The translations under genes and the position numbers were made by a program. The notes under the pieces are model-generated. The model was given only the letters and a program-made list of their open reading frames with translations, was not told where the DNA came from and did not search any database. Shown one piece after another: positions 1 through 64,000 of a DNA stretch of 64,000 bases; positions within the stretch are counted from its first letter, which is position 1; the number at the start of each line of letters is the position of its first letter. Location: positions 51,950-115,949 of IMG/VR virus record IMGVR_UViG_3300015371_000004. One strand, written 5' to 3'. This DNA comes from a virus.

Positions 1-139
1 TGAGACGATGAGTTGAGGTTCGGTAAGGCCCGGGGGTCGCCTGCGGGGGCTCCCGGTGGACTCTCCCCCTGAATCCCCGCCAACTGGCCTTCCTTGAGAC
101 AGGCCGCCGAGAACGCCCGGCGGCCCCTGCCGTATCTAG
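1..139. other. left-edge non-coding stretch with a GC hairpin
   Basis: No gene is supported here. An exact 8-base inverted repeat (GGCCGCCG at 102-109, CGGCGGCC at 118-125, 8-base loop) lies just upstream of the ECF-like promoter at 140. No T-run follows it, so it is at best an atypical terminator for something left of the window, or an element of the promoter region. Confidence 0.4.
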
Positions 140-169
140 GGAACCTTTTTGCCGTATAATACGTCTAAA
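140..169 (+). promoter_or_regulatory. ECF-type promoter A (GGAAC-N17-CGTCTAAA)
   Basis: GGAAC at 140-144 is followed by exactly 17 bases and CGTCTAAA at 162-169. The same two blocks with the same spacer occur at four leftward sites (17598, 22046, 25367, 27315). GGAAC plus CGTC/TCTAA is the usual form of group IV (ECF) sigma promoters. It precedes the three-gene rightward operon, whose first ATG is at 187 behind GGAGG. A TATAAT at 155-160 lies inside the spacer of this copy only. Confidence 0.75.
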
Positions 170-186
170 TAGGTGGAGGGTTCCTG

Positions 187-546
187 ATGAAGATGCTGAC
201 GAAGGAACTGGCAAGCACGATTCCCCCGCTCTACACCAACGAGAACGTCACGGACCCCATGGTGGTCGCCAAGTACTTCACCCCATGGTCGAACTGGACG
301 TGGTACGTCACCGAGGGTGGCGCCCGCGTCGGCGAGAACGAGAACACGGTCCCGCTGAGCGAGGTCGCGAACCTCGACGCGGCCGACGTGCTCTTCTTCG
401 GCTACGTCGAGGGCCTTGAGAACGAGCTGGGCTACTTCAGCCTGAACGAGCTGAAGTCGGTGAGAGGCCCGATCGGCCTGAAGATCGAGCGCGACCTCTA
501 CTTCACCCCGGCGCCGCTTTCAACTTTCAAGAAGGAGCGCACATGA
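187..546 (+). CDS. DUF2958-family protein
   Basis: This 119-residue protein starts with a lysine-rich KMLTKELA segment. It then has the FFTPWSNWTWY-like block (here KYFTPWSNWTWY, about residues 29-40) and the GYFSLNEL and IERDLYF blocks that characterise the DUF2958 family. That family is small, common in phages and plasmids, and of unknown function. The length matches the family. The ATG at 187 has GGAGG upstream and follows ECF-type promoter A. Its TGA overlaps the next ATG (ATGA), so the two are probably translationally coupled. Confidence 0.8.
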   Translation: MKMLTKELASTIPPLYTNENVTDPMVVAKYFTPWSNWTWYVTEGGARVGENENTVPLSEVANLDAADVLFFGYVEGLENELGYFSLNELKSVRGPIGLKIERDLYFTPAPLSTFKKERT

Positions 547-677
547 CCGTCTACGTCGTCAGCAACGATCTCAACGCGGTCGCGGTGTTCTCGACGTTCG
601 AGGCCGCCTCGCGATACGCAGAGCCCCGCGGGCTGCAAATCACGATCTTCGAGGTCGACGAGAAGGAGCGCACATGA
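543..677 (+). CDS. 44-residue hypothetical protein
   Basis: A small gene coding for MTVYVVSNDLNAVAVF and so on, 44 residues. Its ATG overlaps the stop of the DUF2958 gene and its TGA overlaps the next ATG (both ATGA). The alternating hydrophobic pattern and the ending ITIFEVDEKERT suggest a compact beta-alpha fold, but no family is recognised. The ending KERT is also the ending of the upstream protein, because both stop codons are read through an AAGGAGCGCACATGA segment that also supplies the ribosome binding site for the next gene. Confidence 0.65.
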   Translation: MTVYVVSNDLNAVAVFSTFEAASRYAEPRGLQITIFEVDEKERT

Positions 678-883
678 GAATCTACACGTCAGCCAATGAC
701 CCGCTCGACTTCTGCAAGCGCCACACCCCGTCCGAAAAGACCGCGGAGAAGCGGTACGGCAACGTCGGGGATGGCCCGGATGGCCGCGGCAATTGCTTCG
801 CCTACGACGCCGAGCACCCCGACTATGATGGCGAGCACAAGTGCCGGTCGTGCGGGCGCGTGCTCGATGAGACTGACAGCTAG
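674..883 (+). CDS. small zinc-finger-like protein
   Basis: A 69-residue protein with four cysteines (C14, C41, and a C-terminal CRSC pair), compatible with a small zinc-binding fold. It is the last gene of the short rightward operon. Its TAG stop is embedded in CTAG (880-883), which is also the stop of the leftward gene arriving from the right, so the two operons meet with a four-base overlap and no space for a terminator. Function unknown. Confidence 0.6.
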   Translation: MRIYTSANDPLDFCKRHTPSEKTAEKRYGNVGDGPDGRGNCFAYDAEHPDYDGEHKCRSCGRVLDETDS

Positions 884-1047
884 TTGTCGGGCGGGAAGTC
901 CGGCGAGACCTTGACCCAGCCCTGCTGACCCAGCTTCTGATCGCGCCACTCGCGCAGCGTCACCGTCTTGGTCTCACCCGTCTCCGGGTTCTGGGCTTCG
1001 TACGACTGTTCTTTCTCGTCGGTCGGTTCCTTCGCAGGATCGGGCAT
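880..1047 (-). CDS. 55-residue acidic hypothetical protein
   Basis: MPDPAKEPTDEKEQSYEAQ and onwards, 55 residues, charged, with a predicted strand-turn-helix (ETGETKTVTLREWRDQ). The ATG overlaps the stop of the zeta-like kinase gene (ATGA), so it is co-translated as the last gene of the long leftward operon. No family recognised. Confidence 0.55.
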   Translation of the reverse strand: MPDPAKEPTDEKEQSYEAQNPETGETKTVTLREWRDQKLGQQGWVKVSPDFPPDN

Positions 1048-2162
1048 CAGATTCCTCCGCTGGAGAGCATACTGCCCCGGCGCTGAAAACGCCGCTGGAA
1101 ATTTTCGGCGTAGCGCTGGGCCGCCACGACTTCTCGATACGACCCGGGCTCGTCCGCCCGCCAGTACACCTCGTCGAGCGCCGTGAACCCCCAGACGTGC
1201 GGCGGCGCGACCTCGGTCAGCTTCCCGTGCCGGTTGAGCACGGTCGCCTTGGCGCCGCGGTTGTCGACGACGACGTACGCGTCGAACAGGTGCTTGACCT
1301 TCTCGAACGTCCGCCGCGGGCGCGTCCCGTACTGCTTGTCGTAGTTGGATTTGATGTAGCCGATCGGCACGTACCGGCCCTTGCCGGTCTCGGCCCGCTG
1401 CTTCATGTAGCGCTGGAGCGACCGGGAGACGGACGTGTTGATGTCGACGTCGGTGAAGCGCGCCTCCACCCGGTAGCCTGCCTGCTTGAGCGACTTGATC
1501 CGGCCCATGGCGCCGCCGCCGTAGCGCGCGGTCTCATAGTCGACGCCGCCCAGATCCTTCATGGTCGAATCGAGCACCATGTTGTACTTGTTCGCCCGGC
1601 CGATCTCGATCAGCCGATCGACGATGTCGTTCGACTCGTCGTGGAGGACGCTGGCGTTGCTGCCCGTCCACTCGGGGAAAAGCGTCTTGATGTCGTCGGA
1701 ATTGATGGCCAGCTTGTTCGAGTAGTCGAGGCCCGCCGCGGCCGTCGTCTTCCCCGAGGCCGTCATCCCGGACATCATCACGGCCACCGGATGCTGCTGG
1801 GGTTCGAGGGGGTTGGTGCGCGGCTTCCAGCCTGCCTTGGTGACCTCGTGGGTCAGCACCTTCTGAATGATCTCGTCGTGGAGCTTCTGGCGCTCGGTCG
1901 TGTACTCACCGGTCTTCTCGTCGAAGTACTTCGACTTGGTCCCGCGAGGGCCCCACTCGGCGAGCATCTTCCGGTTGGCCAGCTCGGCCTGCGCGATCTC
2001 CTTGGCGTACTTGGTCTCTTCCGGCGTGTCGGCGCTCTTGCGGACCTGCGCTTCGAGGTCGGTCGCGTGGCCCGGCTCGCAGTCGCCGACGCCTTTGTCG
2101 GCAAACTTCCCATCACGTGGATCGTGACAGGGGTTGAATTCGCTGAGGGGAACGAGGTGCAT
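1047..2162 (-). CDS. zeta-toxin-like kinase with N-terminal NPCHDP tag
   Basis: This 371-residue protein has a P-loop GMTASGKTT (about 132-140), an NSDDIKTLFPEW segment (about 154-165) and LHDES (about 173). This is the layout of zeta toxin / polynucleotide-kinase-like P-loop kinases, some of which phosphorylate UDP-activated sugars or nucleotides. Residues 9-22 (FNPCHDPRDGKFAD) match a short motif also present in three other window proteins (2167, 3248, 22287). It shares the YTTERQKLHDEI helix and kinase layout with the protein at 22287-23378, so the two look like paralogues. No epsilon-type antitoxin gene is seen next to it. It lies four bases after the preceding gene, in the terminase-side cluster. 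Substrate and timing of action are unknown. Confidence 0.7.
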   Translation of the reverse strand: MHLVPLSEFNPCHDPRDGKFADKGVGDCEPGHATDLEAQVRKSADTPEETKYAKEIAQAELANRKMLAEWGPRGTKSKYFDEKTGEYTTERQKLHDEIIQKVLTHEVTKAGWKPRTNPLEPQQHPVAVMMSGMTASGKTTAAAGLDYSNKLAINSDDIKTLFPEWTGSNASVLHDESNDIVDRLIEIGRANKYNMVLDSTMKDLGGVDYETARYGGGAMGRIKSLKQAGYRVEARFTDVDINTSVSRSLQRYMKQRAETGKGRYVPIGYIKSNYDKQYGTRPRRTFEKVKHLFDAYVVVDNRGAKATVLNRHGKLTEVAPPHVWGFTALDEVYWRADEPGSYREVVAAQRYAENFQRRFQRRGSMLSSGGI

Positions 2163-2166
2163 CTCG

Positions 2167-3231
2167 TCAGGGGTTCCAGCGGAACACGGCCGGATTTTTT
2201 CGGAACTCCGCTCGACGGCGCTGCTCTTTCCGCACCTTCGATGGCACCGCAGCCCACCGCTTGGCCTGCTCAGGCGTATCGAACTTCTTCAGCACACCAT
2301 CCGCGTCTCTGACCTCCCACGGCCGTCTGGGCACGGGTGCCCACTGCAGCATCAGGCCGCCATTGTCTAGGCTGGGCAATCCGTCAAACCGACCAAAGCG
2401 CTCACGCGGCAGGTCCGTCCGCTCCGGCTCCTCACGTGGCTGCTTCCGTCGGCGCCTGAAGTTCTCGCGCGGCAGGTCAGTACGCGCTCCGGGGTCTGGG
2501 TTCATCAACGCCCGGGACAAGCGAGCCTTCGGCTGGTCAGGCTTCACGATCTCCGCCCTCGCATAGTCGCTATCGTTGATCGACGCGAACCTGACGATGA
2601 ACCCGGGCCGGTCGTACTTGCTGGCCTTCCGAATCGCGACGTCGTGGCCCGTCTGATTGGCACGTGCACGCGCCGCGGATGCCGCGTCATGGTAGCTGTC
2701 GAAATGTTCCCTCCCGGGCTGGTCGCCCCCACCCGTCGAGCAGAACTGCCCACCATCCGGCGACCCACCCGGCTTGTGGCAATCGTTGGCCTCGGCTACC
2801 TTCGCGGCGCCCGGGGCGACGACGGACATGAACGGATCCTTCTTCACGACGTCGATCGCCTGCTGCCGGACCTGCGTGAGCGCCGCCAGCCGCACCGACT
2901 CCTCGTTCCGGCCATGCATGACCCGGAGCGCCTGCAGCCGGTCCAGCTCCCGGCGCTGGGTGGCCACGAGGTCGTCCACGTTCATGCGGCCACTCTTGAC
3001 CAGATCGACGATGTCCCGGACGGCCGAATCAATGGGGCCCGGCTCGCGCCGTTCGAGGAGGGCCGTCCTCTTCTGGGCCTCCCGGTCCATGGCACAGCGA
3101 GCCATCGCCAAGGCGGCCGAGCCCGAGGGCCGCTTCTCCCGGCAGGGGCGGTCATCGGCCTGCTTCTGCAGCCACGAGTTCGAGGCGGCCGTGTTCGAGC
3201 CTTTGAGTGCTGCGACGTGGATGCGGCTCAT
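2167..3231 (-). CDS. hypothetical terminase-side protein with internal CHKPGG motif
   Basis: This 354-residue protein starts at the ATG at 3231, seven bases after a GGGGTAATAC box. The N-terminal half is helical and charged. At about residue 149 there is NDCHKPGG...DGGQFCS, the same motif type found at the N-termini of the neighbours at 1047 and 3248. The C-terminal third is basic and carries a doubled TDLPRE segment (RTDLPRENF and RTDLPRERF). Such motifs are typical of phage head-associated proteins of unknown function, but no capsid or protease fold is recognised. Confidence 0.55.
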   Translation of the reverse strand: MSRIHVAALKGSNTAASNSWLQKQADDRPCREKRPSGSAALAMARCAMDREAQKRTALLERREPGPIDSAVRDIVDLVKSGRMNVDDLVATQRRELDRLQALRVMHGRNEESVRLAALTQVRQQAIDVVKKDPFMSVVAPGAAKVAEANDCHKPGGSPDGGQFCSTGGGDQPGREHFDSYHDAASAARARANQTGHDVAIRKASKYDRPGFIVRFASINDSDYARAEIVKPDQPKARLSRALMNPDPGARTDLPRENFRRRRKQPREEPERTDLPRERFGRFDGLPSLDNGGLMLQWAPVPRRPWEVRDADGVLKKFDTPEQAKRWAAVPSKVRKEQRRRAEFRKNPAVFRWNP

Positions 3232-3238
3232 GTTTGGT

Positions 3239-3248
3239 GTATTACCCC
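3239..3248 (-). promoter_or_regulatory. GGGGTAATAC promoter-like box
   Basis: GGGGTAATAC reads leftward, with seven bases between its last base and the ATG at 3231. It is a member of the GGGGTA-NN-AC family seen at about sixteen intergenic positions. The spacing would give an almost leaderless transcript if TAATAC is a -10 element. Confidence 0.6.
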
Positions 3249-3757
3249 TAGTCCGAGGGCCACGGGGCACGCTCAAGTTCGTATTCTTCCCGGTCTCGCT
3301 CCAGACGCGACCGATGGATCCCCCGCCGATAGCTGGCTTTCGTCTTCCCGCTCCAGCGCCGATTCCGGTGTTCCGCGCGCGCCTGTTGGCGGTACTTGTC
3401 GAGCAGGTCCTTGCTCATCGGCTTCTCAGGCGTGCCGCGAGCCATCGCGTCCAGCGCTTCTGGAGACATCCCTTTGAGGGCCCTAATTCCATGCCGCTGA
3501 AGCGCGGCCAGCTGGGCCTTCAGGTCCGCGTAGATTTCCTGCTGATTTTGCTGCTTGCGCGCGGCCTGCCGCGCCATCTTCTCAGCCCTCCGCTGCTGAT
3601 GGGCAGCGCCGCGCTGCTGGCGCGCCGCGCGCGCCCGGTCCACCGCGCTCATCCCGGTCGACGCGCAGAACTGCCCGCCGCCCGGCCCGGACGGATTATG
3701 GCAGGGGTTGGCTTCGCTGAACGGACGTCCCTCGCTGGCGGGCCATAGTTCCCACAT
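3248..3757 (-). CDS. basic helical protein with N-terminal NPCHNPSGPGGGQFC tag
   Basis: About 169 residues. Of two nearby ATGs (3763 and 3757), the one at 3757 has better spacing from GAGAGG. NPCHNPSGPGGGQFC lies at about residues 16-30. The rest is rich in Arg, Gln, Ala and Lys and predicted helical (RARAARQQRGAAHQQRRAEK). It lies between the terminase ATPase gene and the gene at 2167. It could be a small virion or scaffold-like protein. No family recognised. Confidence 0.55.
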   Translation of the reverse strand: MWELWPASEGRPFSEANPCHNPSGPGGGQFCASTGMSAVDRARAARQQRGAAHQQRRAEKMARQAARKQQNQQEIYADLKAQLAALQRHGIRALKGMSPEALDAMARGTPEKPMSKDLLDKYRQQARAEHRNRRWSGKTKASYRRGIHRSRLERDREEYELERAPWPSD

Positions 3758-3777
3758 ACTCATCCCTCTCGACAAGC

Positions 3778-4656
3778 TCAGTACGTCTCCCCCGGAGGTG
3801 GGGGGTCGAGCGGCCGATGCCGAATTCGCACCCCACGCCGCTTCACGTCGTCCACCCGCTGGCAGACGAAGTCAGTCGTGTCCCGGATGGTCGAGGTCAC
3901 GAGGAGCTTGTAGGCCCCCGGAAACCGCGTCGTCAGGGACTTCATCAAGCCCGTGTGGATCCCCGGCGCCAAGTCCGTCTCGCCCGCCAGCATGAAGGCG
4001 GCCTCGTCCATGACCCCCATCATCGTGTGATACCCAAAGACGGCCGTCGAGATACTCGACACCGAGAGCCCATAGATCCGCTTGGGGAAGCGGGCCTTGC
4101 GCGCCCCCGCCTTGAATCCCCGGCCGACAAACCATGGCGAGTGCTCGACGCGCGCCTTGAACTCGGTGAAGACGACGTCCGAGGCCTGATCCTTCGAGGA
4201 CGAAGCGTTCAAGACCGCAATGCGCGAATTCGGGCCCAGCATGTAGAAGAGGTCCGCCCGCCTGAGGCAGACGAGCTTGTAGATCGTCCGGGCCATGGCG
4301 CAGCCCGCGATGAAGCCCTTGCCAGAGCCCGAGCCCGCCAAGATGTCGACCTCCCGGACCTGCGGCAGGTCGAAGTAGATCATCAGGTCGACCTTGTCCT
4401 GATTGACCAGCCCTTTGAGGTTCAGGTACTTGGCGCCGAGCATGAACTCCTCGACGTCGACCGGGATCTCGTCGTAGATGAGTTCGTAGACGGCTTCGAG
4501 GCCGGAGAGGTCCCCGGCCTGCGCGCGCTTGAGCAGCCGGTAGATCGCGGTGCGATCCGAGGGCGTCAGCCGCCGGATCTCGTCGAAGGCGTCGAAGCGC
4601 TCCTCTTCAGTCGCGTCCGGCGGGAGAGTCGGGGTCGGATTGAGGGATCTTGGCAT
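3778..4656 (-). CDS. terL: terminase large subunit, ATPase domain only
   Basis: This 292-residue protein has the terminase motor layout: Walker A GSGSGKG (about 108-114), Walker B GVMDEA (about 214-219) and the coupling motif LLVTST (about 251-256). It packages DNA into proheads. The usual large subunit continues for another 150-250 residues as an RNase H-like nuclease. Here the frame ends at RPLDPPPPGETY and the next gene is unrelated, so the nuclease is absent, encoded elsewhere, or separated by a break. The start overlaps the preceding gene by 50 bases. Confidence 0.8.
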   Translation of the reverse strand: MPRSLNPTPTLPPDATEEERFDAFDEIRRLTPSDRTAIYRLLKRAQAGDLSGLEAVYELIYDEIPVDVEEFMLGAKYLNLKGLVNQDKVDLMIYFDLPQVREVDILAGSGSGKGFIAGCAMARTIYKLVCLRRADLFYMLGPNSRIAVLNASSSKDQASDVVFTEFKARVEHSPWFVGRGFKAGARKARFPKRIYGLSVSSISTAVFGYHTMMGVMDEAAFMLAGETDLAPGIHTGLMKSLTTRFPGAYKLLVTSTIRDTTDFVCQRVDDVKRRGVRIRHRPLDPPPPGETY

Positions 4657-5080
4657 CGGCCTGCGTGCGGGTGAACATCTCGATCACAGCCCGGGCACCC
4701 TGCACGGAGACCCCGGCTTCCTGCAGCTTCTCGGCCGCCGTCCGCGCGCGCTCGGCCTCAGCCTGATCCACGTCCTCGTCGAAGTCGACGTTCTTGGCCA
4801 TGCGCGAGAGGAGCGACATCTCGTTGTAGATTTTCGGGTCGACCTTGCCTTCGGCCCGCTCTCTGAGCACCATCACGGCCACCCGCCACCGCTGCACGTT
4901 GAAGGTCAGCCACGGGATCTTGGCAGGCGCGCCGGTCGTCAAGAGACCGAGCGCCTTGTCCATCTCGGCTTCGGCCTCCTGCAGCTTGCGCGACCCCTCC
5001 TCGTCAGAGGGTGGCGTAAGCGCCGACTCGTTCGCGTGCGGGAGATCCCGCTCGACGACGGTCGCAATGGACTCGCTCAT
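4607..5080 (-). CDS. hypothetical protein upstream of terL (small terminase candidate)
   Basis: A 157-residue acidic, mostly helical protein placed directly before the terminase ATPase and overlapping it by 50 bases. That is the position of terminase small subunits. The central KIPWLTFNVQRWRVAVMVLRE block is the most ordered-looking part. No helix-turn-helix is obvious, so the small-subunit role is inferred from position only. Its start also lies inside the end of the sigma region 4 gene (77-base overlap). Confidence 0.55.
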   Translation of the reverse strand: MSESIATVVERDLPHANESALTPPSDEEGSRKLQEAEAEMDKALGLLTTGAPAKIPWLTFNVQRWRVAVMVLRERAEGKVDPKIYNEMSLLSRMAKNVDFDEDVDQAEAERARTAAEKLQEAGVSVQGARAVIEMFTRTQADAKIPQSDPDSPAGRD

Positions 5081-5639
5081 GTTTGGGTACCGGAACTTCG
5101 CACAAAATGGATCGGTGGGTCAACAGCCGCGCCAGCATCTCGGCGTAGCGCTTGGCGATCCGGCTCTCACTGGCGGCAAAGTACGTGGCGGCCTGCGCCA
5201 GATGCTGCCGGACCCGTGGCGACGGCAGCCCGACCCGCTTGGCCGTCTCGGCCTGCGAGGACGTCTGCGAGAACTCCGCCAGAATCTGGGGCATGTGCTC
5301 GGGCGCATCCGGCCAGACCCGGCCCAGATCTCGCCGGACCTCCCAGATCATGAGTCTCGGATGGTCAAGGAGAAACGCTAGCCGCTCGCAGGCGCGCTGC
5401 ATGCGATGGCTGACGGCTTGCTGGGTGAGGTGCAGGGCCTCCCCAATTTGGTCCTGATTTTTTCCGGCGAAGAAATGCAGCTCGATGACGTCACGCTCGA
5501 CTGGCGGGATGGTCTTGAGCAGGCGGCGGACTTGGAGGAGGCGCTCCGGGTTGTGCTCGTCGGCAGGCCGCACAAACTCGATCCATGACCGCAGGTGGAA
5601 GGTCTCGGGATCGATGTCGGTGAGGCTCAGCTCGCGCAT
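5004..5639 (-). CDS. sigma-70 region 4-like protein
   Basis: A 211-residue protein starting at the ATG at 5639, four bases after the preceding stop. Residues about 40-85 (IPPVERDVIELHFFAGKNQD, then QIGEALHLTQQAVSHRM) form a typical sigma region 4 helix-turn-helix, the part that reads the -35 element. A second possible helix-turn-helix follows at about 125-145 (SSQAETAKRVGLPSPRV). No region 2 is present. The region 2 protein is encoded at 17079-17579, so together they resemble a two-subunit sigma. The last 25 residues overlap the next gene in another frame. Confidence 0.7.
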   Translation of the reverse strand: MRELSLTDIDPETFHLRSWIEFVRPADEHNPERLLQVRRLLKTIPPVERDVIELHFFAGKNQDQIGEALHLTQQAVSHRMQRACERLAFLLDHPRLMIWEVRRDLGRVWPDAPEHMPQILAEFSQTSSQAETAKRVGLPSPRVRQHLAQAATYFAASESRIAKRYAEMLARLLTHRSILCEVPVPKHERVHCDRRRAGSPARERVGAYATL

Positions 5640-5643
5640 CGGC

Positions 5644-5838
5644 TCACTGAATCGGGAGATGCTGGAGGAGCCACCACCCGTTTTCGGGTAGCTCGGGATG
5701 CTGCTTGAGGTGACGCTCAAGAAGATAGAAGCCAAGGTTCTTGGCCGCGCAGGGCGTTTCCCCTATCGTCTCGAACATCAGCTGCTGTCCCGTCCCCTCC
5801 GTGAAGATCGTTTGGTACTTCCGGACCGGTCGACTCAC
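5644..5838 (-). CDS. 64-residue hypothetical protein
   Basis: Begins at a GTG that overlaps the stop of the NusG-like gene (GTGA) and ends four bases before the sigma region 4 gene, so it is translated with both. Sequence features are a central CAAKNLGFYLLERHLKQHP helix and a tryptophan pair near the end. No family recognised. Its position between two transcription factors hints at a transcription role, but nothing in the sequence proves it. Confidence 0.55.
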   Translation of the reverse strand: MSRPVRKYQTIFTEGTGQQLMFETIGETPCAAKNLGFYLLERHLKQHPELPENGWWLLQHLPIQ

Positions 5839-6329
5839 ACCCGCTCCAGCTCGTACAACGCCGCTCGTACCGAGATGTGCCTAGAGTGTAACCGAATTTG
5901 GACATCGGCACGATTTTGCCGTTTGTCGACCCGCTGCACCTTCCCGGTCATGCCCGTCCATGCCCCCAAGAGGAGGCGCACTTTCGAGCCCCGCCGGAGG
6001 AGCCGCGGACGCACCGACCGCCGGACGTCCTTCATCTGGGTCGGCGACAGCCGTTCGAAGGCCTGCCCGTCCGAGGTTCGTACAAGTTTGTCCACAAAAC
6101 GCGACCGCTCGACGCGCTGCACGTGCGCGTCCGGGCTCACCTCAAGGAAGGCGTAGCCCCCGTAGGCGTGGGCCCATGCGATGGTACCGGTGCAAGTTTC
6201 CGCAGGAAAGAAGACGCGAACGCCCGGCAGGTACCGGGCGAAGTCTCTCTGGATGTCAGCCGTGGGGACGTCGGACACCGTGTCCGCCAGCATTGCAATC
6301 ACCCACTCGCTGGCCGCACGCTTTGCCAC
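5835..6329 (-). CDS. NusG-like protein (NGN plus KOW)
   Basis: This 164-residue protein has the two-domain layout of NusG. The N-terminal part (WVIAMLADTVSDVPTADIQR ... VRVFFPAET ... GGYAFLEVSP ... VERSRFVDKLV) fits an NGN domain. The last 55 residues (GSKVRLLLGAWTGMTGKVQR and so on) fit a KOW domain. NusG-family proteins bind RNA polymerase and affect pausing and termination, and several phages use such factors for antitermination. It starts at a GTG at 6329. The neighbouring sigma region 4 gene fits a phage transcription-takeover block. Identity is from pattern and length only. Confidence 0.65.
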   Translation of the reverse strand: MAKRAASEWVIAMLADTVSDVPTADIQRDFARYLPGVRVFFPAETCTGTIAWAHAYGGYAFLEVSPDAHVQRVERSRFVDKLVRTSDGQAFERLSPTQMKDVRRSVRPRLLRRGSKVRLLLGAWTGMTGKVQRVDKRQNRADVQIRLHSRHISVRAALYELERV

Positions 6330-6356
6330 TCTGAGGCGAGGACTTTACCACAACCG

Positions 6357-7079
6357 CTAGTGGGTCCCCTGCACAACATGCCTACTCAGAAGGTCAGTCA
6401 GGACGTTCGTCTGCCCGATTTGCAGCAGGGCGCCTGCATCTTTGGCGGGATACACCGGGGCGGATACCACGAACCCCTCGAAGGTTCCCATCTGCTGGAG
6501 CTTGAAGGCCGCGGCCCGACCGGGGAGGTCCGTGTCGAGGAGCGCCACCACCAGCTTGGCGTACCGACCAAGGAAGCGCCGCATGGGTCCCGCCACATTG
6601 GCGGTCAGGTTGGCGATCACGTCCGGCGCGCCCGCCGCGCGCACCCCGAAGTAGTCGAAGACGCCCTCCACCAAGACGACGCGCTGGCTCAGCCAGACAG
6701 CCGGGAGGGCTTCGTGCATGCCGAAGGCCCGCGGGTGGGCGCGGCTGACTTGGAAATCCGAATAGGCGTTCTGGCCTGCTTCGAGCTGGTCCGGAAGGAG
6801 CCTGACCTGAAACCCCGTCACACTGCCCATCGGATCCTTCAAGGGGAAGACGAGCCCGCCCCAGACCGGCCAGTGCTTGGTGGCCCACCCCAGAAAGGCC
6901 TTCGTGCCCACCGTGATCGGAGACAGGACCCCCACGTCATGGGCGGCAGCCACCTCCAGCGGGACCCCGCGCCCTTCGAGATAGGCGCGCGCGGCGCTCG
7001 CGTCGGGCGCCGACTGCAGGGCGTCAGAGGACCGTTTGACTAGCTCGCGGGTCCACGGACTTGAAGACGGTTCCGCCAT
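6357..7079 (-). CDS. DNA primase TOPRIM half (DnaG catalytic domain)
   Basis: This 240-residue protein matches the RNA-polymerase domain of DnaG. A toprim-N block with YLEGRGVPLEVA, GLVFPLKDPMGSVTGFQVR and similar is followed by TOPRIM motifs VVLVEGVFDYFG (catalytic Glu) and LLDTDLPGRA (DTD metal site). It makes RNA primers at the fork. The zinc-binding domain is missing and is instead encoded as a separate protein at 43726-44244 on the other strand. The gene start overlaps the end of the upstream SbcC C-half gene by 56 bases. Confidence 0.75.
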   Translation of the reverse strand: MAEPSSSPWTRELVKRSSDALQSAPDASAARAYLEGRGVPLEVAAAHDVGVLSPITVGTKAFLGWATKHWPVWGGLVFPLKDPMGSVTGFQVRLLPDQLEAGQNAYSDFQVSRAHPRAFGMHEALPAVWLSQRVVLVEGVFDYFGVRAAGAPDVIANLTANVAGPMRRFLGRYAKLVVALLDTDLPGRAAAFKLQQMGTFEGFVVSAPVYPAKDAGALLQIGQTNVLTDLLSRHVVQGTH

Positions 7080-7683
7080 GCAGGGACTCCTCGGCTTGGT
7101 AGGCCCGGTCAGCGTGGGCCAAAAATTCAGGGAGCTGGGTGACCATCAGGATCTGGAGCTTGAGCGACCGGCTCAGATCCTTGAGGAGCGCCCCGACACG
7201 GGAGAGGTAGCTGCCGTCCATCGAGACCATCGAGAACGGCTCGTCGAGCAGGATGAGCGGGGCCAGCCCCATCCGGCTGACCACGACCACCCGGAGAATG
7301 AAGGCCACCACAGACGCCGGGCCACCGCCGAAGGCATCGACGATCGGCTCGTCCACGTCTTCATGCCCGGGGCGATGGTGCACCAGATGCGGCTCCAGCC
7401 ACGGCTGGCGGAACTTCGTCTGGATGTCGAACCGGAACGTGAGGTCCTGATCGGGGAAGACGGTCTTCAGTCCGTAGGTGACCAGCCGCTCGACCTTGCC
7501 GACCGACTCGGCGCTCATGGTCTGGAGCAGCTTGTCGAGCGTGGCCTGCGTGACGGTCAGGAGCGTCGACTCCTGCTCGCCGCGGTCAACTTCGGCGGTG
7601 AGGGACGCGACGCGCTGCTGCTGTCCGCCGACGAGGCCGACGAGCCGTTCGGTTTGCTGGACGAGTTCGGGTAGGGTTTGCAT
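7024..7683 (-). CDS. SbcC/Rad50 C-terminal ATPase half
   Basis: A 219-residue protein starting at the ATG at 7683 (a TTG at 7701 is possible). It has a short coiled coil (about 1-50), then the ABC/SMC signature region (AFGGGPASVVAFILRVVVV, about 118-136) and Walker B with D-loop (LILLDEPFSMVS). It lacks Walker A, which is found in the separate N-half at 10343-11545. Together with SbcD (9339-10346) they would form an Mre11-Rad50-like DNA end-processing nuclease. Known Rad50/SbcC is a single chain of about 900-1000 residues; both halves here are short. Confidence 0.72.
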   Translation of the reverse strand: MQTLPELVQQTERLVGLVGGQQQRVASLTAEVDRGEQESTLLTVTQATLDKLLQTMSAESVGKVERLVTYGLKTVFPDQDLTFRFDIQTKFRQPWLEPHLVHHRPGHEDVDEPIVDAFGGGPASVVAFILRVVVVSRMGLAPLILLDEPFSMVSMDGSYLSRVGALLKDLSRSLKLQILMVTQLPEFLAHADRAYQAEESLHGGTVFKSVDPRASQTVL

Positions 7684-7933
7684 CAGGGATGAACCTTGCA
7701 AGCGTCACGAGCGCAGTTTTGAAAAGAGGGTCCGTACTCGGCCGCGGATAGATATTTTCCGAGAGGTCAATCCGGCCGTTACACCAGAGCACGCGGTAGC
7801 GCGTACTTCGGACCTCCAACACAATGCCGCGGCTCTCAAACGGCAGCCATGGCCACCCGCGTGACACGACGTCCCCAACTTTGATGTGTCGGTCCTCGAC
7901 CGGCCGCGGATCGCTGGCGGCACTTTTCTTCAT
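7586..7933 (-). CDS. hypothetical SH3/KOW-like small protein
   Basis: A 115-residue protein starting at the ATG at 7933 (ATGA overlap with the previous stop). Residues about 19-60 (VGDVVSRGWPWLPFESRGIV, then LEVRSTRYRVLWCNGRIDLS) look like a small beta-barrel of the SH3/KOW/Tudor type. The last 35 residues are Arg-rich and overlap the start of the SbcC C-half gene by 98 bases. That tail may be only read-through of the overlapping frame. Confidence 0.5.
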   Translation of the reverse strand: MKKSAASDPRPVEDRHIKVGDVVSRGWPWLPFESRGIVLEVRSTRYRVLWCNGRIDLSENIYPRPSTDPLFKTALVTLARFIPDANPTRTRPANRTARRPRRRTAAARRVPHRRS

Positions 7934-8088
7934 GGCTTTTTCTCGGCTAGCTGCTTCAGCGCCAGATCGCACAGCTCGACGAGGACCTTCAGGTCGACGC
8001 CCACCACCGCGCGCGGATGATTGACGACGCACGTCTTCGCGGTCTCGAAGATCCGCTTCAGCGCCTCAATGTCCGGCGCGGCAATCAC
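7930..8088 (-). CDS. 52-residue helical hypothetical protein
   Basis: A small gene with GTG start at 8088 overlapping the stop of the coiled-coil gene (GTGA) and TGA overlapping the next ATG. The product (starting IAAPDIEALKRIFETAK and ending LKQLAEKKP) is predicted as two or three amphipathic helices. It is kept as a gene because the frame fits both overlaps and the reading is uninterrupted. Function unknown. Confidence 0.5.
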   Translation of the reverse strand: MIAAPDIEALKRIFETAKTCVVNHPRAVVGVDLKVLVELCDLALKQLAEKKP

Positions 8089-8369
8089 GCCAGCGCCTCG
8101 TTCGTGATCCGAATGACGTCGCTGCAGCCCGCAATTTCTTTCTTGATCGCGGCGTGCAGCTCGGCGACCGCCTTGTCCAGCTGGGCTTCAAGCGCCTTCA
8201 GCTCGACGTCGGCCTTGTCCGGCTCAACCCCCAGCGCGCGGATCTCCTGCTCGGTCTGCTCCAGCCGGGTCTTGGCCAGCGCCAGATTGGCCTCGGCCTT
8301 CGCGCGCAGCGTCCGCGCCTGACTCTCCAGCTCCCGCAGCTCGACAACTTTTTTGTAGGTCTGATCCAT
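8085..8369 (-). CDS. coiled-coil protein
   Basis: A 94-residue protein with continuous heptad-like repeats from about residue 5 to 80 (VELRELESQARTLRAKAEAN and so on), predicted as a long coiled coil. It starts nine bases after a GGGGTATCAC box. It lies between the PD-(D/E)XK nuclease and the SbcC C-half, so it could contribute the coiled-coil arm missing from the short split SbcC. That is only a positional inference. Confidence 0.55.
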   Translation of the reverse strand: MDQTYKKVVELRELESQARTLRAKAEANLALAKTRLEQTEQEIRALGVEPDKADVELKALEAQLDKAVAELHAAIKKEIAGCSDVIRITNEALA

Positions 8370-8378
8370 GGCGTCTCA

Positions 8379-8388
8379 GTGATACCCC
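8379..8388 (-). promoter_or_regulatory. GGGGTATCAC promoter-like box
   Basis: GGGGTATCAC reads leftward with nine bases to the ATG at 8369, in the 23-base gap after the nuclease gene. It is preceded by GGTT, as at 29167 and 34885. Member of the GGGGTA-NN-AC family. Confidence 0.55.
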
Positions 8389-8392
8389 AACC

Positions 8393-9151
8393 TCACAGCG
8401 ACACAGGCCCGCCGCCCGCCGGGACCTCCGGCAACATGGCCTGCTTGTTCCGGATCGAGACCCGGTAGGCCTCGCACTGCAGCGTGAACGGGCAGTACCG
8501 GCAATGGCTCCCGACCTTCGGAGACGTCAGGCCCGCCTTGAAGTCGAGCATCGTGCGATCGAGTGAGCGATCGAACGCCACGCGCTGGGCGGGCGTGAAC
8601 CGGATCCACGTGACCGTGCCCTTGCGGAAGCGCCACTGGCCCAAGTACGAAGGCTGATACGGCGTTCGCTCCAGCGCCGAGGCGTAGAACCAGAGCTGCT
8701 CCCGGTCGCCCTTGCCGGACTTACCATCGAGGAGTCGGTACCGGTTGTCGAGCCCCTTGACGAGCCAGTCCAGCCGTCCCTCGATCGACACGTCATGGAA
8801 GACCCGGCTGACTTGATACTCGACGAGTGCCGGGCCGACCAGCTGCTCCCGGCGCGCCGTCTCGACAATTTCAGGAATGAGATCGGTGACGACAACCACC
8901 TGACTCATGAGGTCGTTGGGCGTCTCCAGCGCGGCTCGCTGGAGCGCTGCGTACATTTTGGCGGTCGGGTTCGGTGTTTCCCACAGCCGCTCAGTGTAGA
9001 ACCGCTCCATGATCTTGTGCAGAAGCCGCCCACGCTCGCGGCCCTCGGACTGCACCTGCGGGATCTGCTCGGTCCGCCCCTCCCGCCGCCACGCCTGCTG
9101 CTGCGGGCAGCGCCGGAACGACGCGAACTCCGACCAGCCGACGCGTCTCAT
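8393..9151 (-). CDS. PD-(D/E)XK nuclease, RecB/Cas4-like with cysteine cluster
   Basis: This 252-residue protein has IEGRLDWLV followed by LLDGKSGKGDREQLWFYA, the GxLD and DxK...Q signature of RecB-family PD-(D/E)XK nucleases. One cysteine near the N-terminus (RRCPQQ, about 15) and three near the C-terminus (CRYCPFTLQC) form the four-cysteine pattern that holds an iron-sulphur cluster in Cas4 and AddB. It probably degrades DNA ends. It sits with SbcD, SbcC halves and RecA in one repair/recombination operon (ATGA overlap with the preceding gene). Confidence 0.75.
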   Translation of the reverse strand: MRRVGWSEFASFRRCPQQQAWRREGRTEQIPQVQSEGRERGRLLHKIMERFYTERLWETPNPTAKMYAALQRAALETPNDLMSQVVVVTDLIPEIVETARREQLVGPALVEYQVSRVFHDVSIEGRLDWLVKGLDNRYRLLDGKSGKGDREQLWFYASALERTPYQPSYLGQWRFRKGTVTWIRFTPAQRVAFDRSLDRTMLDFKAGLTSPKVGSHCRYCPFTLQCEAYRVSIRNKQAMLPEVPAGGGPVSL

Positions 9152-9342
9152 TCCACTCCTCGACGCTTCAGCTCCTCGGTGATGATCTGGATCCGGGTCT
9201 CGCAGAACTCCACGTTCTCCGCGCGCGGGTCCGCGTCGCGGTCCAGCTTGAACGCCTCCCGCAGCTGCACGAGCCGATCATCAGGCCAGATCGGCGACCG
9301 GTAGAAGGCGCGCGCGTCGTCGTGGCTGCTCCGTGTTTTCAC
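9148..9342 (-). CDS. 64-residue hypothetical protein
   Basis: A charged helical protein from a GTG at 9342 that overlaps the SbcD stop (GTGA). Its own stop overlaps the nuclease start (ATGA). The ending ETRIQIITEELKRRGVE is a clear amphipathic helix. It has no recognised family. Its position between SbcD and a RecB-like nuclease suggests an accessory role. Confidence 0.5.
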   Translation of the reverse strand: MKTRSSHDDARAFYRSPIWPDDRLVQLREAFKLDRDADPRAENVEFCETRIQIITEELKRRGVE

Positions 9343-10346
9343 GCCACCGCCTCCTCCGCCGCCGTCAGGTACTGCTGGACCCGCGCGCGCACATCGTCTT
9401 CCACGTCGAGCGCCGCGACCCGCTCCGAGAGGGACTGCGTCGACACCAGCGACAGAAAGTCGTCGGCGATCTGCTGCCCCAGCCCGGCCTCGAACTGCGC
9501 GGCTACAGTCTTCTCGTACGCGTAGCGTTTTAGATCAAAAATTTTCTCGGCCGGTTCGACCTTGAGCTTGACAAGGTGTCCCTTGAACTCAAACGTCAAC
9601 CCGTCCTCGCCCTGCGGGCCCATATACTCTGTGATACCCGCATAGATCGTTCGCTGCAGCTCCTCCCCCGCCAACGACCCACGCCCAAGCGCGCCGAAGT
9701 TCAGGAAGAGCTTGGACCCCACGCGCTGCGTGGCGACGGCCGAATGATCGTGGCCGAAGTGGTAGACCTGAAACGGATAGGCCGCCAGCGCTTCATAAGA
9801 GAGCACAGTCTGCCCAAAGAACTGCCCGCCGGTCTTCGACGCAAACGCGTGCGCGAGCACGATGGCAGGCTGGAACGTGCTGACCGTCTTGGCCACCGCC
9901 GCCCACTTGGCCGGGTCCTTCGCGTCCGGCCATGGGATCCCTACGATCTGGACCGGCATAAGCGCAATGCCCTCTAGCCTGACGTCCGTCGGCACGTGGT
10001 AGGGCTGGTAGGACACGTCGATCAGCGCGCCCGTCTCGAAGAGCACCCCGAGGGGCGTCGTGCTGAGCGAGTCGAGCCGGTTGTAGCGCTCGTCGTGATT
10101 GCCGGGAATTGCCAGCACCGGGACGCCCACCGTCTTCAGCCACGCGGCCAGTCGCGCGACGATCGCGTAGGACGTGTTCACCGAATTGAACAGATCCCCG
10201 GCCACCGCGATGACGTTGACCTTCTCCAGCTGCGCAATCTCGGCGACCTGATCGAGCTTGCGGAACATCGTGTCCGGCCAGCTGTCGAGTCGGCTCGACG
10301 GGGTCAGATGCCAAAGATGCCAGTCGTTCGTGTGGAGACACTTCAT
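9339..10346 (-). CDS. sbcD: SbcD/Mre11-like nuclease
   Basis: This 335-residue protein carries the calcineurin-like phosphoesterase motifs in order: TNDWHL (residues 6-11; Asp-x-His), AVAGDLF (about 47-53), IPGNHDE (about 80-86), AHAF (about 165) and GHDH (198-201). These coordinate two metal ions in Mre11/SbcD, which cut DNA ends and hairpins with Rad50/SbcC. It lies directly after the SbcC N-half gene (overlap of four bases). Length fits the catalytic core plus a short capping region. Confidence 0.85.
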   Translation of the reverse strand: MKCLHTNDWHLWHLTPSSRLDSWPDTMFRKLDQVAEIAQLEKVNVIAVAGDLFNSVNTSYAIVARLAAWLKTVGVPVLAIPGNHDERYNRLDSLSTTPLGVLFETGALIDVSYQPYHVPTDVRLEGIALMPVQIVGIPWPDAKDPAKWAAVAKTVSTFQPAIVLAHAFASKTGGQFFGQTVLSYEALAAYPFQVYHFGHDHSAVATQRVGSKLFLNFGALGRGSLAGEELQRTIYAGITEYMGPQGEDGLTFEFKGHLVKLKVEPAEKIFDLKRYAYEKTVAAQFEAGLGQQIADDFLSLVSTQSLSERVAALDVEDDVRARVQQYLTAAEEAVA

Positions 10347-11545
10347 CCGAGGAGCGCCTCCAAGTCTTCGTCGATCTGGCCCTGCCCCAACGGGACCCGC
10401 TGGCCACAGACCGGGCAGATTTTCAGGTCATGCAGGGCAGTCGCCACCGCTCCCTCCGCCTGCTCAACGTCCTGACTCGACGCCCCGAAGGCCGCCTCTG
10501 CCATGCGCAGCGAGGCCAGCGCGTTCGCGAGCTGGTTCACCAGCGCGCGCAAGGCCGTCGCCGTGTCCATCGCTTTCGAGTACCCGAGCTGTGGACTTTC
10601 CGGAGGCGGGTGAAGGCCTTTGACCACCCAGAGCTTGCGGAGGCGCGCCGCCAGATCGGCCACGCGCCAGTGACGCTCTTGCAGGACTTCGATGCCCGAC
10701 GGCTCCCGGGCCGGAGGCAGCTCGACCATGACCCCCTTCTGGAGAGCTGCACGCTTGGGGATCAGGTTGGCCAGACGCTGGCCGATGTTCGCCTGCGCTT
10801 CAATCGGCCCAAGGTCGACGGCTGTGGGGAGGTCGGCAGCCACCGCGGCCTGCAGCATCCGGCGCCGTGCCAGCGCCGCAGTCAGGCGGGAGACCCGGTC
10901 ACGCAGGGCATCAACCCGCACACTCTCCAGCTTCAACCGCTCGACCGCCTCCACGAGCTTCGCGACCGGCGGCTCGATCGTCTCCACAATCGCCTGTGCC
11001 TTGGTCAGGTCTGCCCGCCTCAGCCCCAGCAGCTGGCGCGCCGACCTAAGATCCTTGGCGCACGCCGCGCTCGCCCGAAGCAGAATGTCCAGCCGGGACG
11101 CCCGCGTGAGGATCTCGCTGACCGTGCTCCCCGGCAGCTGCAGCATGAAGATCGGATCCAGCTGGCCCCCGACCTGCGGGCGGATCGACTCCTTGTCATC
11201 GAGCTTCAGATCCCGGTAGCCCGCGTCGACCAGTGGCTGTGGCGCGTAGCGGTTCACGTTGGTGAAGGGCTCACCGTTCACCGAGAACTCGTTCACGCTC
11301 TTGCCCTTCTCCCAGACCACATGAAGCGGCGGCCCGTCCTTGGCCGGAACGTCCGTCAGCTCGACGCGCGTCTTTGACTCGCCCTTGCGGACGAAGCCTG
11401 CGCCCGGCCGATTGAAGAGGGCCCCGGTCACCGCCCGGATCAGCGCGCTCTTGCCGAGGTTCGAGCGGCCGACGATCACCGTCAGCCCCTCAGCTTCCAC
11501 CTCGGCTGATTCGAGCGACTGGAAATTTTTAACGGAGATTTTCAT
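10343..11545 (-). CDS. SbcC/Rad50 N-terminal half ending at a zinc hook
   Basis: This 400-residue protein opens with an SMC-type N-terminus (MKISVKNFQSLESAEVEAEG) and Walker A GRSNLGKSA (about 26-34). It then has a coiled coil and ends shortly after ICPVCGQ (about 376-382), the CxxC zinc hook that normally sits at the apex between the two arms of Rad50. The signature and Walker B motifs are in the separate gene at 7024-7683. The break therefore falls at the natural hinge of the molecule. Confidence 0.8.
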   Translation of the reverse strand: MKISVKNFQSLESAEVEAEGLTVIVGRSNLGKSALIRAVTGALFNRPGAGFVRKGESKTRVELTDVPAKDGPPLHVVWEKGKSVNEFSVNGEPFTNVNRYAPQPLVDAGYRDLKLDDKESIRPQVGGQLDPIFMLQLPGSTVSEILTRASRLDILLRASAACAKDLRSARQLLGLRRADLTKAQAIVETIEPPVAKLVEAVERLKLESVRVDALRDRVSRLTAALARRRMLQAAVAADLPTAVDLGPIEAQANIGQRLANLIPKRAALQKGVMVELPPAREPSGIEVLQERHWRVADLAARLRKLWVVKGLHPPPESPQLGYSKAMDTATALRALVNQLANALASLRMAEAAFGASSQDVEQAEGAVATALHDLKICPVCGQRVPLGQGQIDEDLEALLG

Positions 11546-11772
11546 GTGGCCACGCCACGCGGGTCCGTGTAGATCAGCTCGACCTTCTCGACATGTGAGT
11601 ACTTGATCTCATGGTGGTCTGCGGCTGCCAAGCCCAGCTCACGCACCTGCGAGACGGAGTCATCGAGGGCAAATTCCTTCTGATAGACGAAGGAGACCAC
11701 GTGCTGCCACCGAACCCCCAACGGCGACACCTCGACTCGTGCGCCGTAGATCGTTACGCGCCACTGAGCCAT
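11542..11772 (-). CDS. 76-residue hypothetical protein
   Basis: Starts at the ATG at 11772 inside the last 18 bases of recA and ends overlapping the SbcC N-half start. The product is beta-rich (WRVTIYGARVEVSPLGVRWQ and so on) with a HEIKYSHVEKVELIYTD ending. No family recognised. It is kept as a gene because of the tight overlaps and good codon pattern. Confidence 0.5.
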   Translation of the reverse strand: MAQWRVTIYGARVEVSPLGVRWQHVVSFVYQKEFALDDSVSQVRELGLAAADHHEIKYSHVEKVELIYTDPRGVAT

Positions 11773-12809
11773 TTGAGGATCCCCGCGTCGATGAGCTTCT
11801 GCTTGATCGCCTGCATGAAGGGCGGCGTGTTTAGCGCATGGTCGTAGAGCGCCGAGTCGCCCTGCCACTTCCCGCTCTGCCCGCCCCCGTCGTCGAAGAC
11901 GAACCACGCGGCCTTCTGCTCAATGACCCCGGCCGCCTTGGCCGCATCGAGCAGCGTCTGGATGTTGTCGATCCCGTACACCTGCCGCTCTTCATCGAAG
12001 CGGATCGTGAACTCCACCTTACGGAAGGCAGGCATCACCTTGGACTTGGCGATCTCGGCTTCGTGAATGCTGGCCACCGGGACTTCGCGCTCCTTGCCGA
12101 GAAAGTCGACGGTCTTGCGCGTCTTCGAGGACTTCTTGATCTGGCGGACCCGAATCCGCATCGAGGCGTAGTACTTCAGGGCGTTGCCGCCGGACGTCTC
12201 TTCGCTGTCCTTCCCAAACCCGCCGAAGCCCGTCGCGCGCAGCTGATTGATGAAGACCACGGCAGCCTTGTTCCGTTTGATCTCGTGGAGGAGACGCGGC
12301 AGCTCCTTCGAGAGGACCCGCGCGCGCGAGGCCAGCGCGGTGTCTTCCCCAACCTGCCCTTCCAGCTCCTTCTCAGGCACCATCGCGGCCACCGAATCGA
12401 CCACCACCAGATCCACGCCCGCCTTGACCATCCGGTCGACGATTTGGAGGGTATCCTCAGCCGTCCGCGGCGCCGCAAAGAGCCCCTTACCCTGATCCTT
12501 GTAGTCGAACCCAAGGCTGGCGGCGTACCGAAGGTCCAAGGCGTTTTCCACGTCCAAGTAGACCGGGTAGAGCCCGTGGATCTGCGCCGACGCGCAGGCC
12601 GTACACGCGAGCGTCGACTTACCGCCGCTGAACGGTCCGGCGACTTCGCAGATCCGGCTACGCGGGAAGCCGCCGATCCCCGTGATGACATCGATCGCGT
12701 ACGAGCCCGAGGAGACCGCTTCGGTGTGCTCGTCGATCTCCAGCGCCTCTGGGTGGTGGCGGGTGATGTGCTTGACGGCCTCGTCGAGGTTCTTGCGATT
12801 GACAGGCAT
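11754..12809 (-). CDS. recA: RecA-family recombinase
   Basis: This 351-residue protein has Walker A GPFSGGKST (about 58-66), Walker B VDLVVVDSVAAMVP and the FINQLRATG loop region, as in RecA/UvsX. The DNA-binding L2 loop region (GFGGFGKDSEETSGGNALKY) keeps the GGNALK motif. It forms filaments on ssDNA and promotes strand exchange. It is downstream of a resolvase-like nuclease and an ssDNA-binding-like protein and upstream of SbcCD, a coherent recombination module. Confidence 0.9.
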   Translation of the reverse strand: MPVNRKNLDEAVKHITRHHPEALEIDEHTEAVSSGSYAIDVITGIGGFPRSRICEVAGPFSGGKSTLACTACASAQIHGLYPVYLDVENALDLRYAASLGFDYKDQGKGLFAAPRTAEDTLQIVDRMVKAGVDLVVVDSVAAMVPEKELEGQVGEDTALASRARVLSKELPRLLHEIKRNKAAVVFINQLRATGFGGFGKDSEETSGGNALKYYASMRIRVRQIKKSSKTRKTVDFLGKEREVPVASIHEAEIAKSKVMPAFRKVEFTIRFDEERQVYGIDNIQTLLDAAKAAGVIEQKAAWFVFDDGGGQSGKWQGDSALYDHALNTPPFMQAIKQKLIDAGILKWLSGA

Positions 12810-13304
12810 CTACCCCCTGCATCTGCGAACGAGGCCCATGAAGGTCTGGGCGTCCACCACGGCGTATAGCCGCGATCCCGCGCGTCTGAAAAACAGCACC
12901 GCCGTCGGTTGATCCTTCGTCACGGCAGCTTCCGCCTGCTTGAGCGCCTGCCAGATATTGAGCTGCTCTTGATTCTTGACTTCGGTCGCAAACGGAAACT
13001 GGGCGCTCGCGAACGGAGAGAAATGCAGGTCGACGCCCATCTGCGCGCCCGCTTTCACCCAGACGTCGCCGTCCTGCAGCCCCAGCTTGTCCCGGATGAG
13101 GGCCGCCACTTCCAGCACGGCCGCCCGGCCCTTCTGCTTCGAGCTTTGGCCCCCGCCCTTCGCGCGCCCGACGCTGCGGGACTTCAGCACGGCTTCCGCT
13201 CGCCGCGCGTACACCTTCCAGCACTCGTTGCAGTCCCGCCGCTTTCCGGACGGCAAGTTCGGAAAGCGCGGCAGACGGCCGTGCTCGTCACAGACCGGCT
13301 GCAC
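12810..13304 (-). CDS. PD-(D/E)XK endonuclease, resolvase-like
   Basis: This 164-residue protein has an N-terminal cysteine pair (CNEC, about 25-28, preceded by C5) and a nuclease-like core: GVDLHFS (catalytic Asp), then FPFATEVKNQEQ (ExK motif) and a following helix. This core is seen in small phage PD-(D/E)XK enzymes such as resolvase-like and VRR-type nucleases. Starts at a GTG. It stops immediately before recA (TAG then ATG), so a role in recombination intermediates is likely but not proven. Confidence 0.6.
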   Translation of the reverse strand: MQPVCDEHGRLPRFPNLPSGKRRDCNECWKVYARRAEAVLKSRSVGRAKGGGQSSKQKGRAAVLEVAALIRDKLGLQDGDVWVKAGAQMGVDLHFSPFASAQFPFATEVKNQEQLNIWQALKQAEAAVTKDQPTAVLFFRRAGSRLYAVVDAQTFMGLVRRCRG

Positions 13305-13307
13305 GCC

Positions 13308-14126
13308 TTAGCCGAGCAAGTCGTCGAGCGAGGCTCCCGGGAGCGGACCGGAGGCGGCGACTGCCGCGCCGGTAGGGGCCTCCCCAATCAGCTTGCGGAT
13401 CTCGTCGTCAGGCACGTCACGCCCGATGGCTCGCCGCAGTTCGCTGTGCACTGCGTCGAGCCAGTTCTTGAGCGCGACCCCGTACTCGGCCTGAAACTTC
13501 GCGTGCGCGACCATGGCCTCCGCACACGGGACGATCGTCATGTTCTGGTACTGCTCCTCAGTGCAGGTCACCTTGACGTCGTGGGTGGCCAGATCGTGCT
13601 CCTTGTGAACCTCCTGCAGCGTCTGGAAAATCTTCGCGCCGAAGACCCAGATTTTCAGCTCGAACGAGAACGGCTTCCGGAAGGCCCCCTTCGGGTCGGT
13701 CGCGTAGACGACCACCGGCGAGGCGAACTTCTTGCTCGACTCGCCGAGCATCTCGCAGCAGCCTTCCTTCTTCGTCATGACCTCGTTGTAGAGCGTCTTG
13801 CCGTCCGGCCCCTGCGTGGTCGTGCGCCGGAAGGACGAGCGACAGATCACCGGGCCCTTGGTCGCGTCATGGAAGTGACGCCGGGCCGCCTGAATCCGCT
13901 TGAGGTCCAAGACCGCCAGCCGGTCCGTGATGTTCTTGCGGCCTTTGTAGAAGTCGACTTGTGTCCGCGCCGCCGCGGCCTCATCGCCGATCTCAACCGT
14001 CTCGTACTGCGGCAGATCCCGGAACGATTGCCCAATCGCGTTGGGCTGCTGCGCCGTGGCCGGGGGTTGCGGAGCGGTCTGAGGCAGCGCCGCGTCGAGC
14101 GGATCCGCCACTGTGGGGGTATCCAT
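13308..14126 (-). CDS. ssDNA-binding-like protein (gp32-type)
   Basis: This 272-residue protein has a disordered Pro/Gln/Ala N-terminus. Its core includes VICRSSFRR, EGCCEMLGE, FASPVVVYATD, FELKIWVFGAKIFQTL and HDVKVTCTEEQYQNM. This core resembles large-phage single-stranded DNA-binding proteins, and the protein ends with the acidic-hydrophobic tail PGASLDDLLG, as SSBs do. It has its own promoter-like box (14176) and a ribosome binding site (CTGGAG), in keeping with the high amount needed. The family assignment rests on pattern resemblance. Confidence 0.55.
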   Translation of the reverse strand: MDTPTVADPLDAALPQTAPQPPATAQQPNAIGQSFRDLPQYETVEIGDEAAAARTQVDFYKGRKNITDRLAVLDLKRIQAARRHFHDATKGPVICRSSFRRTTTQGPDGKTLYNEVMTKKEGCCEMLGESSKKFASPVVVYATDPKGAFRKPFSFELKIWVFGAKIFQTLQEVHKEHDLATHDVKVTCTEEQYQNMTIVPCAEAMVAHAKFQAEYGVALKNWLDAVHSELRRAIGRDVPDDEIRKLIGEAPTGAAVAASGPLPGASLDDLLG

Positions 14127-14175
14127 AGGGGAATTCTCCAGAAAATTTTGTGGGCCGAAGTTGGCCGTCGTGGCA

Positions 14176-14185
14176 GTTATACCCC
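14176..14185 (-). promoter_or_regulatory. GGGGTATAAC promoter-like box
   Basis: GGGGTATAAC reads leftward and includes the TAA stop of the HU-like gene. About 49 bases separate it from the ATG at 14126, which has its own ribosome binding site, so here the transcript would have a normal leader. Member of the GGGGTA-NN-AC family. Confidence 0.6.
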
Positions 14186-14593
14186 GCGGCCCGGGTATTC
14201 TTTCGGCGGCCCAATGACCCCCGCCAGCCCGTCCTCGTAGTCCGTCTTGGGCTTGTAATTGTAGTCGTTGGCGTAGCCCATCACCCGCTTGAGAGCCGTC
14301 CCCATGACGTAGCTCACCCGCAGCCGCTCCCGCTTGACCTCGAAGAGTGCGCCGGTCGTCGGGTCCCGCCGCCGGGTCGCCGACAGCCGCTTGGTCCGGA
14401 GCGCGCCGAGGCCCGCCGGGAACTGGTACTTGCCCAGCTCGAACAACGACTTGAAGAGGCTCCGGATGACCACCATGTACAGTTCCTTCATCAGGTCCCG
14501 GCTCACGTGGTGCTGGTGCTTCTTGAGGTATTCCCGCGTGAGGGTCGCCATCTCGGCAAAGGCCTCTTCCTTGTAGTCCTTCTGATTCTTCAT
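14177..14593 (-). CDS. HU/IHF-like DNA-binding protein
   Basis: A 138-residue protein starting at the ATG at 14593. The middle segment (LGKYQFPAGLGALRTKRLSA, then TRRRDPTTGALFEVKRERLR and GTALKRVMG) matches the beta-arm and final helix of HU/IHF proteins (FPGFGTF...RKGRNPxTG...). The helical N-terminus also fits. Such proteins bend and compact DNA. It is upstream of the ssDNA-binding-like gene. The C-terminal 25 residues are extra to HU. Confidence 0.55.
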   Translation of the reverse strand: MKNQKDYKEEAFAEMATLTREYLKKHQHHVSRDLMKELYMVVIRSLFKSLFELGKYQFPAGLGALRTKRLSATRRRDPTTGALFEVKRERLRVSYVMGTALKRVMGYANDYNYKPKTDYEDGLAGVIGPPKEYPGRGV

Positions 14594-14597
14594 CGGC

Positions 14598-15143
14598 TCA
14601 CTCCAGTATGTCTTCGAGACGCTCGTCGGCCGCCTCACGTTCCACCGGCTCGCGGGCATAGAAGGCGCGCACACCCGCCTGCGCCTGATCGACGTCCGGG
14701 TCGGTCGTCGCACGAATCGTTTCGGCCTCGGTCACGGGCGGCGGCCGGTACCCGGGGGCCTGCATCCCCACCTTCAGGCACTCCAAGAGCAGACGCACAT
14801 CCGAGGAGACCCGTGCCAGCTCCCGGCGCCGGACATGCGCGCTCTCCAACAGGAACTTCAGGCGCTCGTGCTCCGTCCGGATCACGTCGAGCTTCTCCCG
14901 CTCGCCTGCCTTGGACGACGACGGCGAGATCCGGACCACGGCCTCCTGCGCGATGCGTGAGGGCAGCACCTCGCTGATGGCCCGATTGACCGCCACGACC
15001 ACCTCGGCGACCTCGGCCTGCTTCCCGCGGGCCTCGATCAGCTTCTCCTGCAGGTAGACCGGGCCGTACGTTGGGTCGTGCGCGATCGGCACGACCATCC
15101 GGTCGAGCGTCCGGTACAGCGCCTTAATGTCGTCGTCAGTCAT
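14598..15143 (-). CDS. helical hypothetical protein
   Basis: A 181-residue, mostly helical, Arg/Glu-rich protein with a likely coiled coil at about 75-115 and a disordered acidic C-terminus. Its start overlaps the UDG gene stop (ATGA). No family recognised. Its place between uracil-DNA glycosylase and an HU-like gene suggests a DNA-metabolism accessory role. Confidence 0.5.
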   Translation of the reverse strand: MTDDDIKALYRTLDRMVVPIAHDPTYGPVYLQEKLIEARGKQAEVAEVVVAVNRAISEVLPSRIAQEAVVRISPSSSKAGEREKLDVIRTEHERLKFLLESAHVRRRELARVSSDVRLLLECLKVGMQAPGYRPPPVTEAETIRATTDPDVDQAQAGVRAFYAREPVEREAADERLEDILE

Positions 15144-15820
15144 AATCGACAGCTCTCATACGCCTCGGCCGCATTCGATCGTAGATGTTCTACCACGCGG
15201 GCAAGGAGCGCCGGGATCGACTGCCGGGCACTCGGCTTGTGCAAGAGGTACGACGGGTGCACCAGCGGGATCACCTGCAGGACGCGCGACGGAGCGTCAT
15301 CGAGACGCACGCGCATCGGGGCAAAGCTCATCTTCCCCATGCTCGGCGAATGCACCCCCAAGACAAACCGTGACGCCTCCTCGCCCAAGGTCAGGAGCAC
15401 CTCCACGTGCTCGAACGTCTTCAGCTCCTCGCGCAGCCACTTCGTCCCGCACACCTGCACTTCCTTTTTGGTGGGCTTCCGATCGTCGTGCGTGTGGCAC
15501 TTCACGAGATTCATCACCAGAATTTTCTGCCGGTCGATCGCCATAGCCTGCAACCAGTCGTTCAAGACATCGCCCGCCCGGCCAACGAAGGGGCTTCCGT
15601 ACTGGTCTTCCTCGCGCCCCGGGTTCCGCCCCAGCACGCCGATCCGCGCCAAGAGGGGGCCATCGCCGGGCACGACCCGCGTGGCCTCCAGCCGCGCCGA
15701 GCAGGCCGTGCAGGCCAGCAGATCCGCGTACCACGGCACGTCGCTGTACCACTGGACACCTGACGGCCGCGGCTCAGGTTCCCCGCCGAGGATCGCGTCG
15801 AGGTCGACCGCGTCACTCAC
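15140..15820 (-). CDS. family 4-type uracil-DNA glycosylase
   Basis: A 226-residue protein from the GTG at 15820 (GTGA overlap with the previous gene). It has LLACTACSAR (two cysteines), IGVLGRNPGREEDQYGSPFV (the GExPG-like catalytic block), VMNLVKCHT (third cysteine), QVCGTKWL (fourth cysteine) and VIPLVHPSYLL (the HPS motif). This is the layout of iron-sulphur family 4/5 uracil-DNA glycosylases that remove uracil from DNA. The canonical GExPG is here GRNPG, so activity should be checked. Confidence 0.8.
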   Translation of the reverse strand: MSDAVDLDAILGGEPEPRPSGVQWYSDVPWYADLLACTACSARLEATRVVPGDGPLLARIGVLGRNPGREEDQYGSPFVGRAGDVLNDWLQAMAIDRQKILVMNLVKCHTHDDRKPTKKEVQVCGTKWLREELKTFEHVEVLLTLGEEASRFVLGVHSPSMGKMSFAPMRVRLDDAPSRVLQVIPLVHPSYLLHKPSARQSIPALLARVVEHLRSNAAEAYESCRL

Positions 15821-17082
15821 GAGAGCAGCTGCTGGGCTTCCGGCCACAGCTCCACCTGACTCTCGGGCAGCGGCTGCACCGAGCCCCACGTCGACCCGGC
15901 GCTGACCGACCAGTGCATGGCCGCCCGCTCGCGCCAGCGCGCCACTGTCGGCGTCGTCACCAGCGTGGCGTGCAGCTCCCGTAGAAACCCCCGGACATCA
16001 GCGTCGACCGGCAGCTCGGCCGCGACGGCGTGCCGGGTCAGGATCATCCGGGCCCGCCACTGCTGGTCGAGCGCGCGCGCCAGCCACGCCAAGAGTTCGC
16101 CGGTCTCCTCGTAGACCCGCTGCTCCTGCGCTGGATACGCCGACAGCACGCCTTCATAGACCGAGGCCGACGGCAACCCCTGCGCCACTGCATACTCGTC
16201 CGGCGTGCTCCACGTGATCGGGTCCTCGTGAGCCGCCATGGCCGTCCGGACAAACGGCGTCGACAGGGAAAACTGGGCCCAAAATTTTCCGGACTCGGAT
16301 GGCACCGCGACTCGAAGTTCGGTCGGCAGCGTATTGAGCGCCGGGCCAGCCGCCGCAAAGGTCCAGTGCCGGTGGAACCGCCACACCGGGTTCAGGTAGA
16401 CGTAGATGCCATCCCGTTCCGACGAGGCCACGCTGGCTGCCAATCCCCCCGCGCGCTGCGCGCAGAGGTCAGCCCGGCGCCACTCCTCGTACGTCCTGAG
16501 CCAGACGGGATCTTGGCTCACGGTCTTCCACAGCTTCGACCGGCGCACCGCGCGCACCGCCACCGTCCCGAGCGCAGGCTTCAGGGCAGGCGTGAGCCGA
16601 TTGACGATCGCGACCTGCTCATCGACGACAGCCTTGTACTTGGCCTCATCGAACACGACACCGTGCCGATTGAGCGCCACCAGTACGGGCGCCACCACCG
16701 CATTTTCCACCGGGCGCGCCAAGGGCTGATCAACGAACATGGCTCGCTCGACCGCCGACTCCAGCGACGTCACATGCCAGTCCGCATCGACTCTCGCGAA
16801 CACCTGCTCGACGCTCAGGTCCTGCAGGTGGTCCCACGCGATCGACTGACGAATCCCCGGCTGCAACGTCCGCAGGACGTCGACCACGTCCCATGTCGAC
16901 ACGAGACCCCGATGCTCTGTGAGCACCGTCGCGCAGGCCATCCAGTCAGCCGACGTCCATTCCCGTGTGTCGCCGCCGTAGGCCTCGCCATCCCGGACTG
17001 CGACCAGATAGCCCGCCCCAGCAGCCAGACCCAGTCGGCCACCGATGCCCGTCAGCGCTTTCAGATCGTGGAAGGTCTTCAC
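15817..17082 (-). CDS. degenerate family A polymerase-like protein
   Basis: A 421-residue protein with GTG start overlapping the sigma-like stop. Residues about 120-150 (ENAVVAPVLVALNRHGVVFD) resemble the helix that opens the thumb of Pol I (APVLxxMExxGVxVD). Later, GPALNTLPTELRVAVPSESG followed by KFWAQFSLSTPFVRTAMAAH and EDP lines up with the Pol I palm (NLQNIP...VLLSADYSQIELRVLA...GD), but the catalytic aspartate position is not Asp. No motif C (HDE) is found. It looks like an inactive polymerase relative. The active polymerase is at 44609-46816. Confidence 0.4.
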   Translation of the reverse strand: MKTFHDLKALTGIGGRLGLAAGAGYLVAVRDGEAYGGDTREWTSADWMACATVLTEHRGLVSTWDVVDVLRTLQPGIRQSIAWDHLQDLSVEQVFARVDADWHVTSLESAVERAMFVDQPLARPVENAVVAPVLVALNRHGVVFDEAKYKAVVDEQVAIVNRLTPALKPALGTVAVRAVRRSKLWKTVSQDPVWLRTYEEWRRADLCAQRAGGLAASVASSERDGIYVYLNPVWRFHRHWTFAAAGPALNTLPTELRVAVPSESGKFWAQFSLSTPFVRTAMAAHEDPITWSTPDEYAVAQGLPSASVYEGVLSAYPAQEQRVYEETGELLAWLARALDQQWRARMILTRHAVAAELPVDADVRGFLRELHATLVTTPTVARWRERAAMHWSVSAGSTWGSVQPLPESQVELWPEAQQLLS

Positions 17083-17579
17083 GCGAGCACCGGCTGAAGC
17101 GCGCCGAGCAGCGCCGCATGGTCCTTCTTCGTGATCCGGCCCGTCCGATCCACCCGCTCAATCACCGGGAGTAGCTCCGGCTTCGCCAGCAGGAACTCCC
17201 GCAGCTCACGGATGTAAAGGTCGTCGGCCTGCGTGGCGGCCTTCGCCGTCCGCGCGTCGAGCCGGTACTTGTTCTGCCACGGCCCGCCGCTGTCCACGCG
17301 GCTGTAGGCCCGATCGAGCTGGAGAGGATGCAACCGGCGGGAAGCAGCGCGATGTTTGTTCCGCGCGACACTTTGACACACGAGGTAGAGGTAGGACGTG
17401 AAGGCCGAGCGGTCCTTGGTGTAGCGGTCGAGCAGCCCGTACTTGTGCACGCGCAGGTAGACGTCCTGCACCATGTCATCAAGGTCCTCCTGCCCGATCG
17501 ACGTCACCGTCTTGAGGAAAGCCCGTATCTTGCCGTCGTAGCGCTCTACCAGTGCCTCTAGGGTCCGCGGTGCGTCCAT
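17079..17579 (-). CDS. ECF-like sigma factor (region 2)
   Basis: A 166-residue protein with a sigma region 2 block at about 9-75: LEALVERYDGKIRAFLK, then QEDLDDMVQDVYLRVHKYGL and SAFTSYLYLVCQSVARNKHR. This is the core RNA-polymerase-binding and -10-reading part. The C-terminal half (LREFLLAKPELLPVIERVDR and so on) is not a clear region 4; a clear region 4 is encoded at 5004-5639. The ATG at 17579 follows AGGAG and ECF-type promoter B, so the gene may control itself. It is the first gene of the leftward replication/recombination operon. Confidence 0.75.
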   Translation of the reverse strand: MDAPRTLEALVERYDGKIRAFLKTVTSIGQEDLDDMVQDVYLRVHKYGLLDRYTKDRSAFTSYLYLVCQSVARNKHRAASRRLHPLQLDRAYSRVDSGGPWQNKYRLDARTAKAATQADDLYIRELREFLLAKPELLPVIERVDRTGRITKKDHAALLGALQPVLA

Positions 17580-17597
17580 AAGCGTCGCTCCTAACTG

Positions 17598-17627
17598 TTT
17601 AGACGTTGGGTTGGCCTAAATTGTTCC
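17598..17627 (-). promoter_or_regulatory. ECF-type promoter B ahead of the sigma-like gene
   Basis: Read leftward, GGAAC (17627-17623), 17 bases, CGTCTAAA (17605-17598). It is 19 bases before the sigma-like ATG with AGGAG between. The -35/-10 blocks and spacer are identical in form to sites A, C, D and E. This copy has no adjacent ATTACAG palindrome. Confidence 0.75.
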
Positions 17628-17712
17628 CATGCTCCCCAGCGCCAAAAACGGACGATACCACGCCTTACTACTCAGAAAAAGACCTAAATTACGGTTTCGT
17701 GTAAATAGGGCC

Positions 17713-18060
17713 CTACCCCCAATTCGGTGGACTCGCCTGCCGTGTCAATCCGGCGTCCTCCGTGAACTCTCCAGTCGTCGGGTCAAACGTCAGGGCCTTC
17801 GGGTCAGGCGCCCACGTGATCACCGCCACACGGCCCGGGCAGACGTCGAGCGGGCCCATGTACGTGGAGCCCTGCCCGAGGTTCGGGAATTGGAGGAAGA
17901 GTTCCCCCAAGGGTGGTGCGCTCCCCAAGGACACGAAGGTGTGAACCTGCTCCCCATAGAGCAAGAGAACCGGGTACCGCCCGGCTGGCTTGCCCGGGTA
18001 CTTTTTCCAGACGGCCCCCACCGCCGCGCGCGCGAACTCTTCCGCCTCAGCTCGGTCCAT
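17713..18060 (-). CDS. hypothetical protein
   Basis: About 115 residues, starting at the ATG at 18060 or the GTG at 18063 that overlaps the VWA stop. Hydrophobic strands such as YPVLLLYGEQVHTFVSLG and RVAVITWAPDP indicate an alpha/beta fold. No family recognised. Its stop lies in GGGGGTAG, 86 bases before promoter B. Confidence 0.5.
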   Translation of the reverse strand: MDRAEAEEFARAAVGAVWKKYPGKPAGRYPVLLLYGEQVHTFVSLGSAPPLGELFLQFPNLGQGSTYMGPLDVCPGRVAVITWAPDPKALTFDPTTGEFTEDAGLTRQASPPNWG

Positions 18061-18614
18061 CACGCCCTGAGGTAGCCGCGAACCGCGGACGACAGCTGCT
18101 TCATCGCTGCAGGCAGCGAGAACTTGTCCCCTGAGATGACCTCCTTCGGGTCAAGCCCGAGGTCGACGATCAGCTGCTGTGGCAGGGTCTTGTTGCCCAG
18201 CGTCAGGAACAGAATGGTCCAGCGCCCCGTCTTCCGCTTGTCCTGAATCATCCGGCGCACCTCGTCGAGCGTGTACTCCGAGGAGTTCTCCTCCTGCCCG
18301 TCGGTCACGATCGCCAAGACGACACGGTTCTCGCGCGCGTTGCGTTCGAGGTCCTCGATCGAATTGCCGATCGCGTCATACAGCGCCGTCCCGCCCGAGG
18401 GGCAATAGTCGCCCGGCTGCAGCGGCTGGAACGTGCTGAGCGACTGGAAGTCGCGCGCAATGACCACGTCGTCCTCGAAGAAGGCGAGCGAGACCTTCTG
18501 GTCCACGGGCTCACGCGCCAGCTGGTCGATGAACTTGTTCACCGCCTGCCGCACCGGCTCCTCGCTTCCGCACATCGAGCCACTCTGGTCGATCACAATC
18601 CGCGTGAAAAACAT
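18060..18614 (-). CDS. VWA-domain protein
   Basis: A 184-residue protein that is essentially one von Willebrand A domain. The MIDAS motif DQSGSM (residues 9-14, DxSxS) is at the start, with the threonine motif GGTALYD (about 76) and VTDGQEE (about 103-109). Metal-dependent protein binding is expected. The start gives no signal peptide, so it acts inside the cell or in the virion. VWA proteins often pair with MoxR-type AAA ATPases, but none is seen nearby. Confidence 0.75.
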   Translation of the reverse strand: MFFTRIVIDQSGSMCGSEEPVRQAVNKFIDQLAREPVDQKVSLAFFEDDVVIARDFQSLSTFQPLQPGDYCPSGGTALYDAIGNSIEDLERNARENRVVLAIVTDGQEENSSEYTLDEVRRMIQDKRKTGRWTILFLTLGNKTLPQQLIVDLGLDPKEVISGDKFSLPAAMKQLSSAVRGYLRA

Positions 18615-18623
18615 CGGCTCCTC

Positions 18624-19037
18624 TCAGTCATCGTCGCATCCATCCCAGTAGCCGTCGAACTTCGCCTTGGCATTCGACAGGGACAGCGTCACCTGACGCT
18701 GGTCCAGCACGGCCCCACACTCCCAGCAGAGCCACGGCTCGTCAGGGGCTGCCATCCCCGGCGCCTGCGTGTCCTCCGGGTCCGTGAGGTGCGAGACCGC
18801 GTGGATCGCCTCGTCGAGGCGGCCCACCGGCACCCACCACGTCTTCCCGGCCTGCGACCACCGGCCCCCGAGGGCCTTGACGTACCCCTTGGCCTTATAG
18901 GTCCGCGTCCCCCGAATCGGGACGAAGTTATCAACCGTGACGTTCGGCGGCGGCGCTCCGAAGGGCTCATCGCAATTCGGGCAATACCAGCCCCCGCGAC
19001 GATCTCGAAACGGCTGACAGACCGGGCTACAAGGCAC
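18624..19037 (-). CDS. zinc-ribbon protein with DUF5710-like core
   Basis: A 137-residue protein from the GTG at 19037, nine bases after a GGGGTATTAC box. N-terminal cysteines (CSPVC, CPNC) and a later CWEC give one or two zinc ribbons. The middle TRTYKAKGYVKALGGRWSQA followed by GKTWWVP resembles the DUF5710 pattern (VKALGARWDxxxKxWYVP), found in replication and anti-restriction proteins of mobile elements. Acidic C-terminus (DGCDDD). Confidence 0.6.
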   Translation of the reverse strand: MPCSPVCQPFRDRRGGWYCPNCDEPFGAPPPNVTVDNFVPIRGTRTYKAKGYVKALGGRWSQAGKTWWVPVGRLDEAIHAVSHLTDPEDTQAPGMAAPDEPWLCWECGAVLDQRQVTLSLSNAKAKFDGYWDGCDDD

Positions 19038-19046
19038 CTCAGCCGG

Positions 19047-19056
19047 GTAATACCCC
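19047..19056 (-). promoter_or_regulatory. GGGGTATTAC promoter-like box
   Basis: GGGGTATTAC reads leftward in the 19-base gap between genes, directly after a TGA stop and nine bases before the GTG at 19037. Member of the GGGGTA-NN-AC family. Confidence 0.55.
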
Positions 19057-19455
19057 TCAGATGCGGATCTCGATCGTGCGAACCGAGACGAACAGGTAAT
19101 ACCCGTGGCGGCTGAACGGCAGGTACCCCTTCCCGATCGCCGAGGCCACGATTGCCCCGTCGAGGACCCGCTGGTTCTCCATGAGCGCGCCGGGACGGTG
19201 CGCCTTCACGACGCGGAACAGCCGCTTGGCCTGCGCCGTGTCGAGCGCGCGCGTGGGAATGATCTTGACCTCGGCGCCCTTCGGGTAACAGTAGCGCAGC
19301 TCCGGCCGGTACCGGTTGAGCGTCTCAACAAGGAGCTTGAGCGCCGACTGGCTCTCGGGCTGGGCCGTCTGCGGATGGGCCGCGCGCGCCAGCAGGTGCT
19401 TGGCCTGCCGGAGCACCGTCTCCGGCGACTTCAGCTTTACTGCGTGGGGCGCCAT
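19057..19455 (-). CDS. hypothetical protein with GYYLFV block
   Basis: A 132-residue protein from the ATG at 19455, overlapping the methyltransferase end by 19 bases. The N-terminal half is helical. The C-terminal half has KGYLPFSRHGYYLFVSVRTI, which resembles FTYQTDRRGYYLHVTKVELS in the protein at 25819, suggesting a shared small beta domain. Function unknown. Confidence 0.5.
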   Translation of the reverse strand: MAPHAVKLKSPETVLRQAKHLLARAAHPQTAQPESQSALKLLVETLNRYRPELRYCYPKGAEVKIIPTRALDTAQAKRLFRVVKAHRPGALMENQRVLDGAIVASAIGKGYLPFSRHGYYLFVSVRTIEIRI

Positions 19456-20042
19456 AGGCTGCTCGCGTCGATGACAGAGTCTGGGGCAAAGATGATCGGA
19501 TCCAAGCCGTCCCAAACCCCGCAGCGCTTGTGCCAGATCAGCCACCCGCACGTCACCGAGTCCGTCGAGGGCTCGCCTCTGCTGTTCAGCCGATACCGGA
19601 TCCGCGGCAGCACGAGGTTCTGCGTCGGCGGGAGATCCCGCAGCAGCGACCGCCTCAGCCCACCCTTGAGCGGTTCGAGAAAGGACAGGCGTACGTGCAT
19701 GGCGATCCCGGAGGTCACGACCGGCCACGCGTGCTGGAGAATCGGCGCCGCGATCGAGAACGCCGGGTTGACCGCCACCCAGTCGACCATGCCCGGCAAA
19801 AACTGGCGCCAGTAGCGCGGGTCGGAGGCGTCCTCGTGGGCCATCGCGTCCCACTGCGGGTCGAGATCGTTCGTGATGAACGCGACCTCGGGATACCGCG
19901 CGCCAATGACCCTCGTCATCGCGCCAGCACCCACGCAGGGATCGACCACCGTCCCCTGAAACCGCACGTGGTCGCAGAGCCACTCGGTCACGAAGGGCGG
20001 GGTCTCGTAGAACTCGTAGTCTATTTGTGCCGGTGTGGCCAT
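19437..20042 (-). CDS. SAM-dependent DNA methyltransferase-like protein
   Basis: A 201-residue protein starting with DYEFYETPPFVTEWL, typical of phage DNA adenine methyltransferases. The SAM-binding VVDPCVGAGAMTRVI (about 32-46), NDLDP (about 58) and motif IV DWVAVNPAFS (NPxF form, about 86) follow. Target modification of phage DNA, perhaps for protection from host restriction, is likely. No matching restriction gene is seen. Confidence 0.75.
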   Translation of the reverse strand: MATPAQIDYEFYETPPFVTEWLCDHVRFQGTVVDPCVGAGAMTRVIGARYPEVAFITNDLDPQWDAMAHEDASDPRYWRQFLPGMVDWVAVNPAFSIAAPILQHAWPVVTSGIAMHVRLSFLEPLKGGLRRSLLRDLPPTQNLVLPRIRYRLNSRGEPSTDSVTCGWLIWHKRCGVWDGLDPIIFAPDSVIDASSLWRPTQ

Positions 20043-20269
20043 AGCGCGATCTCGCCGGATGGTCCGGTCTCCGCCGGTTCGGCGAGGATCTTCGCCGCCC
20101 GCTGCCGCAGGAGGTCCGCTTGGGCCCGGCGGCGCGCGGTGCTCTCCCGCAACCGCTCGTCCGCCTTCTGCGTGCTCTGGCGCTCGCGGAGGCGCGCGCC
20201 CTTGTCCTTCAGGAGCTGATCAAGCCTTCGGTCTTCGTCCGTTTGTTGCGCCCGACGCCACCAGCCCAT
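20021..20269 (-). CDS. charged helical hypothetical protein
   Basis: An 82-residue protein with a long Arg/Glu/Gln-rich helix (DQLLKDKGARLRERQSTQ and so on). It follows a GGGGTAATAC box and AGAGGGAGG. It overlaps the methyltransferase start by 22 bases and the HNH gene end by 50 bases. Function unknown. Confidence 0.45.
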   Translation of the reverse strand: MGWWRRAQQTDEDRRLDQLLKDKGARLRERQSTQKADERLRESTARRRAQADLLRQRAAKILAEPAETGPSGEIALWPHRHK

Positions 20270-20648
20270 CTCGTCCTCCCTCTGGTATTACCCCGTCGCG
20301 CCGGTCACGTGGGAGCAGGAACGGATAGCGGTCGCGTCGATTCTGGTCAGGCGTCCCCCAGTAGCCATGGAAGGGATTGACGCATTCCTCATTGTCGCAT
20401 TCGGGCAGGTGGCAGGCCTCGAAGCCGTTGTGGTCGTAGAGCGCGGTGTTGTCCCTGATGCAGAGGGCGACCCGGAAGGCCGGGACGATCAGCTGTTTCT
20501 TGGTGCCCGGGTCTCGGCAGATCCAGATCACCGGGCGCCTGTAGCCGCCGAGCTTGATCGACATGGCGCCGGTCCAGTCCCAGCAGCTGAACCAGTCGGT
20601 GATGACCACCTTGTCCCAGAACCTGCGGCGGAGCGGCTCGTCGATCAC
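20220..20648 (-). CDS. HNH endonuclease
   Basis: A 142-residue protein with SCWDWTGA, GYRRPVI, then DHNGFEACHLPECDNEECVN and PFHGYWGTPDQNRRDR. This is the HNH/zinc arrangement (H-x-C-DN-x-CVNPxH...GTxxDN) of many phage free-standing homing-type nucleases. It may be a mobile gene. The last 30 residues overlap the next gene, and a GGGGTAATAC box lies inside this end. Confidence 0.75.
   Translation of the reverse strand: MIDEPLRRRFWDKVVITDWFSCWDWTGAMSIKLGGYRRPVIWICRDPGTKKQLIVPAFRVALCIRDNTALYDHNGFEACHLPECDNEECVNPFHGYWGTPDQNRRDRYPFLLPRDRRDGVIPEGGRDGLVASGATNGRRPKA
20285..20294 (-). promoter_or_regulatory. GGGGTAATAC promoter-like box
   Basis: Reads leftward, inside the end of the HNH gene and 15 bases before the ATG at 20269, with an AGAGGGAGG ribosome binding site between. 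Member of the GGGGTA-NN-AC family. Confidence 0.5.
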
Positions 20649-20651
20649 CTA

Positions 20652-20927
20652 CTACTCCATCCGAACAAGCCCATCGACAGGGAGATCGAGCGTGAACTCC
20701 ACGCCCCCAAGGCAGTCATGGAGAAGCGCGGGCAGCTCGCGGCGCAGCTCCTCAGACATATCCCGGAAGTTGACGCAGTGCAGCAAGCTCAGCACGCTGT
20801 ACGCGCGGACGTCGGGGACATTGCCGATCACCTTGATGATTTTGTCGATGACGCAGATGTTAAAGCTGCCATCGCCAACCATTTTGCGGAGCGCGGCGAT
20901 GACCGCCGCCCGTTCAATGGCGTCCAC
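20652..20927 (-). CDS. 91-residue hypothetical protein
   Basis: Starts at the GTG at 20927, only six bases after GGGGTATAAC and without a ribosome binding site, so it is a candidate for leaderless translation. The product is helical with hydrophobic segments (FNICVIDKIIKVIGNVPDV) and a C-terminal strand region. Function unknown. Confidence 0.5.
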   Translation of the reverse strand: MDAIERAAVIAALRKMVGDGSFNICVIDKIIKVIGNVPDVRAYSVLSLLHCVNFRDMSEELRRELPALLHDCLGGVEFTLDLPVDGLVRME

Positions 20928-20933
20928 GCGGAG

Positions 20934-20943
20934 GTTATACCCC
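20934..20943 (-). promoter_or_regulatory. GGGGTATAAC box with leaderless spacing
   Basis: GGGGTATAAC reads leftward, with six bases to the GTG at 20927 and no Shine-Dalgarno sequence between. If TATAAC is a -10 box, transcription would begin at the start codon. Confidence 0.6.
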
Positions 20944-20947
20944 AGCC

Positions 20948-21097
20948 CTAAGGCCACGTGTAGGGAGTCTTCCAGACCTCCCTGATCATCGTCGCGACCC
21001 CACCTTCGACCGTGCCCGTCCGCCAGCCTTGCTCGACCAGCGACGCCCACTCAATCGAGTGGTAAATTGTCTTTCGATACTCGTAGCGTCGAAACAT
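20948..21097 (-). CDS. 49-residue hypothetical protein
   Basis: Starts at the ATG at 21097, sharing one base with the TGA of the preceding gene (TGATG). The product (FRRYEYRKTIYHSIEWASLV and so on) has several aromatic residues. It is the last gene of the small operon behind ECF promoter C. Function unknown. Confidence 0.45.
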   Translation of the reverse strand: MFRRYEYRKTIYHSIEWASLVEQGWRTGTVEGGVATMIREVWKTPYTWP

Positions 21098-21294
21098 CAG
21101 GCTTCCTCCCATCCGCCAAGGACCACCCACTTGCCGGTCGCCAGCTCTCGGCCGTAGTGGAGACCTCGGTGATTCTTGTACTGGAAGATTCGGAACCGTC
21201 GGCCGTCCTTCTGAGCAACACCGTAGACGTAGCGCCCGGACTGGCCGTCGGTACTGCGGTGAAGCGCGTCCCTGATTCCGTAAAAGTTCGTCAC
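21097..21294 (-). CDS. 65-residue hypothetical protein
   Basis: Starts at a GTG with GGGAGGG eight bases upstream, 16 bases after the KOW-like gene. The product is beta-rich (GRYVYGVAQKDGRRFRIFQY and so on) and probably a small barrel. Function unknown. Confidence 0.5.
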   Translation of the reverse strand: MTNFYGIRDALHRSTDGQSGRYVYGVAQKDGRRFRIFQYKNHRGLHYGRELATGKWVVLGGWEEA

Positions 21295-21310
21295 CAACGC
21301 AACCCTCCCT

Positions 21311-22027
21311 TCACTCAACGGGATCCCCGGCCACGACCTCGACGTTCGATCCGGCCGTGAAGACCCTCGTGCCGTTCGCCAGCTCCAACCCCACCCTCTC
21401 GTAGTTCTCGTCGTCAGCGAAGCCATAAGACCGGGCCAGCGCCGAGTAGGCGGAACGCTTGAACTTGTCTTTGCCAGCCCAGAAGACCCGGCCGACCGTG
21501 CCCTTCGGGACCTTCCGGCCCTTGACCACCTTGACCGTCCGGCCGACCTTGGGGAGCTTGGCCTCGGCCGCCGCGCGCGCTGCGCGGGCCCTAGCTCGCT
21601 TGCGCTCCGACCATGCCTCGTAGGCCGCGAGGACCTCGGGGGTCGCATCCACGCTGGCGCCGTTCGGGTAGGACCAGCCGCGGGTTGAGGCGTAGGTGAC
21701 GCGCTCGGTCTTGCCCTCCTCTGGATTCCAGACCACCGCGTAGAAGTCGCTGTCGTCGTAGCCGTTGTACTCGCCCGTCGAGAGCACCAGCCCCTCGTGG
21801 GTGGTCTTCATGTAGAGCGGGCCATGCACGAAGCACCGACCGCCGTCCCGGAGGTAGTCGGTCAAGCAGCCCTCGGAGAGGGCTCCAGATTTGTCGTAGC
21901 CTTTGGCCCGGTTGGGGCACTTGCTGTCGTGAGAGACCGCGCCCGTCTCGTGGCCGGGGTAATCATTGACCGTCTCGACGTTCGGCAGGCCAGCCTCGTC
22001 GGGTCCGGTCATCATACGGATCGCCAT
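21311..22027 (-). CDS. hypothetical protein with C-terminal KOW-like barrel
   Basis: A 238-residue protein from the ATG at 22027 with GGAAGGAGGAAAG before it. It has two cysteines in the N-terminal part (CPNR, GGRCFVHG), a central helix of Arg/Ala, and a final 80 residues (VGRTVKVVKGRKVPKGTVGR ... LANGTRVFTAGSNVEVV) like a KOW/SH3 barrel. It is the first gene behind ECF-type promoter C and its operator palindrome. Function unknown. Confidence 0.6.
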   Translation of the reverse strand: MAIRMMTGPDEAGLPNVETVNDYPGHETGAVSHDSKCPNRAKGYDKSGALSEGCLTDYLRDGGRCFVHGPLYMKTTHEGLVLSTGEYNGYDDSDFYAVVWNPEEGKTERVTYASTRGWSYPNGASVDATPEVLAAYEAWSERKRARARAARAAAEAKLPKVGRTVKVVKGRKVPKGTVGRVFWAGKDKFKRSAYSALARSYGFADDENYERVGLELANGTRVFTAGSNVEVVAGDPVE

Positions 22028-22045
22028 CTTTCCTCCTTCCACTTA

Positions 22046-22075
22046 TTTAGACGTACGGAAGGCAGGAAAAGTTCA
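22046..22075 (-). promoter_or_regulatory. ECF-type promoter C
   Basis: Read leftward: TGAAC (22075-22071), exactly 17 bases, CGTCTAAA (22053-22046), then AAGGAGG and the ATG at 22027. It differs from the other four only by T for G at the first base of GGAAC. An ATTACAG palindrome abuts the upstream edge. Confidence 0.72.
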
Positions 22076-22091
22076 ATTACAGGACTGTAAT
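22076..22091. promoter_or_regulatory. operator palindrome ATTACAG-GA-CTGTAAT
   Basis: Perfect 7-base arms with a 2-base centre, directly upstream of the -35 block of promoter C. The same palindrome is at 25397 and, with one mismatch in an arm, at 27346. This looks like a binding site for a dimeric regulator, activator-like by position. The regulator is unknown. Confidence 0.65.
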
Positions 22092-22092
22092 C

Positions 22093-22278
22093 CTAGATGG
22101 GGTGGTTGGGGGTATCGGGGAGTCGACCCAGCCGCCTGAGCCGGGCCAGCTCATCTTCCAGTTCGGCGTAGTAGGCGGCCTCCTCGGCCGTCCTGACAAG
22201 CCTCTGCCGACGGGCTTGGTCCAGCGTCATGCCCCGCTGGATCGCGGCCCACATCGACTCCATGCGGTCGGTGTCCAT
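22093..22278 (-). CDS. 61-residue helical hypothetical protein
   Basis: Starts at the ATG at 22278, five bases after GGGGTAGTAC and with no ribosome binding site, so it is a leaderless candidate. The product (MESMWAAIQRGMTLDQARRQ and so on) is helical. Its stop is two bases from the operator palindrome of the next promoter. Confidence 0.45.
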   Translation of the reverse strand: MDTDRMESMWAAIQRGMTLDQARRQRLVRTAEEAAYYAELEDELARLRRLGRLPDTPNHPI

Positions 22279-22283
22279 ACGTG

Positions 22284-22293
22284 GTACTACCCC
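22284..22293 (-). promoter_or_regulatory. GGGGTAGTAC box with leaderless spacing
   Basis: Reads leftward, with five bases to the ATG at 22278. It overlaps the stop of the zeta-like gene. Member of the GGGGTA-NN-AC family. Confidence 0.55.
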
Positions 22294-23378
22294 GTCTCCA
22301 GCGTCTTCTTCCGGGCCTTGAGCCGGAAGCTCTTCCAGAGCCGCTTGTTGTGGATGACGAGCGCCGGGCCGCGCGCCGAGGCCACCAGCCGCGGCTCCCC
22401 CAGCTTGTTCGTGTCCCAGAGCCGGAACTCCGTGAAGAGCCCCCGGCGGACCACCCGCGGGACCACCTGCGAGACACCCCGATGAGCCTCCCGGATGTAG
22501 GGGTGCGGCGTGTAGCGCCCCTGCCGTGGGCCCGGCTTGAGCGCCCCCTGATCGGACAACCGGAGCGCCAGTTCCACCGAATTCGTCGCGTAGTCGGCGA
22601 TCACCCGGTAGCCCTTCTTCCGGAACCCTTCGAGCTTGTCCGTCAGCTTGTCGATGCTGCTGTCGCCCACGCCATCGAGCACGATGTCCTGCCCGTTGCT
22701 GAGCGCCTTCATGATCACCTTGAACGTGATGTCGCTGCTCTCCTCATGGCTGAGCGTCGAGGCCCGGTGGTCCCCGCCCAAGACCATCGCCTGATACTCC
22801 GGGATCCGCGCTTTGACCGCGTCCGGGTTGGCGTAGACCGCGAGGCCCGTCGGCGGGAACTTCACCAGCCCGGTATTGACCATGGTCGACTTGCCACTGG
22901 CCGGGCCGCCGCCCGTCATGTAGACCGTCTGGTTGGTGCTCTTCGGGATGCCGCGTGTCAGCTCGTCCACAATCCGGTCGTGGAGCTTCAGTCGCTCAGC
23001 CGTATAGACTCCGTCCTTCGAGTATATCTGCTTGGTGTCCGGCGGCAGCGCCTCGAAGTCCTCGCAGATCCCGGTGCCCTTCGGCGCGAACCGGCCGCCG
23101 ATGCCCGAGCCTGCGGGCTCATGGCAGCGGTTGAATTCCTGAAGACGCCGGGTCCAGTCCCGCCTCCGGCTGAGCAGGAAGTCAGCCCAGCTGACGTTTC
23201 CCGTCCGGCGTTTCCACTGCTGGAAATGGCTCTGCAGGACCTTGAGGACGCCAACCGCCGTGCCGCTGTCCGCCGGTCTTCCCCGATGGGAAGCGAAGCG
23301 GCCAAGCCGGTCGTGGTAGTGGTTGTACTCCCGGGTCCGCGGCAGCTCGGGCTCGGAATTCGAGGCGGGAACAATCAC
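22287..23378 (-). CDS. second zeta-toxin-like kinase with two GRFA-type tags
   Basis: A 363-residue protein. P-loop GGGPASGKST is at about 156-165, followed by NPDAVKARIPEY (about 184-195) and LSHEESSD, as in zeta toxins. Two short tags precede the kinase: YNHYHDRLGRFASHRG (about 19-33) and FNRCHEPAGSGIGGRFAP (about 82-99), the same class as in the terminase-side proteins at 1047, 2167 and 3248. Shares the YTAERLKLHDRI helix with the kinase at 1047. No antitoxin gene is apparent. Confidence 0.7.
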   Translation of the reverse strand: MIVPASNSEPELPRTREYNHYHDRLGRFASHRGRPADSGTAVGVLKVLQSHFQQWKRRTGNVSWADFLLSRRRDWTRRLQEFNRCHEPAGSGIGGRFAPKGTGICEDFEALPPDTKQIYSKDGVYTAERLKLHDRIVDELTRGIPKSTNQTVYMTGGGPASGKSTMVNTGLVKFPPTGLAVYANPDAVKARIPEYQAMVLGGDHRASTLSHEESSDITFKVIMKALSNGQDIVLDGVGDSSIDKLTDKLEGFRKKGYRVIADYATNSVELALRLSDQGALKPGPRQGRYTPHPYIREAHRGVSQVVPRVVRRGLFTEFRLWDTNKLGEPRLVASARGPALVIHNKRLWKSFRLKARKKTLETG

Positions 23379-23656
23379 ACTAAAGGCGGGCGCACAAGCT
23401 CAGGGGGCGCTTTGGCCAGCATCCGCTCGGCTTCCTTGTGCTTCGACCATCCGACGTGCCCGCAGTCCTTGCAGCGGTACTCCACAAACTTTGACCCGAT
23501 CCGCGATCCTCCGCGCCCGTCCCTTCGCGGGCGCCAGCGCCCCGTGGCTTCGAGGTTCATGCCTCTCGTCGTTCCCATAAAGGCGCGCCGCCACGTCCGG
23601 CACTTCGCGCAGACGAAGTAGTACGGCTGGCCCGTTCCACCATTCGTCCCGGGCAT
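23375..23656 (-). CDS. zinc-ribbon protein
   Basis: A 93-residue protein from the ATG at 23656 (ATGA overlap). Two CxxC knuckles (YFVCAKCRT and YRCKDCGHVG) 45 residues apart make one zinc ribbon. The spacer is Arg/Gly-rich and could bind nucleic acid. Its end overlaps the start of the second zeta-like kinase. Confidence 0.6.
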   Translation of the reverse strand: MPGTNGGTGQPYYFVCAKCRTWRRAFMGTTRGMNLEATGRWRPRRDGRGGSRIGSKFVEYRCKDCGHVGWSKHKEAERMLAKAPPELVRPPLV

Positions 23657-23889
23657 CAGTCCGCCTTGAAGTCGAAGTAGACCCGCGGGCTGTGTTTGAA
23701 GACCAGCGTCCCCCGGACTCCATCGGCCCGCCGCCTCACCACCACGTAAGGCGCCAGAAAACCGATGACCTCGAAGTCCCGGGTCAGCTCGTCGGTTGTC
23801 CACGTCTGGCCCGTCGGCACGAATGCCGGGTCGTTGATTTCAGGGACCAACGCGCGGCGCGCGCCTTCCGTCGGATCATCGGTCTGCAT
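23656..23889 (-). CDS. 77-residue hypothetical protein
   Basis: Product with a WTTDELTRDFEVIGFLAPYV core followed by a beta-hairpin (VVRRRADGVRGTLVFKHSPR). Tight overlaps on both sides. It resembles small phage proteins of unknown function. Confidence 0.55.
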   Translation of the reverse strand: MQTDDPTEGARRALVPEINDPAFVPTGQTWTTDELTRDFEVIGFLAPYVVVRRRADGVRGTLVFKHSPRVYFDFKAD

Positions 23890-24142
23890 TGGCTCCTCCC
23901 ATCGCTACCCGTTTCTGAGCCCACACCAAGTGCTTCCGCAAGGACGCGTGCAGGTCCTTGCGATACGTCTTGGCCGAATAGAGCCCCGCGCGCACGGCCG
24001 CCTCCCCAAGCGCTTCGAGCCGGGGCAGCAGCTCGTGCGGCACCGTCGCGGGCCACGCTGGGATCCCCGTCCACAGCGCCGTGTTCTCGGCCAGCCATGA
24101 GACCTTGTCTTCGATCGTCGTCCGGCTAGGCCCTCGCGCCAC
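23876..24142 (-). CDS. 88-residue hypothetical protein
   Basis: A helical protein (IEDKVSWLAENTALWTGIPA ... KTYRKDLHASLRKHLVW). It overlaps both neighbours by 14-17 bases. No family recognised. Confidence 0.5.
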   Translation of the reverse strand: MARGPSRTTIEDKVSWLAENTALWTGIPAWPATVPHELLPRLEALGEAAVRAGLYSAKTYRKDLHASLRKHLVWAQKRVAMGGANADR

Positions 24143-24461
24143 GCGCCGCCTCCTCTGCCAGAACTCGATCGCGTGCTTCCAACCCGGACATCCGGATCAG
24201 CTTCGCGATGATGATCTCCCATGCCCGGATGGCCGCGAACTTCGTCGGGTAGATCGGCGCGCCCTTGAGCAGCGGGTTGTCGACCGTCCAGCCCCGGCCC
24301 AGCCTGCGAACCGGGTAGCTGGCCGACCCGAACCGGCTGTTGTGCGTGAGCACCATCCGCTCGTCCTCCGTCAGGCGCGCGCCGTTTTCGTAGGCCTCTT
24401 CAGCGAGGGCGTCGCCAGTCTTGGTGATCTCGTCGTGGTAGTCCCGGCCTTCGTTTTTCAT
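24126..24461 (-). CDS. 111-residue hypothetical protein
   Basis: Starts at the ATG at 24461 overlapping the previous stop (ATGA). A helix-rich N-terminus (LAEEAYENGARLTEDERMVL) is followed by a small beta region (FGSASYPVRRLGRGWTVDN) and a final amphipathic helix. No family recognised. Confidence 0.5.
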   Translation of the reverse strand: MKNEGRDYHDEITKTGDALAEEAYENGARLTEDERMVLTHNSRFGSASYPVRRLGRGWTVDNPLLKGAPIYPTKFAAIRAWEIIIAKLIRMSGLEARDRVLAEEAARGARA

Positions 24462-24661
24462 GTCAGATCCTTGCCGCAATAGCGGGTGAGATACAGGCGT
24501 TGAAGTACGTGCGTGGGCGCGTTAGTGTCGAACTTGACGTGGGCGACCCGCAGGCGGCGCTTCAGCCAGAGCCGTCGCGGAATCTGAGCAGCCTCCGGCA
24601 GTCGAGGCCCGCGCCCATAGAACATCTGGTCAAGCGCTCCCGCTCGACTGACGGTTCTCAT
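24458..24661 (-). CDS. 67-residue basic hypothetical protein
   Basis: Starts at the ATG at 24661 (ATGA). Arg/Lys-rich (IPRRLWLKRRLRVAHVKFD) with aromatic residues, possibly nucleic-acid binding. Function unknown. Confidence 0.45.
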   Translation of the reverse strand: MRTVSRAGALDQMFYGRGPRLPEAAQIPRRLWLKRRLRVAHVKFDTNAPTHVLQRLYLTRYCGKDLT

Positions 24662-24897
24662 CGGATCCTCCGACCCTTCGTGGAATGCGGCCCGGCAAAC
24701 CGGGCAAAGATGACGTCGTAATTGGCGTCCCGGACGACCACGGTGGCTGACCGACCCCGGCGCCATGTGCGGGCGGCGGCGTTGATGGCCAGCTGACGCG
24801 CGGAGGCCGGAGGATCTTCCCGGTCGCCAAACTCGGCGGCGCCCAAGAACTCACCCCGGCTGCCGGTGCGTTCAACGAGAAAGGTTTCTGACGTCAT
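24658..24897 (-). CDS. 79-residue hypothetical protein
   Basis: Starts at the ATG at 24897 (ATGA). Alpha/beta pattern with RSATVVVRDANYDVIFARFA. Function unknown. Confidence 0.45.
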   Translation of the reverse strand: MTSETFLVERTGSRGEFLGAAEFGDREDPPASARQLAINAAARTWRRGRSATVVVRDANYDVIFARFAGPHSTKGRRIR

Positions 24898-25142
24898 GAC
24901 GCCCTCACAGGGATCACCGCGGTCGCCGCGCCTGTCCGCCATGCGCGCCCGCTCGCGCGGCTGTCGATCACGAGCCGGTACCACCCGGCCTTACTCGTTT
25001 TGACGTTGAGGACGTTGGACTTCGGGAACCGAAAGCGCTCACCAATCACCAGCGCCGAGAAGGGGACCGCTTCGGGCCCACCAAGCACCTTCGCCCACGC
25101 CATCCGATTGCCCTCTCTCAAGTGCCGATCGAGATTCGTCAT
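24894..25142 (-). CDS. 82-residue hypothetical protein
   Basis: Contains FSALVIGERFRFPKSNVLNV and a WYRLVIDSRASGRAWR segment, a pattern seen in small phage barrel proteins with a VGxRFxFP motif. The start overlaps the previous stop. Function unknown. Confidence 0.5.
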   Translation of the reverse strand: MTNLDRHLREGNRMAWAKVLGGPEAVPFSALVIGERFRFPKSNVLNVKTSKAGWYRLVIDSRASGRAWRTGAATAVIPVRAS

Positions 25143-25345
25143 GAGTCCCTCCCGAGAAGGTTCAGCGCCTCGCGCGCCGCGGCTCGTGCCGCCACCGTCA
25201 GCGTCATGCCGGACCGACGCAGGGTCCCCGGGGACACCCGGTACGGCCGCGCGCGGTACGCCGTCAGCAGCCGCTTGAAGCTCAGGGCCGCGTTGCGCAC
25301 CTCAGTGGCTTTCCACCCCATCTTCAGGCTCGTTGGAAGGGACAT
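25139..25345 (-). CDS. 68-residue basic helical protein
   Basis: Starts at the ATG at 25345 with GGTAGGAGG before it, and is the first gene behind ECF promoter D. Basic, helical, perhaps a small DNA-binding protein (WKATEVRNAALSFKRLLTAY). Function unknown. Confidence 0.5.
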   Translation of the reverse strand: MSLPTSLKMGWKATEVRNAALSFKRLLTAYRARPYRVSPGTLRRSGMTLTVAARAAAREALNLLGRDS

Positions 25346-25366
25346 CCTCAAACCTCCTACCACTTA

Positions 25367-25396
25367 TTTAGACGTAAGGTAGGGTCAAAAGGTTCC
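25367..25396 (-). promoter_or_regulatory. ECF-type promoter D
   Basis: Read leftward: GGAAC (25396-25392), 17 bases, CGTCTAAA (25374-25367), then AATAAGTGGTAGGAGG and the ATG at 25345. The operator palindrome abuts the upstream edge. Confidence 0.78.
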
Positions 25397-25412
25397 ATTA
25401 CAGAACTGTAAT
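25397..25412. promoter_or_regulatory. operator palindrome ATTACAG-AA-CTGTAAT
   Basis: Perfect palindrome arms next to the -35 block of promoter D and directly next to the stop of the leftward gene upstream (25413). Same sequence class as at 22076 and 27346. Confidence 0.68.
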
Positions 25413-25601
25413 CTACTCCCCCTTCGGGCGCCGGAGCAGCTCGTCGACCTCCCGCTTGCTGACGTGCACCCGCCCGGGCGCCACCCCCTCGATCTGGACC
25501 TCGACCGCGCCCGCCTTCCGGGACACGACCTCGGCCGGGTACCACGACTCGGCAAACCGGACCTCGACCTTGTCGCCCCTCTTGAGTTTCAACCTCGACA
25601 T
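25413..25601 (-). CDS. 62-residue SH3-like protein
   Basis: The product (LKLKRGDKVEVRFAESWYPA, then EVVSRKAGAVEVQIEG) is a small five-strand barrel of the KOW/SH3/Tudor type. It lies one base pair from the operator palindrome of promoter D. Function unknown. Confidence 0.55.
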   Translation of the reverse strand: MSRLKLKRGDKVEVRFAESWYPAEVVSRKAGAVEVQIEGVAPGRVHVSKREVDELLRRPKGE

Positions 25602-25603
25602 CG

Positions 25604-25807
25604 TCAGATCCTCGGCCAGCAGTGATGACTGATGGATTCGGCCAAGAGGGCGGCCACCTGCTCGGCCGTGTGTGACCGCGACCCCGGCATGTTGATCCGG
25701 ATCTTCCGGCCCGCCATCACGAGCGAGGCGTCGTAGCCTTTCTGCCGGTTCCCGTCGATCACGATCTGGACGTTGTAGACCTCAATCGGGTCCATCGGCT
25801 TTTCCAC
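25604..25807 (-). CDS. 67-residue hypothetical protein
   Basis: Starts at the GTG at 25807 with GAGGAG upstream (a GTG at 25822 is possible). Beta-hairpin with an EVYNVQIVIDGNRQKGYDAS and HTAEQVAALLAESI helix. Function unknown. Confidence 0.5.
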   Translation of the reverse strand: MEKPMDPIEVYNVQIVIDGNRQKGYDASLVMAGRKIRINMPGSRSHTAEQVAALLAESISHHCWPRI

Positions 25808-25818
25808 GGCGCTCCTCC

Positions 25819-26223
25819 TCACGCGGCCACCTCCGAATTCGTGAAGGTGAGGACGTTCGCCTTCAGCTCCTCGTAGATCGGCCGCTCGCGCACGGTCGCC
25901 ACGATCTTGGCCAGCGTCTTCGCGTTGAAGGCCTTGGCCTCGTCCAAGAACGCCTTCTTACCGCTCTGCCCCATCGTGAAGCGCTCCGAGAAGAAGTGCT
26001 CGCCCCGGCTCAGCTCGACCTTCGTCACGTGCAGGTAATACCCGCGCCGGTCGGTCTGGTAGGTGAAGTAGTTGATCCCGCCCTTGCTGTAGGCCACTGA
26101 GACCTTCAGGTAGGGCTCGAAGACGTCGAGGGCGGACGGCTCGGACGGCGGACCCGCGAGCGCGATCAGCTCGATCGGGACCTCCTGCTTGCGGACTTTC
26201 AGATCGGACACGGTAAACGGCAT
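25819..26223 (-). CDS. hypothetical protein with RRGYYLHV block
   Basis: A 134-residue protein from the ATG at 26223 behind AGGAGGAG. It has a middle segment GGINYFTYQTDRRGYYLHVT and a helical C-terminus with many Lys/Ala. The RGYYLxV pattern is shared with the protein at 19057. Function unknown. Confidence 0.55.
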   Translation of the reverse strand: MPFTVSDLKVRKQEVPIELIALAGPPSEPSALDVFEPYLKVSVAYSKGGINYFTYQTDRRGYYLHVTKVELSRGEHFFSERFTMGQSGKKAFLDEAKAFNAKTLAKIVATVRERPIYEELKANVLTFTNSEVAA

Positions 26224-26363
26224 GGTCTCCTCCTCTTAGGCTTGCAGTGTAGGCACGTCACCTTCTCGGCCTTGTCCGTGTGGACCACGTCGAAGCTCTT
26301 CCGACCACACGCCGTCCGATACGGGTGACGCCGCGACAGTCGATGAACGCGGGGCTCTCTCAC
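26199..26363 (-). CDS. 54-residue zinc-finger-like basic protein
   Basis: GTG start at 26363 overlapping the previous stop (GTGA). The pattern HPYRTACGRKSFDVVHTDKA, then EKVTCLHCKPK, has cysteines placed as in the small HxxxxTxCGxx...VTCxxC proteins of many phages of high-GC bacteria. The end overlaps the next gene by 25 bases. Confidence 0.55.
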   Translation of the reverse strand: MREPRVHRLSRRHPYRTACGRKSFDVVHTDKAEKVTCLHCKPKRRRPCRLPCPI

Positions 26364-26692
26364 ACGGTCTCCTCTCCGATTGCCTTGGCCAGCTCAGCCA
26401 AGGCCAGCTCGGCATACGTGTCCGCCTCAGTCGCCTCCCGGCGGGCCTTATCGGCTCGATCCTGCTCGTCCGCCGCCAGCCGTCGAAGCGCCTGCCACGC
26501 CGTCGTCGACCAGAGCTTTATCTGGTAGGCGTCCCAGCGCGTCCTATCGTCGAGGGTCACGAGATGCTTGCCGATGCCCTTGACCGTCCGCGCCGAGACT
26601 TCCACGGCCGAGGGATCGCCGTGAAATCGGGGCACTCGATGCGCCCGGTAGAGGGTCTGACCTTTCACGACGTCCAAGGCTGGAGCCATCAC
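26360..26692 (-). CDS. 110-residue hypothetical protein
   Basis: Starts at the ATG at 26692 (ATGA). N-terminal beta part (GQTLYRAHRVPRFHGD, VKGIGKHLVTLDDRTRW) and a C-terminal charged helix (AADEQDRADKARREATEADT). Function unknown. Confidence 0.5.
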   Translation of the reverse strand: MMAPALDVVKGQTLYRAHRVPRFHGDPSAVEVSARTVKGIGKHLVTLDDRTRWDAYQIKLWSTTAWQALRRLAADEQDRADKARREATEADTYAELALAELAKAIGEETV

Positions 26693-26868
26693 GCGGCCTC
26701 CTTGAATTCCACGGTTGCCCGGCTCAAGACCTTCGGGCCCGACCAGCTCACGAGGGTCGTCGCGGTCGGCGCCGTCCGATACCAGCGCCGGAGCAGCCGG
26801 AGCGCCGCGGGCCAGCCCTTCAGCGTCGTGCGCCGCCAGCGACCTCGAATCACTTTGACCGGAGTCAT
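26689..26868 (-). CDS. 59-residue basic hypothetical protein
   Basis: Starts at the ATG at 26868 (ATGA). Basic with tryptophans (KVIRGRWRRTTLKGWPAALR). Function unknown. Confidence 0.45.
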   Translation of the reverse strand: MTPVKVIRGRWRRTTLKGWPAALRLLRRWYRTAPTATTLVSWSGPKVLSRATVEFKEAA

Positions 26869-27143
26869 GACGCCCTCCATCGGTCGAGCGCCCGATCGCG
26901 CGCAGGCGACGGCGGGAGATCGGCGAACGGGGCCACACTCGACGCCACCGCCCGGCGGGCCGTGGCCAGCGCCAAGGCCGCCCGCGTCTTGTCCTCAAAC
27001 GTGTCGGTCGAGACCCGGAGACTCGCGTCCGGGACCCGCGTCAGAATCGACTTGGCCGTCAAGAAGACTTCCTCGATCGAGCCGAGAAAGTAGGCCAGCC
27101 GGGAGCCGTCTGGATTCGTCATGTAGAGCCGGTATCGCGTCAT
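26865..27143 (-). CDS. 92-residue hypothetical protein
   Basis: Starts at the ATG at 27143 with GAGGAGGAATGCA before it. Begins YRLYMTNPDGSRLAYFLG with a helix-rich remainder. Function unknown. Confidence 0.5.
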   Translation of the reverse strand: MTRYRLYMTNPDGSRLAYFLGSIEEVFLTAKSILTRVPDASLRVSTDTFEDKTRAALALATARRAVASSVAPFADLPPSPARDRALDRWRAS

Positions 27144-27154
27144 TGCATTCCTCC

Positions 27155-27292
27155 TCATGTCAGCCTCCACGCCACCCGCGCCAGCGTCAGCGACGGCCGG
27201 AACAGCGGGTTTCTCAGCACCAGCCCCGTCAAATAGGCCAGCCGAAAGACCGCCACCGCCAGCTCGTCCGCCCAAAACAGAAGCGCCGCCAT
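27155..27292 (-). CDS. 45-residue membrane protein
   Basis: Starts at the ATG at 27292 behind AGGGAGG, the first gene after ECF promoter E. One hydrophobic segment (LLFWADELAVAVFRLAYLTG) and a second shorter one suggest a small membrane-associated peptide. Function unknown. Confidence 0.5.
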   Translation of the reverse strand: MAALLFWADELAVAVFRLAYLTGLVLRNPLFRPSLTLARVAWRLT

Positions 27293-27314
27293 TGCCCCAA
27301 CCTCCCTACACCTA

Positions 27315-27344
27315 TTTAGACGTGTGGAAGGGGCAAAAGGTTCC
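27315..27344 (-). promoter_or_regulatory. ECF-type promoter E
   Basis: Read leftward: GGAAC (27344-27340), 17 bases, CGTCTAAA (27322-27315), then ATAGGTGTAGGGAGG and the ATG at 27292. Its -35 flank GGAACCTTTTG is identical to promoter D. Confidence 0.78.
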
Positions 27345-27345
27345 A

Positions 27346-27361
27346 ATTACAGAAGTGTAAG
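27346..27361. promoter_or_regulatory. operator palindrome, one-mismatch copy
   Basis: On the plus strand ATTACAG-AA-GTGTAAG lies one base from the -35 block of promoter E, with arms differing by one base and the outermost base from the perfect copies at 22076 and 25397. Confidence 0.55.
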
Positions 27362-27362
27362 G

Positions 27363-27540
27363 CTAGGGCAGCCGCCCTACGTCGATGGAGCCGATGAGCC
27401 AGAGGAGGAAGAGCGCGACGGCTGCGGCGGCGACTTCAACGCTCGCGTCCGATCGGAAGGCGCGGCCCGGGTCGTCGGCCTCGGGCGGGGGTGTCGGGCG
27501 GCTGGTCGCTCAGGTCGTCACTCCAGATCAACCGGCTCAT
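27363..27540 (-). pseudogene. small membrane protein gene split by a +1 shift at a C-run
   Basis: The ATG at 27540 (ATGA overlap with the previous stop) opens a frame starting MSRLIWSDDLSDQPPDTP. The 0-frame then becomes Arg-rich and stops after 34 residues. After a five-C run (plus strand GGGGG at 27487-27491), the +1 frame reads PPPEADDPGRAFRSDASVEV and AAAAVALFLLWLIGSIDVG to TAG at 27363. That gives a coherent 58-residue protein with an acidic linker and one membrane segment. The length (178 bases) is one more than a multiple of three. It is either a sequencing error, a true frameshift mutation, or programmed frameshifting. Confidence 0.5.
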
Positions 27541-27737
27541 GTGTCCTCCTTGGCAATCGCGTCGAGCGCCTTCGCGCGCTCGGCAGGAAACGCCCCAATC
27601 GCCCGGGCCAAGGCGTCGCGCATCGGCGGGACCAGCACGGCCATGTAGCAGGCCGCCAGCTCGGCATCCGTATGCAGGGCCAGCGGCGCCCCGCAGATTT
27701 TGCAGCCGCGCGTGCCGCTGGCGTAGACAGCGCTCAT
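27537..27737 (-). CDS. 66-residue CxxC protein
   Basis: Starts at the ATG at 27737 sharing one base with the preceding TGA (TGATG). Contains TRGCKICGAPLALHTDAELA and a later C, then a helical part. A half zinc-ribbon type protein. Function unknown. Confidence 0.5.
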   Translation of the reverse strand: MSAVYASGTRGCKICGAPLALHTDAELAACYMAVLVPPMRDALARAIGAFPAERAKALDAIAKEDT

Positions 27738-28156
27738 CAGGTCGGCCGCCACTCGCCGGGGTGCAGCGCGTAGTAGGGCTGATTGTAGAGGTAGCGCGTC
27801 ATCGGCGCCGGGCCCGACTCGCCCACGCACGAGAGCCACCACCAGCCGTCTTGGAGCGGCCCGCCGACCTCGGAGAGAAACCGGCCCGCCCACCCGTAGA
27901 CGTGGACCTTCTCAGCCTCGTCGTGGAAGACCGTCTCCCCCGGATAGCATTCCCGGGCCAGCGCGACCAAGCCGCGCTTGACCGCCCAGTAGCTCGGCTC
28001 GGCAATCGGGATCCGCAGGCCCGCGGCGTCGGGCGTCTTGGGCACCCGCACCAAGAGGGCCTGCACCTTCTGGTGCAGGATGTCGCGCCGGATCGCGTCC
28101 TCCATCACGTCCCACCGGGACCCGTCTTCGGCTTCGAAGATCGTCAGCTGTTTCAT
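27737..28156 (-). CDS. 139-residue hypothetical protein
   Basis: Alpha/beta protein with WDVMEDAIRRDILHQKVQAL and VYGWAGRFLSEVGG blocks and several tryptophans (GWWWLSCVGE). Starts overlapping the next gene (ATGA). Function unknown. Confidence 0.5.
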   Translation of the reverse strand: MKQLTIFEAEDGSRWDVMEDAIRRDILHQKVQALLVRVPKTPDAAGLRIPIAEPSYWAVKRGLVALARECYPGETVFHDEAEKVHVYGWAGRFLSEVGGPLQDGWWWLSCVGESGPAPMTRYLYNQPYYALHPGEWRPT

Positions 28157-28782
28157 TTTCGCCTCCGCGCCGCCTTGGTCGGTGGTTTGGTCGCGTAGTC
28201 CGACAGGGTCTTCTTCCGGAACGCCTTCGCTTTCTTCGCGAGATTCCCGGCCGCGACCAGCTGCCGCCAGTGCGCCTCGACCTCCGGATGGGCATGGGTC
28301 TTCTCGGCCAAGAGCTTCTCGGCCTGCTCACCCAGCCACGGCTGCCATCCGAGGATCGCCTCCCGCAGCCGCTGCTGGAGGTTGAACTGGGGGTAGAGCG
28401 CATCCTCCCCCTTGAGGAGGATGAAGGGCCCCTTGATGCCCCGCGTCCGCCGGATGACGTCGAAGTCGGCGCAGCTGGCCTGAAACCCGGTCATGCCCAG
28501 CGTCCCGCAGACGTAGTTGAACGTCGCCGTCGCCGAGAGACTCGCCGCGTAGACGCACGTCCCATAGGTATGCGCCCCAGTCACCAGCCCCCGGATGTAG
28601 TCGCCCAGCTCGGCCTCGGTCTTCGGCCACGGCGCCGCCGCGTCCCGCATGGCCGCTTCGACGTGACCGGCCGCCTTGGCCTCCCGTTCGGCCTTCCGCT
28701 CGTCCTTCTGCAGCTGAGTCCTGATTTGCGTCTTGGCCGACGCCCCCCAGCTCTTTCGCTTCTTCTGTGCCTTCCGCCTCAT
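28153..28782 (-). CDS. conserved phage hypothetical protein
   Basis: A 209-residue protein with basic N- and C-termini. Central block: THAYGTC-like YGTCVYAASLSATATFNYVC, then GFQASCADFDVIRRTRGIKG and FILLKGEDALYPQ. The block resembles an uncharacterised phage family with this ASCADxDxIRRTRxxKGPFxLxxGEDxLYPQ pattern. Function unknown. Confidence 0.6.
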   Translation of the reverse strand: MRRKAQKKRKSWGASAKTQIRTQLQKDERKAEREAKAAGHVEAAMRDAAAPWPKTEAELGDYIRGLVTGAHTYGTCVYAASLSATATFNYVCGTLGMTGFQASCADFDVIRRTRGIKGPFILLKGEDALYPQFNLQQRLREAILGWQPWLGEQAEKLLAEKTHAHPEVEAHWRQLVAAGNLAKKAKAFRKKTLSDYATKPPTKAARRRK

Positions 28783-29120
28783 CCCTGCCTCCCCGGTGTC
28801 ACCTTCGTCGCCTGCCCGCTCCGGAGCAAGGCTTCCGTGATGTCCCCGTCTTGGACGCAGAGCTGCGCAGCCGTCAGCGTCACCACGTCCGGGACGTCGT
28901 AGACGAGAAACCGCAGCTGCCCCTCCTCAAACAGGAAATCCAGATCCTTGGCCAGCTCCGGGTCGGTCGGCTCCCACGCGCAGACGATGTACTTCGGCAG
29001 CCGCCCGAGGATCCGCTCATAGGCCACCCGGACCGCCTCGGTGAGGGCCTCAGCCGACCCGGCAGGCGCCTGCCCCTCAATCTCTCCGACCGAACACGTC
29101 CAACTGCGCCGATCCGTCAT
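28779..29120 (-). CDS. 113-residue hypothetical protein
   Basis: A protein with a YERILGRLPKYIVCAWEPTD and LFEEGQLRFLVYDVPDVVTL core. Ribosome binding site GGAGGGG is next to the ATG. It is the first gene after the GGGGTAACAC box at 29167. Function unknown. Confidence 0.5.
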   Translation of the reverse strand: MTDRRSWTCSVGEIEGQAPAGSAEALTEAVRVAYERILGRLPKYIVCAWEPTDPELAKDLDFLFEEGQLRFLVYDVPDVVTLTAAQLCVQDGDITEALLRSGQATKVTPGRQG

Positions 29121-29166
29121 GACCCCTCCTGCCCCTCTACCGGCATCACGTCCCCCTTCTGCCAGA

Positions 29167-29176
29167 GTGTTACCCC
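29167..29176 (-). promoter_or_regulatory. GGGGTAACAC promoter-like box
   Basis: GGTTGGGGTAACAC reads leftward, 46 bases before the ATG at 29120. Member of the GGGGTA-NN-AC family with the GGTT prefix seen also at 8379 and 34885. Confidence 0.55.
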
Positions 29177-29333
29177 AACCAGAGGGTCTTCTCCCTGAGA
29201 GTCGTCTGCTTCAGCTCAGGGTCAGAGAATTCCCCGGAAAATTTCTCTACGGGGGACGGATCTGGGGAGGGGACTCATCATGCTCTGCGTTTAGCGCGAT
29301 CTGGCCCGGTCGATCGCGAGGACGACGCTCGGG

Positions 29334-29621
29334 TCAGCGGAGCGAAGACGCCACGGGCCTGCCGCGCCCACGCTCAGGCTGTAGCTCAGGCCAATTCAGA
29401 TGTGCAACAGGGTCAAACACTGAGTAGGGCAGGTGGCAGTCTGTGATCTGTGTGCGTATTGTGAGGATGTACCGGTACAGGGCCCCACGCCACAGGAGCA
29501 GCGCCTGCCTGCGGTAGGAGGGGCGGGTATGCCTCAGGGCCTCGGTGAGCTGCAGGTAGTCCTGCAGGGCCTTCTCCAGCCGAAATTCGGTCCGATACTT
29601 TTCAGAGCGCCAAATAGGCAT
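29334..29621 (-). CDS. possible 95-residue hypothetical protein
   Basis: The ATG at 29621 opens a frame with helical content (RLEKALQDYLQLTEALRHTR and so on). GC content here is lower than the core and the coding bias is weaker, so the gene is uncertain. It is isolated, with an AT-richer gap on its right. Function unknown. Confidence 0.4.
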   Translation of the reverse strand: MPIWRSEKYRTEFRLEKALQDYLQLTEALRHTRPSYRRQALLLWRGALYRYILTIRTQITDCHLPYSVFDPVAHLNWPELQPERGRGRPVASSLR

Positions 29622-29778
29622 ACCGGGCAGGGTCGAGCATACCACCCCAGACAAGCCTCCTGATCACGTATCCAGAAAGTCAGCCTCCACTGTCAGGAAA
29701 TTTGTCTTTAGATTCAACAACTTACAGTCGATCTGGGGCGACGTCTGATAACAGGTCTTATGTTGAGTCGTCACAGGG

Positions 29779-29812
29779 GTTAACTCTTTTAGAATCAGTG
29801 AGTTAACTCTTT
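29779..29812 (+). repeat. direct repeat GTTAACTCTTT x2, 23-base period
   Basis: GTTAACTCTTT at 29779-29789 and 29802-29812. The period is 23 bases, about two helical turns, and each copy contains the GTTAAC palindrome. Confidence 0.55.
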
Positions 29813-29988
29813 CGCTTTGCGGGCGAAACTGCATAGACGCGTGCATAGGGCAGGCTTACGTAGAAATTGTGGCGAGCTGGGCTCTGGGCTTTCGCCTAGA
29901 GCTGCGCTCGGTGTCGCCTCGGGGAAAACGTCCTCTCTCGATCAAAAGACTGAGCAATTCTGCTAATCCCAATACTGGGAATCAGGGG

Positions 29989-30026
29989 CACTTTCGCCTG
30001 TGTGTGCTTCCCACTTTGCCTGTGTG
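29989..30026 (+). repeat. direct repeat CACTTT(C)GCCTGTGTG x2, 23-base period
   Basis: CACTTTCGCCTGTGTG at 29989-30004 and CACTTTGCCTGTGTG at 30012-30026, also with a 23-base start-to-start period. One copy has an extra C. Confidence 0.5.
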
Positions 30027-30329
30027 AGGGGGCTGGAGGGGTGTAGGGCCCCTAAAATGACCAGAATTGTCCTCAGCAGAGTACAGATCCGAGCTAGATC
30101 TCCCCCTATAGCAGCACTGATACTGACCTAGTAGAGCATGACTATGAATGAGGGAATGACTGCACTACTGAGGGGGATATGACTGAGGGAGGAGAGGGGA
30201 ATGAGGGGAGGCTCAGTAATAGGGGGCTGGTATATAGACCAGCTGATGAGGGGCCGGTTTTCTCAGGGGATTTTTGCTGAGGGTGTGGGTATATGAGGTT
30301 CAGAAGCGAAGAGAAGACGACACGGTCAC

Positions 30330-30359
30330 GGGAACAAGTATTCGGGGGCTGGGAACAAG
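30330..30359 (+). repeat. direct repeat GGGAACAAG x2, 21-base period
   Basis: GGGAACAAG at 30330-30338 and 30351-30359. They are followed by TATTC and AATAC, which form an inverted repeat GTATTC/GAATAC, so a hairpin is possible. It lies downstream of the leftward gene ending at 30392 and could end that transcript, though no T-run is next to it. Confidence 0.4.
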
Positions 30360-30391
30360 AATACGGGCCCGAGAAGGCCACGAAAAACGGG

Positions 30392-30730
30392 TCAGAGACG
30401 GGGGTCTTTGAGATGCAGGGTGAGGACATTTCCCTCACACGAGAGCGTGAGATCGAGGGAGGTGTCATTGACCAGTTTGAGGCGGGGCATGTCTTCGAGG
30501 AGGGCAATCACCTCGGCAAGAGAGACGGACTCGTCAGCTGAGGCATAGAAGTCGATGCTGAAGGGGGGCGGCGTCTCGGGGACCGGGTGGAGGCCGGAGT
30601 GGCCCATGCTGAGAATGGGGGCGTCGAAGGGCAAGGACCGGGAGGCCTCGGCGTGTTGGCGTTCGAGGGCGTCCGAGCAGGCCCGGAGAATTCTGATGGC
30701 GCGCTGGCGCGGGGTCTCAGGGTCGGTCAT
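30392..30730 (-). CDS. 112-residue hypothetical protein
   Basis: A helical N-terminus (PRQRAIRILRACSDALERQH) followed by a beta-strand region (FSIDFYASADESVSLAEVIA, LVNDTSLDLTLSCEGNVLTL). It overlaps the small membrane gene by 14 bases. No family recognised. Confidence 0.5.
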   Translation of the reverse strand: MTDPETPRQRAIRILRACSDALERQHAEASRSLPFDAPILSMGHSGLHPVPETPPPFSIDFYASADESVSLAEVIALLEDMPRLKLVNDTSLDLTLSCEGNVLTLHLKDPRL

Positions 30731-30923
30731 GGGGTGGGAGGGTCAGCCAGCCGAGGAGCTGGAGGAGGCCGGAGACGACGAGCGTCAGGACGAGGAGCGG
30801 CCAGAAAAGAGCCAGCGCCCCGCGCATGTTCAGGGAATCGAGGGGCCGGGCGCAGAACCGGGCGACGAGGATCCCGAGGCCCACGTAGGCACCGACCGAG
30901 ACGGTCCACGCGAGAACGGTCAT
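30717..30923 (-). CDS. 68-residue two-segment membrane protein
   Basis: The ATG at 30923 overlaps the AlpA-like stop (ATGA). Two hydrophobic stretches (VLAWTVSVGAYVGLGILVA and ALALFWPLLVLTLVVSGLL) are predicted membrane helices. A holin-like size and shape, but nothing else supports lysis. Confidence 0.55.
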   Translation of the reverse strand: MTVLAWTVSVGAYVGLGILVARFCARPLDSLNMRGALALFWPLLVLTLVVSGLLQLLGWLTLPPHDRP

Positions 30924-31111
30924 GGCTGGGCGGCCTGCTGGGTCATCCACGCGGTCACTTCCTCTTCGACCCAGCGGATGGTGCGAGCCGTCAGGTAGCG
31001 CCGACGCGGGAACGTCCCGGCCTGTTCGAGGCGGAGGATAGTCGACCGGCTCAGCGTCGTCAGGGCCGAGACCTCGTCGAGCCGGAGCATGCGGAGCGGG
31101 GCGTCCGTCAT
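30920..31111 (-). CDS. AlpA/excisionase-type helix-turn-helix protein
   Basis: A 63-residue protein with the MerR-like winged HTH of AlpA/Xis proteins: LRLDEVSALTTLSRSTILRL, then EQAGTFPRRRYLTARTIRWV. Such proteins regulate transcription or assist excision. No integrase is in the window, so a regulator is more likely. Both ends overlap neighbours by four bases. Confidence 0.75.
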   Translation of the reverse strand: MTDAPLRMLRLDEVSALTTLSRSTILRLEQAGTFPRRRYLTARTIRWVEEEVTAWMTQQAAQP

Positions 31112-31371
31112 GGACGGCGCCGGGGACCGGGGGCCGGGATGGGTGGAATCGGCTGGGCCTCGGCGAGGGCCTGCTGATAGGCCTGCTGGCTGAGCCGGGC
31201 GTTGAGCTGCCGCTGCTGAATCTCAAGGACGAGCAGGTCCTTGACGAAGGGCAGGAGTTCCTGCCGGGTATAGGTCAGACAGGCCGTCAGGGCCGTGAGC
31301 GCGTCTTCGAGCACGCCTTGGCCGCTCTCGGTGGTAGCTTGGGCAAGGGCCTGCTCGTATTTCTTGGGCAT
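31108..31371 (-). CDS. 87-residue helical hypothetical protein
   Basis: Starts at the ATG at 31371 with AAGGAG before it. Mostly helical (YEQALAQATTESGQGVLEDA and so on) with a Pro-rich end (PIPPIPAPGPRRRP). First gene after the GGGGTAATAC box at 31488. Function unknown. Confidence 0.55.
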   Translation of the reverse strand: MPKKYEQALAQATTESGQGVLEDALTALTACLTYTRQELLPFVKDLLVLEIQQRQLNARLSQQAYQQALAEAQPIPPIPAPGPRRRP

Positions 31372-31487
31372 GGGGAATCTCCTTGAGGAATACGCCTTCG
31401 GGGGACGACGAGAGACAAACCGATGAGAAAGCCCTCGCCGCACCCTGCCACGGGCCACCTCCCTGCGGTGCCCCCGAAGTCGAGAGA

Positions 31488-31497
31488 GTATTACCCC
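31488..31497 (-). promoter_or_regulatory. GGGGTAATAC promoter-like box
   Basis: Reads leftward and includes the TAA stop of the zinc-ribbon gene. It is 116 bases before the ATG at 31371. Member of the GGGGTA-NN-AC family. Confidence 0.5.
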
Positions 31498-31721
31498 GAA
31501 TGCCGGTGGGGCGTCGAGACGACCCGCACGGTGCCCTGCGGCTGCCATTCGAGGACGGTGCCGCAGATGGTGCACTGCCAGCGCGCGCAGTCGCCATGGC
31601 CGTGCACCTCAAAGGTCGGGCTATGGGGGTAGAGCGTGCCTGCCGAGACGAGCGTCACACGCTCGACGCGGACCAGATCGGCATTGGCGCACATCGGACA
31701 GACCAGCGGTTCGTTGGCCAT
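31491..31721 (-). CDS. 76-residue zinc-ribbon protein
   Basis: Two CxxC knuckles (VCPMCANAD and WQCTICGTV) separated by about 40 residues. It is the last of five consecutive zinc-ribbon genes. The stop is inside the next promoter-like box. Function unknown. Confidence 0.6.
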   Translation of the reverse strand: MANEPLVCPMCANADLVRVERVTLVSAGTLYPHSPTFEVHGHGDCARWQCTICGTVLEWQPQGTVRVVSTPHRHSG

Positions 31722-32362
31722 CAGAGAATCTCCTGCCAGTTGACGTTGGGCGGCACGGGTTCATCGGGCTCGGCCCTGAGGAGCGTCAGACTCCACCAGC
31801 TGGCCTCGTCGGCCAGAAGCAGGCGCCCGGGGGCCGGGGCCGTGCGGGGATGGTCCTGCCGCAGATGGTCGCGCATCGCCTTGACAAGCAGCCCCGCGTC
31901 GGTCTCCCACGTGCTCTCGGTGAGCAGGCCGCAGTTCAGGCATTTGAGCCAGTACGCAGTCAGGTCTTCTTTGTGGACGCCTGGCGGGACGCTGAGGATC
32001 GGGCCCAGCTCGACGCCCACGGTGTCCGGCCAGCGCGCGAGTCGCTGGGGGAGGAGCAGCCCCAACGGATGGACCGCCCAGCCGTAGAGATACTGGTCGC
32101 TGGCGCTGGAAAATGCCCAGCTGTGCCCCGGGGACCCGGAGACCGGCCCCATGGCGACCGGGACAAACCCTCCGGCCGATGGACTGGAGCCCTGTGCCAC
32201 CCCGACACTCGGCCCTCGGCGCCCGATCCCCCCGACGTAGGGCGGGTAAAAACCGGAGTGTGCACGCGTCAGACACGCCACGCACACCAACTCCGTGTCG
32301 TCGAGGCGGATCGGGCTGAGCGCGACCGGCATCACCCGCTGGCAGGTGTGGCAGACGGGCAT
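31721..32362 (-). CDS. zinc-ribbon protein with C-terminal VNWQEIL tail
   Basis: A 213-residue protein. N-terminal CHTC and CVAC form a zinc ribbon. A CLNC and H...H segment lies at about 145-175 (LKCLNCGLLTES ... DHLRQDHPR). The end is acidic then PPNVNWQEIL, like the ends of the two proteins upstream. The arrangement suggests one of a set of related phage proteins. Function unknown. Confidence 0.55.
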   Translation of the reverse strand: MPVCHTCQRVMPVALSPIRLDDTELVCVACLTRAHSGFYPPYVGGIGRRGPSVGVAQGSSPSAGGFVPVAMGPVSGSPGHSWAFSSASDQYLYGWAVHPLGLLLPQRLARWPDTVGVELGPILSVPPGVHKEDLTAYWLKCLNCGLLTESTWETDAGLLVKAMRDHLRQDHPRTAPAPGRLLLADEASWWSLTLLRAEPDEPVPPNVNWQEIL

Positions 32363-32787
32363 CAGAGATTTCCCAAGAGGGCGGGCCAGTCAATCGAGGG
32401 CGGCGGCCCCTCATCCTCGACGAGGAAGACGCCCACGGCGCGCATCCACTGCGGGCGGATGTCAGTCCGGGCAAACACATGCGAGATGAAGTGCTGACCC
32501 GCCTCGCGCTCGATCACCTCGATGGACGTCTCTTCGGAGGACCGCGACTGCCAGCCACAGCCCACCTTAGGGCAGACCATCCAGTAGACGTAGCCCGAGG
32601 TCAGAAACCCGTGCGCTTTCTTGAGCAGGCTGGCCATGGTCGCGGGCGGGTCGCAGTTCATGACGACGTAGGCGCCGATGAGATTGGGGGGCGCGTCGGG
32701 CAGGCACGACGCGCAGATGAACGCATCGCCCAAGATCAAAGGCACGTCGCAGGTGCCCTTGCAGACCCCGCAGGTTTCGGTCGCCAT
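32362..32787 (-). CDS. zinc-ribbon protein with C-terminal IDWPALLGNL tail
   Basis: A 141-residue protein. CGVCKGTC and CASC form an N-terminal ribbon, and a second pair (VCPKVGCGW) is at about 72. It ends EDEGPPPSIDWPALLGNL, which resembles EDPPPPPSAVNFDDVL of its upstream neighbour. Stop and start overlap neighbours. Function unknown. Confidence 0.55.
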   Translation of the reverse strand: MATETCGVCKGTCDVPLILGDAFICASCLPDAPPNLIGAYVVMNCDPPATMASLLKKAHGFLTSGYVYWMVCPKVGCGWQSRSSEETSIEVIEREAGQHFISHVFARTDIRPQWMRAVGVFLVEDEGPPPSIDWPALLGNL

Positions 32788-33554
32788 CAGAGCACGTCGT
32801 CGAAGTTGACCGCCGACGGCGGCGGGGGCGGATCTTCAGTGTGTGCGCGCAGCCGCTCGATCTCCCGGAGCATCGCGACCATGAGGCCCGGCAAGGAGAT
32901 CATGACCCGCTGGCCCGCGATTGTCAGCCCGAAGCTCATCTGATACAGCTGGGCGTCGTGCTGGACTTCCTGACAGACCAGTTCAAGTTCGGCGAGCGAC
33001 ACGGTGTCGAGCGGGAAGGCCATGGGCGTATAAATGGGCGCAGGCGGTGGCAGCCACCGGCTTTTGTCGAGCATATGAGCCCCGGACCGGAGCACGCGCC
33101 GGTTCCCGAAGGCTGTTTCGGTTGTGAGTGTGAAGTGGGCGACATCCACGACATCGGGCTGCGTCGGCGAGTGCACATAGGAGACCGGTGGAAAGTTCGA
33201 GACCTCTAGGGACGGTCGGCCGGAGGGCACCGTCATTTCCATCCACCAGCCGGTCATGTCGACGAGGATGACCCGCTCCCCGGCTTTCAGTGACCCGGTC
33301 GGGGTGGAGGCCGACGGGCACTTCGGGCAGAGGGGCATGAACTGGCCCCGTCGAAGGTCCAGCCGCCATGCCGGATACTGCGTGAGCAGGATCTGCAGGA
33401 GATCCTGCAGGGTGTACGGCTCGTCACGCTCGGCGAGGAGATACCGCACGCGGGTGCCGCAGCCCGCGCACTCGGCCGTCTGCGTCAGCATGGTCGGCAC
33501 GTGGGCAGGCTTACCGGCCACGGCACCGGGGACAGAGAATGCGCCCGCCGACAT
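32787..33554 (-). CDS. zinc-ribbon protein with C-terminal VNFDDVL tail
   Basis: 255 residues if the ATG at 33554 is used, or 234 from the ATG at 33491; neither has a clear ribosome binding site. CAGCGTRVRY and CPKCPS form the ribbon. The rest is beta-rich with a C-terminal helical part and the tail EDPPPPPSAVNFDDVL. Function unknown. Confidence 0.55.
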   Translation of the reverse strand: MSAGAFSVPGAVAGKPAHVPTMLTQTAECAGCGTRVRYLLAERDEPYTLQDLLQILLTQYPAWRLDLRRGQFMPLCPKCPSASTPTGSLKAGERVILVDMTGWWMEMTVPSGRPSLEVSNFPPVSYVHSPTQPDVVDVAHFTLTTETAFGNRRVLRSGAHMLDKSRWLPPPAPIYTPMAFPLDTVSLAELELVCQEVQHDAQLYQMSFGLTIAGQRVMISLPGLMVAMLREIERLRAHTEDPPPPPSAVNFDDVL

Positions 33555-33723
33555 AGACCGGTGACCAGCCTGCGGCGATGGCGGCCTGTATGGTCGGAAC
33601 CTCAGTGCCGAGCGGCGTCGGTGGGGGCGGGACCTCGACCTTGAAGGTCTGGCGGAACCCGCAGCGCGTGCACTCTAGGGCTGAGGTGACGAATCGCTGC
33701 TTGGTGAGTCGATCGAGACGCAT
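33511..33723 (-). CDS. 70-residue zinc-ribbon protein
   Basis: Starts at the ATG at 33723. CTRCGFRQTF and LCPRCRGR are the two knuckles. It overlaps the epimerase end by about 49 bases. Function unknown. Confidence 0.55.
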   Translation of the reverse strand: MRLDRLTKQRFVTSALECTRCGFRQTFKVEVPPPPTPLGTEVPTIQAAIAAGWSPVYVGGRILCPRCRGR

Positions 33724-34229
33724 GCTGCCCCCACGAGTGGCCAGCCCTGATCCTTCGTCGACAGGATCCGCGGGCGGCCGGGCCACTGAATCCCGATGGC
33801 CGGATCGTCCCACCTCAGGCCCGCTTCGGCCTCCGGCCGGTACGCGCCGGTGACGGTGTAGACCACGATCGTCCCCTCGCGCATCACGAAGTAGCCGTGC
33901 GCGCACCCTGCGGGCACGGCCAGCGCCCACGGGGACTGATCGCTCAGGTAATACCCCACCCAGCGCCGGAAGGTGTCACCGGGCCTCAGGTCCACGATCA
34001 CATCAAAGATTTCGCCCTTGATCACGCTGATGAGCTTGGCCTGCTCGTACGGCGGCTGCTGGTAGTGCAGGCCGCGAAGCGTCCCGTAGTACGGATTCTC
34101 GACGACGTTGACCTGCGTGACGGGGCTGATGGGGCTGACGGTCGAGAGCGCGCCGCGCACGTCCCGGAACGCGAATTTCGGGACGAGTTGCACGCCGGGC
34201 AGGTCTTCGAGTGGCAGACCGGATGCCAT
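33675..34229 (-). CDS. RmlC-like dTDP-sugar 3,5-epimerase
   Basis: A 184-residue protein from the ATG at 34229 (TAATG overlap). The RmlC cupin motifs are clear: TLRGLHYQQPPYEQAKL (His of the active site), GEIFDVIVDLR, FRRWVGYYLS, LAVPAGCAHGYFV. It is expected to epimerise a dTDP-4-keto-6-deoxy sugar, as in L-rhamnose synthesis. RmlA, B and D are not in the window. The end is disordered and Ser-rich. Confidence 0.8.
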   Translation of the reverse strand: MASGLPLEDLPGVQLVPKFAFRDVRGALSTVSPISPVTQVNVVENPYYGTLRGLHYQQPPYEQAKLISVIKGEIFDVIVDLRPGDTFRRWVGYYLSDQSPWALAVPAGCAHGYFVMREGTIVVYTVTGAYRPEAEAGLRWDDPAIGIQWPGRPRILSTKDQGWPLVGAACVSIDSPSSDSSPQP

Positions 34230-34378
34230 TACGCGATGCGCTTGCGCAGGATCACCTGCCACTTCTGCGGGCCTTCCGACCATGCCGCGATGTAGACACT
34301 CCACCCATCGGCCTCCAGCTTCGCCAATTCAGTGGGGAGTTCCCCCGAGGTCAGTTTGCAGACTTTGTACTCGAACAC
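34229..34378 (-). CDS. DUF4177-like 49-residue protein
   Basis: Starts at the GTG at 34378. The product FEYKVCKLTSGELPTELAKL followed by EADGWSV...WQVILRKRIA matches the DUF4177 pattern (YEYKV...LxxLxxEGWE...ILRK). Its TAA shares bases with the epimerase ATG. Function unknown. Confidence 0.6.
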   Translation of the reverse strand: MFEYKVCKLTSGELPTELAKLEADGWSVYIAAWSEGPQKWQVILRKRIA

Positions 34379-34866
34379 GGGTCCTCCTCGGCCGCCTCGA
34401 ACATGGCCAACGCCGCCCGGTACCGCTTGGCGAGGGCTGCCGGGCAGCCGTCGCGCAGATTATCACGCAGGTCGGCGAGCTTGACCGCGCGCGCCAGCCC
34501 ATTTCTCGACGTGATGATGCGCAGGATGTACTTCAGGTAGGTCTCCTCGGGCTGCCGTGTGAGCACGACCACCGCATAGACCACCTCGGGCCAGAACAGG
34601 TCGGCCAGATGCTCGATCTGCGTGTCGGTGTCTTCGAGAATGTCGTGCAGCCACGCCACCCGCTCGGCCATGATCAGGTCCCGCCCGTGGAGGCCCGATT
34701 CGTTCCGGACGGCCAAGGCCACCCGCTCCACGTGGGCCAGCTTGGGCTGGCCCTGCTTGTCCTCGCCCCGCATGGTCATCCGGGCGAAAAGCTGCGCGTC
34801 CCCATACAGGGACGCGCCATACCCGCCGACGGTGGGTAACGATTTTGTCATTGATACGGTCTCCAT
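34351..34866 (-). CDS. HD-domain hydrolase (RelA/SpoT or MESH1-like)
   Basis: A 171-residue protein from the ATG at 34866 behind GGGAGG. It has HVERVALAV, AERVAWLHDILEDTDTQIEH and ARAVKLADLRDNL, the HD layout of (p)ppGpp hydrolases (HDxxEDT and KxADxxDN). It may degrade alarmones or related nucleotides. It is the first gene of the leftward arm behind the divergent promoter-like boxes. Confidence 0.72.
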   Translation of the reverse strand: METVSMTKSLPTVGGYGASLYGDAQLFARMTMRGEDKQGQPKLAHVERVALAVRNESGLHGRDLIMAERVAWLHDILEDTDTQIEHLADLFWPEVVYAVVVLTRQPEETYLKYILRIITSRNGLARAVKLADLRDNLRDGCPAALAKRYRAALAMFEAAEEDPCSSTKSAN

Positions 34867-34884
34867 CAGATTCCTCCCATAGGG

Positions 34885-34894
34885 GTTATACCCC
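34885..34894 (-). promoter_or_regulatory. GGGGTATAAC box, leftward side of the divergent region
   Basis: GGTTGGGGTATAAC reads leftward toward the HD-domain gene (ATG 34866, GGGAGG between). It faces away from the identical box at 34924. Confidence 0.65.
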
Positions 34895-34900
34895 AACCCT

Positions 34901-34917
34901 GTGACCCAACCTGTCAC
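34901..34917. promoter_or_regulatory. inverted repeat GTGAC-N7-GTCAC between divergent boxes
   Basis: GTGAC (34901-34905) and GTCAC (34913-34917) form a perfect 5-base inverted repeat. Its centre (34909) is exactly midway between the two GGGGTATAAC boxes, so it is a likely operator acting on both. Confidence 0.6.
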
Positions 34918-34923
34918 GCGGCC

Positions 34924-34933
34924 GGGGTATAAC
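34924..34933 (+). promoter_or_regulatory. GGGGTATAAC box, rightward side of the divergent region
   Basis: Reads rightward ahead of the DUF932 gene (60 bases to the ATG at 34994). The same ten bases as at 34885 in opposite direction. Confidence 0.65.
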
Positions 34934-34993
34934 TCTCATGAAGGCAGGGATTGGACGACGGCAATCAGGCCGACCCGCTCCCTACCAGACAGG

Positions 34994-36124
34994 ATGGTCC
35001 CAGTGAAGCAAGGTCGATCCCTCCAAGAGCTGGCCGCCGAACTCGAACGCCAGACGGTTACCCGCAAAGACTACATCGCGCCGCAGGGCAAGCTCGAAGC
35101 CGTGACGAACGGGGATGGAGCGCAGGTCACCATTCGCGGGCTGAACGGTGACGAGTACGGCGTCACCCCGCACGCCCACCGCCAGATCGCGGAAGTGCTG
35201 GGCATTCCCCAGCGCTACTACGACACGATGCTCGTCGAGCAGCCCCAGCTGCTGACCCAGAACATCAACACATGGCTCAAGGCCACCCCGGACGAGGGAC
35301 GCATGGTCCGCACCCTCGATGCCAAGGTCCGCGCCTTCATGAGCCCGAAGTACCGCCCGCTCGACAACTACCCGCTGGCCGGTGCGGTGCTGCCCAAGCT
35401 CATCGAGGTCGGCGCCGAGGTCCAGTCCTGCGAGCTGACCGCCACGCGCCTCTACATCAAGGCCACCCTCCCGGGACTCTCCGATGAGCTGCCCGAGGGC
35501 CTGCAGTGGGGCGTGGGCCACAACCGGGTCGAAGGCGGCAAGATTTGCGCCGCCGTCGTCATCGCCAACAGCGAAGTCGGCGCGGGCACGCTCCGGGTCG
35601 AGCCCTCGGTCTTCACGTCCAGCTGCACGAATCTCCTGATTCTCGTGGCCGCGGCGATGAAGAAGTATCACATCGGGCGCGCGTTCGATGCGCAGGAAGA
35701 CTTCAGCATCTACCGCGACGAGACCCGGGAGCAGGACGACAAGGCCTTCTTCATGAAGGTGCAGGACGTCGTCGAACGGGCCTTCAATCGGGAGGCCTTC
35801 AAGGCCGCAGCTGACGGGATCCGCAAGGCGGCCCTGACGCCGATTGCCAAGGACAAGGACGCGCTCAACCTGCCTGCCACGGTCGAGCAGACCGTGAAGG
35901 TGCTGGCCCTGCCTGAGCGGACCGGCTCGAACATCCTGACCCACTTGGCCGCGGGCGGCGACTTCAGCCTCTGGGGGCTGTCGAGCGCCATCACGCGGAC
36001 GGCCAACGATGCGGCCGATTACGAGGAGGCCACCGCGCTCGAACGGGCCGGGGGTCGCGTGCTCGCGCTGCCGGAGAGGGACTGGAATGCCATTCTTACC
36101 GCTGGCGATAAAGCCGCCGCGTAA
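34994..36124 (+). CDS. DUF932-family protein
   Basis: A 376-residue protein from the ATG at 34994 (GTG 35003 is possible). Blocks such as AEVLGIPQRYYDTMLVEQPQ, RTLDAKVRAFMSPKYRPLDN and SCELTATRLYIKATLPG, then GAGTLRVEPSVFTSSCTNL, match DUF932 phage/plasmid proteins (TIGR03299-like). That family is common in early regions of phages and plasmids. It is the first gene of the rightward arm. Function unknown. Confidence 0.75.
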   Translation: MVPVKQGRSLQELAAELERQTVTRKDYIAPQGKLEAVTNGDGAQVTIRGLNGDEYGVTPHAHRQIAEVLGIPQRYYDTMLVEQPQLLTQNINTWLKATPDEGRMVRTLDAKVRAFMSPKYRPLDNYPLAGAVLPKLIEVGAEVQSCELTATRLYIKATLPGLSDELPEGLQWGVGHNRVEGGKICAAVVIANSEVGAGTLRVEPSVFTSSCTNLLILVAAAMKKYHIGRAFDAQEDFSIYRDETREQDDKAFFMKVQDVVERAFNREAFKAAADGIRKAALTPIAKDKDALNLPATVEQTVKVLALPERTGSNILTHLAAGGDFSLWGLSSAITRTANDAADYEEATALERAGGRVLALPERDWNAILTAGDKAAA

Positions 36125-36311
36125 GCGGGCGACACGTCACACGCAACCGAGGGGCCCTGCCCCTCGGTTGGTCCGTCGAGTGTGGCTGGGCACGAAGCAG
36201 CATCAGGACTGGGCCCCCTGCCCACGGTGCAGGGCTCTCACCCCATGGATCCTCGGCGCACGGGGCAGCCACTGGGTCCGATGGTGTAACGCTTGTCAGA
36301 TTTCCTTTTGA
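36087..36311 (+). CDS. zinc-ribbon protein overlapping the DUF932 end
   Basis: Starts at an ATG behind GAGAGGG. 74 residues, ending with PCPRCRALTPWILGARGSHW and RWCNACQISF, i.e. two CxxC knuckles. The N-terminal part is basic. It overlaps the DUF932 gene by 38 bases. The hairpin at 36145 lies in this frame. Function unknown. Confidence 0.55.
   Translation: MPFLPLAIKPPRKRATRHTQPRGPAPRLVRRVWLGTKQHQDWAPCPRCRALTPWILGARGSHWVRWCNACQISF
36145..36169 (+). other. perfect 10-base hairpin inside a coding region
   Basis: AACCGAGGGG-CCCTG-CCCCTCGGTT, just downstream of the DUF932 stop. It has terminator shape but no T-run and lies within the zinc-ribbon frame, so it may attenuate or stabilise the transcript rather than end it. 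Confidence 0.4.
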
Positions 36312-36323
36312 AGGGAGCCGAGT

Positions 36324-36521
36324 ATGGTGGACCTCGACACGCAGTTTCAGGCGCCGACCGAGCAGCAAGTCATTCGGATGAAAGTCATCCAAGGCGCCGC
36401 GAAGGCACTGGCGATGGCGATCATCAACAACGCTCCTGCAGGCGAAGGGCAAGTGGACGCCCTCAAGAAAGTCCGCGAGGCGATGATGGCCGCGAACATC
36501 TTGATCGTCTTGGAAAAGTAG
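36324..36521 (+). CDS. 65-residue helical hypothetical protein
   Basis: ATG behind AAGGGAG. Helical with DALKKVREAMMAANILIVLE at the end. Function unknown. Confidence 0.55.
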   Translation: MVDLDTQFQAPTEQQVIRMKVIQGAAKALAMAIINNAPAGEGQVDALKKVREAMMAANILIVLEK

Positions 36522-36531
36522 GGAGGATCCC

Positions 36532-36657
36532 ATGTGTAAATGCGGATGCAACGTCGGGGATTGCTCATGCGACACGGGCGCGTACGCCTTTTTCCGGTGG
36601 GTGCAGGAGGAGTTTGCGGAGTGGGCCGCGAACCTGATCTTCTGGCACTGGCGCTGA
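36532..36657 (+). CDS. 41-residue Cys-rich microprotein
   Basis: ATG behind AGGGAGGATCCC. The N-terminus is CKCGCNVGDCSC (five cysteines in twelve residues), metallothionein-like. The rest is an aromatic helix (AYAFFRWVQEEFAEWAANLI). Possible metal binding. Function unknown. Confidence 0.5.
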   Translation: MCKCGCNVGDCSCDTGAYAFFRWVQEEFAEWAANLIFWHWR

Positions 36658-36665
36658 GGGAAGCC

Positions 36666-36887
36666 ATGGCTCGCGTACAGATTCACGTCGTCGATCGCTA
36701 TGCCAACGGGGCTGCCATCAATCGGGCCTACGATCAGGCCGCCACCGACTTTCAGCAGCGCGGTGGCGCCCATGTGACCCTCGATGAAGGCCTCATGACC
36801 GTGCGGGTCACGATCACCCCGGATATTGGCGACTGGGCGGCTATCCACCCTGATCGCAAAGGGGACTGGCCCACGATGCTTCGATGA
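36666..36887 (+). CDS. 73-residue hypothetical protein
   Basis: ATG at 36666 behind GAGGGAAG. Beta-rich (VQIHVVDRYANGAAINRAYD). Its stop overlaps the next ATG (ATGA). Function unknown. Confidence 0.5.
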   Translation: MARVQIHVVDRYANGAAINRAYDQAATDFQQRGGAHVTLDEGLMTVRVTITPDIGDWAAIHPDRKGDWPTMLR

Positions 36888-37036
36888 CCGCGCCACCCAA
36901 GCCGACGCCACCTCCGCTCCGAGAGCAGGCGGACTTCACAGTCAGCACGATCATCGGGCTCTGGTTCATCGTGGTCCTCTTAATCGTCGTCGGCGTCACC
37001 GTGGGTGCGCTGATCTGGCCGCGACCCGGGGTATAA
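36884..37036 (+). CDS. 50-residue membrane protein
   Basis: A short Pro-rich N-terminus, then one membrane segment (IIGLWFIVVLLIVVGVTVGA). The TAA stop lies inside the GGGGTATAAC box. Function unknown. Confidence 0.5.
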   Translation: MTAPPKPTPPPLREQADFTVSTIIGLWFIVVLLIVVGVTVGALIWPRPGV

Positions 37037-37037
37037 C
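37028..37037 (+). promoter_or_regulatory. GGGGTATAAC promoter-like box
   Basis: Rightward, 12 bases before the ATG at 37050; includes the previous TAA. Member of the GGGGTA-NN-AC family. Confidence 0.6.
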
Positions 37038-37049
37038 CCTCCGCACGCC

Positions 37050-37187
37050 ATGAATGTTCCGGTCAAGCGGTTACTTCGACGTAACTACAGGTGGCGTGTC
37101 AGGCACTACCAGTTCGTGGAAATGGGCCTGCTTTGGGCGTTTCTATCTAGCCTGATGGTGCTCGCATATTTTCTCGATGGCCGATGA
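37050..37187 (+). CDS. 45-residue membrane protein
   Basis: A basic N-terminus (VKRLLRRNYRWRVRHYQF) then one hydrophobic segment (GLLWAFLSSLMVLAYFL). Stop overlaps the helicase ATG (ATGA). Function unknown. Confidence 0.45.
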   Translation: MNVPVKRLLRRNYRWRVRHYQFVEMGLLWAFLSSLMVLAYFLDGR

Positions 37188-38938
37188 AGACAATCCCTGA
37201 AGTCCTCGCCGAGGCACGCCGGACCGGCGACGTGAGCTTGGCGCCCTGCGCCTTGCTCACCGACGTCTTCGATCTCGGCCCGCCCTACAAAGTCGGCATC
37301 CTGCACCTGCTGCTCCAGCGTCGGCTGCTCCTCAACGATCCGGTGGGCACCGGCAAGACCGCCTGCGCGCTGGGCGCCTACGCGTACTACCGGCAGAAGG
37401 CGCTCGGCCGTCTCGTCGTCTTGGCCAATGACTCAGCGCTCTTCCAGTGGCAGGCCGAGGTCCACCGGCTCACGACGTTCAAGGCCGAGGTCTACGGCTA
37501 CAAAGGGAAGCAGATGCTGGAGCCGGACGCGCGCCGCGCGCGCTACCTCGCCAGTCCGGCTGACGTCTGGATCCTGACGTACGGGCTGGCCGCTCGGGAC
37601 ATCCCGACGCTGCTCCAGCACCCGTTCATTCTGGTCTGCGACGAAATCCAGTTCATGCGCGGCAGCGGGCAGCGGCGCAAGGTCGTTGAGATCGTGGGAG
37701 GCCGAAAGCACACGACGTGGAAGGCGGCGCTCCTCCACCCGGCCGCACGCGCCCTGAGCACCCGGGCGATCGGGGCGTGGGGACTCAGCGCCACGCCCTT
37801 CATGAAGCAGATCGAGGACGTGCACGGCGTCTACGACGTCCTCGTGCCCGGGCTCCTCGGCACGCGGCCCCAGTTCCAGAAGCGCTACATCCGGACCATG
37901 AACCTGACCCGGAAGGACGGGCGCACCTTCCCGAAGGTCATCGGCTACATGAACGAGGCCGAGCTGACCGCGAGACTCGCGCCCTACACGCTGGCGCGCG
38001 ACGAGGGCCAGCTGGCCGCCTACCTGCCCAAGGTCCTGCCGCTCCGGCGGGTCGATGTCGAGCTAGGGCCCGCGCAGCGCGCGCTCTACGACCGGATCCT
38101 CACCGAGTTCCCGGGCGGGACGCCGACGGCGGGCGAGAAGCTCGCCGCCCTCGTCCATGCGCAGATGGCGACCGACGCGCCCGCGGCGCTCGGCTATCCC
38201 AAGGTGCCCTCGGCCAAATGGGAGGCCCTCAAGGACTTTCTGACCGACGAGACGGCGGGCAAGCAGGCCGTCGTCTACACATTCTTCGCCTCCGTCGCGC
38301 GCTGGCTCCACGAGCAGTGCACCGCGGCAGGCATCACGGCCGGGCTCATCACGGGAGACCAGAGCACCGTCAAGCGGTTTGACGTGCAGCAGGCCTTCCA
38401 GAAGGGTGAGATCCGCGTCGTGATCGTAACCTCTGCAGGGATCTATGGGGTGAACCTCCGGGCGCCCGTGTTTGTGTTCTACGGGCTCCCGTGGGTCTGG
38501 GGCGACAGTATTCAGGCGGTCGGCCGAACCCGCCGACGCGTCACGAACGGCCATCCGGGTAGCCTCATGGTCCTTGCATTGCTCGCCACCAACACGATGA
38601 ACGAACACGCTCTCGCTGCCTTGCGGCAGAGTCAGGAGGCCAACGAGCGCCTGTACGGCCCGATCCGGAATTCATCAAAACATTCAGCGTTAAGGACGAT
38701 TCCGGAGAGCACGATGATGTCGAGTAGTACGATCAGTACTACGAGAGATCAAGATCCTACTTTAAGTACTCAGAGATCTTTGGATCTTGATTTTGATCTG
38801 AAGAGTGAGGGGGATGAGTCTGATGGGCTCAAGGGCCTCTCGGACTCGTCCTCCCTCCATGCCCTCTTTGCGTCCGTGAAGCGGGGAGTGGCCCCCGAGA
38901 CCGGGCCCCTCCCGGAGTTCTTTGCGGACGCCTCCTAG
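37184..38938 (+). CDS. SNF2-type SF2 helicase/ATPase
   Basis: A 584-residue protein. Walker A DPVGTGKTA (about 50-58), DEIQ box (about 152-155), LSATPF (motif III-like), then YTFFASVARWL, VTSAGIYGVNLRAPVFVFYG and QAVGRTRRRV (motif VI). This is the helicase C-domain order of SNF2-family proteins. It may remodel or unwind DNA at the fork or remove bound proteins. The last 85 residues are Ser/Asp-rich, disordered and encoded by AT-richer DNA with hairpins. Confidence 0.8.
   Translation: MKTIPEVLAEARRTGDVSLAPCALLTDVFDLGPPYKVGILHLLLQRRLLLNDPVGTGKTACALGAYAYYRQKALGRLVVLANDSALFQWQAEVHRLTTFKAEVYGYKGKQMLEPDARRARYLASPADVWILTYGLAARDIPTLLQHPFILVCDEIQFMRGSGQRRKVVEIVGGRKHTTWKAALLHPAARALSTRAIGAWGLSATPFMKQIEDVHGVYDVLVPGLLGTRPQFQKRYIRTMNLTRKDGRTFPKVIGYMNEAELTARLAPYTLARDEGQLAAYLPKVLPLRRVDVELGPAQRALYDRILTEFPGGTPTAGEKLAALVHAQMATDAPAALGYPKVPSAKWEALKDFLTDETAGKQAVVYTFFASVARWLHEQCTAAGITAGLITGDQSTVKRFDVQQAFQKGEIRVVIVTSAGIYGVNLRAPVFVFYGLPWVWGDSIQAVGRTRRRVTNGHPGSLMVLALLATNTMNEHALAALRQSQEANERLYGPIRNSSKHSALRTIPESTMMSSSTISTTRDQDPTLSTQRSLDLDFDLKSEGDESDGLKGLSDSSSLHALFASVKRGVAPETGPLPEFFADAS
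38724..38791 (+). repeat. two hairpins in the AT-rich end of the helicase gene
   Basis: GTAGTAC-GATCA-GTACTAC (38724-38742) and ATCAAGATCC ... GGATCTTGAT (38748-38757 with 38782-38791). The surrounding 110 bases are clearly AT-richer than the genome. Confidence 0.45.
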
Positions 38939-39100
38939 GTTCCGGGGCGGTCGGCCGGGACAGACGGCCGCGCAAGCGGGCTGGGAACTTCGGCGCGCAA
39001 GACGAACGGGCCGTCCCGGGTCAATGTAGCCGGGGGCGGCGATTGGGAGCGCTGGAGATTGCGGCTCGGCCGCCAATTCTGCGTTGGGGGAATACACGGT

Positions 39101-39298
39101 ATGGCAATCTGGTTGGTCCCAGTGACCGTGACTGAATACGGCCGCCGGGCAAGGGTTGAGGCGGACACCAAGGTCGAGGCGATCCGCAAGGCGCGCGCCG
39201 CCGACTGGGAAGAGCTGCTTGACGCGGAGCGCTACCGTGTCCGCATCGCAGGGCGAACCGAGCCGGAGTTTGTCGGCCACACGAAGCGAACCCCATGA
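39101..39298 (+). CDS. DpnD/PcfM-like 65-residue protein
   Basis: The ATG at 39101 has GGGGGAATAC five bases upstream, a variant of the GGGGTA-NN-AC box. The product (AIWLVPVTVTEYGRRARVEA, then DTKVEAIRKARAADWEELL) resembles small DpnD/PcfM-type proteins (VTVTExGxxxVEAxSxxEAxxKA). Function unknown. Confidence 0.55.
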   Translation: MAIWLVPVTVTEYGRRARVEADTKVEAIRKARAADWEELLDAERYRVRIAGRTEPEFVGHTKRTP

Positions 39299-39516
39299 CC
39301 CACCTCGAAGCCTACGAGCGGGCCGCCAAGATTTGGGGCCATGACCGCATCCTGAACGTCCACGTGACGGTTGGGGGCGGGGCCGATGTCGAGCTGAAGC
39401 CGGGCATGTCGTGGGAGCCCGGGCCCAGCGTCCGGGGCCACCTCATGTGCTGGCACGTGCTCGACTCGAATGGGCACCCTGCCTGTCATGACGAATGCCG
39501 GAAGCTGGAGGGCTGA
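39295..39516 (+). CDS. 73-residue hypothetical protein
   Basis: Starts overlapping the previous stop (ATGA). Contains CW(HV)LDSNGHPACHDECRKL with several Cys/His, possibly metal-binding. Function unknown. Confidence 0.5.
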   Translation: MTHLEAYERAAKIWGHDRILNVHVTVGGGADVELKPGMSWEPGPSVRGHLMCWHVLDSNGHPACHDECRKLEG

Positions 39517-39518
39517 CG

Positions 39519-39740
39519 ATGGCATTAAAGCGCAACGATTCGTGTTTTCAGAAAGCGGCTGACGACGAGCCGATATTCACCTTGCGGGCAAAGGACGTCC
39601 TCGCGCCGCAGATTGTCGAAGCATGGGCTGATCTAGCACAGCGTCACGGCACGCCAGAGGCGAAGCTCACCGAGGCCCGAGAATGTGCTGTGTCGATGCG
39701 CGTCTGGCAAATCAGCCATACCGCGAAGATCCCAGACTGA
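39519..39740 (+). CDS. 73-residue hypothetical protein
   Basis: ATG at 39519, two bases after the previous stop. Helical (DVLAPQIVEAWADLAQRHGT), typical of small phage proteins with a single FTLRAKDxLAPxxVExWA pattern. Function unknown. Confidence 0.55.
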   Translation: MALKRNDSCFQKAADDEPIFTLRAKDVLAPQIVEAWADLAQRHGTPEAKLTEARECAVSMRVWQISHTAKIPD

Positions 39741-39750
39741 AGGACGGGAC

Positions 39751-40167
39751 ATGCCTGAGACCATCATGAACCTGACCTCAGGCCGCGCGCCACGGCTGAC
39801 GGACCCTTTCACCGACAGCCTGCTCCTCATCTGTCGGCTGCTGGTCTGCCGGGGGGAGGGACGATTGCGGCTGGCCTACGCCGAAAAAGACGAGACCATG
39901 GACTTTGACCCTGAGGCACAGGAGCATCTGAAGCTCGACGGGAAGCGGCTGGGTCGGGACATCCGGGTCTACGGGTTCATGGGCCGCCTCTCTGCCGTAG
40001 GAGAGGGCACGGCTCTTGGGTGCTTTGCCGAAGAGATCCTCGCGCCACTCAAAGTGGCCCGGCCGGAGGCGTTCACGGCGACGCTGCCTGCCATCCGCAA
40101 GCTGAGCCTCTTTCTGGTGGAGGAGCTACAGCAGGACTGGGTCAACCTCTGGGCGGAGGAGAACTAA
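39751..40167 (+). CDS. 138-residue hypothetical protein
   Basis: ATG at 39751 behind AAGGACGGGAC. A helical protein with TDSLLLICRLLVCRGEGRLR and a C-terminal helix. Stop shares a base with the next ATG (TAATG). Function unknown. Confidence 0.5.
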   Translation: MPETIMNLTSGRAPRLTDPFTDSLLLICRLLVCRGEGRLRLAYAEKDETMDFDPEAQEHLKLDGKRLGRDIRVYGFMGRLSAVGEGTALGCFAEEILAPLKVARPEAFTATLPAIRKLSLFLVEELQQDWVNLWAEEN

Positions 40168-40382
40168 TGGGGCGCCTGCAGTTTGATTGCACCGAGGACG
40201 TCTTTCTCGACCGTGTCTTCAACAGGCGGGCCGTGTCGGGTCCTCCGTCGATCTTTACCACCCTGCGCGACGTACTGATCGACCACGTCCACGGGACGGT
40301 GTCGATCATTGTCGAAGACCCGGAGGTCGCCGACATCCCAGAGGGAAACAAGCCCTACCCGATTCGGTTGGACCCGATCTGA
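40167..40382 (+). CDS. 71-residue hypothetical protein
   Basis: TAATG start. Alpha/beta with VFLDRVFNRRAVSGPPSIFT and VHGTVSIIVEDPEVADIP. Stop overlaps next start (TGATG). Function unknown. Confidence 0.5.
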   Translation: MGRLQFDCTEDVFLDRVFNRRAVSGPPSIFTTLRDVLIDHVHGTVSIIVEDPEVADIPEGNKPYPIRLDPI

Positions 40383-40960
40383 TGAGCAAAGGCCTGACCC
40401 CGCTCCCGGTTCCAGCACAGGTGGCCGCGGCAGCTGCCCGCTACCGCCAGCAGGTGGTCCATCTGCTCGACCAGCTGAAGAGCCCGCTGACCCCGGCCCA
40501 GAACGCGGTCGCCATCCTCGGCGCCCTCTCGGCGGCGTGGGTGGAGTTTGCCGTCCATGGCCATGACCTCGTTACGACCGGGACCGACGAGGACCGCGCG
40601 CTCTTTAGCAAGGCCCGGGCGGTCTACGCCAACCAGATGTGGGCGATTGGCGGCAGCGCGTCCCCGGATCTGGCGGCTGACGCGATGGGCTGGGTGAAGC
40701 CCAGCAAGCACGTGCTGCTGCTCCATCCGGACGGCCGATCCGAAGAGGCCACGATCACTGAGGGCACCGACCATCGCGCGCTCCTCGGTCTCTCGAAGTC
40801 GGCGTACGTCGAGATTGTGCCCCTGCCGGACCGCCGCCTCTTGGCCTTTTCTCCCCAGCGCGGCGAGGTCAACGTCGAGGCCACCAAGCTCCTCCGGAGC
40901 GTCAAGCCCGCATCGGTCGCCATCCGCGGCTGCGCCCTCGTCACGCGTGACGTAGAATAG
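40382..40960 (+). CDS. 192-residue hypothetical protein
   Basis: A helical N-terminus (ARYRQQVVHLLDQLKSPLTP) and a beta C-terminal part (YVEIVPLPDRRLLAFSPQRG). Start coupled to the gene before. Function unknown. Confidence 0.5.
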   Translation: MSKGLTPLPVPAQVAAAAARYRQQVVHLLDQLKSPLTPAQNAVAILGALSAAWVEFAVHGHDLVTTGTDEDRALFSKARAVYANQMWAIGGSASPDLAADAMGWVKPSKHVLLLHPDGRSEEATITEGTDHRALLGLSKSAYVEIVPLPDRRLLAFSPQRGEVNVEATKLLRSVKPASVAIRGCALVTRDVE

Positions 40961-40965
40961 GCGGC

Positions 40966-41136
40966 ATGCTGACACTGGTCCTCGCGTGGGTGTGCGTGAT
41001 CTTCGCGTTGGTGATTGGCCTGCAGCAGGCGCTCGCCGCGCCGCGCAACAGCCCACAGCTCTGGTACGCGCTGGCCCTCATCACACTGGCCATCGCGATG
41101 ATCCTGACCACGAAGCTCTGGCCGCTGACCTCGTAA
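40966..41136 (+). CDS. 56-residue two-segment membrane protein
   Basis: Two hydrophobic helices (TLVLAWVCVIFALVIGLQQA and WYALALITLAIAMILTTKLW) with a short polar turn, small-holin-like in size. The TAA stop is directly followed by GGGGTATAAC. Function unknown. Confidence 0.55.
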   Translation: MLTLVLAWVCVIFALVIGLQQALAAPRNSPQLWYALALITLAIAMILTTKLWPLTS

Positions 41137-41146
41137 GGGGTATAAC
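41137..41146 (+). promoter_or_regulatory. GGGGTATAAC promoter-like box
   Basis: Rightward, immediately after the membrane-protein stop and ahead of the zinc-ribbon gene. Member of the GGGGTA-NN-AC family. Confidence 0.6.
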
Positions 41147-41163
41147 AGCCGCGGACGTTCCTT

Positions 41164-41751
41164 CTGGGCACCACGCCAGCCTGCTCGACGTGTGGCGATA
41201 GCAAGCACATCCGAACCCCCGCGGGCTGGCGCCGATGCGCGTGCGCGCGCCATGCGCAGGTTCTCCCGGTCATCCGGCATGGGGAGGAGGCCTTCCCGGA
41301 TCGCTACCTGACCGACCTGCCCTTCCCGACCGACCAGAACCTGCTCTACATCGGCGACGTCGAGCACGCCTACACCGACTGGCGCTACCGGGTCTGGCGG
41401 TCCGTCGTGGACTACCACCGGCTCTACGAGTACCTCGACGCCTACCGGATCGTCGAGATCCACTTCGAGAAGGACGACAAGTACCAGACTGAGCGCGAGC
41501 TGGTCTCGCTCGACCTGCTGATCGTGGTGCTGGGGCTGGCCGAGCTGCAGAACCGGATGCTGGGCCCGATTGTCTGCAAGGTGCTCACGCTCCGCCAGCA
41601 CGAAGGCCGCCCCACGTGGATCTATCTCCCGATGCTGCTCGGGAAGGTGCGCGACGTGTACGGGGAGGCCCTGTCCACGCTACTCGCGAACTTCCCTAGC
41701 GTTCGCCCGGGCGTCAGCGTGCACGCGCCGCGCAACGTGTCGCATATCTGA
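41164..41751 (+). CDS. zinc-ribbon protein without a standard start codon
   Basis: The open frame after the TAA at 41143 reads through PACSTCGDSKHIRTPAGWRR, CACARHAQVLPVI and then a long acidic helical protein (DRYLTDLPFPTDQNLLYIGD ... YLDAYRIVEIHFEK). The sequence is clearly coding and zinc-ribbon-like from about 41176. No ATG, GTG or TTG exists in frame before the GTG at 41407. A CTG at 41164 is the nearest plausible start. It ends with a TGATG overlap into the DnaB-like gene. Confidence 0.5.
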   Translation: MGTTPACSTCGDSKHIRTPAGWRRCACARHAQVLPVIRHGEEAFPDRYLTDLPFPTDQNLLYIGDVEHAYTDWRYRVWRSVVDYHRLYEYLDAYRIVEIHFEKDDKYQTERELVSLDLLIVVLGLAELQNRMLGPIVCKVLTLRQHEGRPTWIYLPMLLGKVRDVYGEALSTLLANFPSVRPGVSVHAPRNVSHI

Positions 41752-43235
41752 TGCAGCTGCCCGACGCCGTCCTTCGGAGCGTGCTCAGGCTCCCGGCCGA
41801 CGATGGGGCCGTCATCGAAGCCAACTTCGTCACCGTGCACGCCGCGGCCGACGAACTCCTCGATGCGGGGAGCATCGATCGGCAGCTCATCGAGTTCACC
41901 GCCGACGTCTTCCAACGGTCGAAGGGCTACCCGGACTACGCGCTGGTCTACGGCCACTTCCGGGGCAAGGCGGATCAAGGGGACGGCGTGGCCATGGCGG
42001 TCGCGACCCGGCTGGACCTCGTCACGGTCTCACCCCCGGCGCTGCTCCTCGGGGCCGCCCTCACGTATGCGCTCGATCAGTTTCGGGCGGACGTCTTCGG
42101 TCAAGCGCTTGGGCAGGCGCTCTTTCAGGCCAGCCAGATCCTCGGATCCGGGATCGATCAGACCGTCATGCACCACGGCCAGCGGATCACCCAGCGGCTG
42201 CAGGGACCGCAGCACGCCTACGATTTCCTGTCGAACGAGATGGGCCATCTGTCAAAAGTGACAGTCGGCGCGCCTGCCGAGGGGTCGCTCCATGAGGACA
42301 CCGAGGCAGTCTGGAAGCTCTACGAGTACCGGCGGGATCACCCGCTGGAGACCGGGATCCTCTCGGGGATCGACACAATCGACTCGGCCCACCATGGCCT
42401 CAGGCGCGGGGATCTGGCACTCGTCCTCGGGTTCACGGGGCACTTCAAGACCACGTTCACGATGAGCTGGGCCTACAAGGCGGCCATCCGGCAAGGCAAG
42501 CACGTCGCCGTCGTCTCGTGTGAGACGGCGCTCGATGATCTGCGCGCGATCTTCTACGTAATGCACGCGACCCATCCGAAGTTTCAGGATGACCCCAGCT
42601 ACCTGACCATCAGTGTGGACGCGGTGGTCCGGGGCACGCTGACCCGGGCGCAGGAGCGCTTCTTCAAGCACGTCATCGACGACCTGAAGACGAACACGAC
42701 GTACGGACGCGTGGTCTACCGGGAGCCCTCGGCCGACATGACGGTCGCCGACATCCAGCGCTGGGCCGAGGCGCGCAACCGCGAGACCGAGATCGCGCTC
42801 CTCCTCATCGACTACTTGGGGCTGGTCAAGCCCAGTGCCTCTCTGCGCGCCGCCGACACCGGCTCCCGGCTCAATGACGTGATTCGATCGTCCAAGCTCC
42901 TTGCCATGGGATTTGCCGCCGGGCGCGGGGTATCACTCCTCAGCCCGTTCCAAGCGAGTCGCGAGGGCTGGAAGAATGCGGAGAAGGTGGGCGGCAAGTA
43001 CCGGCTGAGCGATTTCTCGTGGGCGAACGAAGCCGAGAAGAGCGCCGACGTGATCTACTACGTCTGGCTCGACGATCTGCTCCGCAGCTCGAAGGAACTG
43101 GCGATTGGCAATCTGAAGACGCGGGTGGTGCCGATGATTCCCGATCAGTTTCGCATTTTCGTGGACCCGGTGACGCGCCTCGTCGACAATCTCGACCTGA
43201 CGTCGCCTGCGCAGGCACCCGTCGACATTTCGTGA
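41751..43235 (+). CDS. dnaB: DnaB-like replicative helicase
   Basis: A 494-residue protein. The N-terminal helical part is divergent. The RecA-like core has LETGILSGIDTIDSAHHGLR, Walker A GFTGHFKTT (about 226-234), VAVVSCETALDDLRAIFYVM, Walker B EIALLLIDYLGLV and the LSPFQASREG motif. These give the order of DnaB-family helicases. It would unwind the fork with the primase and polymerase nearby. The P-loop has GHFKT in place of the more usual GxGKT. Confidence 0.85.
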   Translation: MQLPDAVLRSVLRLPADDGAVIEANFVTVHAAADELLDAGSIDRQLIEFTADVFQRSKGYPDYALVYGHFRGKADQGDGVAMAVATRLDLVTVSPPALLLGAALTYALDQFRADVFGQALGQALFQASQILGSGIDQTVMHHGQRITQRLQGPQHAYDFLSNEMGHLSKVTVGAPAEGSLHEDTEAVWKLYEYRRDHPLETGILSGIDTIDSAHHGLRRGDLALVLGFTGHFKTTFTMSWAYKAAIRQGKHVAVVSCETALDDLRAIFYVMHATHPKFQDDPSYLTISVDAVVRGTLTRAQERFFKHVIDDLKTNTTYGRVVYREPSADMTVADIQRWAEARNRETEIALLLIDYLGLVKPSASLRAADTGSRLNDVIRSSKLLAMGFAAGRGVSLLSPFQASREGWKNAEKVGGKYRLSDFSWANEAEKSADVIYYVWLDDLLRSSKELAIGNLKTRVVPMIPDQFRIFVDPVTRLVDNLDLTSPAQAPVDIS

Positions 43236-43245
43236 GGAGGGGCCT

Positions 43246-43509
43246 ATGACACGGATACCCGGGGAACCTCAGACACCCGAGGTACGGGGGAAGGGACAGA
43301 AGATCGGCAACCTGCATCGGGACTGTCGGGTCTACCGGTACGAAGACGAGCAGCCTGAGACATGGTACGTCGTCCCGATGGCGGGGACACCGGCTGCGGC
43401 GCTCTTGGCCAAAGATGCGGCTGGGCGCTGGCCGACCTTCCCTACCTACGAGGCGGCGACCGCGGCGATCGATGCGGTCGTGCCGGACCTGCCCAGCGCC
43501 TTCAAGTGA
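43246..43509 (+). CDS. 87-residue hypothetical protein
   Basis: ATG behind GAGGAGGGGCC. Contains RVYRYEDEQPETWYVVPMAG and YEAATAAIDAVVPDL; a small alpha/beta protein. Function unknown. Confidence 0.5.
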   Translation: MTRIPGEPQTPEVRGKGQKIGNLHRDCRVYRYEDEQPETWYVVPMAGTPAAALLAKDAAGRWPTFPTYEAATAAIDAVVPDLPSAFK

Positions 43510-43522
43510 GAGGAGACCTCTT

Positions 43523-43723
43523 GTGAACGGACGGATTACACGCTTACTCGTCGACAAAGGGTTCGGGTTCATTCAGGACGCCGAGGGCACCGAGTACTTC
43601 TTCCATCGGAGCGCCGTTGAGGGCGCGGACTTCCGGCTGCTGGCTGAAGGGCAGACCGTCATCTTCGATCCGGAGGAGGGTCAGAAGGGTCCGCGCGCGG
43701 CCAACGTCAAGGTCCAAGGCTGA
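43523..43723 (+). CDS. cold-shock-domain protein
   Basis: A 66-residue protein from the GTG at 43523 behind GAGAGGAG. The CSD motifs are NGRITRLLVDKGFGFIQD (RNP1) and EYFFHRSAVEG (RNP2), with the expected length. It binds single-stranded nucleic acid and may act as an RNA chaperone. Confidence 0.85.
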   Translation: MNGRITRLLVDKGFGFIQDAEGTEYFFHRSAVEGADFRLLAEGQTVIFDPEEGQKGPRAANVKVQG

Positions 43724-43725
43724 CC

Positions 43726-44244
43726 GTGATTTCGGCCGCATGGTTCTCGTCGCAGATCACCATCTTCCAAGTGCTCGAAGCCTTGGGGGTGGGTGACGGC
43801 GGCCCGGAAGAGACGCGCCAGATCGCCTGCCCGGTCCATCAGGACCGGCGGCCCTCGGCGCGCGTCTACGGCGGCGACGAGAACCGGCTCTACTGCTTCA
43901 CCTGCGGTCGGGGCTGGGACGTGGTCGGCCTTGTCATGGCCGTCCAGCACCTGACCTACCCAGCCGCGGCCGACTGGCTGATGGAGACGTTCAACCTCGG
44001 GCGGCCGTCCGACCTGCCCGGCCAGATCCGGCAGGCGCTCCTGTCCACAGCGACGTCGATCCAGCCGCTTTTCTCGATGACCGAGCAGGCGCTCCGGGAG
44101 TCCCGATTGACCATGGGGTGCGACCGCTACACCCGGGCCTCGATGGCGCTCGACGTCGTGCAGGAGCTGTACCTGACGAAGGCGATCGACCGGAAGACCG
44201 CGCAGCAGGACCTGACGCGCATTCTTCGTTTCGTGAAGAGGTGA
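43726..44244 (+). CDS. DnaG-type primase zinc-binding domain protein
   Basis: A 172-residue protein from the GTG at 43726. Residues about 20-75 form a CHC2 zinc domain: IACPVHQDRRPSARVYGGDE, then LYCFTCGRGWDVVGLVM (C-x2-H...C-x2-C). The C-terminal half is helical. No TOPRIM motif is present; the TOPRIM half is at 6357-7079 on the other strand. The two may assemble as a primase. Confidence 0.8.
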   Translation: MISAAWFSSQITIFQVLEALGVGDGGPEETRQIACPVHQDRRPSARVYGGDENRLYCFTCGRGWDVVGLVMAVQHLTYPAAADWLMETFNLGRPSDLPGQIRQALLSTATSIQPLFSMTEQALRESRLTMGCDRYTRASMALDVVQELYLTKAIDRKTAQQDLTRILRFVKR

Positions 44245-44246
44245 GC

Positions 44247-44396
44247 ATGACCGACCCCGTGCAGGGCCGCCCGCTTCGCGTACTGCGCAAGCTGAACGTC
44301 GGCTACCGCCGCTATTCCAAACGGATGGACCGGCTACGTGCGCTCCGCGCCTCGCCCCCGCGGCGCCGGGTCAAGAAACCGGGGAACCGGCGATGA
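44247..44396 (+). CDS. 49-residue basic protein
   Basis: ATG at 44247 just after the primase zinc gene. Strongly Arg/Lys-rich (LRVLRKLNVGYRRYSKRMDR), probably nucleic-acid binding. Function unknown. Confidence 0.45.
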   Translation: MTDPVQGRPLRVLRKLNVGYRRYSKRMDRLRALRASPPRRRVKKPGNRR

Positions 44397-44605
44397 CCGT
44401 CCGACTCCTAATCGAGCTGCTGAAGCAGGCGCCGCCGGACGCCCTTGTGGTCAGCCCAGACTCCGGCCAGCTCTTCGAAGTGAACGCGTACGAAGACCGG
44501 AAGGTGCATGTCCTGCACGGCCGACCGTACCGGTGCGATGGGCCCGCGTTCGGCTGCATGCACTGCGGAGTGGGCCACACCCCGGTCGCCGCGATCTATT
44601 TGTAG
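44393..44605 (+). CDS. 70-residue hypothetical protein
   Basis: ATGA overlap. Begins TVRLLIELLKQAPPDALVVS, a pattern often seen in small phage proteins, then CDGPAFGCMHCGVGH with three cysteines. Function unknown. Confidence 0.55.
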   Translation: MTVRLLIELLKQAPPDALVVSPDSGQLFEVNAYEDRKVHVLHGRPYRCDGPAFGCMHCGVGHTPVAAIYL

Positions 44606-44608
44606 CCC

Positions 44609-46816
44609 GTGTTCACCGTTCTCACCGACGACCAGTCGTTTGTCGGCGGCGCGCGCTCGTGGATGGCCTCCACGGACTACCGGCTGGCCACGTCTCCCGA
44701 TGACCTCTGGAACTACGCCGATGGCTATCTGCAGCGGGGGATCTCCCCGGCCGCCGACTTCGAAGCCACCGGGCTGAACGTCTGGACCGACAAGATCGTC
44801 GGCATGTCCCTCAGCTTCGAGAAGGGGCACGGCATCTACGCGCCCTGCCGCCACTTCGAAGGCGCCGAGTACAACATCCCCGTCCCCACGCTCGTCGAGG
44901 TCATCGACGCGATCGACAAGCGCGCCGACGAGTGCTGGTGGTACCACAGCGACTTCGACCATGAGATGGCCCGGAACGACTGGCGGTGGCAGCCGACGTT
45001 TGGCAAGTGGCGGGACGCCATGATCGGCGTCTTTCTGGAGTTCCCGGACGCGCTGACCCACGGCCTCAAGGACACGGCGTACCGGCTGCTCGGCTGCGAG
45101 CTGATCGAGTATCTGGAGATCATCGGCTACGTCAAGCGCAAGGGGCAGCCGATCCCCGGGTTCGAACGGGTCCATCCAGTCGATGCCCCGTCCTATGCCT
45201 GCGCCGACAGCGACTTCACCCGGCGGCTGGCGCGGCTCTCCATCGTCCAGAAGGCGATCAAGGACCAGTCGCTCATCTGGGATCTGGAGCACAAGATCCT
45301 GCCGCCCATCCGCGCCGGGATCGACCATGGGGTCCCGACCGACGGGATCTACCTGACGCTGCTCTCGGCTGACGTGCGCCGTCAGCTGGCGATCCTCGAA
45401 CAGGAGGTCAAGGAGGCGCTGGGCGTCCCCACCGACTTCAACCTCCGGAGCCGGGAGAAGCTGGGCGACCGGCTCGAAGCCCTTGGCGTGCCGGTCGCCG
45501 AGCGGGTCACAAAGATCAACCCGCGGACGGGCGCCGGGTTCATGTCGACACGGAAGGCCACGCTCGACCTCCATGCGGACCGGTTCCCGTTCTGCGCGTC
45601 CCTCGTGAAGTACGCCGAGCTGGGCGCCGCCGAGCGCAATTACATCCGCAAGGCGATTGCCGCGCGCGACCACTTCGGCCCCAAAGTCCGGATTGCCTTC
45701 AACACCATCGGCGCGCCGACCGGGCGCATGTCCTCCGGGGGCGCGGGAAGGACGCAGGCCGAGGCGTTCTCGAAGGGGTACGCGAACCTCAACGGGCAGT
45801 CATGGCCGGACCCGGAGAAGAAGGACTACCTGCCGGACGTCCGGGCGGGGGTGAGCGTGGCCGCGCTCGACACCGACGAGTGGGTCATCGTCGCCATCGA
45901 CTACGAGCAGGTCGAGCTGCGGGTCCTCGCCAACGTCTCGGGCGAGGAGGTCTGGGCGGAGTCCTTCCGGAAGGGGATCGACATTCACCGGACGACGTAC
46001 GCCACGGCCCACAATGTCCCGGTCGCGACGGTCGACAAGCCGAAGCGCAAGAAGGGCAAGACGCTCTCCTTCGCGATCGTCTATCAGGCCACCCCGAAGA
46101 CGGTCGCCAAGCAGGCCGGGATCCCGGAGGCCGAGGCCGACCGGCTCATCAAGGCCGTGCTCGACCGCTGCCCGCGCCTGAAGAAGTGGGTCCTCGCCAC
46201 CAAGGCCCATGCGGCGGCCTACGGGTTCGTCCAGACGTTCTTTGGCCGTCGGCGCGTGCTCAAGCATTACTTCGGGGGCGACTACTCCACCAAGGCCGCG
46301 AGGAAGCTGAAGGCGCAGGGGGAGCGTGAAGGCGTGAACGCGCCGATCCAAGGGGGAGCGGCCGACGTCTTCAAGATTGCCGTCTACAAGGTCGCCAAGC
46401 TCCTGCAGGGCCTACGTGCGGAGGAGGACTGGATCCCGATCATGTGGGTGCACGATGAGACGGTCTCCCTTGTCCGCCGGAGCCGCCTGTACGAGCTGCT
46501 GCCCAAGGTGGTCGAGACGATGGAGTTCAAGGTCAAGGGCTGGACCGTTCCCCTGAAGGTGGTGCCCGAAGTGGGCTGGAACTGGGGGCTGGACGACCGG
46601 CGCAACCGGGGCGCAGGGCTCCTCTCGTGGGGAACATGGTGCCAGCGGTACCCACCGGAGACGGCCTCGACGCCCTTGGTCTGCTGGCTGCCCGCCTCAG
46701 CCTACCCGGCGCCGCCGCCAGCCCCAGCTCCGGAGCCCGAGGACGAGACGCTCGACGATCTGCTCGATGAGGACCTCGACGACATCACCGATGCGCTCGA
46801 TGGGGACTCGGGGTAA
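44609..46816 (+). CDS. polA: family A DNA polymerase with 3'-5' exonuclease
   Basis: A 735-residue protein from the GTG at 44609. Exonuclease motif I is ADFEATGL (about 49-56). Palm motif A is AIDYEQVELRVLAN (about 427-440), motif B KKGKTLSFAIVYQ and motif C WVHDETVSL (about 612-620). All catalytic acidic residues are kept. It would copy phage DNA. The C-terminal 35 residues are a Pro-rich, acidic extension (PEDETLDDLLDEDLDDITDA), like the tails of SSBs. The polymerase-like protein at 15817 lacks these residues. Confidence 0.9.
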   Translation: MFTVLTDDQSFVGGARSWMASTDYRLATSPDDLWNYADGYLQRGISPAADFEATGLNVWTDKIVGMSLSFEKGHGIYAPCRHFEGAEYNIPVPTLVEVIDAIDKRADECWWYHSDFDHEMARNDWRWQPTFGKWRDAMIGVFLEFPDALTHGLKDTAYRLLGCELIEYLEIIGYVKRKGQPIPGFERVHPVDAPSYACADSDFTRRLARLSIVQKAIKDQSLIWDLEHKILPPIRAGIDHGVPTDGIYLTLLSADVRRQLAILEQEVKEALGVPTDFNLRSREKLGDRLEALGVPVAERVTKINPRTGAGFMSTRKATLDLHADRFPFCASLVKYAELGAAERNYIRKAIAARDHFGPKVRIAFNTIGAPTGRMSSGGAGRTQAEAFSKGYANLNGQSWPDPEKKDYLPDVRAGVSVAALDTDEWVIVAIDYEQVELRVLANVSGEEVWAESFRKGIDIHRTTYATAHNVPVATVDKPKRKKGKTLSFAIVYQATPKTVAKQAGIPEAEADRLIKAVLDRCPRLKKWVLATKAHAAAYGFVQTFFGRRRVLKHYFGGDYSTKAARKLKAQGEREGVNAPIQGGAADVFKIAVYKVAKLLQGLRAEEDWIPIMWVHDETVSLVRRSRLYELLPKVVETMEFKVKGWTVPLKVVPEVGWNWGLDDRRNRGAGLLSWGTWCQRYPPETASTPLVCWLPASAYPAPPPAPAPEPEDETLDDLLDEDLDDITDALDGDSG

Positions 46817-46819
46817 TAC
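46810..46819 (+). promoter_or_regulatory. GGGGTAATAC promoter-like box
   Basis: Rightward. It includes the TAA of the polymerase and is 12 bases before the ATG at 46832. Member of the GGGGTA-NN-AC family. Confidence 0.58.
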
Positions 46820-46831
46820 TCAGGCGGCACA

Positions 46832-47167
46832 ATGACTGATTGGACCACCGTCATGCTCTGGCTCTTCATGGCGCAGCTCTTGATGCTCGGCGTCTGGGTC
46901 TACGTGGCCAAGACGATCGGGGCGCCTCCAGCCGCCTTCATTTTCATGCCCATTTCTCATGCCCTCAAGCTCCTCTGGGCATGGGGCCTCGTGATCTTGG
47001 CCGTCGTGCTGGCGCTGTTCGCCGGGAGCGCGCTGGTCGTCTGGCTGTCGAGCCTCGCCATGGCGCTGACCGGGCTTGCCCTCGTCACCCGGGCCACTCG
47101 GTCGTACGCCCACATGCTGATCGAGCGGGGCGCCGACAAGTTTCGGAAGCGGTATGGGCGAGCCTGA
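46832..47167 (+). CDS. 111-residue multi-segment membrane protein
   Basis: Three or four hydrophobic helices (VMLWLFMAQLLMLGVWVYVA, AWGLVILAVVLALFAGSALV, WLSSLAMALTGLALV) and a basic C-terminus. Inner-membrane protein; holin-like by size but unproven. Confidence 0.55.
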   Translation: MTDWTTVMLWLFMAQLLMLGVWVYVAKTIGAPPAAFIFMPISHALKLLWAWGLVILAVVLALFAGSALVVWLSSLAMALTGLALVTRATRSYAHMLIERGADKFRKRYGRA

Positions 47168-47438
47168 GTTCACGCCGGATTGGGACAAGCGCGTGCCACC
47201 GCTCACGCCGCGGGATACGTGGGACAAGCAGCTTGGGGTCTACGTGGCCTTTGGAATTATGTTCTTTATGTTCTTTGCGGCTGTATTCACCATCGCTTAC
47301 GGCCTCGGTCGGCAGGCCGGGATTTGGCGCACGTGCCAGCAGCTGGGCTACTCGTTCGGGGAAGAGCGAGCTGGTGGGGTCATCGTCTGCTGGACCGACG
47401 AGCGGCATGAGTTCACGCCGGGGCCGGTGAAGAAGTGA
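47154..47438 (+). CDS. 94-residue single-pass membrane protein
   Basis: The N-terminal 25 residues are polar, then one membrane helix (VYVAFGIMFFMFFAAVFTIA), then a Cys-containing tail. It overlaps the previous gene by 14 bases. Function unknown. Confidence 0.5.
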   Translation: MGEPEFTPDWDKRVPPLTPRDTWDKQLGVYVAFGIMFFMFFAAVFTIAYGLGRQAGIWRTCQQLGYSFGEERAGGVIVCWTDERHEFTPGPVKK

Positions 47439-47770
47439 TTCACAAGATCAACCCCGTGCAGAGCGGGCTGGCGAACTTCACGCCCGCGGAGAGGACCGAG
47501 TGGGCCTACATCGGCGGGCGGCTCTTCTTTCGCAACATGCCCCCGAAACTTGCGGCCCACAAGGGCGGCAATTCGATCGACAGCACCTCCCGGCTCTGGT
47601 ACCGGCCCTCGGGGGAAACCGCTGGCGGGATGCGCTGGGACGTGGACCCGACCCCGCCGCATCTGATGTGTGAGTGCGGCAGCGACACCTTCGTGCTGTC
47701 GTACGGCGACTACCAGCTGATTGCCACGTGCACGAACTGTCAGTACACCGAGAGCGTCTTCGATGGCTAA
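47435..47770 (+). CDS. 111-residue CxxC protein
   Basis: GTG start overlapping the previous stop. CECGSDTF and CTNCQYTE form a zinc ribbon near the C-terminus. It overlaps the HerA-like start by eight bases. Function unknown. Confidence 0.55.
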   Translation: MIHKINPVQSGLANFTPAERTEWAYIGGRLFFRNMPPKLAAHKGGNSIDSTSRLWYRPSGETAGGMRWDVDPTPPHLMCECGSDTFVLSYGDYQLIATCTNCQYTESVFDG

Positions 47771-49592
47771 GCCCATCTATCTTGGCCAGCATGCCTCGCT
47801 CGCGCTCGACAAGCTCCTGACGACGCGCCTCCTCGTACAGGCGATGTCCGGGGCGGGCAAGACGTACGCGCTCCGGCGGCTGCTCGAACAGAGTCACGGC
47901 GCCGTCCAGCATCTGGTCATCGACCCGGAGGGTGAGTTCCCCTCCCTCCGGAGTCGATTCGATTACGTCTTGGCGGCCAAGCGTGAGGGCGATACGCTGG
48001 CGGATCCACGGACGGCCAAGCTCCTCGCCGAGCGGCTCCTCGAACTAGGCGTCTCGGCGGTGCTCGACATCTACGAGCTGCAGCACCATCAGCGGATCGC
48101 GTTCGTGAAGACCTTCCTCGAAACGCTGGTCGATGCGCCCAAGCGGCTCTGGCATCCGGTGCTCGTGGTCCTCGATGAGGCGCATGTCTACGCGCCCGAG
48201 AAGACCGGCGCCGAGAGCCTGAGCGCGGTCATTGATCTGGCGACTCGGGGGCGGAAGCGCGGCTACTGCCTGATCGCGGCCACCCAGCGGCTCTCGAAGT
48301 TCCACAAGGACGTGGCGGCTGAACTCGGCAACAAAATGATCGGGCGGACGACGCTCGACGTGGATCTGAAGCGCGCAGCCGACGAGCTGGGGCTCATGAA
48401 GGAGGACTGGGCGGCGCTCCGCGACCTGAAGGACGGCGAGTTCTATGCCTTCGGGCCCGCGTTCAATCACGTGAGCGTGAAGACCATCACGGTCGGCGAC
48501 GTGCAGACGCATCACCCGAAGTCTGGGGCGCACGCCGCGGCCGTCGTGCCGCCGCCCTCCGACAAGGTCAAGGCCGTCTTGGCGAAGATTGCCGACCTGC
48601 CTGCCGAAGTCGAGCAGAAGGCGAAGACCGAGGCCGATCTCAAGAAGCAGATCGCCGAGCTGCAGCGGGAGAACCGGCAGTGGAAGACCGCGACGGTGGG
48701 TGGGGCGATCCATGGGGCGCCGAAGCCTGCGATCTCCGACACCACGCGCGGGCTCTTCAAGGCGGTCGTTCAGGCGACGGACAATGTGGCTGGCGTCATC
48801 GAGACGCTGGAGGCCGAGGCGCAGGCCGCGCTCAGGAAAGCGATGGCGCCGGTTGTGGTCAAGCTGCGCGCCCCGCTTGAGAATCTGCGTAAAGCGCAGC
48901 GCGGGATCTCAGTCCTGCTTGATGGGCAGAAGACGCTGGCGGCGGCCACCGCGATCAACGTAGAGATGCACAAGCTGGCAAAGATGGGGGAGCTGCCTCC
49001 GGGTCGGATCAAGGAGCTGCCAGCTTCGAAGCGCCGCGTGTTCGGCGGGTTCATTCGCGCGCCTCTGCCTGCCCCCGGAGAAGAGATGCTCACCGGCCCG
49101 GAGCAGCGGATTCTGAACGCGCTGGCCCAGCTCGACCAACTCGGCAACACCGAGCCGACCGAGACGGCCGTGGCCTTCCTCGCGCGCTACACGGTGAGCG
49201 GCGGTGGGTTCAACAATCCCAAGGGTCGCCTGCGCAGCCGGGGCTGCATCGAGTACCTGCCCGGCGGACGGCTCCGGCTGACCGAGCAGGGGAAGGCACG
49301 CGCCCACTGGCCGGACGTCCCGGTCACCAATGAGGACCTGCACGCGAACATCTTCAGCTTACTAGACGGACCGCAGACCAAGATCCTCAAGCCGCTCTTG
49401 GACATCTATCCCGGGGAGCTGTCTCTCGATGAGCTGGCCGAGCGGACCGGCTACAGTGTGGACGGCGGTGGGTTCAACAATCCCAAGGGCCGACTCCGAT
49501 CGCTCGGGCTGATCGAGTACCGGCCGCAACGCAAGGTCGTCGCGTCGGCGGCCTGCTTCGTTGAGGAGCCCGTTGAAGGACCCCATGTATAA
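47763..49592 (+). CDS. HerA/FtsK-like ATPase with duplicated winged helix
   Basis: A 609-residue protein from the ATG at 47763. Walker A AMSGAGKTYAL (about 26-36), a Walker B VLVVLDEAHVYAPE (about 134-147) and ATQRLSKF are as in HerA/VirB4-type ATPases (DUF87). A coiled coil follows (KTEADLKKQIAELQRENRQW). The C-terminal 150 residues hold two copies of GGGFNNPKGRLRS, each in a winged-helix-like unit (about 481 and 575), encoded by near-identical DNA. Such ATPases pump or unwind DNA; no NurA partner gene is recognised. Confidence 0.72.
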   Translation: MAKPIYLGQHASLALDKLLTTRLLVQAMSGAGKTYALRRLLEQSHGAVQHLVIDPEGEFPSLRSRFDYVLAAKREGDTLADPRTAKLLAERLLELGVSAVLDIYELQHHQRIAFVKTFLETLVDAPKRLWHPVLVVLDEAHVYAPEKTGAESLSAVIDLATRGRKRGYCLIAATQRLSKFHKDVAAELGNKMIGRTTLDVDLKRAADELGLMKEDWAALRDLKDGEFYAFGPAFNHVSVKTITVGDVQTHHPKSGAHAAAVVPPPSDKVKAVLAKIADLPAEVEQKAKTEADLKKQIAELQRENRQWKTATVGGAIHGAPKPAISDTTRGLFKAVVQATDNVAGVIETLEAEAQAALRKAMAPVVVKLRAPLENLRKAQRGISVLLDGQKTLAAATAINVEMHKLAKMGELPPGRIKELPASKRRVFGGFIRAPLPAPGEEMLTGPEQRILNALAQLDQLGNTEPTETAVAFLARYTVSGGGFNNPKGRLRSRGCIEYLPGGRLRLTEQGKARAHWPDVPVTNEDLHANIFSLLDGPQTKILKPLLDIYPGELSLDELAERTGYSVDGGGFNNPKGRLRSLGLIEYRPQRKVVASAACFVEEPVEGPHV

Positions 49593-50298
49593 CCGCACGC
49601 TCCACCCGGATGATCTGACGAGCGGCCCGCTCGTCCCGTACGTCGAACGGCTCGCCGCCTTCGAGAAGCGGCTTTCCTCGCTCGGGATTGCCTACCGGAA
49701 GGACCATGGCTACCGGGCGTGGGAGTACGCGACCCTGCTCCAGCTCTTGGAAGACCGAGCCGTCCCGAAGGATGCCGCCATCCTCGACACGGGCAGCGGC
49801 GCGTCCTACCTCCCGCTCTATCTGGTCGCCGAGGCGGGCTACACCAACGTCACGGTCACCGACTCGATGGCCTACGGCGACATCGAGCCGATGCTCGTCG
49901 AGCAGTGTCTGGGGCTCGGGATCCTCGTGCCGATGCGCCGGGTGTCGGTGGAGGGTCTGATCGAGGAGTTCGGTCCGGCAACCTTCGACGTCTCGATCTG
50001 CGTCTCGACCATCGAGCATGTGGCCAACGATCTCTACCCGGCGGCGATGCGCAGCCTGATCGAGGTGACGAAGCCGGGCGGGATCGTCTATCTCACGACG
50101 GACGTCTTCCCGGATTTCCAGTCCCACGCGGCCTCGCCCTTCAAGCAGATCCAGCACACGATCTTCACCCCGACCGGGCTGACCCGGCTGCCTGACGTCT
50201 ACCCGGTGGACTACATCGGGCCGGTCGACTTCACCTACCGGGGGAGCTTTGTCCACAACTACACGTTCGGGGCGATGGCGTTCACGAGGAGAGCGTGA
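49585..50298 (+). CDS. class I SAM methyltransferase
   Basis: A 237-residue protein from the ATG at 49585 (alternative TTG at 49573). Motif I is AAILDTGSGASYLPLYLVAE, and further down TFDVSICVSTIEHVANDLYP with a KPGGIVYLTTD block. It may methylate a sugar or small molecule. The GTG of the glycosyltransferase overlaps its stop, so the two probably act on the same product. Confidence 0.72.
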   Translation: MYNRTLHPDDLTSGPLVPYVERLAAFEKRLSSLGIAYRKDHGYRAWEYATLLQLLEDRAVPKDAAILDTGSGASYLPLYLVAEAGYTNVTVTDSMAYGDIEPMLVEQCLGLGILVPMRRVSVEGLIEEFGPATFDVSICVSTIEHVANDLYPAAMRSLIEVTKPGGIVYLTTDVFPDFQSHAASPFKQIQHTIFTPTGLTRLPDVYPVDYIGPVDFTYRGSFVHNYTFGAMAFTRRA

Positions 50299-51077
50299 GA
50301 GACGTCTCCATCTGCTTCGTGTACTTCAAGACGTTAGAGCTGCGGCATCTCGACGCGGCGTGGTTCAGCGTCTCGAAGCAGGACTTCTCGTACGTCAACA
50401 CGGTCTACTTTCTTGACAACAGCACGGACGATGACCTCTTCGCCATTCAGGAGGTCCTCAGCCGCTACCCGCTGCCGGTGCCACTTGTCTTCTGCTCGGA
50501 CAAGCATGGGCGGTCCGATCGGACGCAGTCATGGTCGGTCAATCGTGTCTGCCAGATGGCGGTCGGGCCGTGGATCTTTTTCACGAGGGCTGACTACATT
50601 CTCGACTTCGACGCGGTGACTCGCATGGCCGGGCGAGCGCGCGCGATGGAGGCCGCCGGTCAGAAGCCGTTCGTCTCGGGCTGGTGCTGGCAGATGGCCT
50701 ACGACCGGGAGGCCGCCAACCTGAACGCCTTCGTCGACATCGAGCAGTACGGCTGGCGGGAGAAGGGGATGGCGGCGCTCCTCCCCGGCCCTGATGGGAC
50801 GGGCGGGCATCCGTACGCCTTCCGTTTCCACGAGACCGACCGGGACGCGGGCGTCTGGATGACCCAGAAGACCTACATGGCGCAGGCGGGCTGGATGAAC
50901 GAGAAGATGGTGTCGTGGGGCTTCCAGCAGTCGGTGTGGCAGCGGGTGCTCCAGCGATCGGCGGGCGTCACGTGCCACGCGATCGAAGACTACCTCTTCG
51001 CCCATCAGCATCACTGGGCGCCGCGCGACTTCACGACGGCGCACGATGAGTACGGGCGGTTCGGCGGGAGCCAATGA
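50295..51077 (+). CDS. glycosyltransferase (GT-A type)
   Basis: A 260-residue protein from a GTG. SICFVYFKTLELRHLDAAWF, then FLDNSTDDDLF, IFFTRADYILDFDA (DxD-like acidic patch) and a C-terminal GWMNEKMVSWGFQQSVWQRV that resembles the acceptor-site region of galactosyltransferase-like GT-A enzymes. It may attach sugar to a phage or cell-surface target. Coupled to the methyltransferase before it. Confidence 0.65.
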   Translation: MRDVSICFVYFKTLELRHLDAAWFSVSKQDFSYVNTVYFLDNSTDDDLFAIQEVLSRYPLPVPLVFCSDKHGRSDRTQSWSVNRVCQMAVGPWIFFTRADYILDFDAVTRMAGRARAMEAAGQKPFVSGWCWQMAYDREAANLNAFVDIEQYGWREKGMAALLPGPDGTGGHPYAFRFHETDRDAGVWMTQKTYMAQAGWMNEKMVSWGFQQSVWQRVLQRSAGVTCHAIEDYLFAHQHHWAPRDFTTAHDEYGRFGGSQ

Positions 51078-51169
51078 ATCTGGGCGACTCCGGATGGGCC
51101 GTGCTTGACCTGCTGCTCTTCATGGTCTGGGCGAACGCGCGCGGGTGGTGGACGTGGAGGCGCCCGTGA
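51074..51169 (+). CDS. 31-residue membrane microprotein
   Basis: ATGA overlap with the glycosyltransferase, and GTGA into the next gene. Mostly hydrophobic (WAVLDLLLFMVWANARGWWT). Function unknown. Confidence 0.4.
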   Translation: MNLGDSGWAVLDLLLFMVWANARGWWTWRRP

Positions 51170-51474
51170 CCCTCTACTTCGGCTGTGGGATTCACGAGGC
51201 GGGCGACTCCTTGGAGACGAACTGCCCAATCTGTACGCGGGAGGCGCATGACCGGCACGTTCGGAGCGCAGGCACTACCTCCGAATTGCGCAAGGGTGAC
51301 TTGACGGTCGAGGCGTATCTGGATGGGAGTTTCGAGATCCAGCTGAAAGGGCATGGCAGGCTCCGTGTCTTTGGCTACGACGTGGAGGCGCAAGCCATGA
51401 ACCTCATCGACCTGCTGCAAGCGTACCTGCTGGTCCGGAAGACCAACCATTTCCGGGTGAAGGATGACCGATGA
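51166..51474 (+). CDS. 102-residue CxxC protein
   Basis: GTG start. FGCGIHEAGDSLETNCPICT supplies Cys/His ligands for one metal, and the rest is beta-rich (LTVEAYLDGSFEIQLKGHGR). Function unknown. Confidence 0.5.
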   Translation: MTLYFGCGIHEAGDSLETNCPICTREAHDRHVRSAGTTSELRKGDLTVEAYLDGSFEIQLKGHGRLRVFGYDVEAQAMNLIDLLQAYLLVRKTNHFRVKDDR

Positions 51475-51860
51475 TGAACCTCATCGACTTGCGTGAACAC
51501 GTTGTCGACCCCTTCGAGCGCGGCAAGATCATCGAGTGGCTGGAGCGCGAAGGCTTCAAGGACTACAGTGGCCTCGGCTATTGGGAGAAGTGCTACTCGC
51601 TGAACTACAGCTACCCAGTGATGCGCGTCGGGATGCCCGAGGGGCAGCTCTGCGCGACGATCGCGTTGTCGGACGCCAGCACGACGGACGCCGTGCATCA
51701 GGATCGGCGCACCGTGTACCTTGGGGAGGCGTACACCGTGCCGGTCATCGCGGCCTTGTGGGCCGTGCTGAATCTCTTCGACTTCGATGAGAGCCGCAGT
51801 CACGCGTACTGGCGCGACTATCACGAGCGGCGGTATCCGATGCCCGCTAAGAAGGAGTGA
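51471..51860 (+). CDS. 129-residue hypothetical protein
   Basis: ATGA overlap. Alpha/beta protein (FERGKIIEWLEREGFKDYSG ... VIAALWAVLNLFDFDESRSH). Function unknown. Confidence 0.5.
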   Translation: MMNLIDLREHVVDPFERGKIIEWLEREGFKDYSGLGYWEKCYSLNYSYPVMRVGMPEGQLCATIALSDASTTDAVHQDRRTVYLGEAYTVPVIAALWAVLNLFDFDESRSHAYWRDYHERRYPMPAKKE

Positions 51861-51863
51861 CCG

Positions 51864-52133
51864 ATGCCCAATAACCCCCCGATCCCCTTCGGGTCTGCGC
51901 TGCCGATCAACGTCAAGGCGCCGATTCACCATGCGGCCAACGGCAGCTGCGTCTTCACGTGCAGCTGCGGCATGGGGCCGATGATGATCGGCAGCTACGA
52001 CTCGGCGGTCGTCTGCACGGGCTGCCACACGCTCTGGCAGATTCAGGAAGCGCACATGCGGCGGACGCCGGAGGGCGTCGAGGTGCTCGTCAAGCTCGGG
52101 CACACCCAAGCGCCAGCCACGAGGCCCATGTGA
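51864..52133 (+). CDS. 89-residue zinc-ribbon protein
   Basis: Contains VFTCSCGMGPM and VVCTGCHTLW as two CxC/CxxC knuckles, then a short helix. Stop overlaps next GTG. Function unknown. Confidence 0.55.
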   Translation: MPNNPPIPFGSALPINVKAPIHHAANGSCVFTCSCGMGPMMIGSYDSAVVCTGCHTLWQIQEAHMRRTPEGVEVLVKLGHTQAPATRPM

Positions 52134-52483
52134 GCTACCAGCGCTGGACGACCGGCGACGCCTACGTGTACGGCTACGAGATCCAGTCGACAGGGGAGCG
52201 CGGGTTCGTCTGTTGCGCCTGCGAGCTGCAGACGGACATCACCCAGCCGAGCGGCTACCTGAACCACTTCACGACGTACCGCGGGATCATCGCGCATTTG
52301 GAGACCTACCACACCGACTCCGAGTACGCCTTGGAGACCCTCCGCGCCGAGGCTGAGGTGATGGGGCTCGATGGGGTCTACCCGTTGCGTGATGATCCAA
52401 ACTTCGACCGCCTCACCGAGATCGCCATCCGCCTCAATGCTGACCCGGCTCGCCAAGCCAAAGGCCGGGTGAACCCTAGATGA
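52130..52483 (+). CDS. 117-residue zinc-finger-like protein
   Basis: GTG start (GTGA). GFVCCACELQTD and HFTTYRGIIAHLETYH give a CxxC...HxxxxH finger. C-terminus is helical. Function unknown. Confidence 0.55.
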   Translation: MSYQRWTTGDAYVYGYEIQSTGERGFVCCACELQTDITQPSGYLNHFTTYRGIIAHLETYHTDSEYALETLRAEAEVMGLDGVYPLRDDPNFDRLTEIAIRLNADPARQAKGRVNPR

Positions 52484-52821
52484 TTACCACGACGATTACA
52501 ATCAACAAGGAGACGTTTATGCCTGAAGGCGATCCGCAGCTGAGGATCACAGCGGCCCGCAAGGGCCCCGTCAAGAAGGGAAGCAAGGGCACGAAAAAGA
52601 AGGCCAAGGCCAAAGAGAAGACCTCGATCCCCATCGCGACCGTCGCCGGGCGGCTCCTGAACGGACGGGGGCTCGTCGAGGCCGAGCGCTGGCTCCGGAA
52701 CCTGACGCTCTATGACACGTCGGCGACCGACGAGGACCGGACCAACGCGCTGACCATCCTCGGGGCGATCGAAGGGATGCGGCGGCTGGCGGGGTCGGCG
52801 CTGACCCAGCGGGAGAAGTAA
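52480..52821 (+). CDS. Lys-rich 113-residue hypothetical protein
   Basis: The first ATG is at 52480 (ATGA). A better-placed ATG at 52519 has AAGGAG upstream and may be the real start. A lysine-rich linker (KKGSKGTKKKAKAKEK) is followed by a helical domain. Function unknown. Confidence 0.5.
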   Translation: MITTTITINKETFMPEGDPQLRITAARKGPVKKGSKGTKKKAKAKEKTSIPIATVAGRLLNGRGLVEAERWLRNLTLYDTSATDEDRTNALTILGAIEGMRRLAGSALTQREK

Positions 52822-52823
52822 GG

Positions 52824-53036
52824 GTGCCCGGGCCCGTCAGCGAGTCGAGTCGGGGGCCGTCTGACGACGCTCCCTACGTCCCTAACTGGTGCTACCCGAA
52901 GGGCCCGCGGATGTGCCCGTGCGGCCACCATGAGGGCTACCACGACGATCACGGCGCCTGCCTGCACGCGGCTCGCTGTGGGTGCGTGGGCATTCCAGTC
53001 GACTGCGTGACTCCGGACGATGAGATGGTAGACTGA
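52824..53036 (+). CDS. 70-residue Cys/His-rich protein
   Basis: GTG start. CPCGHHEGYHDDHGACLHAA, then RCGCVGIPVDC, is rich in Cys/His and metal-binding. It is the last gene before the terminator at 53065. Function unknown. Confidence 0.55.
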   Translation: MPGPVSESSRGPSDDAPYVPNWCYPKGPRMCPCGHHEGYHDDHGACLHAARCGCVGIPVDCVTPDDEMVD

Positions 53037-53064
53037 GGCTTCCGAAGAGAGGCTCGTACGGCAG

Positions 53065-53106
53065 ACAGCCGAGGGTGGCCTGCCCCACTCTCGGCTGTTT
53101 TTGTTT
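53065..53106 (+). terminator. Rho-independent terminator
   Basis: ACAGCCGAG (53065-53073) pairs with CTCGGCTGT (53090-53098) across a 16-base loop, followed by a T-rich run TTTTTGTTTT. It ends the transcripts of the preceding rightward operon. Confidence 0.8.
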
Positions 53107-53109
53107 TCC

Positions 53110-53280
53110 CTACCGCGGATGAATCTTCGGCGCCGGAGGCGGCGTATGCGTCCCCGGAGGCGTCGTCGGCGGTGACGTCGGCGGCGTCGAGGGCGGCGGA
53201 CTCGGTGGCGAAGGCGGCGACGGGTTCGAAGGATTGGGCACGGTCAGCTCACTTTCTGGAGGCGCAGCTCCGCCTACCAT
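53110..53280 (-). CDS. possible Pro-rich 56-residue protein
   Basis: ATG at 53280. The product contains PSPPSPPSPPPSTPPTSPP and ends APKIHPR. The repeat-like Pro/Ser/Thr content suggests a linker or surface peptide. The opposite strand is Gly-rich but has no start. It lies in the leader of the radical SAM gene and against that gene's direction, so it may not be expressed. Confidence 0.35.
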   Translation of the reverse strand: MVGGAAPPESELTVPNPSNPSPPSPPSPPPSTPPTSPPTTPPGTHTPPPAPKIHPR

Positions 53281-53321
53281 CCTGCACGTTCGGTGCCTAC
53301 CTGAGCATCTTGGGTTTGTAG

Positions 53322-53410
53322 ACCCGCCATTCATGTAGGCGGGTACGTCACCCGCCAACCTTGGCATCCACTGGAGGGCGCCACCCTCCTGACAACGGAC
53401 AGAAGGTTGG
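53322..53410 (+). promoter_or_regulatory. structured leader with alternative hairpins before the radical SAM gene
   Basis: ACCCGCC (53322-53328), GGCGGGT (53338-53344) and ACCCGCC (53350-53356) allow two mutually exclusive 7-base hairpins. GGAGGG/CCCTCC (53373-53389) forms a third. It is enclosed by CCAACCTT (53355-53362) pairing with AAGGTTGG (53403-53410), which holds the AAGG Shine-Dalgarno seven bases before the ATG at 53414. This is a plausible translational switch. No known riboswitch consensus, including the B12 box, was identified. Confidence 0.5.
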
Positions 53411-53413
53411 TAC

Positions 53414-55033
53414 ATGGGGAAGATCATCAGTCTGGCCAGCTCGGCCTATCAGATGAGCGAGCCGAGCGCCTGTGAAGTCCAAGGCTCCGGGTTGCCGCTC
53501 GGGCCGGTGCCACCGAAGAAAATCCACTGCATTCTCCCGTCGAGCCCGTGGCTCGCCGACTCGAAGACCAACATTCCTCTCGGCGTGCTCTACGTGGCGG
53601 GCCTGCTCCGGGCTCATGGCCACGAGGTCTGCGTCACCTCGATGCTCGACAAGCGCTACGAGGGGAACATCCACCTGCCCGAGGAGGTCATGGACGCCGA
53701 CGTCCATATGTTCGGGTTCTGTACGCCGCAGTTTGGGGAGGCGCTTGAGCTGGCGGCCTACATCAAGGACCGGGTTCCGAACGCCCTCCTTGTGGCGGGT
53801 GGGCCCCATCCGAGCTACGAACCGGCCGAGGTGAAGGCCGCCGTCCGGCAGGAGAGCTACCACACCAAGGGCCCGCTCCGGGCCCGGCGCGACTACGGCA
53901 AAGGGATTGACACCCGGCCACTCTTTGACACCGTCATTGTCATGGAAGGTGAGCGCGCGGTGCTCCAGATGCTGTCCGACTGGTATCAGGGCGTGCTCCA
54001 GCCCTTCTACTACGGGGACAAGCAGGACGCCATGGATCTGGACGCGATCCCGTTCCCGGCGTGGGACCTGCTCCCCGATGATCACATCTTCAACGACGGC
54101 GTCGCGGTCATGAAGAAGCGCTACATGGAGTCGCCGGTCCGCCCGGGCACGTGGCCGGTGATGTCGATGATCGGGACCCGCGGCTGCCCCTACAAATGCA
54201 CGTACTGCTCGACGCCGTGGATCGGGCAGAAGCCGCGGTACCGCTCGCCCGCCAATCAGATCGCCGAGCTGCAGGCGATCTTCGATCAGGGCGTCCGGCA
54301 GATCAAATGGCAGGACGACACCTACACGCTCCACCGGACCAAGCTCCGGGAGCTGGCCGAGGCGATCGATCAGGCGTTCGGGCGGGAGACGTTCGCCAGC
54401 CGCGTGCACACCCGGGTCAACACCATGGACGACCACGTCGCCGAGTCGCTCACGATGATGAGCTGCAAGGTCACCTGCTTCGGCATCGAGTCGGGGTCTC
54501 AGCAGGTGCTCGACGCCAACCAGAAGGGCACCAAGGTCGCCCAGAACACGGCCGCGCTCATCAAGGCCAAGGAGCACGGGTTCTCGACGGTGGCGTTTCT
54601 GGTGGCCGGGCTGGCAGGCGAGACCATGGAGACGGCCAAGGAGACGCTCGGCTGGCTGGAGAAGGTCCGGCCGTCCCTCGACTACTGCAATCTGGCGGTC
54701 GGGATCCCCTACCCCGGCTCCCGGTTCTGGACCCATCCGAGGGAGTCAGGGATCGAGATCGTCGACTACAACTACGACAACACATGGATTGTCGGGTTCA
54801 ATGCGCGCGACGAGATTCTGGTCCGGCCCGACGGCTGCACCATCGACGAGATGTTCCGGATCAAGGAGATGATGTTCAAGGGGCTCTGCGATCTCGGATT
54901 TGCGAAGGCGGAGTGGGACGAGGACGTCCGCATCCGTCGGCAGCAGGAGGCCGCGGCCAGCGCAGGCGTGCTTGCGAAAGCGGCCGAAGAAGGTGGGACT
55001 GCGGCCGGGAGCCTGAGCTACGCCGGGCACTGA
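53414..55033 (+). CDS. B12-binding-domain radical SAM enzyme
   Basis: A 539-residue protein. The N-terminal 200 residues form a cobalamin-binding-like Rossmann domain (NIPLGVLYVAGLLRAHGHEV ... MFGFCTPQFGEALELAAYIK ... LLVAGGPHPSYEP). RGCPYKCTYC at about 255-264 carries the CxxxCxxC iron-sulphur motif, and a TIM-barrel follows (IKWQDDTY, FGIESGSQQVLDANQKGTK, GLAGETMETAKETLGWLE). Such enzymes methylate or rearrange unreactive carbons. Substrate unknown; the neighbouring glycosyltransferase and methyltransferase suggest a sugar or surface-related target. Confidence 0.8.
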   Translation: MGKIISLASSAYQMSEPSACEVQGSGLPLGPVPPKKIHCILPSSPWLADSKTNIPLGVLYVAGLLRAHGHEVCVTSMLDKRYEGNIHLPEEVMDADVHMFGFCTPQFGEALELAAYIKDRVPNALLVAGGPHPSYEPAEVKAAVRQESYHTKGPLRARRDYGKGIDTRPLFDTVIVMEGERAVLQMLSDWYQGVLQPFYYGDKQDAMDLDAIPFPAWDLLPDDHIFNDGVAVMKKRYMESPVRPGTWPVMSMIGTRGCPYKCTYCSTPWIGQKPRYRSPANQIAELQAIFDQGVRQIKWQDDTYTLHRTKLRELAEAIDQAFGRETFASRVHTRVNTMDDHVAESLTMMSCKVTCFGIESGSQQVLDANQKGTKVAQNTAALIKAKEHGFSTVAFLVAGLAGETMETAKETLGWLEKVRPSLDYCNLAVGIPYPGSRFWTHPRESGIEIVDYNYDNTWIVGFNARDEILVRPDGCTIDEMFRIKEMMFKGLCDLGFAKAEWDEDVRIRRQQEAAASAGVLAKAAEEGGTAAGSLSYAGH

Positions 55034-55036
55034 ACG

Positions 55037-55046
55037 GGGGTATAAC
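55037..55046 (+). promoter_or_regulatory. GGGGTATAAC box with leaderless spacing
   Basis: Rightward, six bases before the GTG at 55053 and no ribosome binding site between. Member of the GGGGTA-NN-AC family. Confidence 0.62.
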
Positions 55047-55052
55047 CGAATC

Positions 55053-55292
55053 GTGAGCCAAGCCATCCAGTCGTCGTTTGTCTGCACCAAGCCGGGCCGG
55101 TACGTCGTCAAGGCGACGCGGACGGACACGACGGACCTGCTCAGCGTCTACGTCGATCGGGTCAAGAAGCTCTGGACCGACGACCCAGTCAACCAGCAGG
55201 TGACCGGGACGCTCAAGCTCAGCACCCATGACGTGGTCGAATCGACCGGCACGCTCACCATCGAGCGCATCGTGGACGAACTCGCCGAGTGA
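55053..55292 (+). CDS. 79-residue hypothetical protein
   Basis: GTG start in leaderless position. Beta-rich (FVCTKPGRYVVKATRTDTTD ... TIERIVDELAE). May be a small structural protein. Function unknown. Confidence 0.5.
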   Translation: MSQAIQSSFVCTKPGRYVVKATRTDTTDLLSVYVDRVKKLWTDDPVNQQVTGTLKLSTHDVVESTGTLTIERIVDELAE

Positions 55293-55340
55293 ATCTGCTA
55301 CAGTAGAGCACCGAATTTCCCCTTGAAGGAGGGATCCACC

Positions 55341-55667
55341 ATGCCGCTCGCGCTAGCCTGCTCGAATGAAGAGAAAATCAAAGTCACCGCCAGCCCCACG
55401 ACCCCCGGTGGCAATCCGGCAACCCTCGACGGCGGCCTACAGGCGGAGGTGATCTCCGGCGACGGCACGGTCGAGCCCGATCCGTCTGACCCGAACTCGT
55501 TTTTCGCGGTGAGCGGTGTCGCGCTTGGCATCACTGAGTTTCGGGTCCATGGTGACGCGGACCTCGGCAGCGGCGTCGTGGAAATTCAGGACATCGTGAC
55601 GCTGACGGTCGGCGGTGCCATGGCGGCCAACTTTGGCCTGACGGCCTCGGCGCCGATCCCGAAGTAG
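55341..55667 (+). CDS. Ig-like domain protein
   Basis: A 108-residue protein behind GAAGGAGGG. An Ig-like beta-sandwich pattern is seen (IKVTASPTTPGGNPATLDGG, VSGDGTV-like ISGDGTVEP, GITEFRVHGDADLGSG). It ends NFGLTASAPIPK, like the next protein. It could be a capsid decoration or adhesion domain. Confidence 0.55.
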   Translation: MPLALACSNEEKIKVTASPTTPGGNPATLDGGLQAEVISGDGTVEPDPSDPNSFFAVSGVALGITEFRVHGDADLGSGVVEIQDIVTLTVGGAMAANFGLTASAPIPK

Positions 55668-55674
55668 GGACATC

Positions 55675-56031
55675 ATGAGCAAAGTCGACGAGGCCATCGC
55701 CGAGATCGATCAGGCGCTGGCCGACATGGCCCCCGCGCATGAAGGGCTGAACGACTACAGCGCCTTGGACATCAAGCCGGAGACCAAGGCACAGGTCGAC
55801 GCGGCCATTGCGCTCTACGACACGCGGAAAACCAAGCTCGAAGCGGCGCGCGAGGGTCTCGTGAGTCTGGTCGGGAACGGGTACCCGGTCTTGGAGATCC
55901 CGGACGTGAGCGCTTCGGTCTTGGCCGACCTCCAAGAGAACGCGGCGACCATCGAGGCGGCGCTGGCGAAGTTCTCCTCGAACGCGCCGACATCCCTCGG
56001 ACTATCGGGAGCACCGCCGGTCCCGAAGTAG
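55675..56031 (+). CDS. helical protein sharing its C-terminal end with the Ig-like protein
   Basis: A 118-residue, helical protein (VDEAIAEIDQALADMAPAHE and so on). Its last residues, TSLGLSGAPPVPK, resemble NFGLTASAPIPK of the Ig-like protein just before it. Possibly both use the end for interaction. Function unknown. Confidence 0.5.
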   Translation: MSKVDEAIAEIDQALADMAPAHEGLNDYSALDIKPETKAQVDAAIALYDTRKTKLEAAREGLVSLVGNGYPVLEIPDVSASVLADLQENAATIEAALAKFSSNAPTSLGLSGAPPVPK

Positions 56032-56037
56032 GTTCCC

Positions 56038-56340
56038 GTGGCTGTCGTCGTCATCGCCCCGTGCGGCTGCTCGTTGATCAAGGTCAAGGCCGGGCTGTGT
56101 GACAGTTATGGCCCGGCCGACGTCCCGGCCCTCGAACGGGGGGAATTCCCGCCCAGCCGGGACGAGCTGCCGACGGCCCCGATGTCGACCCTCCGTGAGC
56201 TGCTCCGCTGCCCGGCCTGCCGCCAGCACTTCGACGAACAGATCTGTCTGGCGGCCGATGACCTCTCCATGGTCCTGTCCGAGGACCAGATCGCCGCCGC
56301 CAAGCACCTGCTCCAGAAGCACCACGCCAAGCACGGCTGA
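56038..56340 (+). CDS. 100-residue CxxC protein
   Basis: GTG start. IAPCGCSLIK and LLRCPACRQHFDEQICL have Cys ligands for a zinc site, then a helical C-terminus with HH. It ends two bases before the next promoter-like box. Function unknown. Confidence 0.55.
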   Translation: MAVVVIAPCGCSLIKVKAGLCDSYGPADVPALERGEFPPSRDELPTAPMSTLRELLRCPACRQHFDEQICLAADDLSMVLSEDQIAAAKHLLQKHHAKHG

Positions 56341-56342
56341 CC

Positions 56343-56352
56343 GGGGTATAAC
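56343..56352 (+). promoter_or_regulatory. GGGGTATAAC box with leaderless spacing
   Basis: Rightward, six bases before the ATG at 56359. Member of the GGGGTA-NN-AC family. Confidence 0.62.
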
Positions 56353-56358
56353 CCCGGT

Positions 56359-56910
56359 ATGGATGACCTTCGGCTCTTGGTAATGACGGAGGCCCGGTTC
56401 CGGGAAATCTGGAACGGGAGCGTCACAGATGGCGAGGACGGGAGCTGCAAGCTCGTCGAGCTATTCGCAGAAGTCCGCGCGCAGGCAACCCGCGTCCGTG
56501 AGCTGGAGCAGGCGAAGACCAAGGTCTACCTCGTCTGGTCGGGGCGGTACTCCGACAAGAAAGTTGTGGCCGCCGCGTCAACTCCCGGGTACGCCCAGAA
56601 GCTGATCGAGACGTTCGGGGACGGGCTGGACCAGCCGCGGATCGAGCCACGCGGCCTTGACCAGTACGTCGATGAAGTCGCGGCTGGACTTCGGCCGTAC
56701 GACGTGGTGATGCGCGGCGAGGAAACCACTGCCAAACTCAGTGAGTACCCGGAGACCGTTGGGAAGCCTGTCTATAAGATCGTGTACGCCAACCTCAACC
56801 TTCCAACTGCATACGTAGTGACGGTTTGGGCCACCGACGACGCGCACGCGATCAAAATTGCCTCCGACAAGATCGCCGCATTCAAGGCCGCCGATGCACC
56901 TGTGTCCTGA
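56359..56910 (+). CDS. 183-residue hypothetical protein
   Basis: Helical N-terminus, then two similar alpha/beta units (VYLVWSGRYSDKKVVAAAST and AYVVTVWATDDAHAIKIASD). The pattern Y-V-V-x-x-x-A-x-x-x-x-x-A-x-x-A in each suggests a duplicated small domain. Function unknown. Confidence 0.5.
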   Translation: MDDLRLLVMTEARFREIWNGSVTDGEDGSCKLVELFAEVRAQATRVRELEQAKTKVYLVWSGRYSDKKVVAAASTPGYAQKLIETFGDGLDQPRIEPRGLDQYVDEVAAGLRPYDVVMRGEETTAKLSEYPETVGKPVYKIVYANLNLPTAYVVTVWATDDAHAIKIASDKIAAFKAADAPVS

Positions 56911-56920
56911 GGAGATCGCG

Positions 56921-57424
56921 ATGGCGTTGCCTATGGCCGCCCACGTCTGGCACTTCGTCTACGTCGTGATTCACAAGGTCGCCCTCGTCTTTCACGGGAT
57001 CCGCTACGGAGTCCCATGGAGCCGTCTCTGGCGCCATGACCTCTCGAAGTTCCGGAAGGATGAGTGGTCGGACTACACCGAGGCGTTCTGGGCGTCCTTG
57101 CAGCGCCTTCCGCTCCCCAAGCGGTTCCGGCAGGTGGTCCTGACCCACGCCCTTCGGAATCGCCATCACTGGGAGCGCTGGTGCGTCATTCAGAGCGCGA
57201 TCTTTGCTGACGGTAAGTCCCACACGGTCTTTCCGGACGTCGTGCCGCATCAGATGGATGACGTGTCCGTGCGGGAGATGGTGGCCGACTGGCACGCCGC
57301 GGCGGCCTCGAAAGCCGCCTTCGGGCTCCCCCATGACTCGCCGCGGGACTTCTACGAGCTGAACCGGGACCAGATTCGGTTGCACCCGGCCACCCGTCAA
57401 CGTGTGGAAGAATTACTGCAATGA
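56921..57424 (+). CDS. DUF5662-like protein
   Basis: A 167-residue protein, best started at the ATG at 56921 behind GAGGAG (an ATG at 56894 is possible). RHDLSKFRKDEWSDYTEAFW, LRNRHHWERW, VADWHAAAASKAAFG and HPATRQRVEELL are the landmarks of the DUF5662 family of phage and bacterial proteins. Many His/Asp residues suggest a metal-bound helical fold. Function unknown. Confidence 0.65.
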   Translation: MALPMAAHVWHFVYVVIHKVALVFHGIRYGVPWSRLWRHDLSKFRKDEWSDYTEAFWASLQRLPLPKRFRQVVLTHALRNRHHWERWCVIQSAIFADGKSHTVFPDVVPHQMDDVSVREMVADWHAAAASKAAFGLPHDSPRDFYELNRDQIRLHPATRQRVEELLQ

Positions 57425-57630
57425 CCTACTATTTAGTGCCCGTCGAGATGTGCGAAGCGCTCGTGCGTGTCTTCGAACGGGAGTACGTCCAGCGCACGCC
57501 GGACGGTGAGCTGGTGCAGGAGTTCATGCGGCGGGTCGACCGGAAGACGTTTGAGAAGCAGATCGACCTCTTCCCTCGTCACAAGGAACTGCTCAAGGAC
57601 GAGGGGCCTGCGCCGAACAAGCTGTTCTAA
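57421..57630 (+). CDS. 69-residue helical protein
   Basis: ATGA overlap. Helical (MCEALVRVFEREYVQRTPDG, KTFEKQIDLFPRHKELLKDE). The last gene of the rightward arm. Its TAA overlaps the TAG of the leftward structural gene (CTAA at 57627-57630). Function unknown. Confidence 0.55.
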   Translation: MTYYLVPVEMCEALVRVFEREYVQRTPDGELVQEFMRRVDRKTFEKQIDLFPRHKELLKDEGPAPNKLF

Positions 57631-57932
57631 AGATTCGCCAGCACGGTGAATTTCAACCGGGACGTGTACCACTGCCCGGAGGGCAGGAGCGACCGCGTCT
57701 GCACTTCCCAGTTCCCCGCCTGATTAATATCCCCGTCGATGGTGTTGTAGTCGACGAAGCCGGACGCATTTTGGAAGGCCGAGGGCGTGACGGTGAAGGT
57801 GGTGCCGTCGGGCCGCTTGAAGGTGACCGGCGACTCAATGGCGGTCGTGAGATCGACCGGACGCCCGTTCGGATGCTTCACCCGCAGGCGGATCTTTGTG
57901 TTGATCGGGTTGACCTGTAGGTGCGCAGGCAT
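57627..57932 (-). CDS. 101-residue tail/baseplate-like beta protein
   Basis: The pattern IRLRVKHPNGRPVDLTTAIE, TFKRPDGTTFTVTPSAF, GFVDYNTIDGDINQAGNWEV is common in phage baseplate and tail accessory proteins (Ig-like folds). Start shares a base with the stop of the preceding gene (TGATG). Likely a structural protein. Confidence 0.55.
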   Translation of the reverse strand: MPAHLQVNPINTKIRLRVKHPNGRPVDLTTAIESPVTFKRPDGTTFTVTPSAFQNASGFVDYNTIDGDINQAGNWEVQTRSLLPSGQWYTSRLKFTVLANL

Positions 57933-60478
57933 CAGTCCTCCTTGGCGCTCGCGCCGCCGGTCCCGGCAATCACGGTCGTGATGGTCACGACCCCGTTGAG
58001 TTCCTGCACGAGCTTGACGTCTCCGCTCAGATCCTGCACGAGGTAGACGTCCCCTTCGAGAATAAAGTGCGGGGACGCCAGAATCGTGGACGTCCCCACA
58101 TACGCGAAGCTCTGCAGGCGGAAGAAGCGGTCGGCCTGCACGAAGTCCGGGTAGCTCGGCGCCCAGCTGAGCGGCGGCACGGCCTGCGCGGACAGGAACC
58201 CCGTCGGCTCGAAGGTGGAGGGCACTCGGGACGCGTGCACCTCCTGCCGCGGGATCCAGACCGGCCACTGCCCGCGCCATCCGAACTGGTCGACGGGGAC
58301 CGGGAGCACGAGCGACCCCACGACCACGCTGGAGGCGAGCGGCACCGGGAGCAGAAGGCTCGGGTAGTCCGGCGACCAGCTGAGCGGCACGACTTGCGGC
58401 AGCGGGTGCCGGAAGACGGCCGGATGGTGGGCCGCGGTCAGCGTGACCGGCGGTAGCCAGACCGGGTAGGTCGGTGACCAGCTCAGCAGGGGCGCCGCCG
58501 CCATGGGCAGCGGACTCTTGAAGTAGAACGGCTGCTGAGCGGTCAGGATCGAGCGGCCGGGCTCAATGAAGAGCGGGTAGCTCGGCCCCCATGAGAGCGG
58601 CGGAGCCGCGGCCATCGGCAGCGGGGACTTGAAGTAGGCCTGCTGCTGAGCGGCAAGGAGGGCCTTCGGCGGCGGATGGAGGTCCGGCCACACGCCCTGC
58701 CAGTGGAGCTGGTCGACCGCCTGAACGACGTAGACGAGCGCCTGATAGGGCAGCGTCTGCACCGGCAGGCGCGTCGGCTGCGGCCAGACCGGCGTCCAGC
58801 TGAGGAGCGGCGCCGCGGGCATCGGCAGCGGCGACTTGAAGTAGGCCGGAACCCTCGACGCATGGACGAGTGACGCGAAGACCTGATCCGGCCACGACCC
58901 GCGCCAGCCAAACTGGCTCGTGGGGACGGCGATCGGGAACGGGTCGAAGAAGACCGCCCGCTGGAGCGCGGCGGCGAGCGAGAGCGCGCCGAGCGCGCGG
59001 TCTGGATAGACCGGCCCCCATGAGAGCGGAGGCGCTGCCGCCATGGGCAGCGGGCTCTTAAAGAAGGCCTGCTGCTGACCTGTCAGAAGTGACAGGGGCG
59101 GCGCGAGGAGGTCCGGGTAGACGCCACGCCAGCCCAACTGGTCGACCGCCTGAACGACGTAGACGAGCGAGAGCCACCCCGGTGTGACCAAGGCGCTGCG
59201 GGTCGCCTCGGGATAGCTCGGGGCCCAGCTGAGCAGCGGCGCCGAGGCCATGGGCAGCGGCGACTTGAAGTAGAACGGCGTCGCGGCTGTCAGAAGCGAC
59301 AGAGGACCGAGGGCTCGGTCAGGGTAGCTTGGCCCCCATGACAACGGCGGCGCCGCAGCCATCGGCAGCGGCGACTTGAAGTAGCTCGGGACGTGCGCGG
59401 CCGTCAGCTCGCGGCGGAAGACCTGATCGGGCCAGACCCCTCGCCACGCGAACTGATCCGGTGCCGTGATCGGGAACGGGTTGAAGAAGTGCCACCGCTG
59501 CAGCGCCGCGTGCAGGCTGAGCGGCCCGGTCGCGAAGTCCGGGTACGTTGGGTGCCACGAGAGGGCTGGGGCCGCCGCCATCGGCAGCGGCGACTTGAAC
59601 GAGGACGGCCACAGGTGCGCGCCGGTCCACGGGACGAGGTGCTGGTCGGGCTCCTGTCCGCGCCACCCCAGCCGGGCGATGTCGTCCGGCTCACGAAGCG
59701 GCCGGACATACCAGCCGGTGGGCTCAGGAATGCGCCGTTCGATCCAATCCGGGCGTTGACTGCGCCACCCGAGGCGCGCGATGTCCGGCGGCTCGTTCTG
59801 CGGCTTCGCATACCACCCGCTGTAGTCCGGCCGGTGCCGGATGACCTGATCCGGGAAGACCCCGCGCCACTGATAGAGCGCGCTGAGTTCAGGCCCACGA
59901 ACAGACCACCCTTCGTAGGTCGGGATCTGCCGGTCTATTCGAGCCGGATAGTTCGGAGACCACGACAGCGGCGGTGCAGCTGGGAGCGGGGTCTCAGGCT
60001 TGAAGTACCAGTCCAGCTGCGACGCGTGGACGTCTTGACGCTCAACACGATCCGGGAAGTAGCCGCGCCATGCGTACTGGTCGACGTTCTGGACGACTGG
60101 CGTGAACGAGGACCAGAAGTGGAATGGCGCGAGCGGCGCGTGAAAGCTCGGCCGGAAGAGATAGTCTTGGAACTCCGGATACCACTGCGAAATCTCTTCT
60201 TCGGCGGCCTCGGGCAGCGTCGAGCCGATCGCGTAGGGCTGCTCAAGGACCACGTCGTAGCACGGCGTCCAGTCGAGCTGGTTCGGGTTGTACGTGGACG
60301 GAATAACCGCCCCGGCCACAAAGAAGATGGCTGGGATCAGATTGGCGGTGATGACGCCGCGTAGTCCAACTTGATCGGGGTAGCTTGGGAGCCAGCTGTT
60401 CTTCGGAATGTTCTGGCCCGGTACCATGACCGGACCGAAGATTTGCTGCTGATTCTCGGTGAGCGGGTCCTGCGCCAT
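57932..60478 (-). CDS. 848-residue repeat protein (WRG..PD and LSW..YPD units)
   Basis: The protein alternates two degenerate units: about nine of the W-R-G-x-x-P-D-x-V type and ten of the P-L-S-W-x-P-x-Y-P-D type. Seven of the latter are preceded by FKSPLPMAAAP. The N-terminal 100 residues begin the repeats with looser copies. The end (EGDVYLVQDLSGDVKLVQEL) is a short beta region. The DNA also shows repeats. It is likely an elongated surface fibre or adhesin in the structural block. No enzymatic motif is visible. Confidence 0.6.
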   Translation of the reverse strand: MAQDPLTENQQQIFGPVMVPGQNIPKNSWLPSYPDQVGLRGVITANLIPAIFFVAGAVIPSTYNPNQLDWTPCYDVVLEQPYAIGSTLPEAAEEEISQWYPEFQDYLFRPSFHAPLAPFHFWSSFTPVVQNVDQYAWRGYFPDRVERQDVHASQLDWYFKPETPLPAAPPLSWSPNYPARIDRQIPTYEGWSVRGPELSALYQWRGVFPDQVIRHRPDYSGWYAKPQNEPPDIARLGWRSQRPDWIERRIPEPTGWYVRPLREPDDIARLGWRGQEPDQHLVPWTGAHLWPSSFKSPLPMAAAPALSWHPTYPDFATGPLSLHAALQRWHFFNPFPITAPDQFAWRGVWPDQVFRRELTAAHVPSYFKSPLPMAAAPPLSWGPSYPDRALGPLSLLTAATPFYFKSPLPMASAPLLSWAPSYPEATRSALVTPGWLSLVYVVQAVDQLGWRGVYPDLLAPPLSLLTGQQQAFFKSPLPMAAAPPLSWGPVYPDRALGALSLAAALQRAVFFDPFPIAVPTSQFGWRGSWPDQVFASLVHASRVPAYFKSPLPMPAAPLLSWTPVWPQPTRLPVQTLPYQALVYVVQAVDQLHWQGVWPDLHPPPKALLAAQQQAYFKSPLPMAAAPPLSWGPSYPLFIEPGRSILTAQQPFYFKSPLPMAAAPLLSWSPTYPVWLPPVTLTAAHHPAVFRHPLPQVVPLSWSPDYPSLLLPVPLASSVVVGSLVLPVPVDQFGWRGQWPVWIPRQEVHASRVPSTFEPTGFLSAQAVPPLSWAPSYPDFVQADRFFRLQSFAYVGTSTILASPHFILEGDVYLVQDLSGDVKLVQELNGVVTITTVIAGTGGASAKED

Positions 60479-60480
60479 GG

Positions 60481-61293
60481 TCAGGCCGCCCTACGCGGAA
60501 CCCAGAGCCCAGACTGGCGGCGCACGAGTACGTCCGGAGCCTTGCGGCACCCGGGTGTCATCCCGCCCTGCATGACCGGACGCTCAGGCCCTTGGAGCGC
60601 GGTATCGGCGTAGCGCCCCCGCCATCCGAGCGTGCGAACATCAGCGGGATGGACCGCGATTGTGAAGGCCGTCCAATCATCAAGCGTCCCGGCCACACTC
60701 CAGACACCAGCGTTCTCGGAACTCGCGGTCGCCGTCCTGTTGGCCGCGCCACACGTGACGTTTGTGGTCACCGCACCGACCGTGCCGCTATTCGCAAACA
60801 GCTGATTCGAGGCGTAGTTGGTCGGATACGTCGTGACGCCGGTCTGCTCACCTTCCATCCCATACACGGTGATCCACAGATAGTCCTTGGACCCACCGGT
60901 TGGTGTGACGGTTCCCGCATCCGGCTGTGTCGCGCTGCCCGTCGTGCGCGCGCCGACCTCTGGGGCTTGAACGGTCGGACTCTCGGCGCCAGTAATCCGC
61001 CACGACAACGCGGCGAACTTCGCATTGCCATTCGCGGTGAGCGTGACCGTCGCGCCTTCAGACCCATCGGCCTTCCGCCACGCAAGACTCTGCACGTCAT
61101 CGGCCGCGTCCGGGCTCTCGTCGAAAATTTCATTCCATCCAGCAGGCCACGTGTGACCGCCAATGATAGCCACCCGGATATAAGCGATCAGGAGGTCGCC
61201 GGAGAGGATGCCCGTCGGAAGATTGATCGCGGCGGTGCCTGTTGCGGTGGTGCCGTTCGTCGTATTCGTCTGGCTGACGGATGGGAACGCCAC
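60481..61293 (-). CDS. tail-associated beta-sandwich protein
   Basis: A 270-residue protein from the GTG at 61293 that overlaps the preceding TAG (TAGTG). The block GILSGDLLIAYIRVAIIGGH ... WNEIFDE ... SLAWRKADGSEGATVTLTAN ... SWRITGA occurs in many phage tail and adhesin proteins of unknown function. The C-terminus carries one TLGWRGRYADTALQ unit like the repeats of the next protein, so the two may share an interface or origin. Probably a fibre component. Confidence 0.55.
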   Translation of the reverse strand: MAFPSVSQTNTTNGTTATGTAAINLPTGILSGDLLIAYIRVAIIGGHTWPAGWNEIFDESPDAADDVQSLAWRKADGSEGATVTLTANGNAKFAALSWRITGAESPTVQAPEVGARTTGSATQPDAGTVTPTGGSKDYLWITVYGMEGEQTGVTTYPTNYASNQLFANSGTVGAVTTNVTCGAANRTATASSENAGVWSVAGTLDDWTAFTIAVHPADVRTLGWRGRYADTALQGPERPVMQGGMTPGCRKAPDVLVRRQSGLWVPRRAA

Positions 61294-62534
61294 TACCGCA
61301 TCCCACGACGCAGAATCGTCGGATGACCGCCCATCCACCCCATCGGGGGTGGGTGCGTGACGCTGACCGTGGGCGTGGTCGCCCTCACGCTCAGCATGGC
61401 CGACTGCAGGGTCGTCCCGGACGCGCCGACCACCGTCTGATAATTCACCTCGTCGGTGGCCACCACCGCATCCGAATTGCTCGCATCTTCAAAGAACCCA
61501 GTCGCCCCCGATCCGATGCTGATCGACTGGTTCCCATTCGCCCCATTCTTCCGGAATCGAATCGTCGAGGTCGCCGTGACCCCATTCGAGATCACGTGGC
61601 TCGTCATCTTTGAGAACGTGTGGCTGACTGGCACTTCCTGACGCACATCCGCCTCGGTCGTGGTCGACTCCAGCTCGCCAGCGAGCCCGTTGTAGTACGT
61701 CGTCGCCGCCGACAGAAAGACGTTTCCGTTCAGCGCCCCGATCGTATAGGCGGCATCCGTGACCAGCTCGGCCGAGAGCAGCGGGAAGTTCGACGACACC
61801 ATCGCCAACCCGGCGGTGACCGAGAGATTGATGGTGTCCCCAGCCGCAATCGTGTCCGTGTGCGTCGTATCCTCGAACTGGCCGCTCGCGCCTGATCCGA
61901 GCGTGACGATGTTGGTCCCGTCCGCCCCGTTGATCCGCGTCTTGAAGGTGAGGGGATTCGCGCCGTTATTCGTGCCGACCACGAACAGCGCCTTGAGCGA
62001 CCCACCCGCCAGCACCTTCCAGTGATGATCCGATTCCGTCGTGGTCAGGCCCAGCGCCGAGCGTCCAATAATGTTGGTGAACAGCGTGTTGTCGCTGAAG
62101 TTGACGGTCAGGTTCGTCGAGTTTAGACAGTAGGTCGAGAACTGCGTGGGCGACGCCGTCTCGAACTGCGTGGACACTAGGCCAAACGTGACCAGCGTCC
62201 CGCCCGTGCTGACAAAGCGGAGGCCCACGAGGTCCCCGGCCGCGACCGCATCGCTGTGCGTCGTGTCCGTGAACTCCCCGGTCGCGCTCGCGCCGACCGT
62301 GAACGTGAGCGTCCCGTTCGCGGTGTTGATGCGCGAGGTCGCCACAATGGACGTGTGGTCGTTGTTGAGGATGCGCGCGTACAGCTGACTTAGGGTGCCC
62401 GCCGTCCGGAACGTGCGCTGCTGACTCGCTTCGGTCAACAGCATGTTCGGATGCCCGATCCCGACGCAGCAGTGCCGCGTATTGGCGTCGGACGTGAAAC
62501 CGCCCGCCCGGCGTGTGAGCATCAGGGCCTTCAC
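61293..62534 (-). CDS. 413-residue fibre-like protein with three internal repeats
   Basis: Three repeats of about 35 residues have the form R-(I/K)-N-x-A-(N/D)-G...(G-S)-G-x-F-x-D-x-x-x-x-D-x-(V/I)-(A/V)-A-x-D: SRINTANGTLTF..., TRINGADGTNIV... and FRKNGANGNQSI.... They are separated by about 100 residues. The composition is Thr/Ser/Gly/Asn-rich and beta-sheet-like. The ending is SVTHPPPMGWMGGHP. Typical of phage tail or fibre proteins. Confidence 0.6.
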   Translation of the reverse strand: MKALMLTRRAGGFTSDANTRHCCVGIGHPNMLLTEASQQRTFRTAGTLSQLYARILNNDHTSIVATSRINTANGTLTFTVGASATGEFTDTTHSDAVAAGDLVGLRFVSTGGTLVTFGLVSTQFETASPTQFSTYCLNSTNLTVNFSDNTLFTNIIGRSALGLTTTESDHHWKVLAGGSLKALFVVGTNNGANPLTFKTRINGADGTNIVTLGSGASGQFEDTTHTDTIAAGDTINLSVTAGLAMVSSNFPLLSAELVTDAAYTIGALNGNVFLSAATTYYNGLAGELESTTTEADVRQEVPVSHTFSKMTSHVISNGVTATSTIRFRKNGANGNQSISIGSGATGFFEDASNSDAVVATDEVNYQTVVGASGTTLQSAMLSVRATTPTVSVTHPPPMGWMGGHPTILRRGMR

Positions 62535-62866
62535 CGCCGCACAACCTTCGCCGGAACATTGCGCGCGGCCAGCTCGCTACGTACGGCCACCTCATCCGCG
62601 GCGCTCAGGCCGCGAAACGAGACAATGGGCTGGCGGTCGGCCCCGAACGTCACGACCGGCTCCTCATTCGCCAGTCCAGGGACCGCGGCGCGGGCAGCCG
62701 CCACCGCTTGATTCTTTGGCTTGTTCTCGCCGTGGTAGACGGACGCGAACACGTCCGCGTGCCCGGCATGCACCGGGCACGCCGAGACGACGGTGTGCTG
62801 GCCGGTCTCCCAGTCCAGTACGTCGATCACGCAGCCACAGGTATCTGGTCTCCACCGCGTCGCCAT
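62531..62866 (-). CDS. 111-residue hypothetical protein in the structural block
   Basis: N-terminal DTCGCVIDVLD and VVSACPVHAGH give Cys/His ligands for a metal site, and the C-terminal part (VVTFGADRQPIVSFRGLSAA) is a small alpha/beta unit. It occurs next to fibre-like genes (ATGA overlap). Function unknown. Confidence 0.55.
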   Translation of the reverse strand: MATRWRPDTCGCVIDVLDWETGQHTVVSACPVHAGHADVFASVYHGENKPKNQAVAAARAAVPGLANEEPVVTFGADRQPIVSFRGLSAADEVAVRSELAARNVPAKVVRR

Positions 62867-64000
62867 CTAGCCTCCGCAGGTCTTCGTCATGAGCGGCGTC
62901 GTCACGGCCGGGACGCCGGTCGCCGTCCAGACGATGTAGAACGAATGCACGCCGGGCGCCACGTTCGCATTCTTCGAGAAGGGCGCCGTGTTATCCGAGC
63001 CCAGCACGATGTTCGCGTCCCGACGGAAACTGGCCGTCCAGTTGTGCATCGTATCCGGGGGCATCGTCGCCTCCAGCACATAAATGCAGTTGGTCTGCGT
63101 CGCGGTCGGTGGCGGAACTGGCTGAGGCGCCGCGTTGTCTACCGTGCGGGTCAGCGGCGTCACGAGCGACCCGTTGTTCCCCGCCGCGTCCTTCCCGATC
63201 ACGGAGAACGTATGCGACGTATTGGCCAGCGTCGTGGTATCCACGCTGAAGGAGTACGGCGCGCTCGTGAGTGGAGCCCCGGCATTCGTCCCGTCAATCA
63301 CGAGCTGCAGGCTCGTGCAGGCGACGTTGTCGCTGCAGGTCGCCGTGATGGTGATCGTGTTCTTCAGCGGAGACGGCGGCACCGTCAAGGTGACCGCCGG
63401 TGGCACCGTGTCCGGTGGCGGCGGCTGTGACCCAATCGTGACCGACGCCGTCTGGGGGGCCCCATTCGCCACGACGCGGACGACCGCGATGGAGCCCACC
63501 GGGAACCGGTTCGACCCGCCTTCGTCCACGTAGACCGTGAACACCGTTCCAGCAGTGTTGAAGGGCCCAGTCGGGCCATTCACAAGCGGCCCGTTGACCG
63601 TCGTGCTGACACCGGCCACCCAGCTTGGTGTTGCGTCCGACTCCCACGTGCCATTCCCATTGGCCGCATCGACGCGGACCGATGAGAGAGTCACGGACGA
63701 GGGGAATGTCACTGAGAATGCGGCGTCTCGTGTCCCGTTCGGGCTCAAGACCCGTCCCGGCGAGACCTTGTCATACAGCTGGTTCCCGAGGTAGGCGACC
63801 GTCAGCGTCGGCGGCGGACCCCCATTCTTGACCGTCACCGTGACGACGGCTGACGTCGTACTGTTGCCCGCGGCGTCTCGCGCGACCGCCGTGAGCGTGT
63901 GCTGGCCATCAGCCACCCCGAGCGTGGACCACTGAGTGGTCCATGGCGGCGAGGTGAACTCGCTGCCGAGGTTCGCGCCGTCGAGCTTGAACTGCACCCC
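62867..64000 (-). CDS. Ig-like repeat surface protein, partial
   Basis: The frame is still open at the right edge; at least 377 residues are present. Ig-like modules are seen, e.g. KLDGANLGSEFTSPPWTTQW with HTLTAVARDAAGNSTTSAVV, and DGTNAGAPLTSAPYSFSVDT with HTFSVIGKDAAGNNGSLVT, plus a middle beta region. These are the DGxxxGxxxxxxP...AxDxAGN repeats of secreted and phage surface proteins. It likely forms part of a fibre or adhesin. Confidence 0.65.
   Translation of the reverse strand, partial: GVQFKLDGANLGSEFTSPPWTTQWSTLGVADGQHTLTAVARDAAGNSTTSAVVTVTVKNGGPPPTLTVAYLGNQLYDKVSPGRVLSPNGTRDAAFSVTFPSSVTLSSVRVDAANGNGTWESDATPSWVAGVSTTVNGPLVNGPTGPFNTAGTVFTVYVDEGGSNRFPVGSIAVVRVVANGAPQTASVTIGSQPPPPDTVPPAVTLTVPPSPLKNTITITATCSDNVACTSLQLVIDGTNAGAPLTSAPYSFSVDTTTLANTSHTFSVIGKDAAGNNGSLVTPLTRTVDNAAPQPVPPPTATQTNCIYVLEATMPPDTMHNWTASFRRDANIVLGSDNTAPFSKNANVAPGVHSFYIVWTATGVPAVTTPLMTKTCGG

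What the first reader, a model, noticed from the sequence alone, without database searches (positions are those of the whole stretch)
3239..56352. GGGGTA-NN-AC boxes at about sixteen intergenic positions, many with leaderless spacing
Boxes at 3239, 8379, 14176, 19047, 20285, 20934, 22284, 29167, 31488, 34885 (-) and 34924, 37028, 41137, 46810, 55037, 56343 (+) always point along transcription. In five cases (3239, 20934, 22284, 55037, 56343) the gap from TANNAC to ATG/GTG is 5-7 bases and no Shine-Dalgarno is present. A -10 element there would start the mRNA at the start codon. GGGGGAATAC at 39086 has the same gap. No -35 element is evident, so an extended -10 or a dedicated factor is implied.
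Basis: partly seen in the sequence, partly recalled or inferred. Interest (0 to 1): 0.88.

Follow-up and report, generated by a model that had tools for sequence, protein, structure and literature searches.

The report
Single-box promoters for a phage sigma factor
A complete 116-kb phage genome from an unidentified bacterial host carries about nineteen near-identical ten-base start signals, often so close to genes that the messenger would begin at the start codon, and it also carries separate genes for the two halves of a sigma factor that could read such signals.

Summary
GGGGTANNAC occurs 18 times in the window (0.9 expected) and 23 times in the phage genome. It is the most intergenic of all 47,466 patterns of its shape. 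Only the box is conserved, with no -35 element. In boxes set back from the start codon, the base 7 nt downstream is G in 11 of 14, as expected for a +1. Start codons lie 5-7 nt after the box in five genes without a Shine-Dalgarno. This fits a -10-type element spanning -16 to -7. A primary-sigma -10 is unlikely because -7 is always C, and the box is all-or-nothing.

The phage encodes two separate sigma pieces: a 166-aa region-2-only, ECF-like protein (17079-17579) and a 211-aa region-4 protein (5004-5639). One is immediately upstream of the sigma-2 gene, and seven have a TTACA-N4-TGTAA-like dyad upstream.

Best model: the box is a single-element promoter for host RNAP carrying the phage sigma-2 protein. 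The parallels are phiEco32 gp36 and T4 gp55/gp33. Promoter identity is well supported; which sigma reads it is inferred. No relative sharing the box was found.

The parts
3239..3248 (-). Box GGGGTAATAC, leaderless, gap 7 to ATG of a 354-aa gene (2167-3231)
8379..8388 (-). Box GGGGTATCAC, gap 9 to ATG (8085-8369); the first gene of the run that leads to the sigma-4 gene
14176..14185 (-). Box GGGGTATAAC, gap 49 to ATG (13308-14126), followed by a RecA-family gene
19047..19056 (-). Box GGGGTATTAC, gap 9 to GTG (18624-19037)
20285..20294 (-). Box GGGGTAATAC, gap 15 to ATG with Shine-Dalgarno GGGAGGA (82-aa ORF)
20934..20943 (-). Box GGGGTATAAC, leaderless, gap 6 to GTG at 20927 (91 aa)
22284..22293 (-). 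Box GGGGTAGTAC, leaderless, gap 5 to ATG at 22278 (61 aa); contains the stop codon of the upstream zeta-toxin-like gene
29167..29176 (-). Box GGGGTAACAC, gap 46 to ATG with Shine-Dalgarno (28779-29120)
31488..31497 (-). Box GGGGTAATAC, leadered, nearest starts at 29-44 nt
34885..34894 (-). Box GGGGTATAAC, left half of a divergent pair, gap 18 to ATG with GGAGGA; HD-type phosphohydrolase downstream
34924..34933 (+). Box GGGGTATAAC, right half of the divergent pair, upstream of the 373-aa gene
34895..34923 (.). 29-bp spacer of the divergent pair with the imperfect dyad TGTGACCCAACCTGTCAC; possible regulator site
   Evidence: sequence; role is inference
37028..37037 (+). Box GGGGTATAAC upstream of the helicase gene 37184-38938
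41137..41146 (+). Box GGGGTATAAC upstream of 41407-41751 and the DnaB-like helicase 41751-43235
46810..46819 (+). Box GGGGTAATAC overlapping the end of the DNA polymerase gene, gap 12 to ATG
55037..55046 (+). Box GGGGTATAAC, leaderless, gap 6 to GTG at 55053
56343..56352 (+). Box GGGGTATAAC, leaderless, gap 6 to ATG at 56359 (183 aa)
39086..39095 (+). One-mismatch box GGGGGAATAC, gap 5 to ATG at 39101; the only near-variant found with leaderless spacing
33948..33957 (-). Exact box inside a gene, sense; possibly a chance match
42927..42936 (+). Exact box inside the DnaB-like gene, sense; possibly a chance match
17079..17579 (-). Sigma-2 protein, 166 aa: sigma-70 region 2 only, ECF-like, no region 4 found
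5004..5639 (-). Sigma-4 protein, 211 aa: sigma-70 region 4 plus a second helix-turn-helix, no region 2
17599..17626 (-). ECF-type promoter directly upstream of the sigma-2 gene (GGAACAATTT, ACGTCTAA)
141..168 (+). ECF-type promoter (GGAACCTTTTT-N-TACGTCTAAATA)
22047..22074 (-). ECF-type promoter with a TTACA-N4-TGTAA dyad at 22077-22090
25368..25395 (-). ECF-type promoter with a TTACA-N4-TGTAA dyad at 25398-25411
27316..27343 (-). ECF-type promoter with a TTACA-N4-TGTAA dyad at 27347-27360

Best explanation
GGGGTANNAC is a promoter that consists of a single -10-type element, positions -16 to -7, with transcription starting at the seventh base after it. It is read by the host's core RNA polymerase carrying a phage sigma factor, most likely the region-2-only protein encoded at 17079-17579. 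That protein can contact the -10 region and the start-site DNA but has no region 4 to demand a -35 sequence. The phage's separate region-4 protein (5004-5639) may fill the sigma-4 site on the polymerase without sequence-specific DNA contact, as gp33 of T4 does. In about a third of the units the start site coincides with the start codon, so the mRNA is leaderless; in the others a short leader carries a Shine-Dalgarno. The regulon is mainly replication, recombination and small unknown genes, not the virion genes, so it looks like a middle class. The sigma-2 gene itself sits behind an ECF-type promoter, which suggests a cascade. Shown here: the box, its uniqueness, spacing, +1 signal, lack of a -35, the two sigma genes and the second promoter class. 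Inferred: that sigma-2 reads the box, the role of sigma-4, the timing, and leaderless translation.
For: Enrichment and location. The box is the only conserved element between -60 and +60. G at the predicted +1 in 11 of 14 non-leaderless sites, and no other downstream offset reaches 9 of 14. Start codon 5-7 nt after the box in 5 of 19 against 0.004 per site expected. All-or-nothing conservation with C fixed at -7. Region-2 sigma protein: PF04542 31 bits, phrog_1740, ECF sigma-E region 2 as best sequence and fold match. Region-4 protein: PF04545 57 bits. The contig joins in frame across its ends, so the genome is very probably complete and the gene survey is not cut short. Precedent: phiEco32 gp36 lacks region 4, its promoters are the single element tAATGTAtA, and +1 lies 6-8 bp downstream (PMC8948821). 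T4 gp55 and gp33 form a split sigma that reads an 8-bp promoter with no -35 (PMC2988020).
Against: No 5'-end data. The sigma-2 protein is ECF-like, and ECF sigma factors usually read CGTC-type -10 motifs, so the phage sigma could instead read the ECF-type class found in the same genome. No relative carrying both a sigma-2 homologue and the box could be found to test co-occurrence. The host is unknown, so a host sigma with this specificity is not excluded. The structure models are weak (pLDDT 61 and 50).
Confidence: 0.55

Rival explanations
1. The box is an extended -10 promoter read by a host sigma factor (primary, or group-3 SigB/SigF type, whose -10 is GGGTAT). The phage's split sigma instead reads the ECF-type promoters GGAACYTTTT-N-ACGTCTAA.
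For: The box contains GGGTAT in 13 of 19 sites. Sigma-2 is ECF-like, and the ECF-type class stands next to its own gene, as in autoregulation. The region-4 piece scores with the SigB/F/G model. Box-driven genes include replication genes, which are often early. Thermus phage P23-45 uses extended -10 promoters with host sigma-A (PMC7403470).
Against: C is invariant at -7, where primary sigma factors take T; no GTTT -35 of the SigB/F class (0 hits); strict conservation with almost no variants. ECF-type promoters also occur in phage contigs with no detectable sigma region 2, such as G061 of 122 kb, so a host ECF sigma can serve them.
Confidence: 0.27
2. The box is a one-directional regulator site, such as the stoperators of Cluster A mycobacteriophages or the start-associated sequences (SAS) of Cluster K, acting on elongation or translation and not on initiation.
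For: Like an SAS (GGGATAGGAGCCC, 3-7 bp before starts, one orientation, non-virion genes; PMC3203893), it has a G-run on one side, often C/T on the other, one orientation and closeness to starts. Stoperators also point along transcription.
Against: It carries no Shine-Dalgarno-like core. Half of the boxes lie 15-260 nt from the start with a separate Shine-Dalgarno. G at the predicted +1 (11 of 14) has no reason under this model. No immunity repressor or integrase was identified, though not every gene was scanned.
Confidence: 0.1
3. The box is the promoter of a phage single-subunit RNA polymerase.
For: Such promoters are near-invariant and phage-specific.
Against: No T7-type polymerase match in the genome (the control genomes also gave nothing, so the negative is weak). 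The element is shorter than known single-subunit promoters, and its spacing fits a sigma -10.
Confidence: 0.04
4. Chance or composition artefact.
For: GC-rich genome with many G-runs.
Against: 18 against 0.88 expected in the window; top of 47,466 like patterns for noncoding location.
Confidence: 0.01

Closest known systems
phiEco32 sigma factor gp36 and its middle/late promoters (tAATGTAtA)
   Same: Phage sigma without region 4; one short, highly conserved element; no -35; start site 6-8 bp downstream; several sites per genome (PMC8948821).
   Different: Different motif (GGGGTANNAC); about 19 sites against six known; leaderless spacing in a third; a separate region-4 protein is present; the hosts and phages show no detectable relation here.
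T4 late transcription: gp55 (sigma-2) and gp33 (sigma-4 mimic)
   Same: Split sigma encoded by two distant genes; 8-bp promoter without -35 (PMC2988020).
   Different: The region-4 protein here has recognisable sigma-4 sequence, gp33 has none; the box serves replication and small genes, not virion genes; no sliding-clamp link was tested.
Bacillus subtilis SigO/RsoA two-subunit sigma
   Same: Region 4 and region 2 on separate proteins (PMC8103513).
   Different: Cellular, adjacent genes; here a phage, with genes about 12 kb apart.
Thermus phage P23-45 extended -10 middle/late promoters
   Same: No -35 needed (PMC7403470).
   Different: Uses host sigma-A remodelled by gp39; here a phage sigma piece is present and the element is not TGn-TATAAT.
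Cluster K mycobacteriophage start-associated sequences
   Same: One-directional G-rich/C-rich 13-mer just before starts (PMC3203893).
   Different: SAS contains a Shine-Dalgarno; here no Shine-Dalgarno in the box, and half of the sites lie far from starts.

Membership tests
Single-element phage sigma promoter (phiEco32 gp36 type) | One conserved element, no -35 | tested here: met
Single-element phage sigma promoter (phiEco32 gp36 type) | Start site 6-8 nt downstream of the element | tested here: inconclusive
   Sequence signal only: G at offset +7 in 11 of 14, starts at gap 5-7; no 5' mapping
Single-element phage sigma promoter (phiEco32 gp36 type) | Phage sigma protein lacking region 4 | tested here: met
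   17079-17579 matches region 2 only; an unrecognised degenerate region 4 in its C-terminal third is not excluded
Single-element phage sigma promoter (phiEco32 gp36 type) | That sigma reads that element | not testable with these tools
   Needs in vitro transcription
T4 gp55/gp33 split sigma | Separate region-2 and region-4 partners bound to core RNAP | tested here: inconclusive
   Both genes are present; binding not testable
T4 gp55/gp33 split sigma | Sequence homology to gp55/gp33 | tested here: not met
   Best matches are ECF sigma-E; gp55 (7d7c) appears only at E 5.7
T4 gp55/gp33 split sigma | Activation by the sliding clamp; drives virion genes | tested here: not met
   The boxes are absent from the virion-gene runs; clamp dependence itself not tested
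Extended -10 promoter of a primary sigma factor | TGn at -15/-14 and T at -7 | tested here: not met
   GGGG upstream and invariant C at -7
SigB/SigF (group 3) promoter | -35 GTTT with -10 GGGTAT | tested here: not met
   GGGTA(T/A) is present, GTTT at 14-17 nt absent
ECF promoter (second class in this genome) | -35 GGAAC and -10 CGTC at about 16-bp spacing | tested here: met
   Ten sites; the recognising sigma is unknown
Start-associated sequence (Cluster K) | Shine-Dalgarno-bearing 13-mer 3-7 bp before the start | tested here: not met
Stoperator (Cluster A) | Bound by the immunity repressor | not testable with these tools
   No repressor identified; not all genes were scanned

The most novel reading that the evidence does not exclude
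A two-tier phage transcription cascade. ECF-type promoters, read by a host ECF sigma and controlled by a TTACA-N4-TGTAA-binding regulator, switch on a stand-alone ECF-derived region-2 protein. That protein alone redirects host RNA polymerase to GGGGTANNAC and so creates a regulon in which a third of the messages begin at the start codon.
Probability: 0.3. Interest if true: 0.75.

Novelty: new variant of a known kind. Interest (0 to 1): 0.52.

Why it matters
If right, the genome gives a compact case of promoter rewriting by a sigma factor cut down to its -10-reading half. It has about nineteen matched target sites, a natural split of regions 2 and 4 over two genes, and start-codon-proximal initiation as a way to couple the class to leaderless translation. 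It would make directly testable which base contacts an ECF-derived region 2 can make without region 4. It also shows that a raw metagenomic phage contig can yield two complete promoter classes and candidate sigma genes without any culture. The element type itself has precedents, which limits the surprise.

Tried and rejected
Close relatives: DNA of 41000-62000 has no near match among 50,697 phage records. PolA, helicase, portal, RecA and sigma-2 queries found no close kin. 52 viral loci with a HerA-like ATPase relative show no enrichment of the box; contigs with the ECF-type promoter show none either. The 72.6-kb, 37%-GC contig G001 has 5 boxes against 1 control; the two I could read are not next to starts, so I dropped it. 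Host: HerA relatives in genomes span many phyla, so the host is unassigned; 15 of those genomes lack the ECF-type pattern, and GGGGTATAAC is not enriched in the four genomes tried. A third promoter class for the virion genes: none found by k-mer enrichment. Idea that the sigma-2 C-terminus is a broken region 4: not supported by alignment against shuffles. Sigma-4 structure model: pLDDT 50, not used. Single-subunit polymerase: no match, but the control was silent. Early reading of 47763-49592 as terminase corrected to HerA-like ATPase, the name its best annotated match carries (the PHROG terminase hit is partial).
Full report
What the sequence is. The window is bases 51950-115949 of a 115,949-bp virus record. 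It is a tailed phage: portal protein, DnaB-like helicase, family-A DNA polymerase, RecA, primase and helicase genes. The two contig ends join in frame inside one gene, across a glycine-rich linker into a repeat-like domain (DTTPPTVSGVQFKLDG), so the record is very probably a complete circularly permuted genome. No tRNA genes and no known RNA families were found (the Rfam search covered the window only). No close relative was found in 50,697 phage records or by seven viral-contig scans. The host is not known. Relatives of its HerA-like ATPase are spread over many bacterial phyla.

Noticed in passing
141-168, 17599-17626, 22047-22074, 25368-25395, 27316-27343; L001:14500, 14593, 15116; L003:15857, 15927: Ten strongly conserved ECF-type promoters (GGAACYTTTT-N-TACGTCTAAATARGTG), seven with a TTACA-N4-TGTAA-like dyad just upstream of the -35; two divergent pairs.
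   Followed up: partly
L083 (whole record G054, 20.6 kb); also L085 (G056), L089 (G060), L090 (G061): Other phage contigs carry many ECF-type promoters (eleven in 20 kb in G054) although no sigma region 2 was detected on them; phages living on a host ECF sigma may be common.
   Followed up: partly
1047-2162, 3248-3757, 22287-23378, L002:317-1321, L002:1328-2074, L003:2100-2621, L003:3054-4223: Seven proteins, two of them zeta-toxin-like, share an N-terminal motif like NPCHxPxGxxxGGQFC; it looks like a common tag on toxin-like or head-associated proteins.
   Followed up: no
34895-34923: The divergent box pair encloses an imperfect dyad TGTGACCCAACCTGTCAC, a possible regulator site between two divergent promoters.
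   Followed up: no
53414-55033: B12-binding radical SAM protein in a phage genome, similar to methyltransferase-type families.
   Followed up: no
29121-30919 and L001:7436-9238: Two stretches of about 1.8 kb with little coding signal; the first holds repeated ATGAGGGA-like motifs.
   Followed up: no
47763-49592: HerA-like ATPase (partial match to terminase models) with relatives in 52 viral and 23 cellular loci across many phyla; much more widespread than any other gene of this phage that was searched.
   Followed up: partly
contig ends (window 64000 / L001:1): A gene continues in frame across the contig ends, so the record is probably a complete circularly permuted genome although classed as linear.
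   Followed up: yes

What the first reader, a model, noticed from the sequence alone, without database searches (positions are those of the whole stretch)
57932..60478. Highly repetitive WRG / LSW-YPD fibre-like protein
About nine WRG..PD units alternate with ten LSW.P.YPD units over 848 residues. The repeats are rich in Trp, Tyr and Pro. No familiar fold is recognised, and one unit also occurs at the end of the neighbour at 60481. Such a regular aromatic repeat may be a new fibre architecture.
Basis: seen in the sequence. Interest (0 to 1): 0.7.

Follow-up and report, generated by a model that had tools for sequence, protein, structure and literature searches.

The report
Rope-like aromatic-repeat phage fibre protein
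An uncultured virus of bacteria encodes a long protein built from about 21 copies of a tryptophan-, tyrosine- and proline-rich 35-residue unit; it belongs to an unrecorded protein family found with the same small partner genes in many environmental phages, and it is most likely the rope of a chain-like virion fibre plugged into an Ig-like collar protein.

Summary
The ORF is on the minus strand (848 aa). 'WRG' and 'LSW..YPD' are two flavours of one ~35-aa unit with core W-x-[PG]-x-[YWF]-P-D, repeated 21 times. The core motif occurs 18 times against 0.15 in shuffles. Codons are nearly randomised between copies, so the protein is old and selected. No Pfam, PHROG or PDB family matches, and no record among 50,697 phage records.

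It is not an orphan. Fifteen other contigs carry the family, with 3-26 units each, and about a dozen more turned up downstream of the partner gene. Fourteen of 16 family genomes, this one included, also carry the same two unnamed genes: a ~150-aa protein ('A7') and a Cys4 zinc finger. After the repeats comes a tail of usually three ~11-residue strand repeats. Its type matches the small Ig-like gene downstream: all 16 tails associated with BppU-like genes end in Cys, and 0 of 7 others do. In three relatives the Ig-like gene is homologous to gp77, the fibre-tail adaptor of podophage GP4.

Best reading: an extended rope protein of a chain-type virion fibre, plugged into the collar by its C-terminal tail. 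That it is a structural virion protein is very likely, but inferred. That the units are bead-docking sites is unproven, and AlphaFold2 gave no fold.

The parts
57932..60478 (-). Repeat ('rope') protein, 848 aa, ATG start, penultimate gene of the late minus-strand operon
58055..60409 (-). Array of 21 units of ~35 aa (residues ~24-808), core [LFA][SGA]W-x-[PG]-x-[YWF]-P-D, two flavours (LSW and WRG/WRS/WQG)
57965..58054 (-). C-terminal tail (residues 809-838): GDVYLVQDLS / GDVKLVQELN / GVVTITTV, three ~11-aa strand repeats; the only part AlphaFold2 modelled as strands (pLDDT ~61-72); proposed adaptor plug
57627..57929 (-). Ig-like small protein (~100 aa) directly after the repeat gene; homologous to the gene after the repeat protein in L044; BppU_N resemblance below the Pfam cut-off; proposed collar/adaptor
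60481..61338 (-). Beta-sandwich-type protein ending in one WRG unit; homologous to the N-terminal domain fused to the repeats in L105
60562..60630 (-). The single WRG unit near the C-terminus of the 60481 gene (LGWRGRYADTALQGPERPVMQGG)
61293..62534 (-). Protein of ~three similar domains; a homologue lies two genes upstream of the repeat gene in L047 (E=3e-8); likely part of the same appendage
62867..64000 (-). C-terminal part of an Ig-domain (Big_7) fibre gene whose N-terminal part lies at the other end of the contig (G000:C1:1-3126)

Best explanation
The protein is the rope (backbone) of a chain-like virion fibre. Its ~21 W-x-P-x-YPD units form a long, extended, proline-stiffened strand with no globular fold of its own. 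Its C-terminal tail of three short strands plugs into a small Ig-like collar/adaptor protein encoded by the next gene (57627-57929), which fixes the rope to the tail or neck. Other small proteins encoded in the same cassette (best candidate A7, at G000:C1:3478-3906; possibly the beta-sandwich 60481-61338) would dock along the units, as gp80 dimers sit on fibre I of podophage GP4. Shown: the repeat, the family, the conserved cassette, the match between tail type and adaptor type, and gp77-type adaptors next to some relatives. Inferred: presence in the virion, extended conformation, tail-adaptor binding. Speculative: one bead per unit, and A7 as the bead.
For: (1) A unit profile built only from this protein recovers 15 other loci at E 2e-51 to 5e-5; the best of 816 shuffled or reversed sequences reached 0.11. 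(2) 14 of 16 family genomes, including this one, carry both A7 and the Cys4 zinc finger; the two exceptions are a 5-kb fragment and L047. A7 occurs in only 1 of 50,697 phage records. In the reverse direction, 17 of 53 A7 loci with at least 4 kb downstream carry the repeat by profile, and about 9 more by eye. (3) Next to the repeat gene in L048 is Pfam PF23148 'GP4 fiber-tail adaptor gp77' (E=1e-25), matching PDB 8jou_D (E=5e-6); L098 and L056 also have gp77 homologues downstream. (4) Tail type follows adaptor type: 16/16 BppU-like cases end in Cys, 0/7 others do; gp77 cases carry ExRxxxV repeats. (5) In isolated phages with gp77 homologues, the gene just upstream is again a tandem-repeat protein with such a tail (BcepIL02 gp56, Microcystis phage Mwe-JY26), and BcepIL02 gp55 is the GP4 bead 8jou_a, E=2e-48. 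The homologous bead and adaptor of phage JC1 (gp53, gp55) were found in virions by mass spectrometry (PMC9144972). (6) 15.7% Pro and 14.6% W/Y/F in the array, median Pro-free run about 4 residues; no AlphaFold2 fold.
Against: This genome has no gp77 (PF23148) and no gp80 bead homologue. Its adaptor is an Ig-like protein that falls below the BppU_N cut-off. A7 shows no detectable homology to the GP4 bead, and the W-x-P-x-YPD unit shows none to the repeats of BcepIL02 or Mwe-JY26. Unit number (about 3-26) is often far above the five bead dimers recalled for GP4 fibre I. Some relatives have other gene orders: L051 and L044 sit among head/tail genes, and in L072 and L084 other genes intervene before the adaptor. 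AlphaFold2 with a thin alignment often fails on repeats, so the lack of a fold is weak evidence.
Confidence: 0.55

Rival explanations
1. Self-contained fibre: the units fold with each other, probably in a trimer, into a regular aromatic/proline-packed shaft that carries an adhesin. The small partner genes then build other parts.
For: Very regular units with an invariant W and a strongly conserved P-Y-P-D core; fusion to beta-sandwich or LamG-like domains in L105, L048 and L092; neighbouring fibre genes.
Against: AlphaFold2 monomer models show no fold; Pro content leaves little room for long strands or helices; fixed co-occurrence with A7 and zinc finger.
Confidence: 0.25
2. Head or neck decoration: the protein is draped on the capsid or neck rather than on a tail fibre, tying head proteins together.
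For: L044 lies directly before a decoration-type gene and the probable major capsid protein; L048 and L051 lie between head genes and the neck/tail-terminator/tube or sheath genes. From memory, GP4 fibre I also touches the head edges.
Against: gp77-type fibre-tail adaptors next to L048 and L098; in the window phage the gene sits after the tape measure, amidase and fibre genes.
Confidence: 0.12
3. Disordered sticky linker or adhesin: the W/Y/P-rich array itself binds host surface polymers and has no partner.
For: Composition, lack of a predicted fold, and large length variation from 196 to 1242 aa.
Against: The core W-x-P-x-YPD spacing is kept across very distant phages and codons show old purifying selection, which exceeds what a loose linker needs.
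Confidence: 0.08

Closest known systems
Podophage GP4 fibre I (PDB 8JOU; Zheng et al. 2023, J Mol Biol 435:168258): gp80 bead dimers, gp79 'rope' (the rope from memory), gp77 fibre-tail adaptor
   Same: Module logic of small ~140-150-aa protein, tandem-repeat rope and small Ig-like adaptor; gp77 homologues lie next to the relatives L048 and L098 and downstream in L056.
   Different: No gp77 or gp80 homologue in this genome; the rope repeats could not be matched in sequence; A7 is not detectably homologous to gp80; many more units.
BcepIL02 gp55-gp57 / BcepMigl (Bcep22-like podophages)
   Same: Gene order bead - repeat protein with strand-type tail - adaptor; bead and adaptor homologues found in JC1 virions (PMC9144972).
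   Different: Repeat is ~21 aa (GAGxADMxLxxxGNGTRRTF), with no match to the W-x-P-x-YPD profile.
Alishewanella phage LSH1 gp34-gp36 'extra structural module' (PMC13243795)
   Same: Three virion genes at the end of the late operon: a payload with an unpredictable, possibly repetitive region, a GP4-like fibril protein (8JOU_g, HHpred E=0.0075), and an Ig-fold protein.
   Different: Sequence relation to the present family was not tested; the authors left the unpredictable region unexplained.
BppU N-terminal domain (PF10651)
   Same: The 100-aa gene after the repeat protein resembles it.
   Different: 14.4 bits against a cut-off of 23.1.

Membership tests
GP4-type chain fibre (bead, rope, gp77 adaptor) | gp77-type fibre-tail adaptor (PF23148) encoded with the rope | tested here: not met
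   Absent from the window genome. Met in the relatives L048 (E=1e-25), L056 and L098.
GP4-type chain fibre (bead, rope, gp77 adaptor) | gp80-type bead protein | tested here: not met
   No match in the own genome; A7 occupies a similar place but is not homologous by hhalign or PDB profile search.
GP4-type chain fibre (bead, rope, gp77 adaptor) | Long tandem-repeat protein with a C-terminal tail matched to the adaptor | tested here: met
   (tail type follows adaptor type).
GP4-type chain fibre (bead, rope, gp77 adaptor) | Present in virions as an extended strand | not testable with these tools
   Uncultured virus; no proteome or micrograph.
Known repeat families (Pfam, PHROGs, PDB) | Significant profile match of the repeat region | tested here: not met
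   No family at E<=0.1; best PDB hit E=0.28.
BppU_N (PF10651), for the 57627-57929 gene | Score above Pfam's curated cut-off | tested here: not met
   14.4 against 23.1 bits.
W-x-P-x-YPD repeat family defined here | At least 3 units of 31-41 aa with the core motif, profile E<1e-3 | tested here: met
   21 domains; 15 other loci.

The most novel reading that the evidence does not exclude
Each W-x-P-x-YPD unit is a docking site for one copy or dimer of a cassette-encoded bead (A7), so the phage builds a fibre by threading many beads on one unfolded rope. The number of units sets fibre length, and an exchangeable three-strand plug fits the rope to whichever collar protein (gp77-, BppU- or other Ig-type) the phage uses. 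This would be a general bead-on-rope fibre system in uncultured phages, of which GP4 fibre I is one outlying example.
Probability: 0.3. Interest if true: 0.75.

Novelty: new variant of a known kind. Interest (0 to 1): 0.6.

Why it matters
It would give a name, a motif and a working model to a family of long unannotated phage proteins that occurs with fixed partners in many environmental phages but in none of the phage records searched. It also offers a possible explanation for the unpredictable repetitive region that the authors of the LSH1 study left open. If the tail-to-adaptor rule holds, attachment of such fibres can be read directly from sequence, and unit number would predict fibre length, both testable in the lab with purified proteins.

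Tried and rejected
Single-protein relative search: none. tblastn of this protein and of L010, L043, L048, L056 and an artificial consensus against 50,697 phage records: none; plasmids none with L044. The tool itself works, since gp77, portal and A7 queries do hit. The first DNA patterns also drew many chance hits on unrelated low-complexity or out-of-frame sequence, which were discarded after translation. Two alignments were too variable for a relative scan. A sliding-window MSA for AlphaFold2 aligned copies onto themselves and was replaced by A4. AlphaFold2 failed for six units (pLDDT 41.9, pTM 0.14) and for the whole protein (32.2), so no fold search was run: a low-confidence model gives meaningless matches. 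A7 as homologue of the GP4 bead: not supported. The GP4 rope was not found in PDB sequences with BcepIL02 gp56 or BcepMigl gp57. The GP4 paper is not in the library, so 'rope protein gp79' rests on memory; PMC13243795 and PMC10925440 confirm only the fibril and the 15:12 collar. Tunturiibacter phages share a portal relative with L017 but have no repeat protein by the profile.

Full report
WHAT IS THERE. The ORF at 57932-60478 is real, on the minus strand, 848 aa from an ATG; the plus-strand frame contains stops. It has no other strong feature than its repeat. A profile made from its own units finds 21 copies over residues ~24-805, W-to-W 31-39 aa apart in the main array. They do not strictly alternate. 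The core motif W.[PG].[YWF]P occurs 18 times against 0.15 expected (maximum 3 in 5000 shuffles). Between the most similar units, identical residues use identical codons in 125 of 214 cases, 109 being expected from codon usage alone. The repeats are therefore old and kept at the protein level.

THE VIRUS. The window is part of a 115,949-base IMG/VR record. Portal, head protease, major head protein, amidase and an unmatched 1897-aa ORF that by size and position should be the tape measure all lie on the minus strand further left. With 'linear' contig ends falling inside one Ig-domain fibre gene (L002:1-3126 and window 62867-64000), the late operon apparently runs round the contig ends... 445-aa gene - A7 - zinc finger - fibre - 111-aa gene - triple-domain protein - beta-sandwich - repeat protein - Ig-like protein. 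The circular reading is an inference; about 25 residues of an Ig domain would be missing between the ends.

THE FAMILY. Pfam, PHROGs, PDB and tblastn against 50,697 phage records gave nothing. DNA patterns for two consecutive units, run over IMG/VR and GTDB genomes, then translation and a profile test, gave 15 further members. Selection by the pattern guarantees two units; the remaining units (up to 26) and the gene context are independent support. Members run from 196 to 1242 aa.

THE CASSETTE. Four relatives share a ~150-aa gene ('A7') and a Cys4 zinc-finger gene upstream. Profiles of these two then found both in the window phage (G000:C1:3478-3906, E=1.5e-40; 3208-3450, E=1.5e-21), in L048 and, altogether, in 14 of 16 family genomes. 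A7 is found in only 1 of 50,697 phage records, so the association is far beyond chance. A separate IMG/VR scan with A7 gave 98 relatives. The zinc finger follows in nearly all of the 80 fetched, wherever downstream DNA is available, and the repeat is found within the downstream flank in 17 of 53 loci with at least 4 kb, about 26 of 53 if diverged units judged by eye are counted.

THE PLUG. Directly after the repeat gene, often with overlapping stop and start, lies a small protein of 90-130 aa of one of three kinds: BppU-like, the Ig-like type of the window, or gp77-like. In L048 it is Pfam PF23148, the fibre-tail adaptor gp77 of podophage GP4 (E=1e-25), with PDB 8jou_D at E=5e-6. L098 and L056 also carry gp77 homologues downstream. 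The repeat proteins end in short strand repeats of ~11 residues, usually three, whose type follows the adaptor: 16/16 with a BppU-like adaptor end in ...ED-L-C-type Cys, gp77 cases carry ExRxxxV repeats, and the window, L044 and L115 carry a third type. For the Cys rule, 16/16 against 0/7 gives a nominal p of 4e-6, and 13/13 against 0/6 after removing near-duplicates 4e-5; shared ancestry is not corrected for. This is the best evidence that the C-terminus docks to the adaptor. AlphaFold2 models only this tail as strands.

THE COMPARISON. In isolated phages with gp77 homologues the same logic recurs with unrelated repeats: BcepIL02 gp55 (bead; equals PDB 8jou_a, E=2e-48), gp56 (repeat protein, annotated virion-associated), gp57 (adaptor); Microcystis phage Mwe-JY26 has an 834-aa repeat protein before gp77. 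The JC1 homologues of bead and adaptor were found in CsCl-purified virions (PMC9144972). Phage LSH1 carries a three-gene virion module of this kind, with an unpredictable, possibly repetitive region that its authors could not explain (PMC13243795). From memory of the GP4 paper (not held), GP4 fibre I consists of gp80 dimers linked by an elongated rope protein gp79 on a 15-fold gp77 collar; the 15:12 collar is confirmed by PMC10925440.

MECHANISM. Most likely the protein is such a rope. Shown: repeat, family, cassette, plug-adaptor match, gp77 neighbours in relatives. Inferred: virion protein, extended state, docking of the tail to the Ig-like protein. Speculative: units as docking sites for A7. 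Whether the units instead fold as a self-contained shaft cannot be decided here; both AlphaFold2 runs were uninformative.

MEMBERSHIP. It is not filed as a member of the GP4 fibre system, because gp77 and gp80 homologues are absent from this genome. It is described as working like one, with confidence 0.55; that it is a structural virion component of some kind I put at about 0.9.

Noticed in passing
window 1047-2162, 2167-3276, 3248-3775, 22287-23378 (all -); L002:18317-19321, 19328-19999; L003:18100-18621, 19054-19998; L004:1-352: At least nine predicted proteins of this phage share a short tag, mostly near the N-terminus, of the type E-x-N-D/P-C-H-x-P-x-G-S-P-D-G-G-Q-F-C. Two of them carry zeta-toxin kinase domains (PF06414, E~1e-21). 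It looks like a common sorting or packaging tag for a set of effector-like proteins.
   Followed up: partly
window 62867-64000 (-) and G000:C1:1-3126 (-): The two ends of the 'linear' contig lie in what looks like one Ig-domain fibre gene, so the genome is probably circular or circularly permuted and nearly complete.
   Followed up: partly
G000:C1:3208-3906 (-) and ~80 IMG/VR loci (L070-L148): A7 (~150 aa) plus Cys4 zinc finger is itself an unnamed, widespread two-gene cassette in environmental phages, found also without the W-x-P-x-YPD repeat.
   Followed up: partly
window 47721-49592 (+): HerA/FtsK-like ATPase that PHROGs links to a terminase family (phrog_2666, E=1.6e-19), while another terminase-like fragment lies at L004:10239-11117.
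   Followed up: no
window 49561-55033 (+): Methyltransferase, glycosyltransferase and B12-binding radical-SAM genes close together, possibly a modification pathway.
   Followed up: no
L105 (repeat ORF) against window 60481-61338: The beta-sandwich that is a separate gene here is the N-terminal domain of the repeat protein in L105, and the separate gene still ends in one unit: gene fission or fusion within the fibre.
   Followed up: yes
window 58589-59557 (repeat protein residues ~308-630): Higher-order duplication inside the array: unit pairs W308/W487, W345/W525, W418/W561 and W450/W593 are among the most similar pairs.
   Followed up: no
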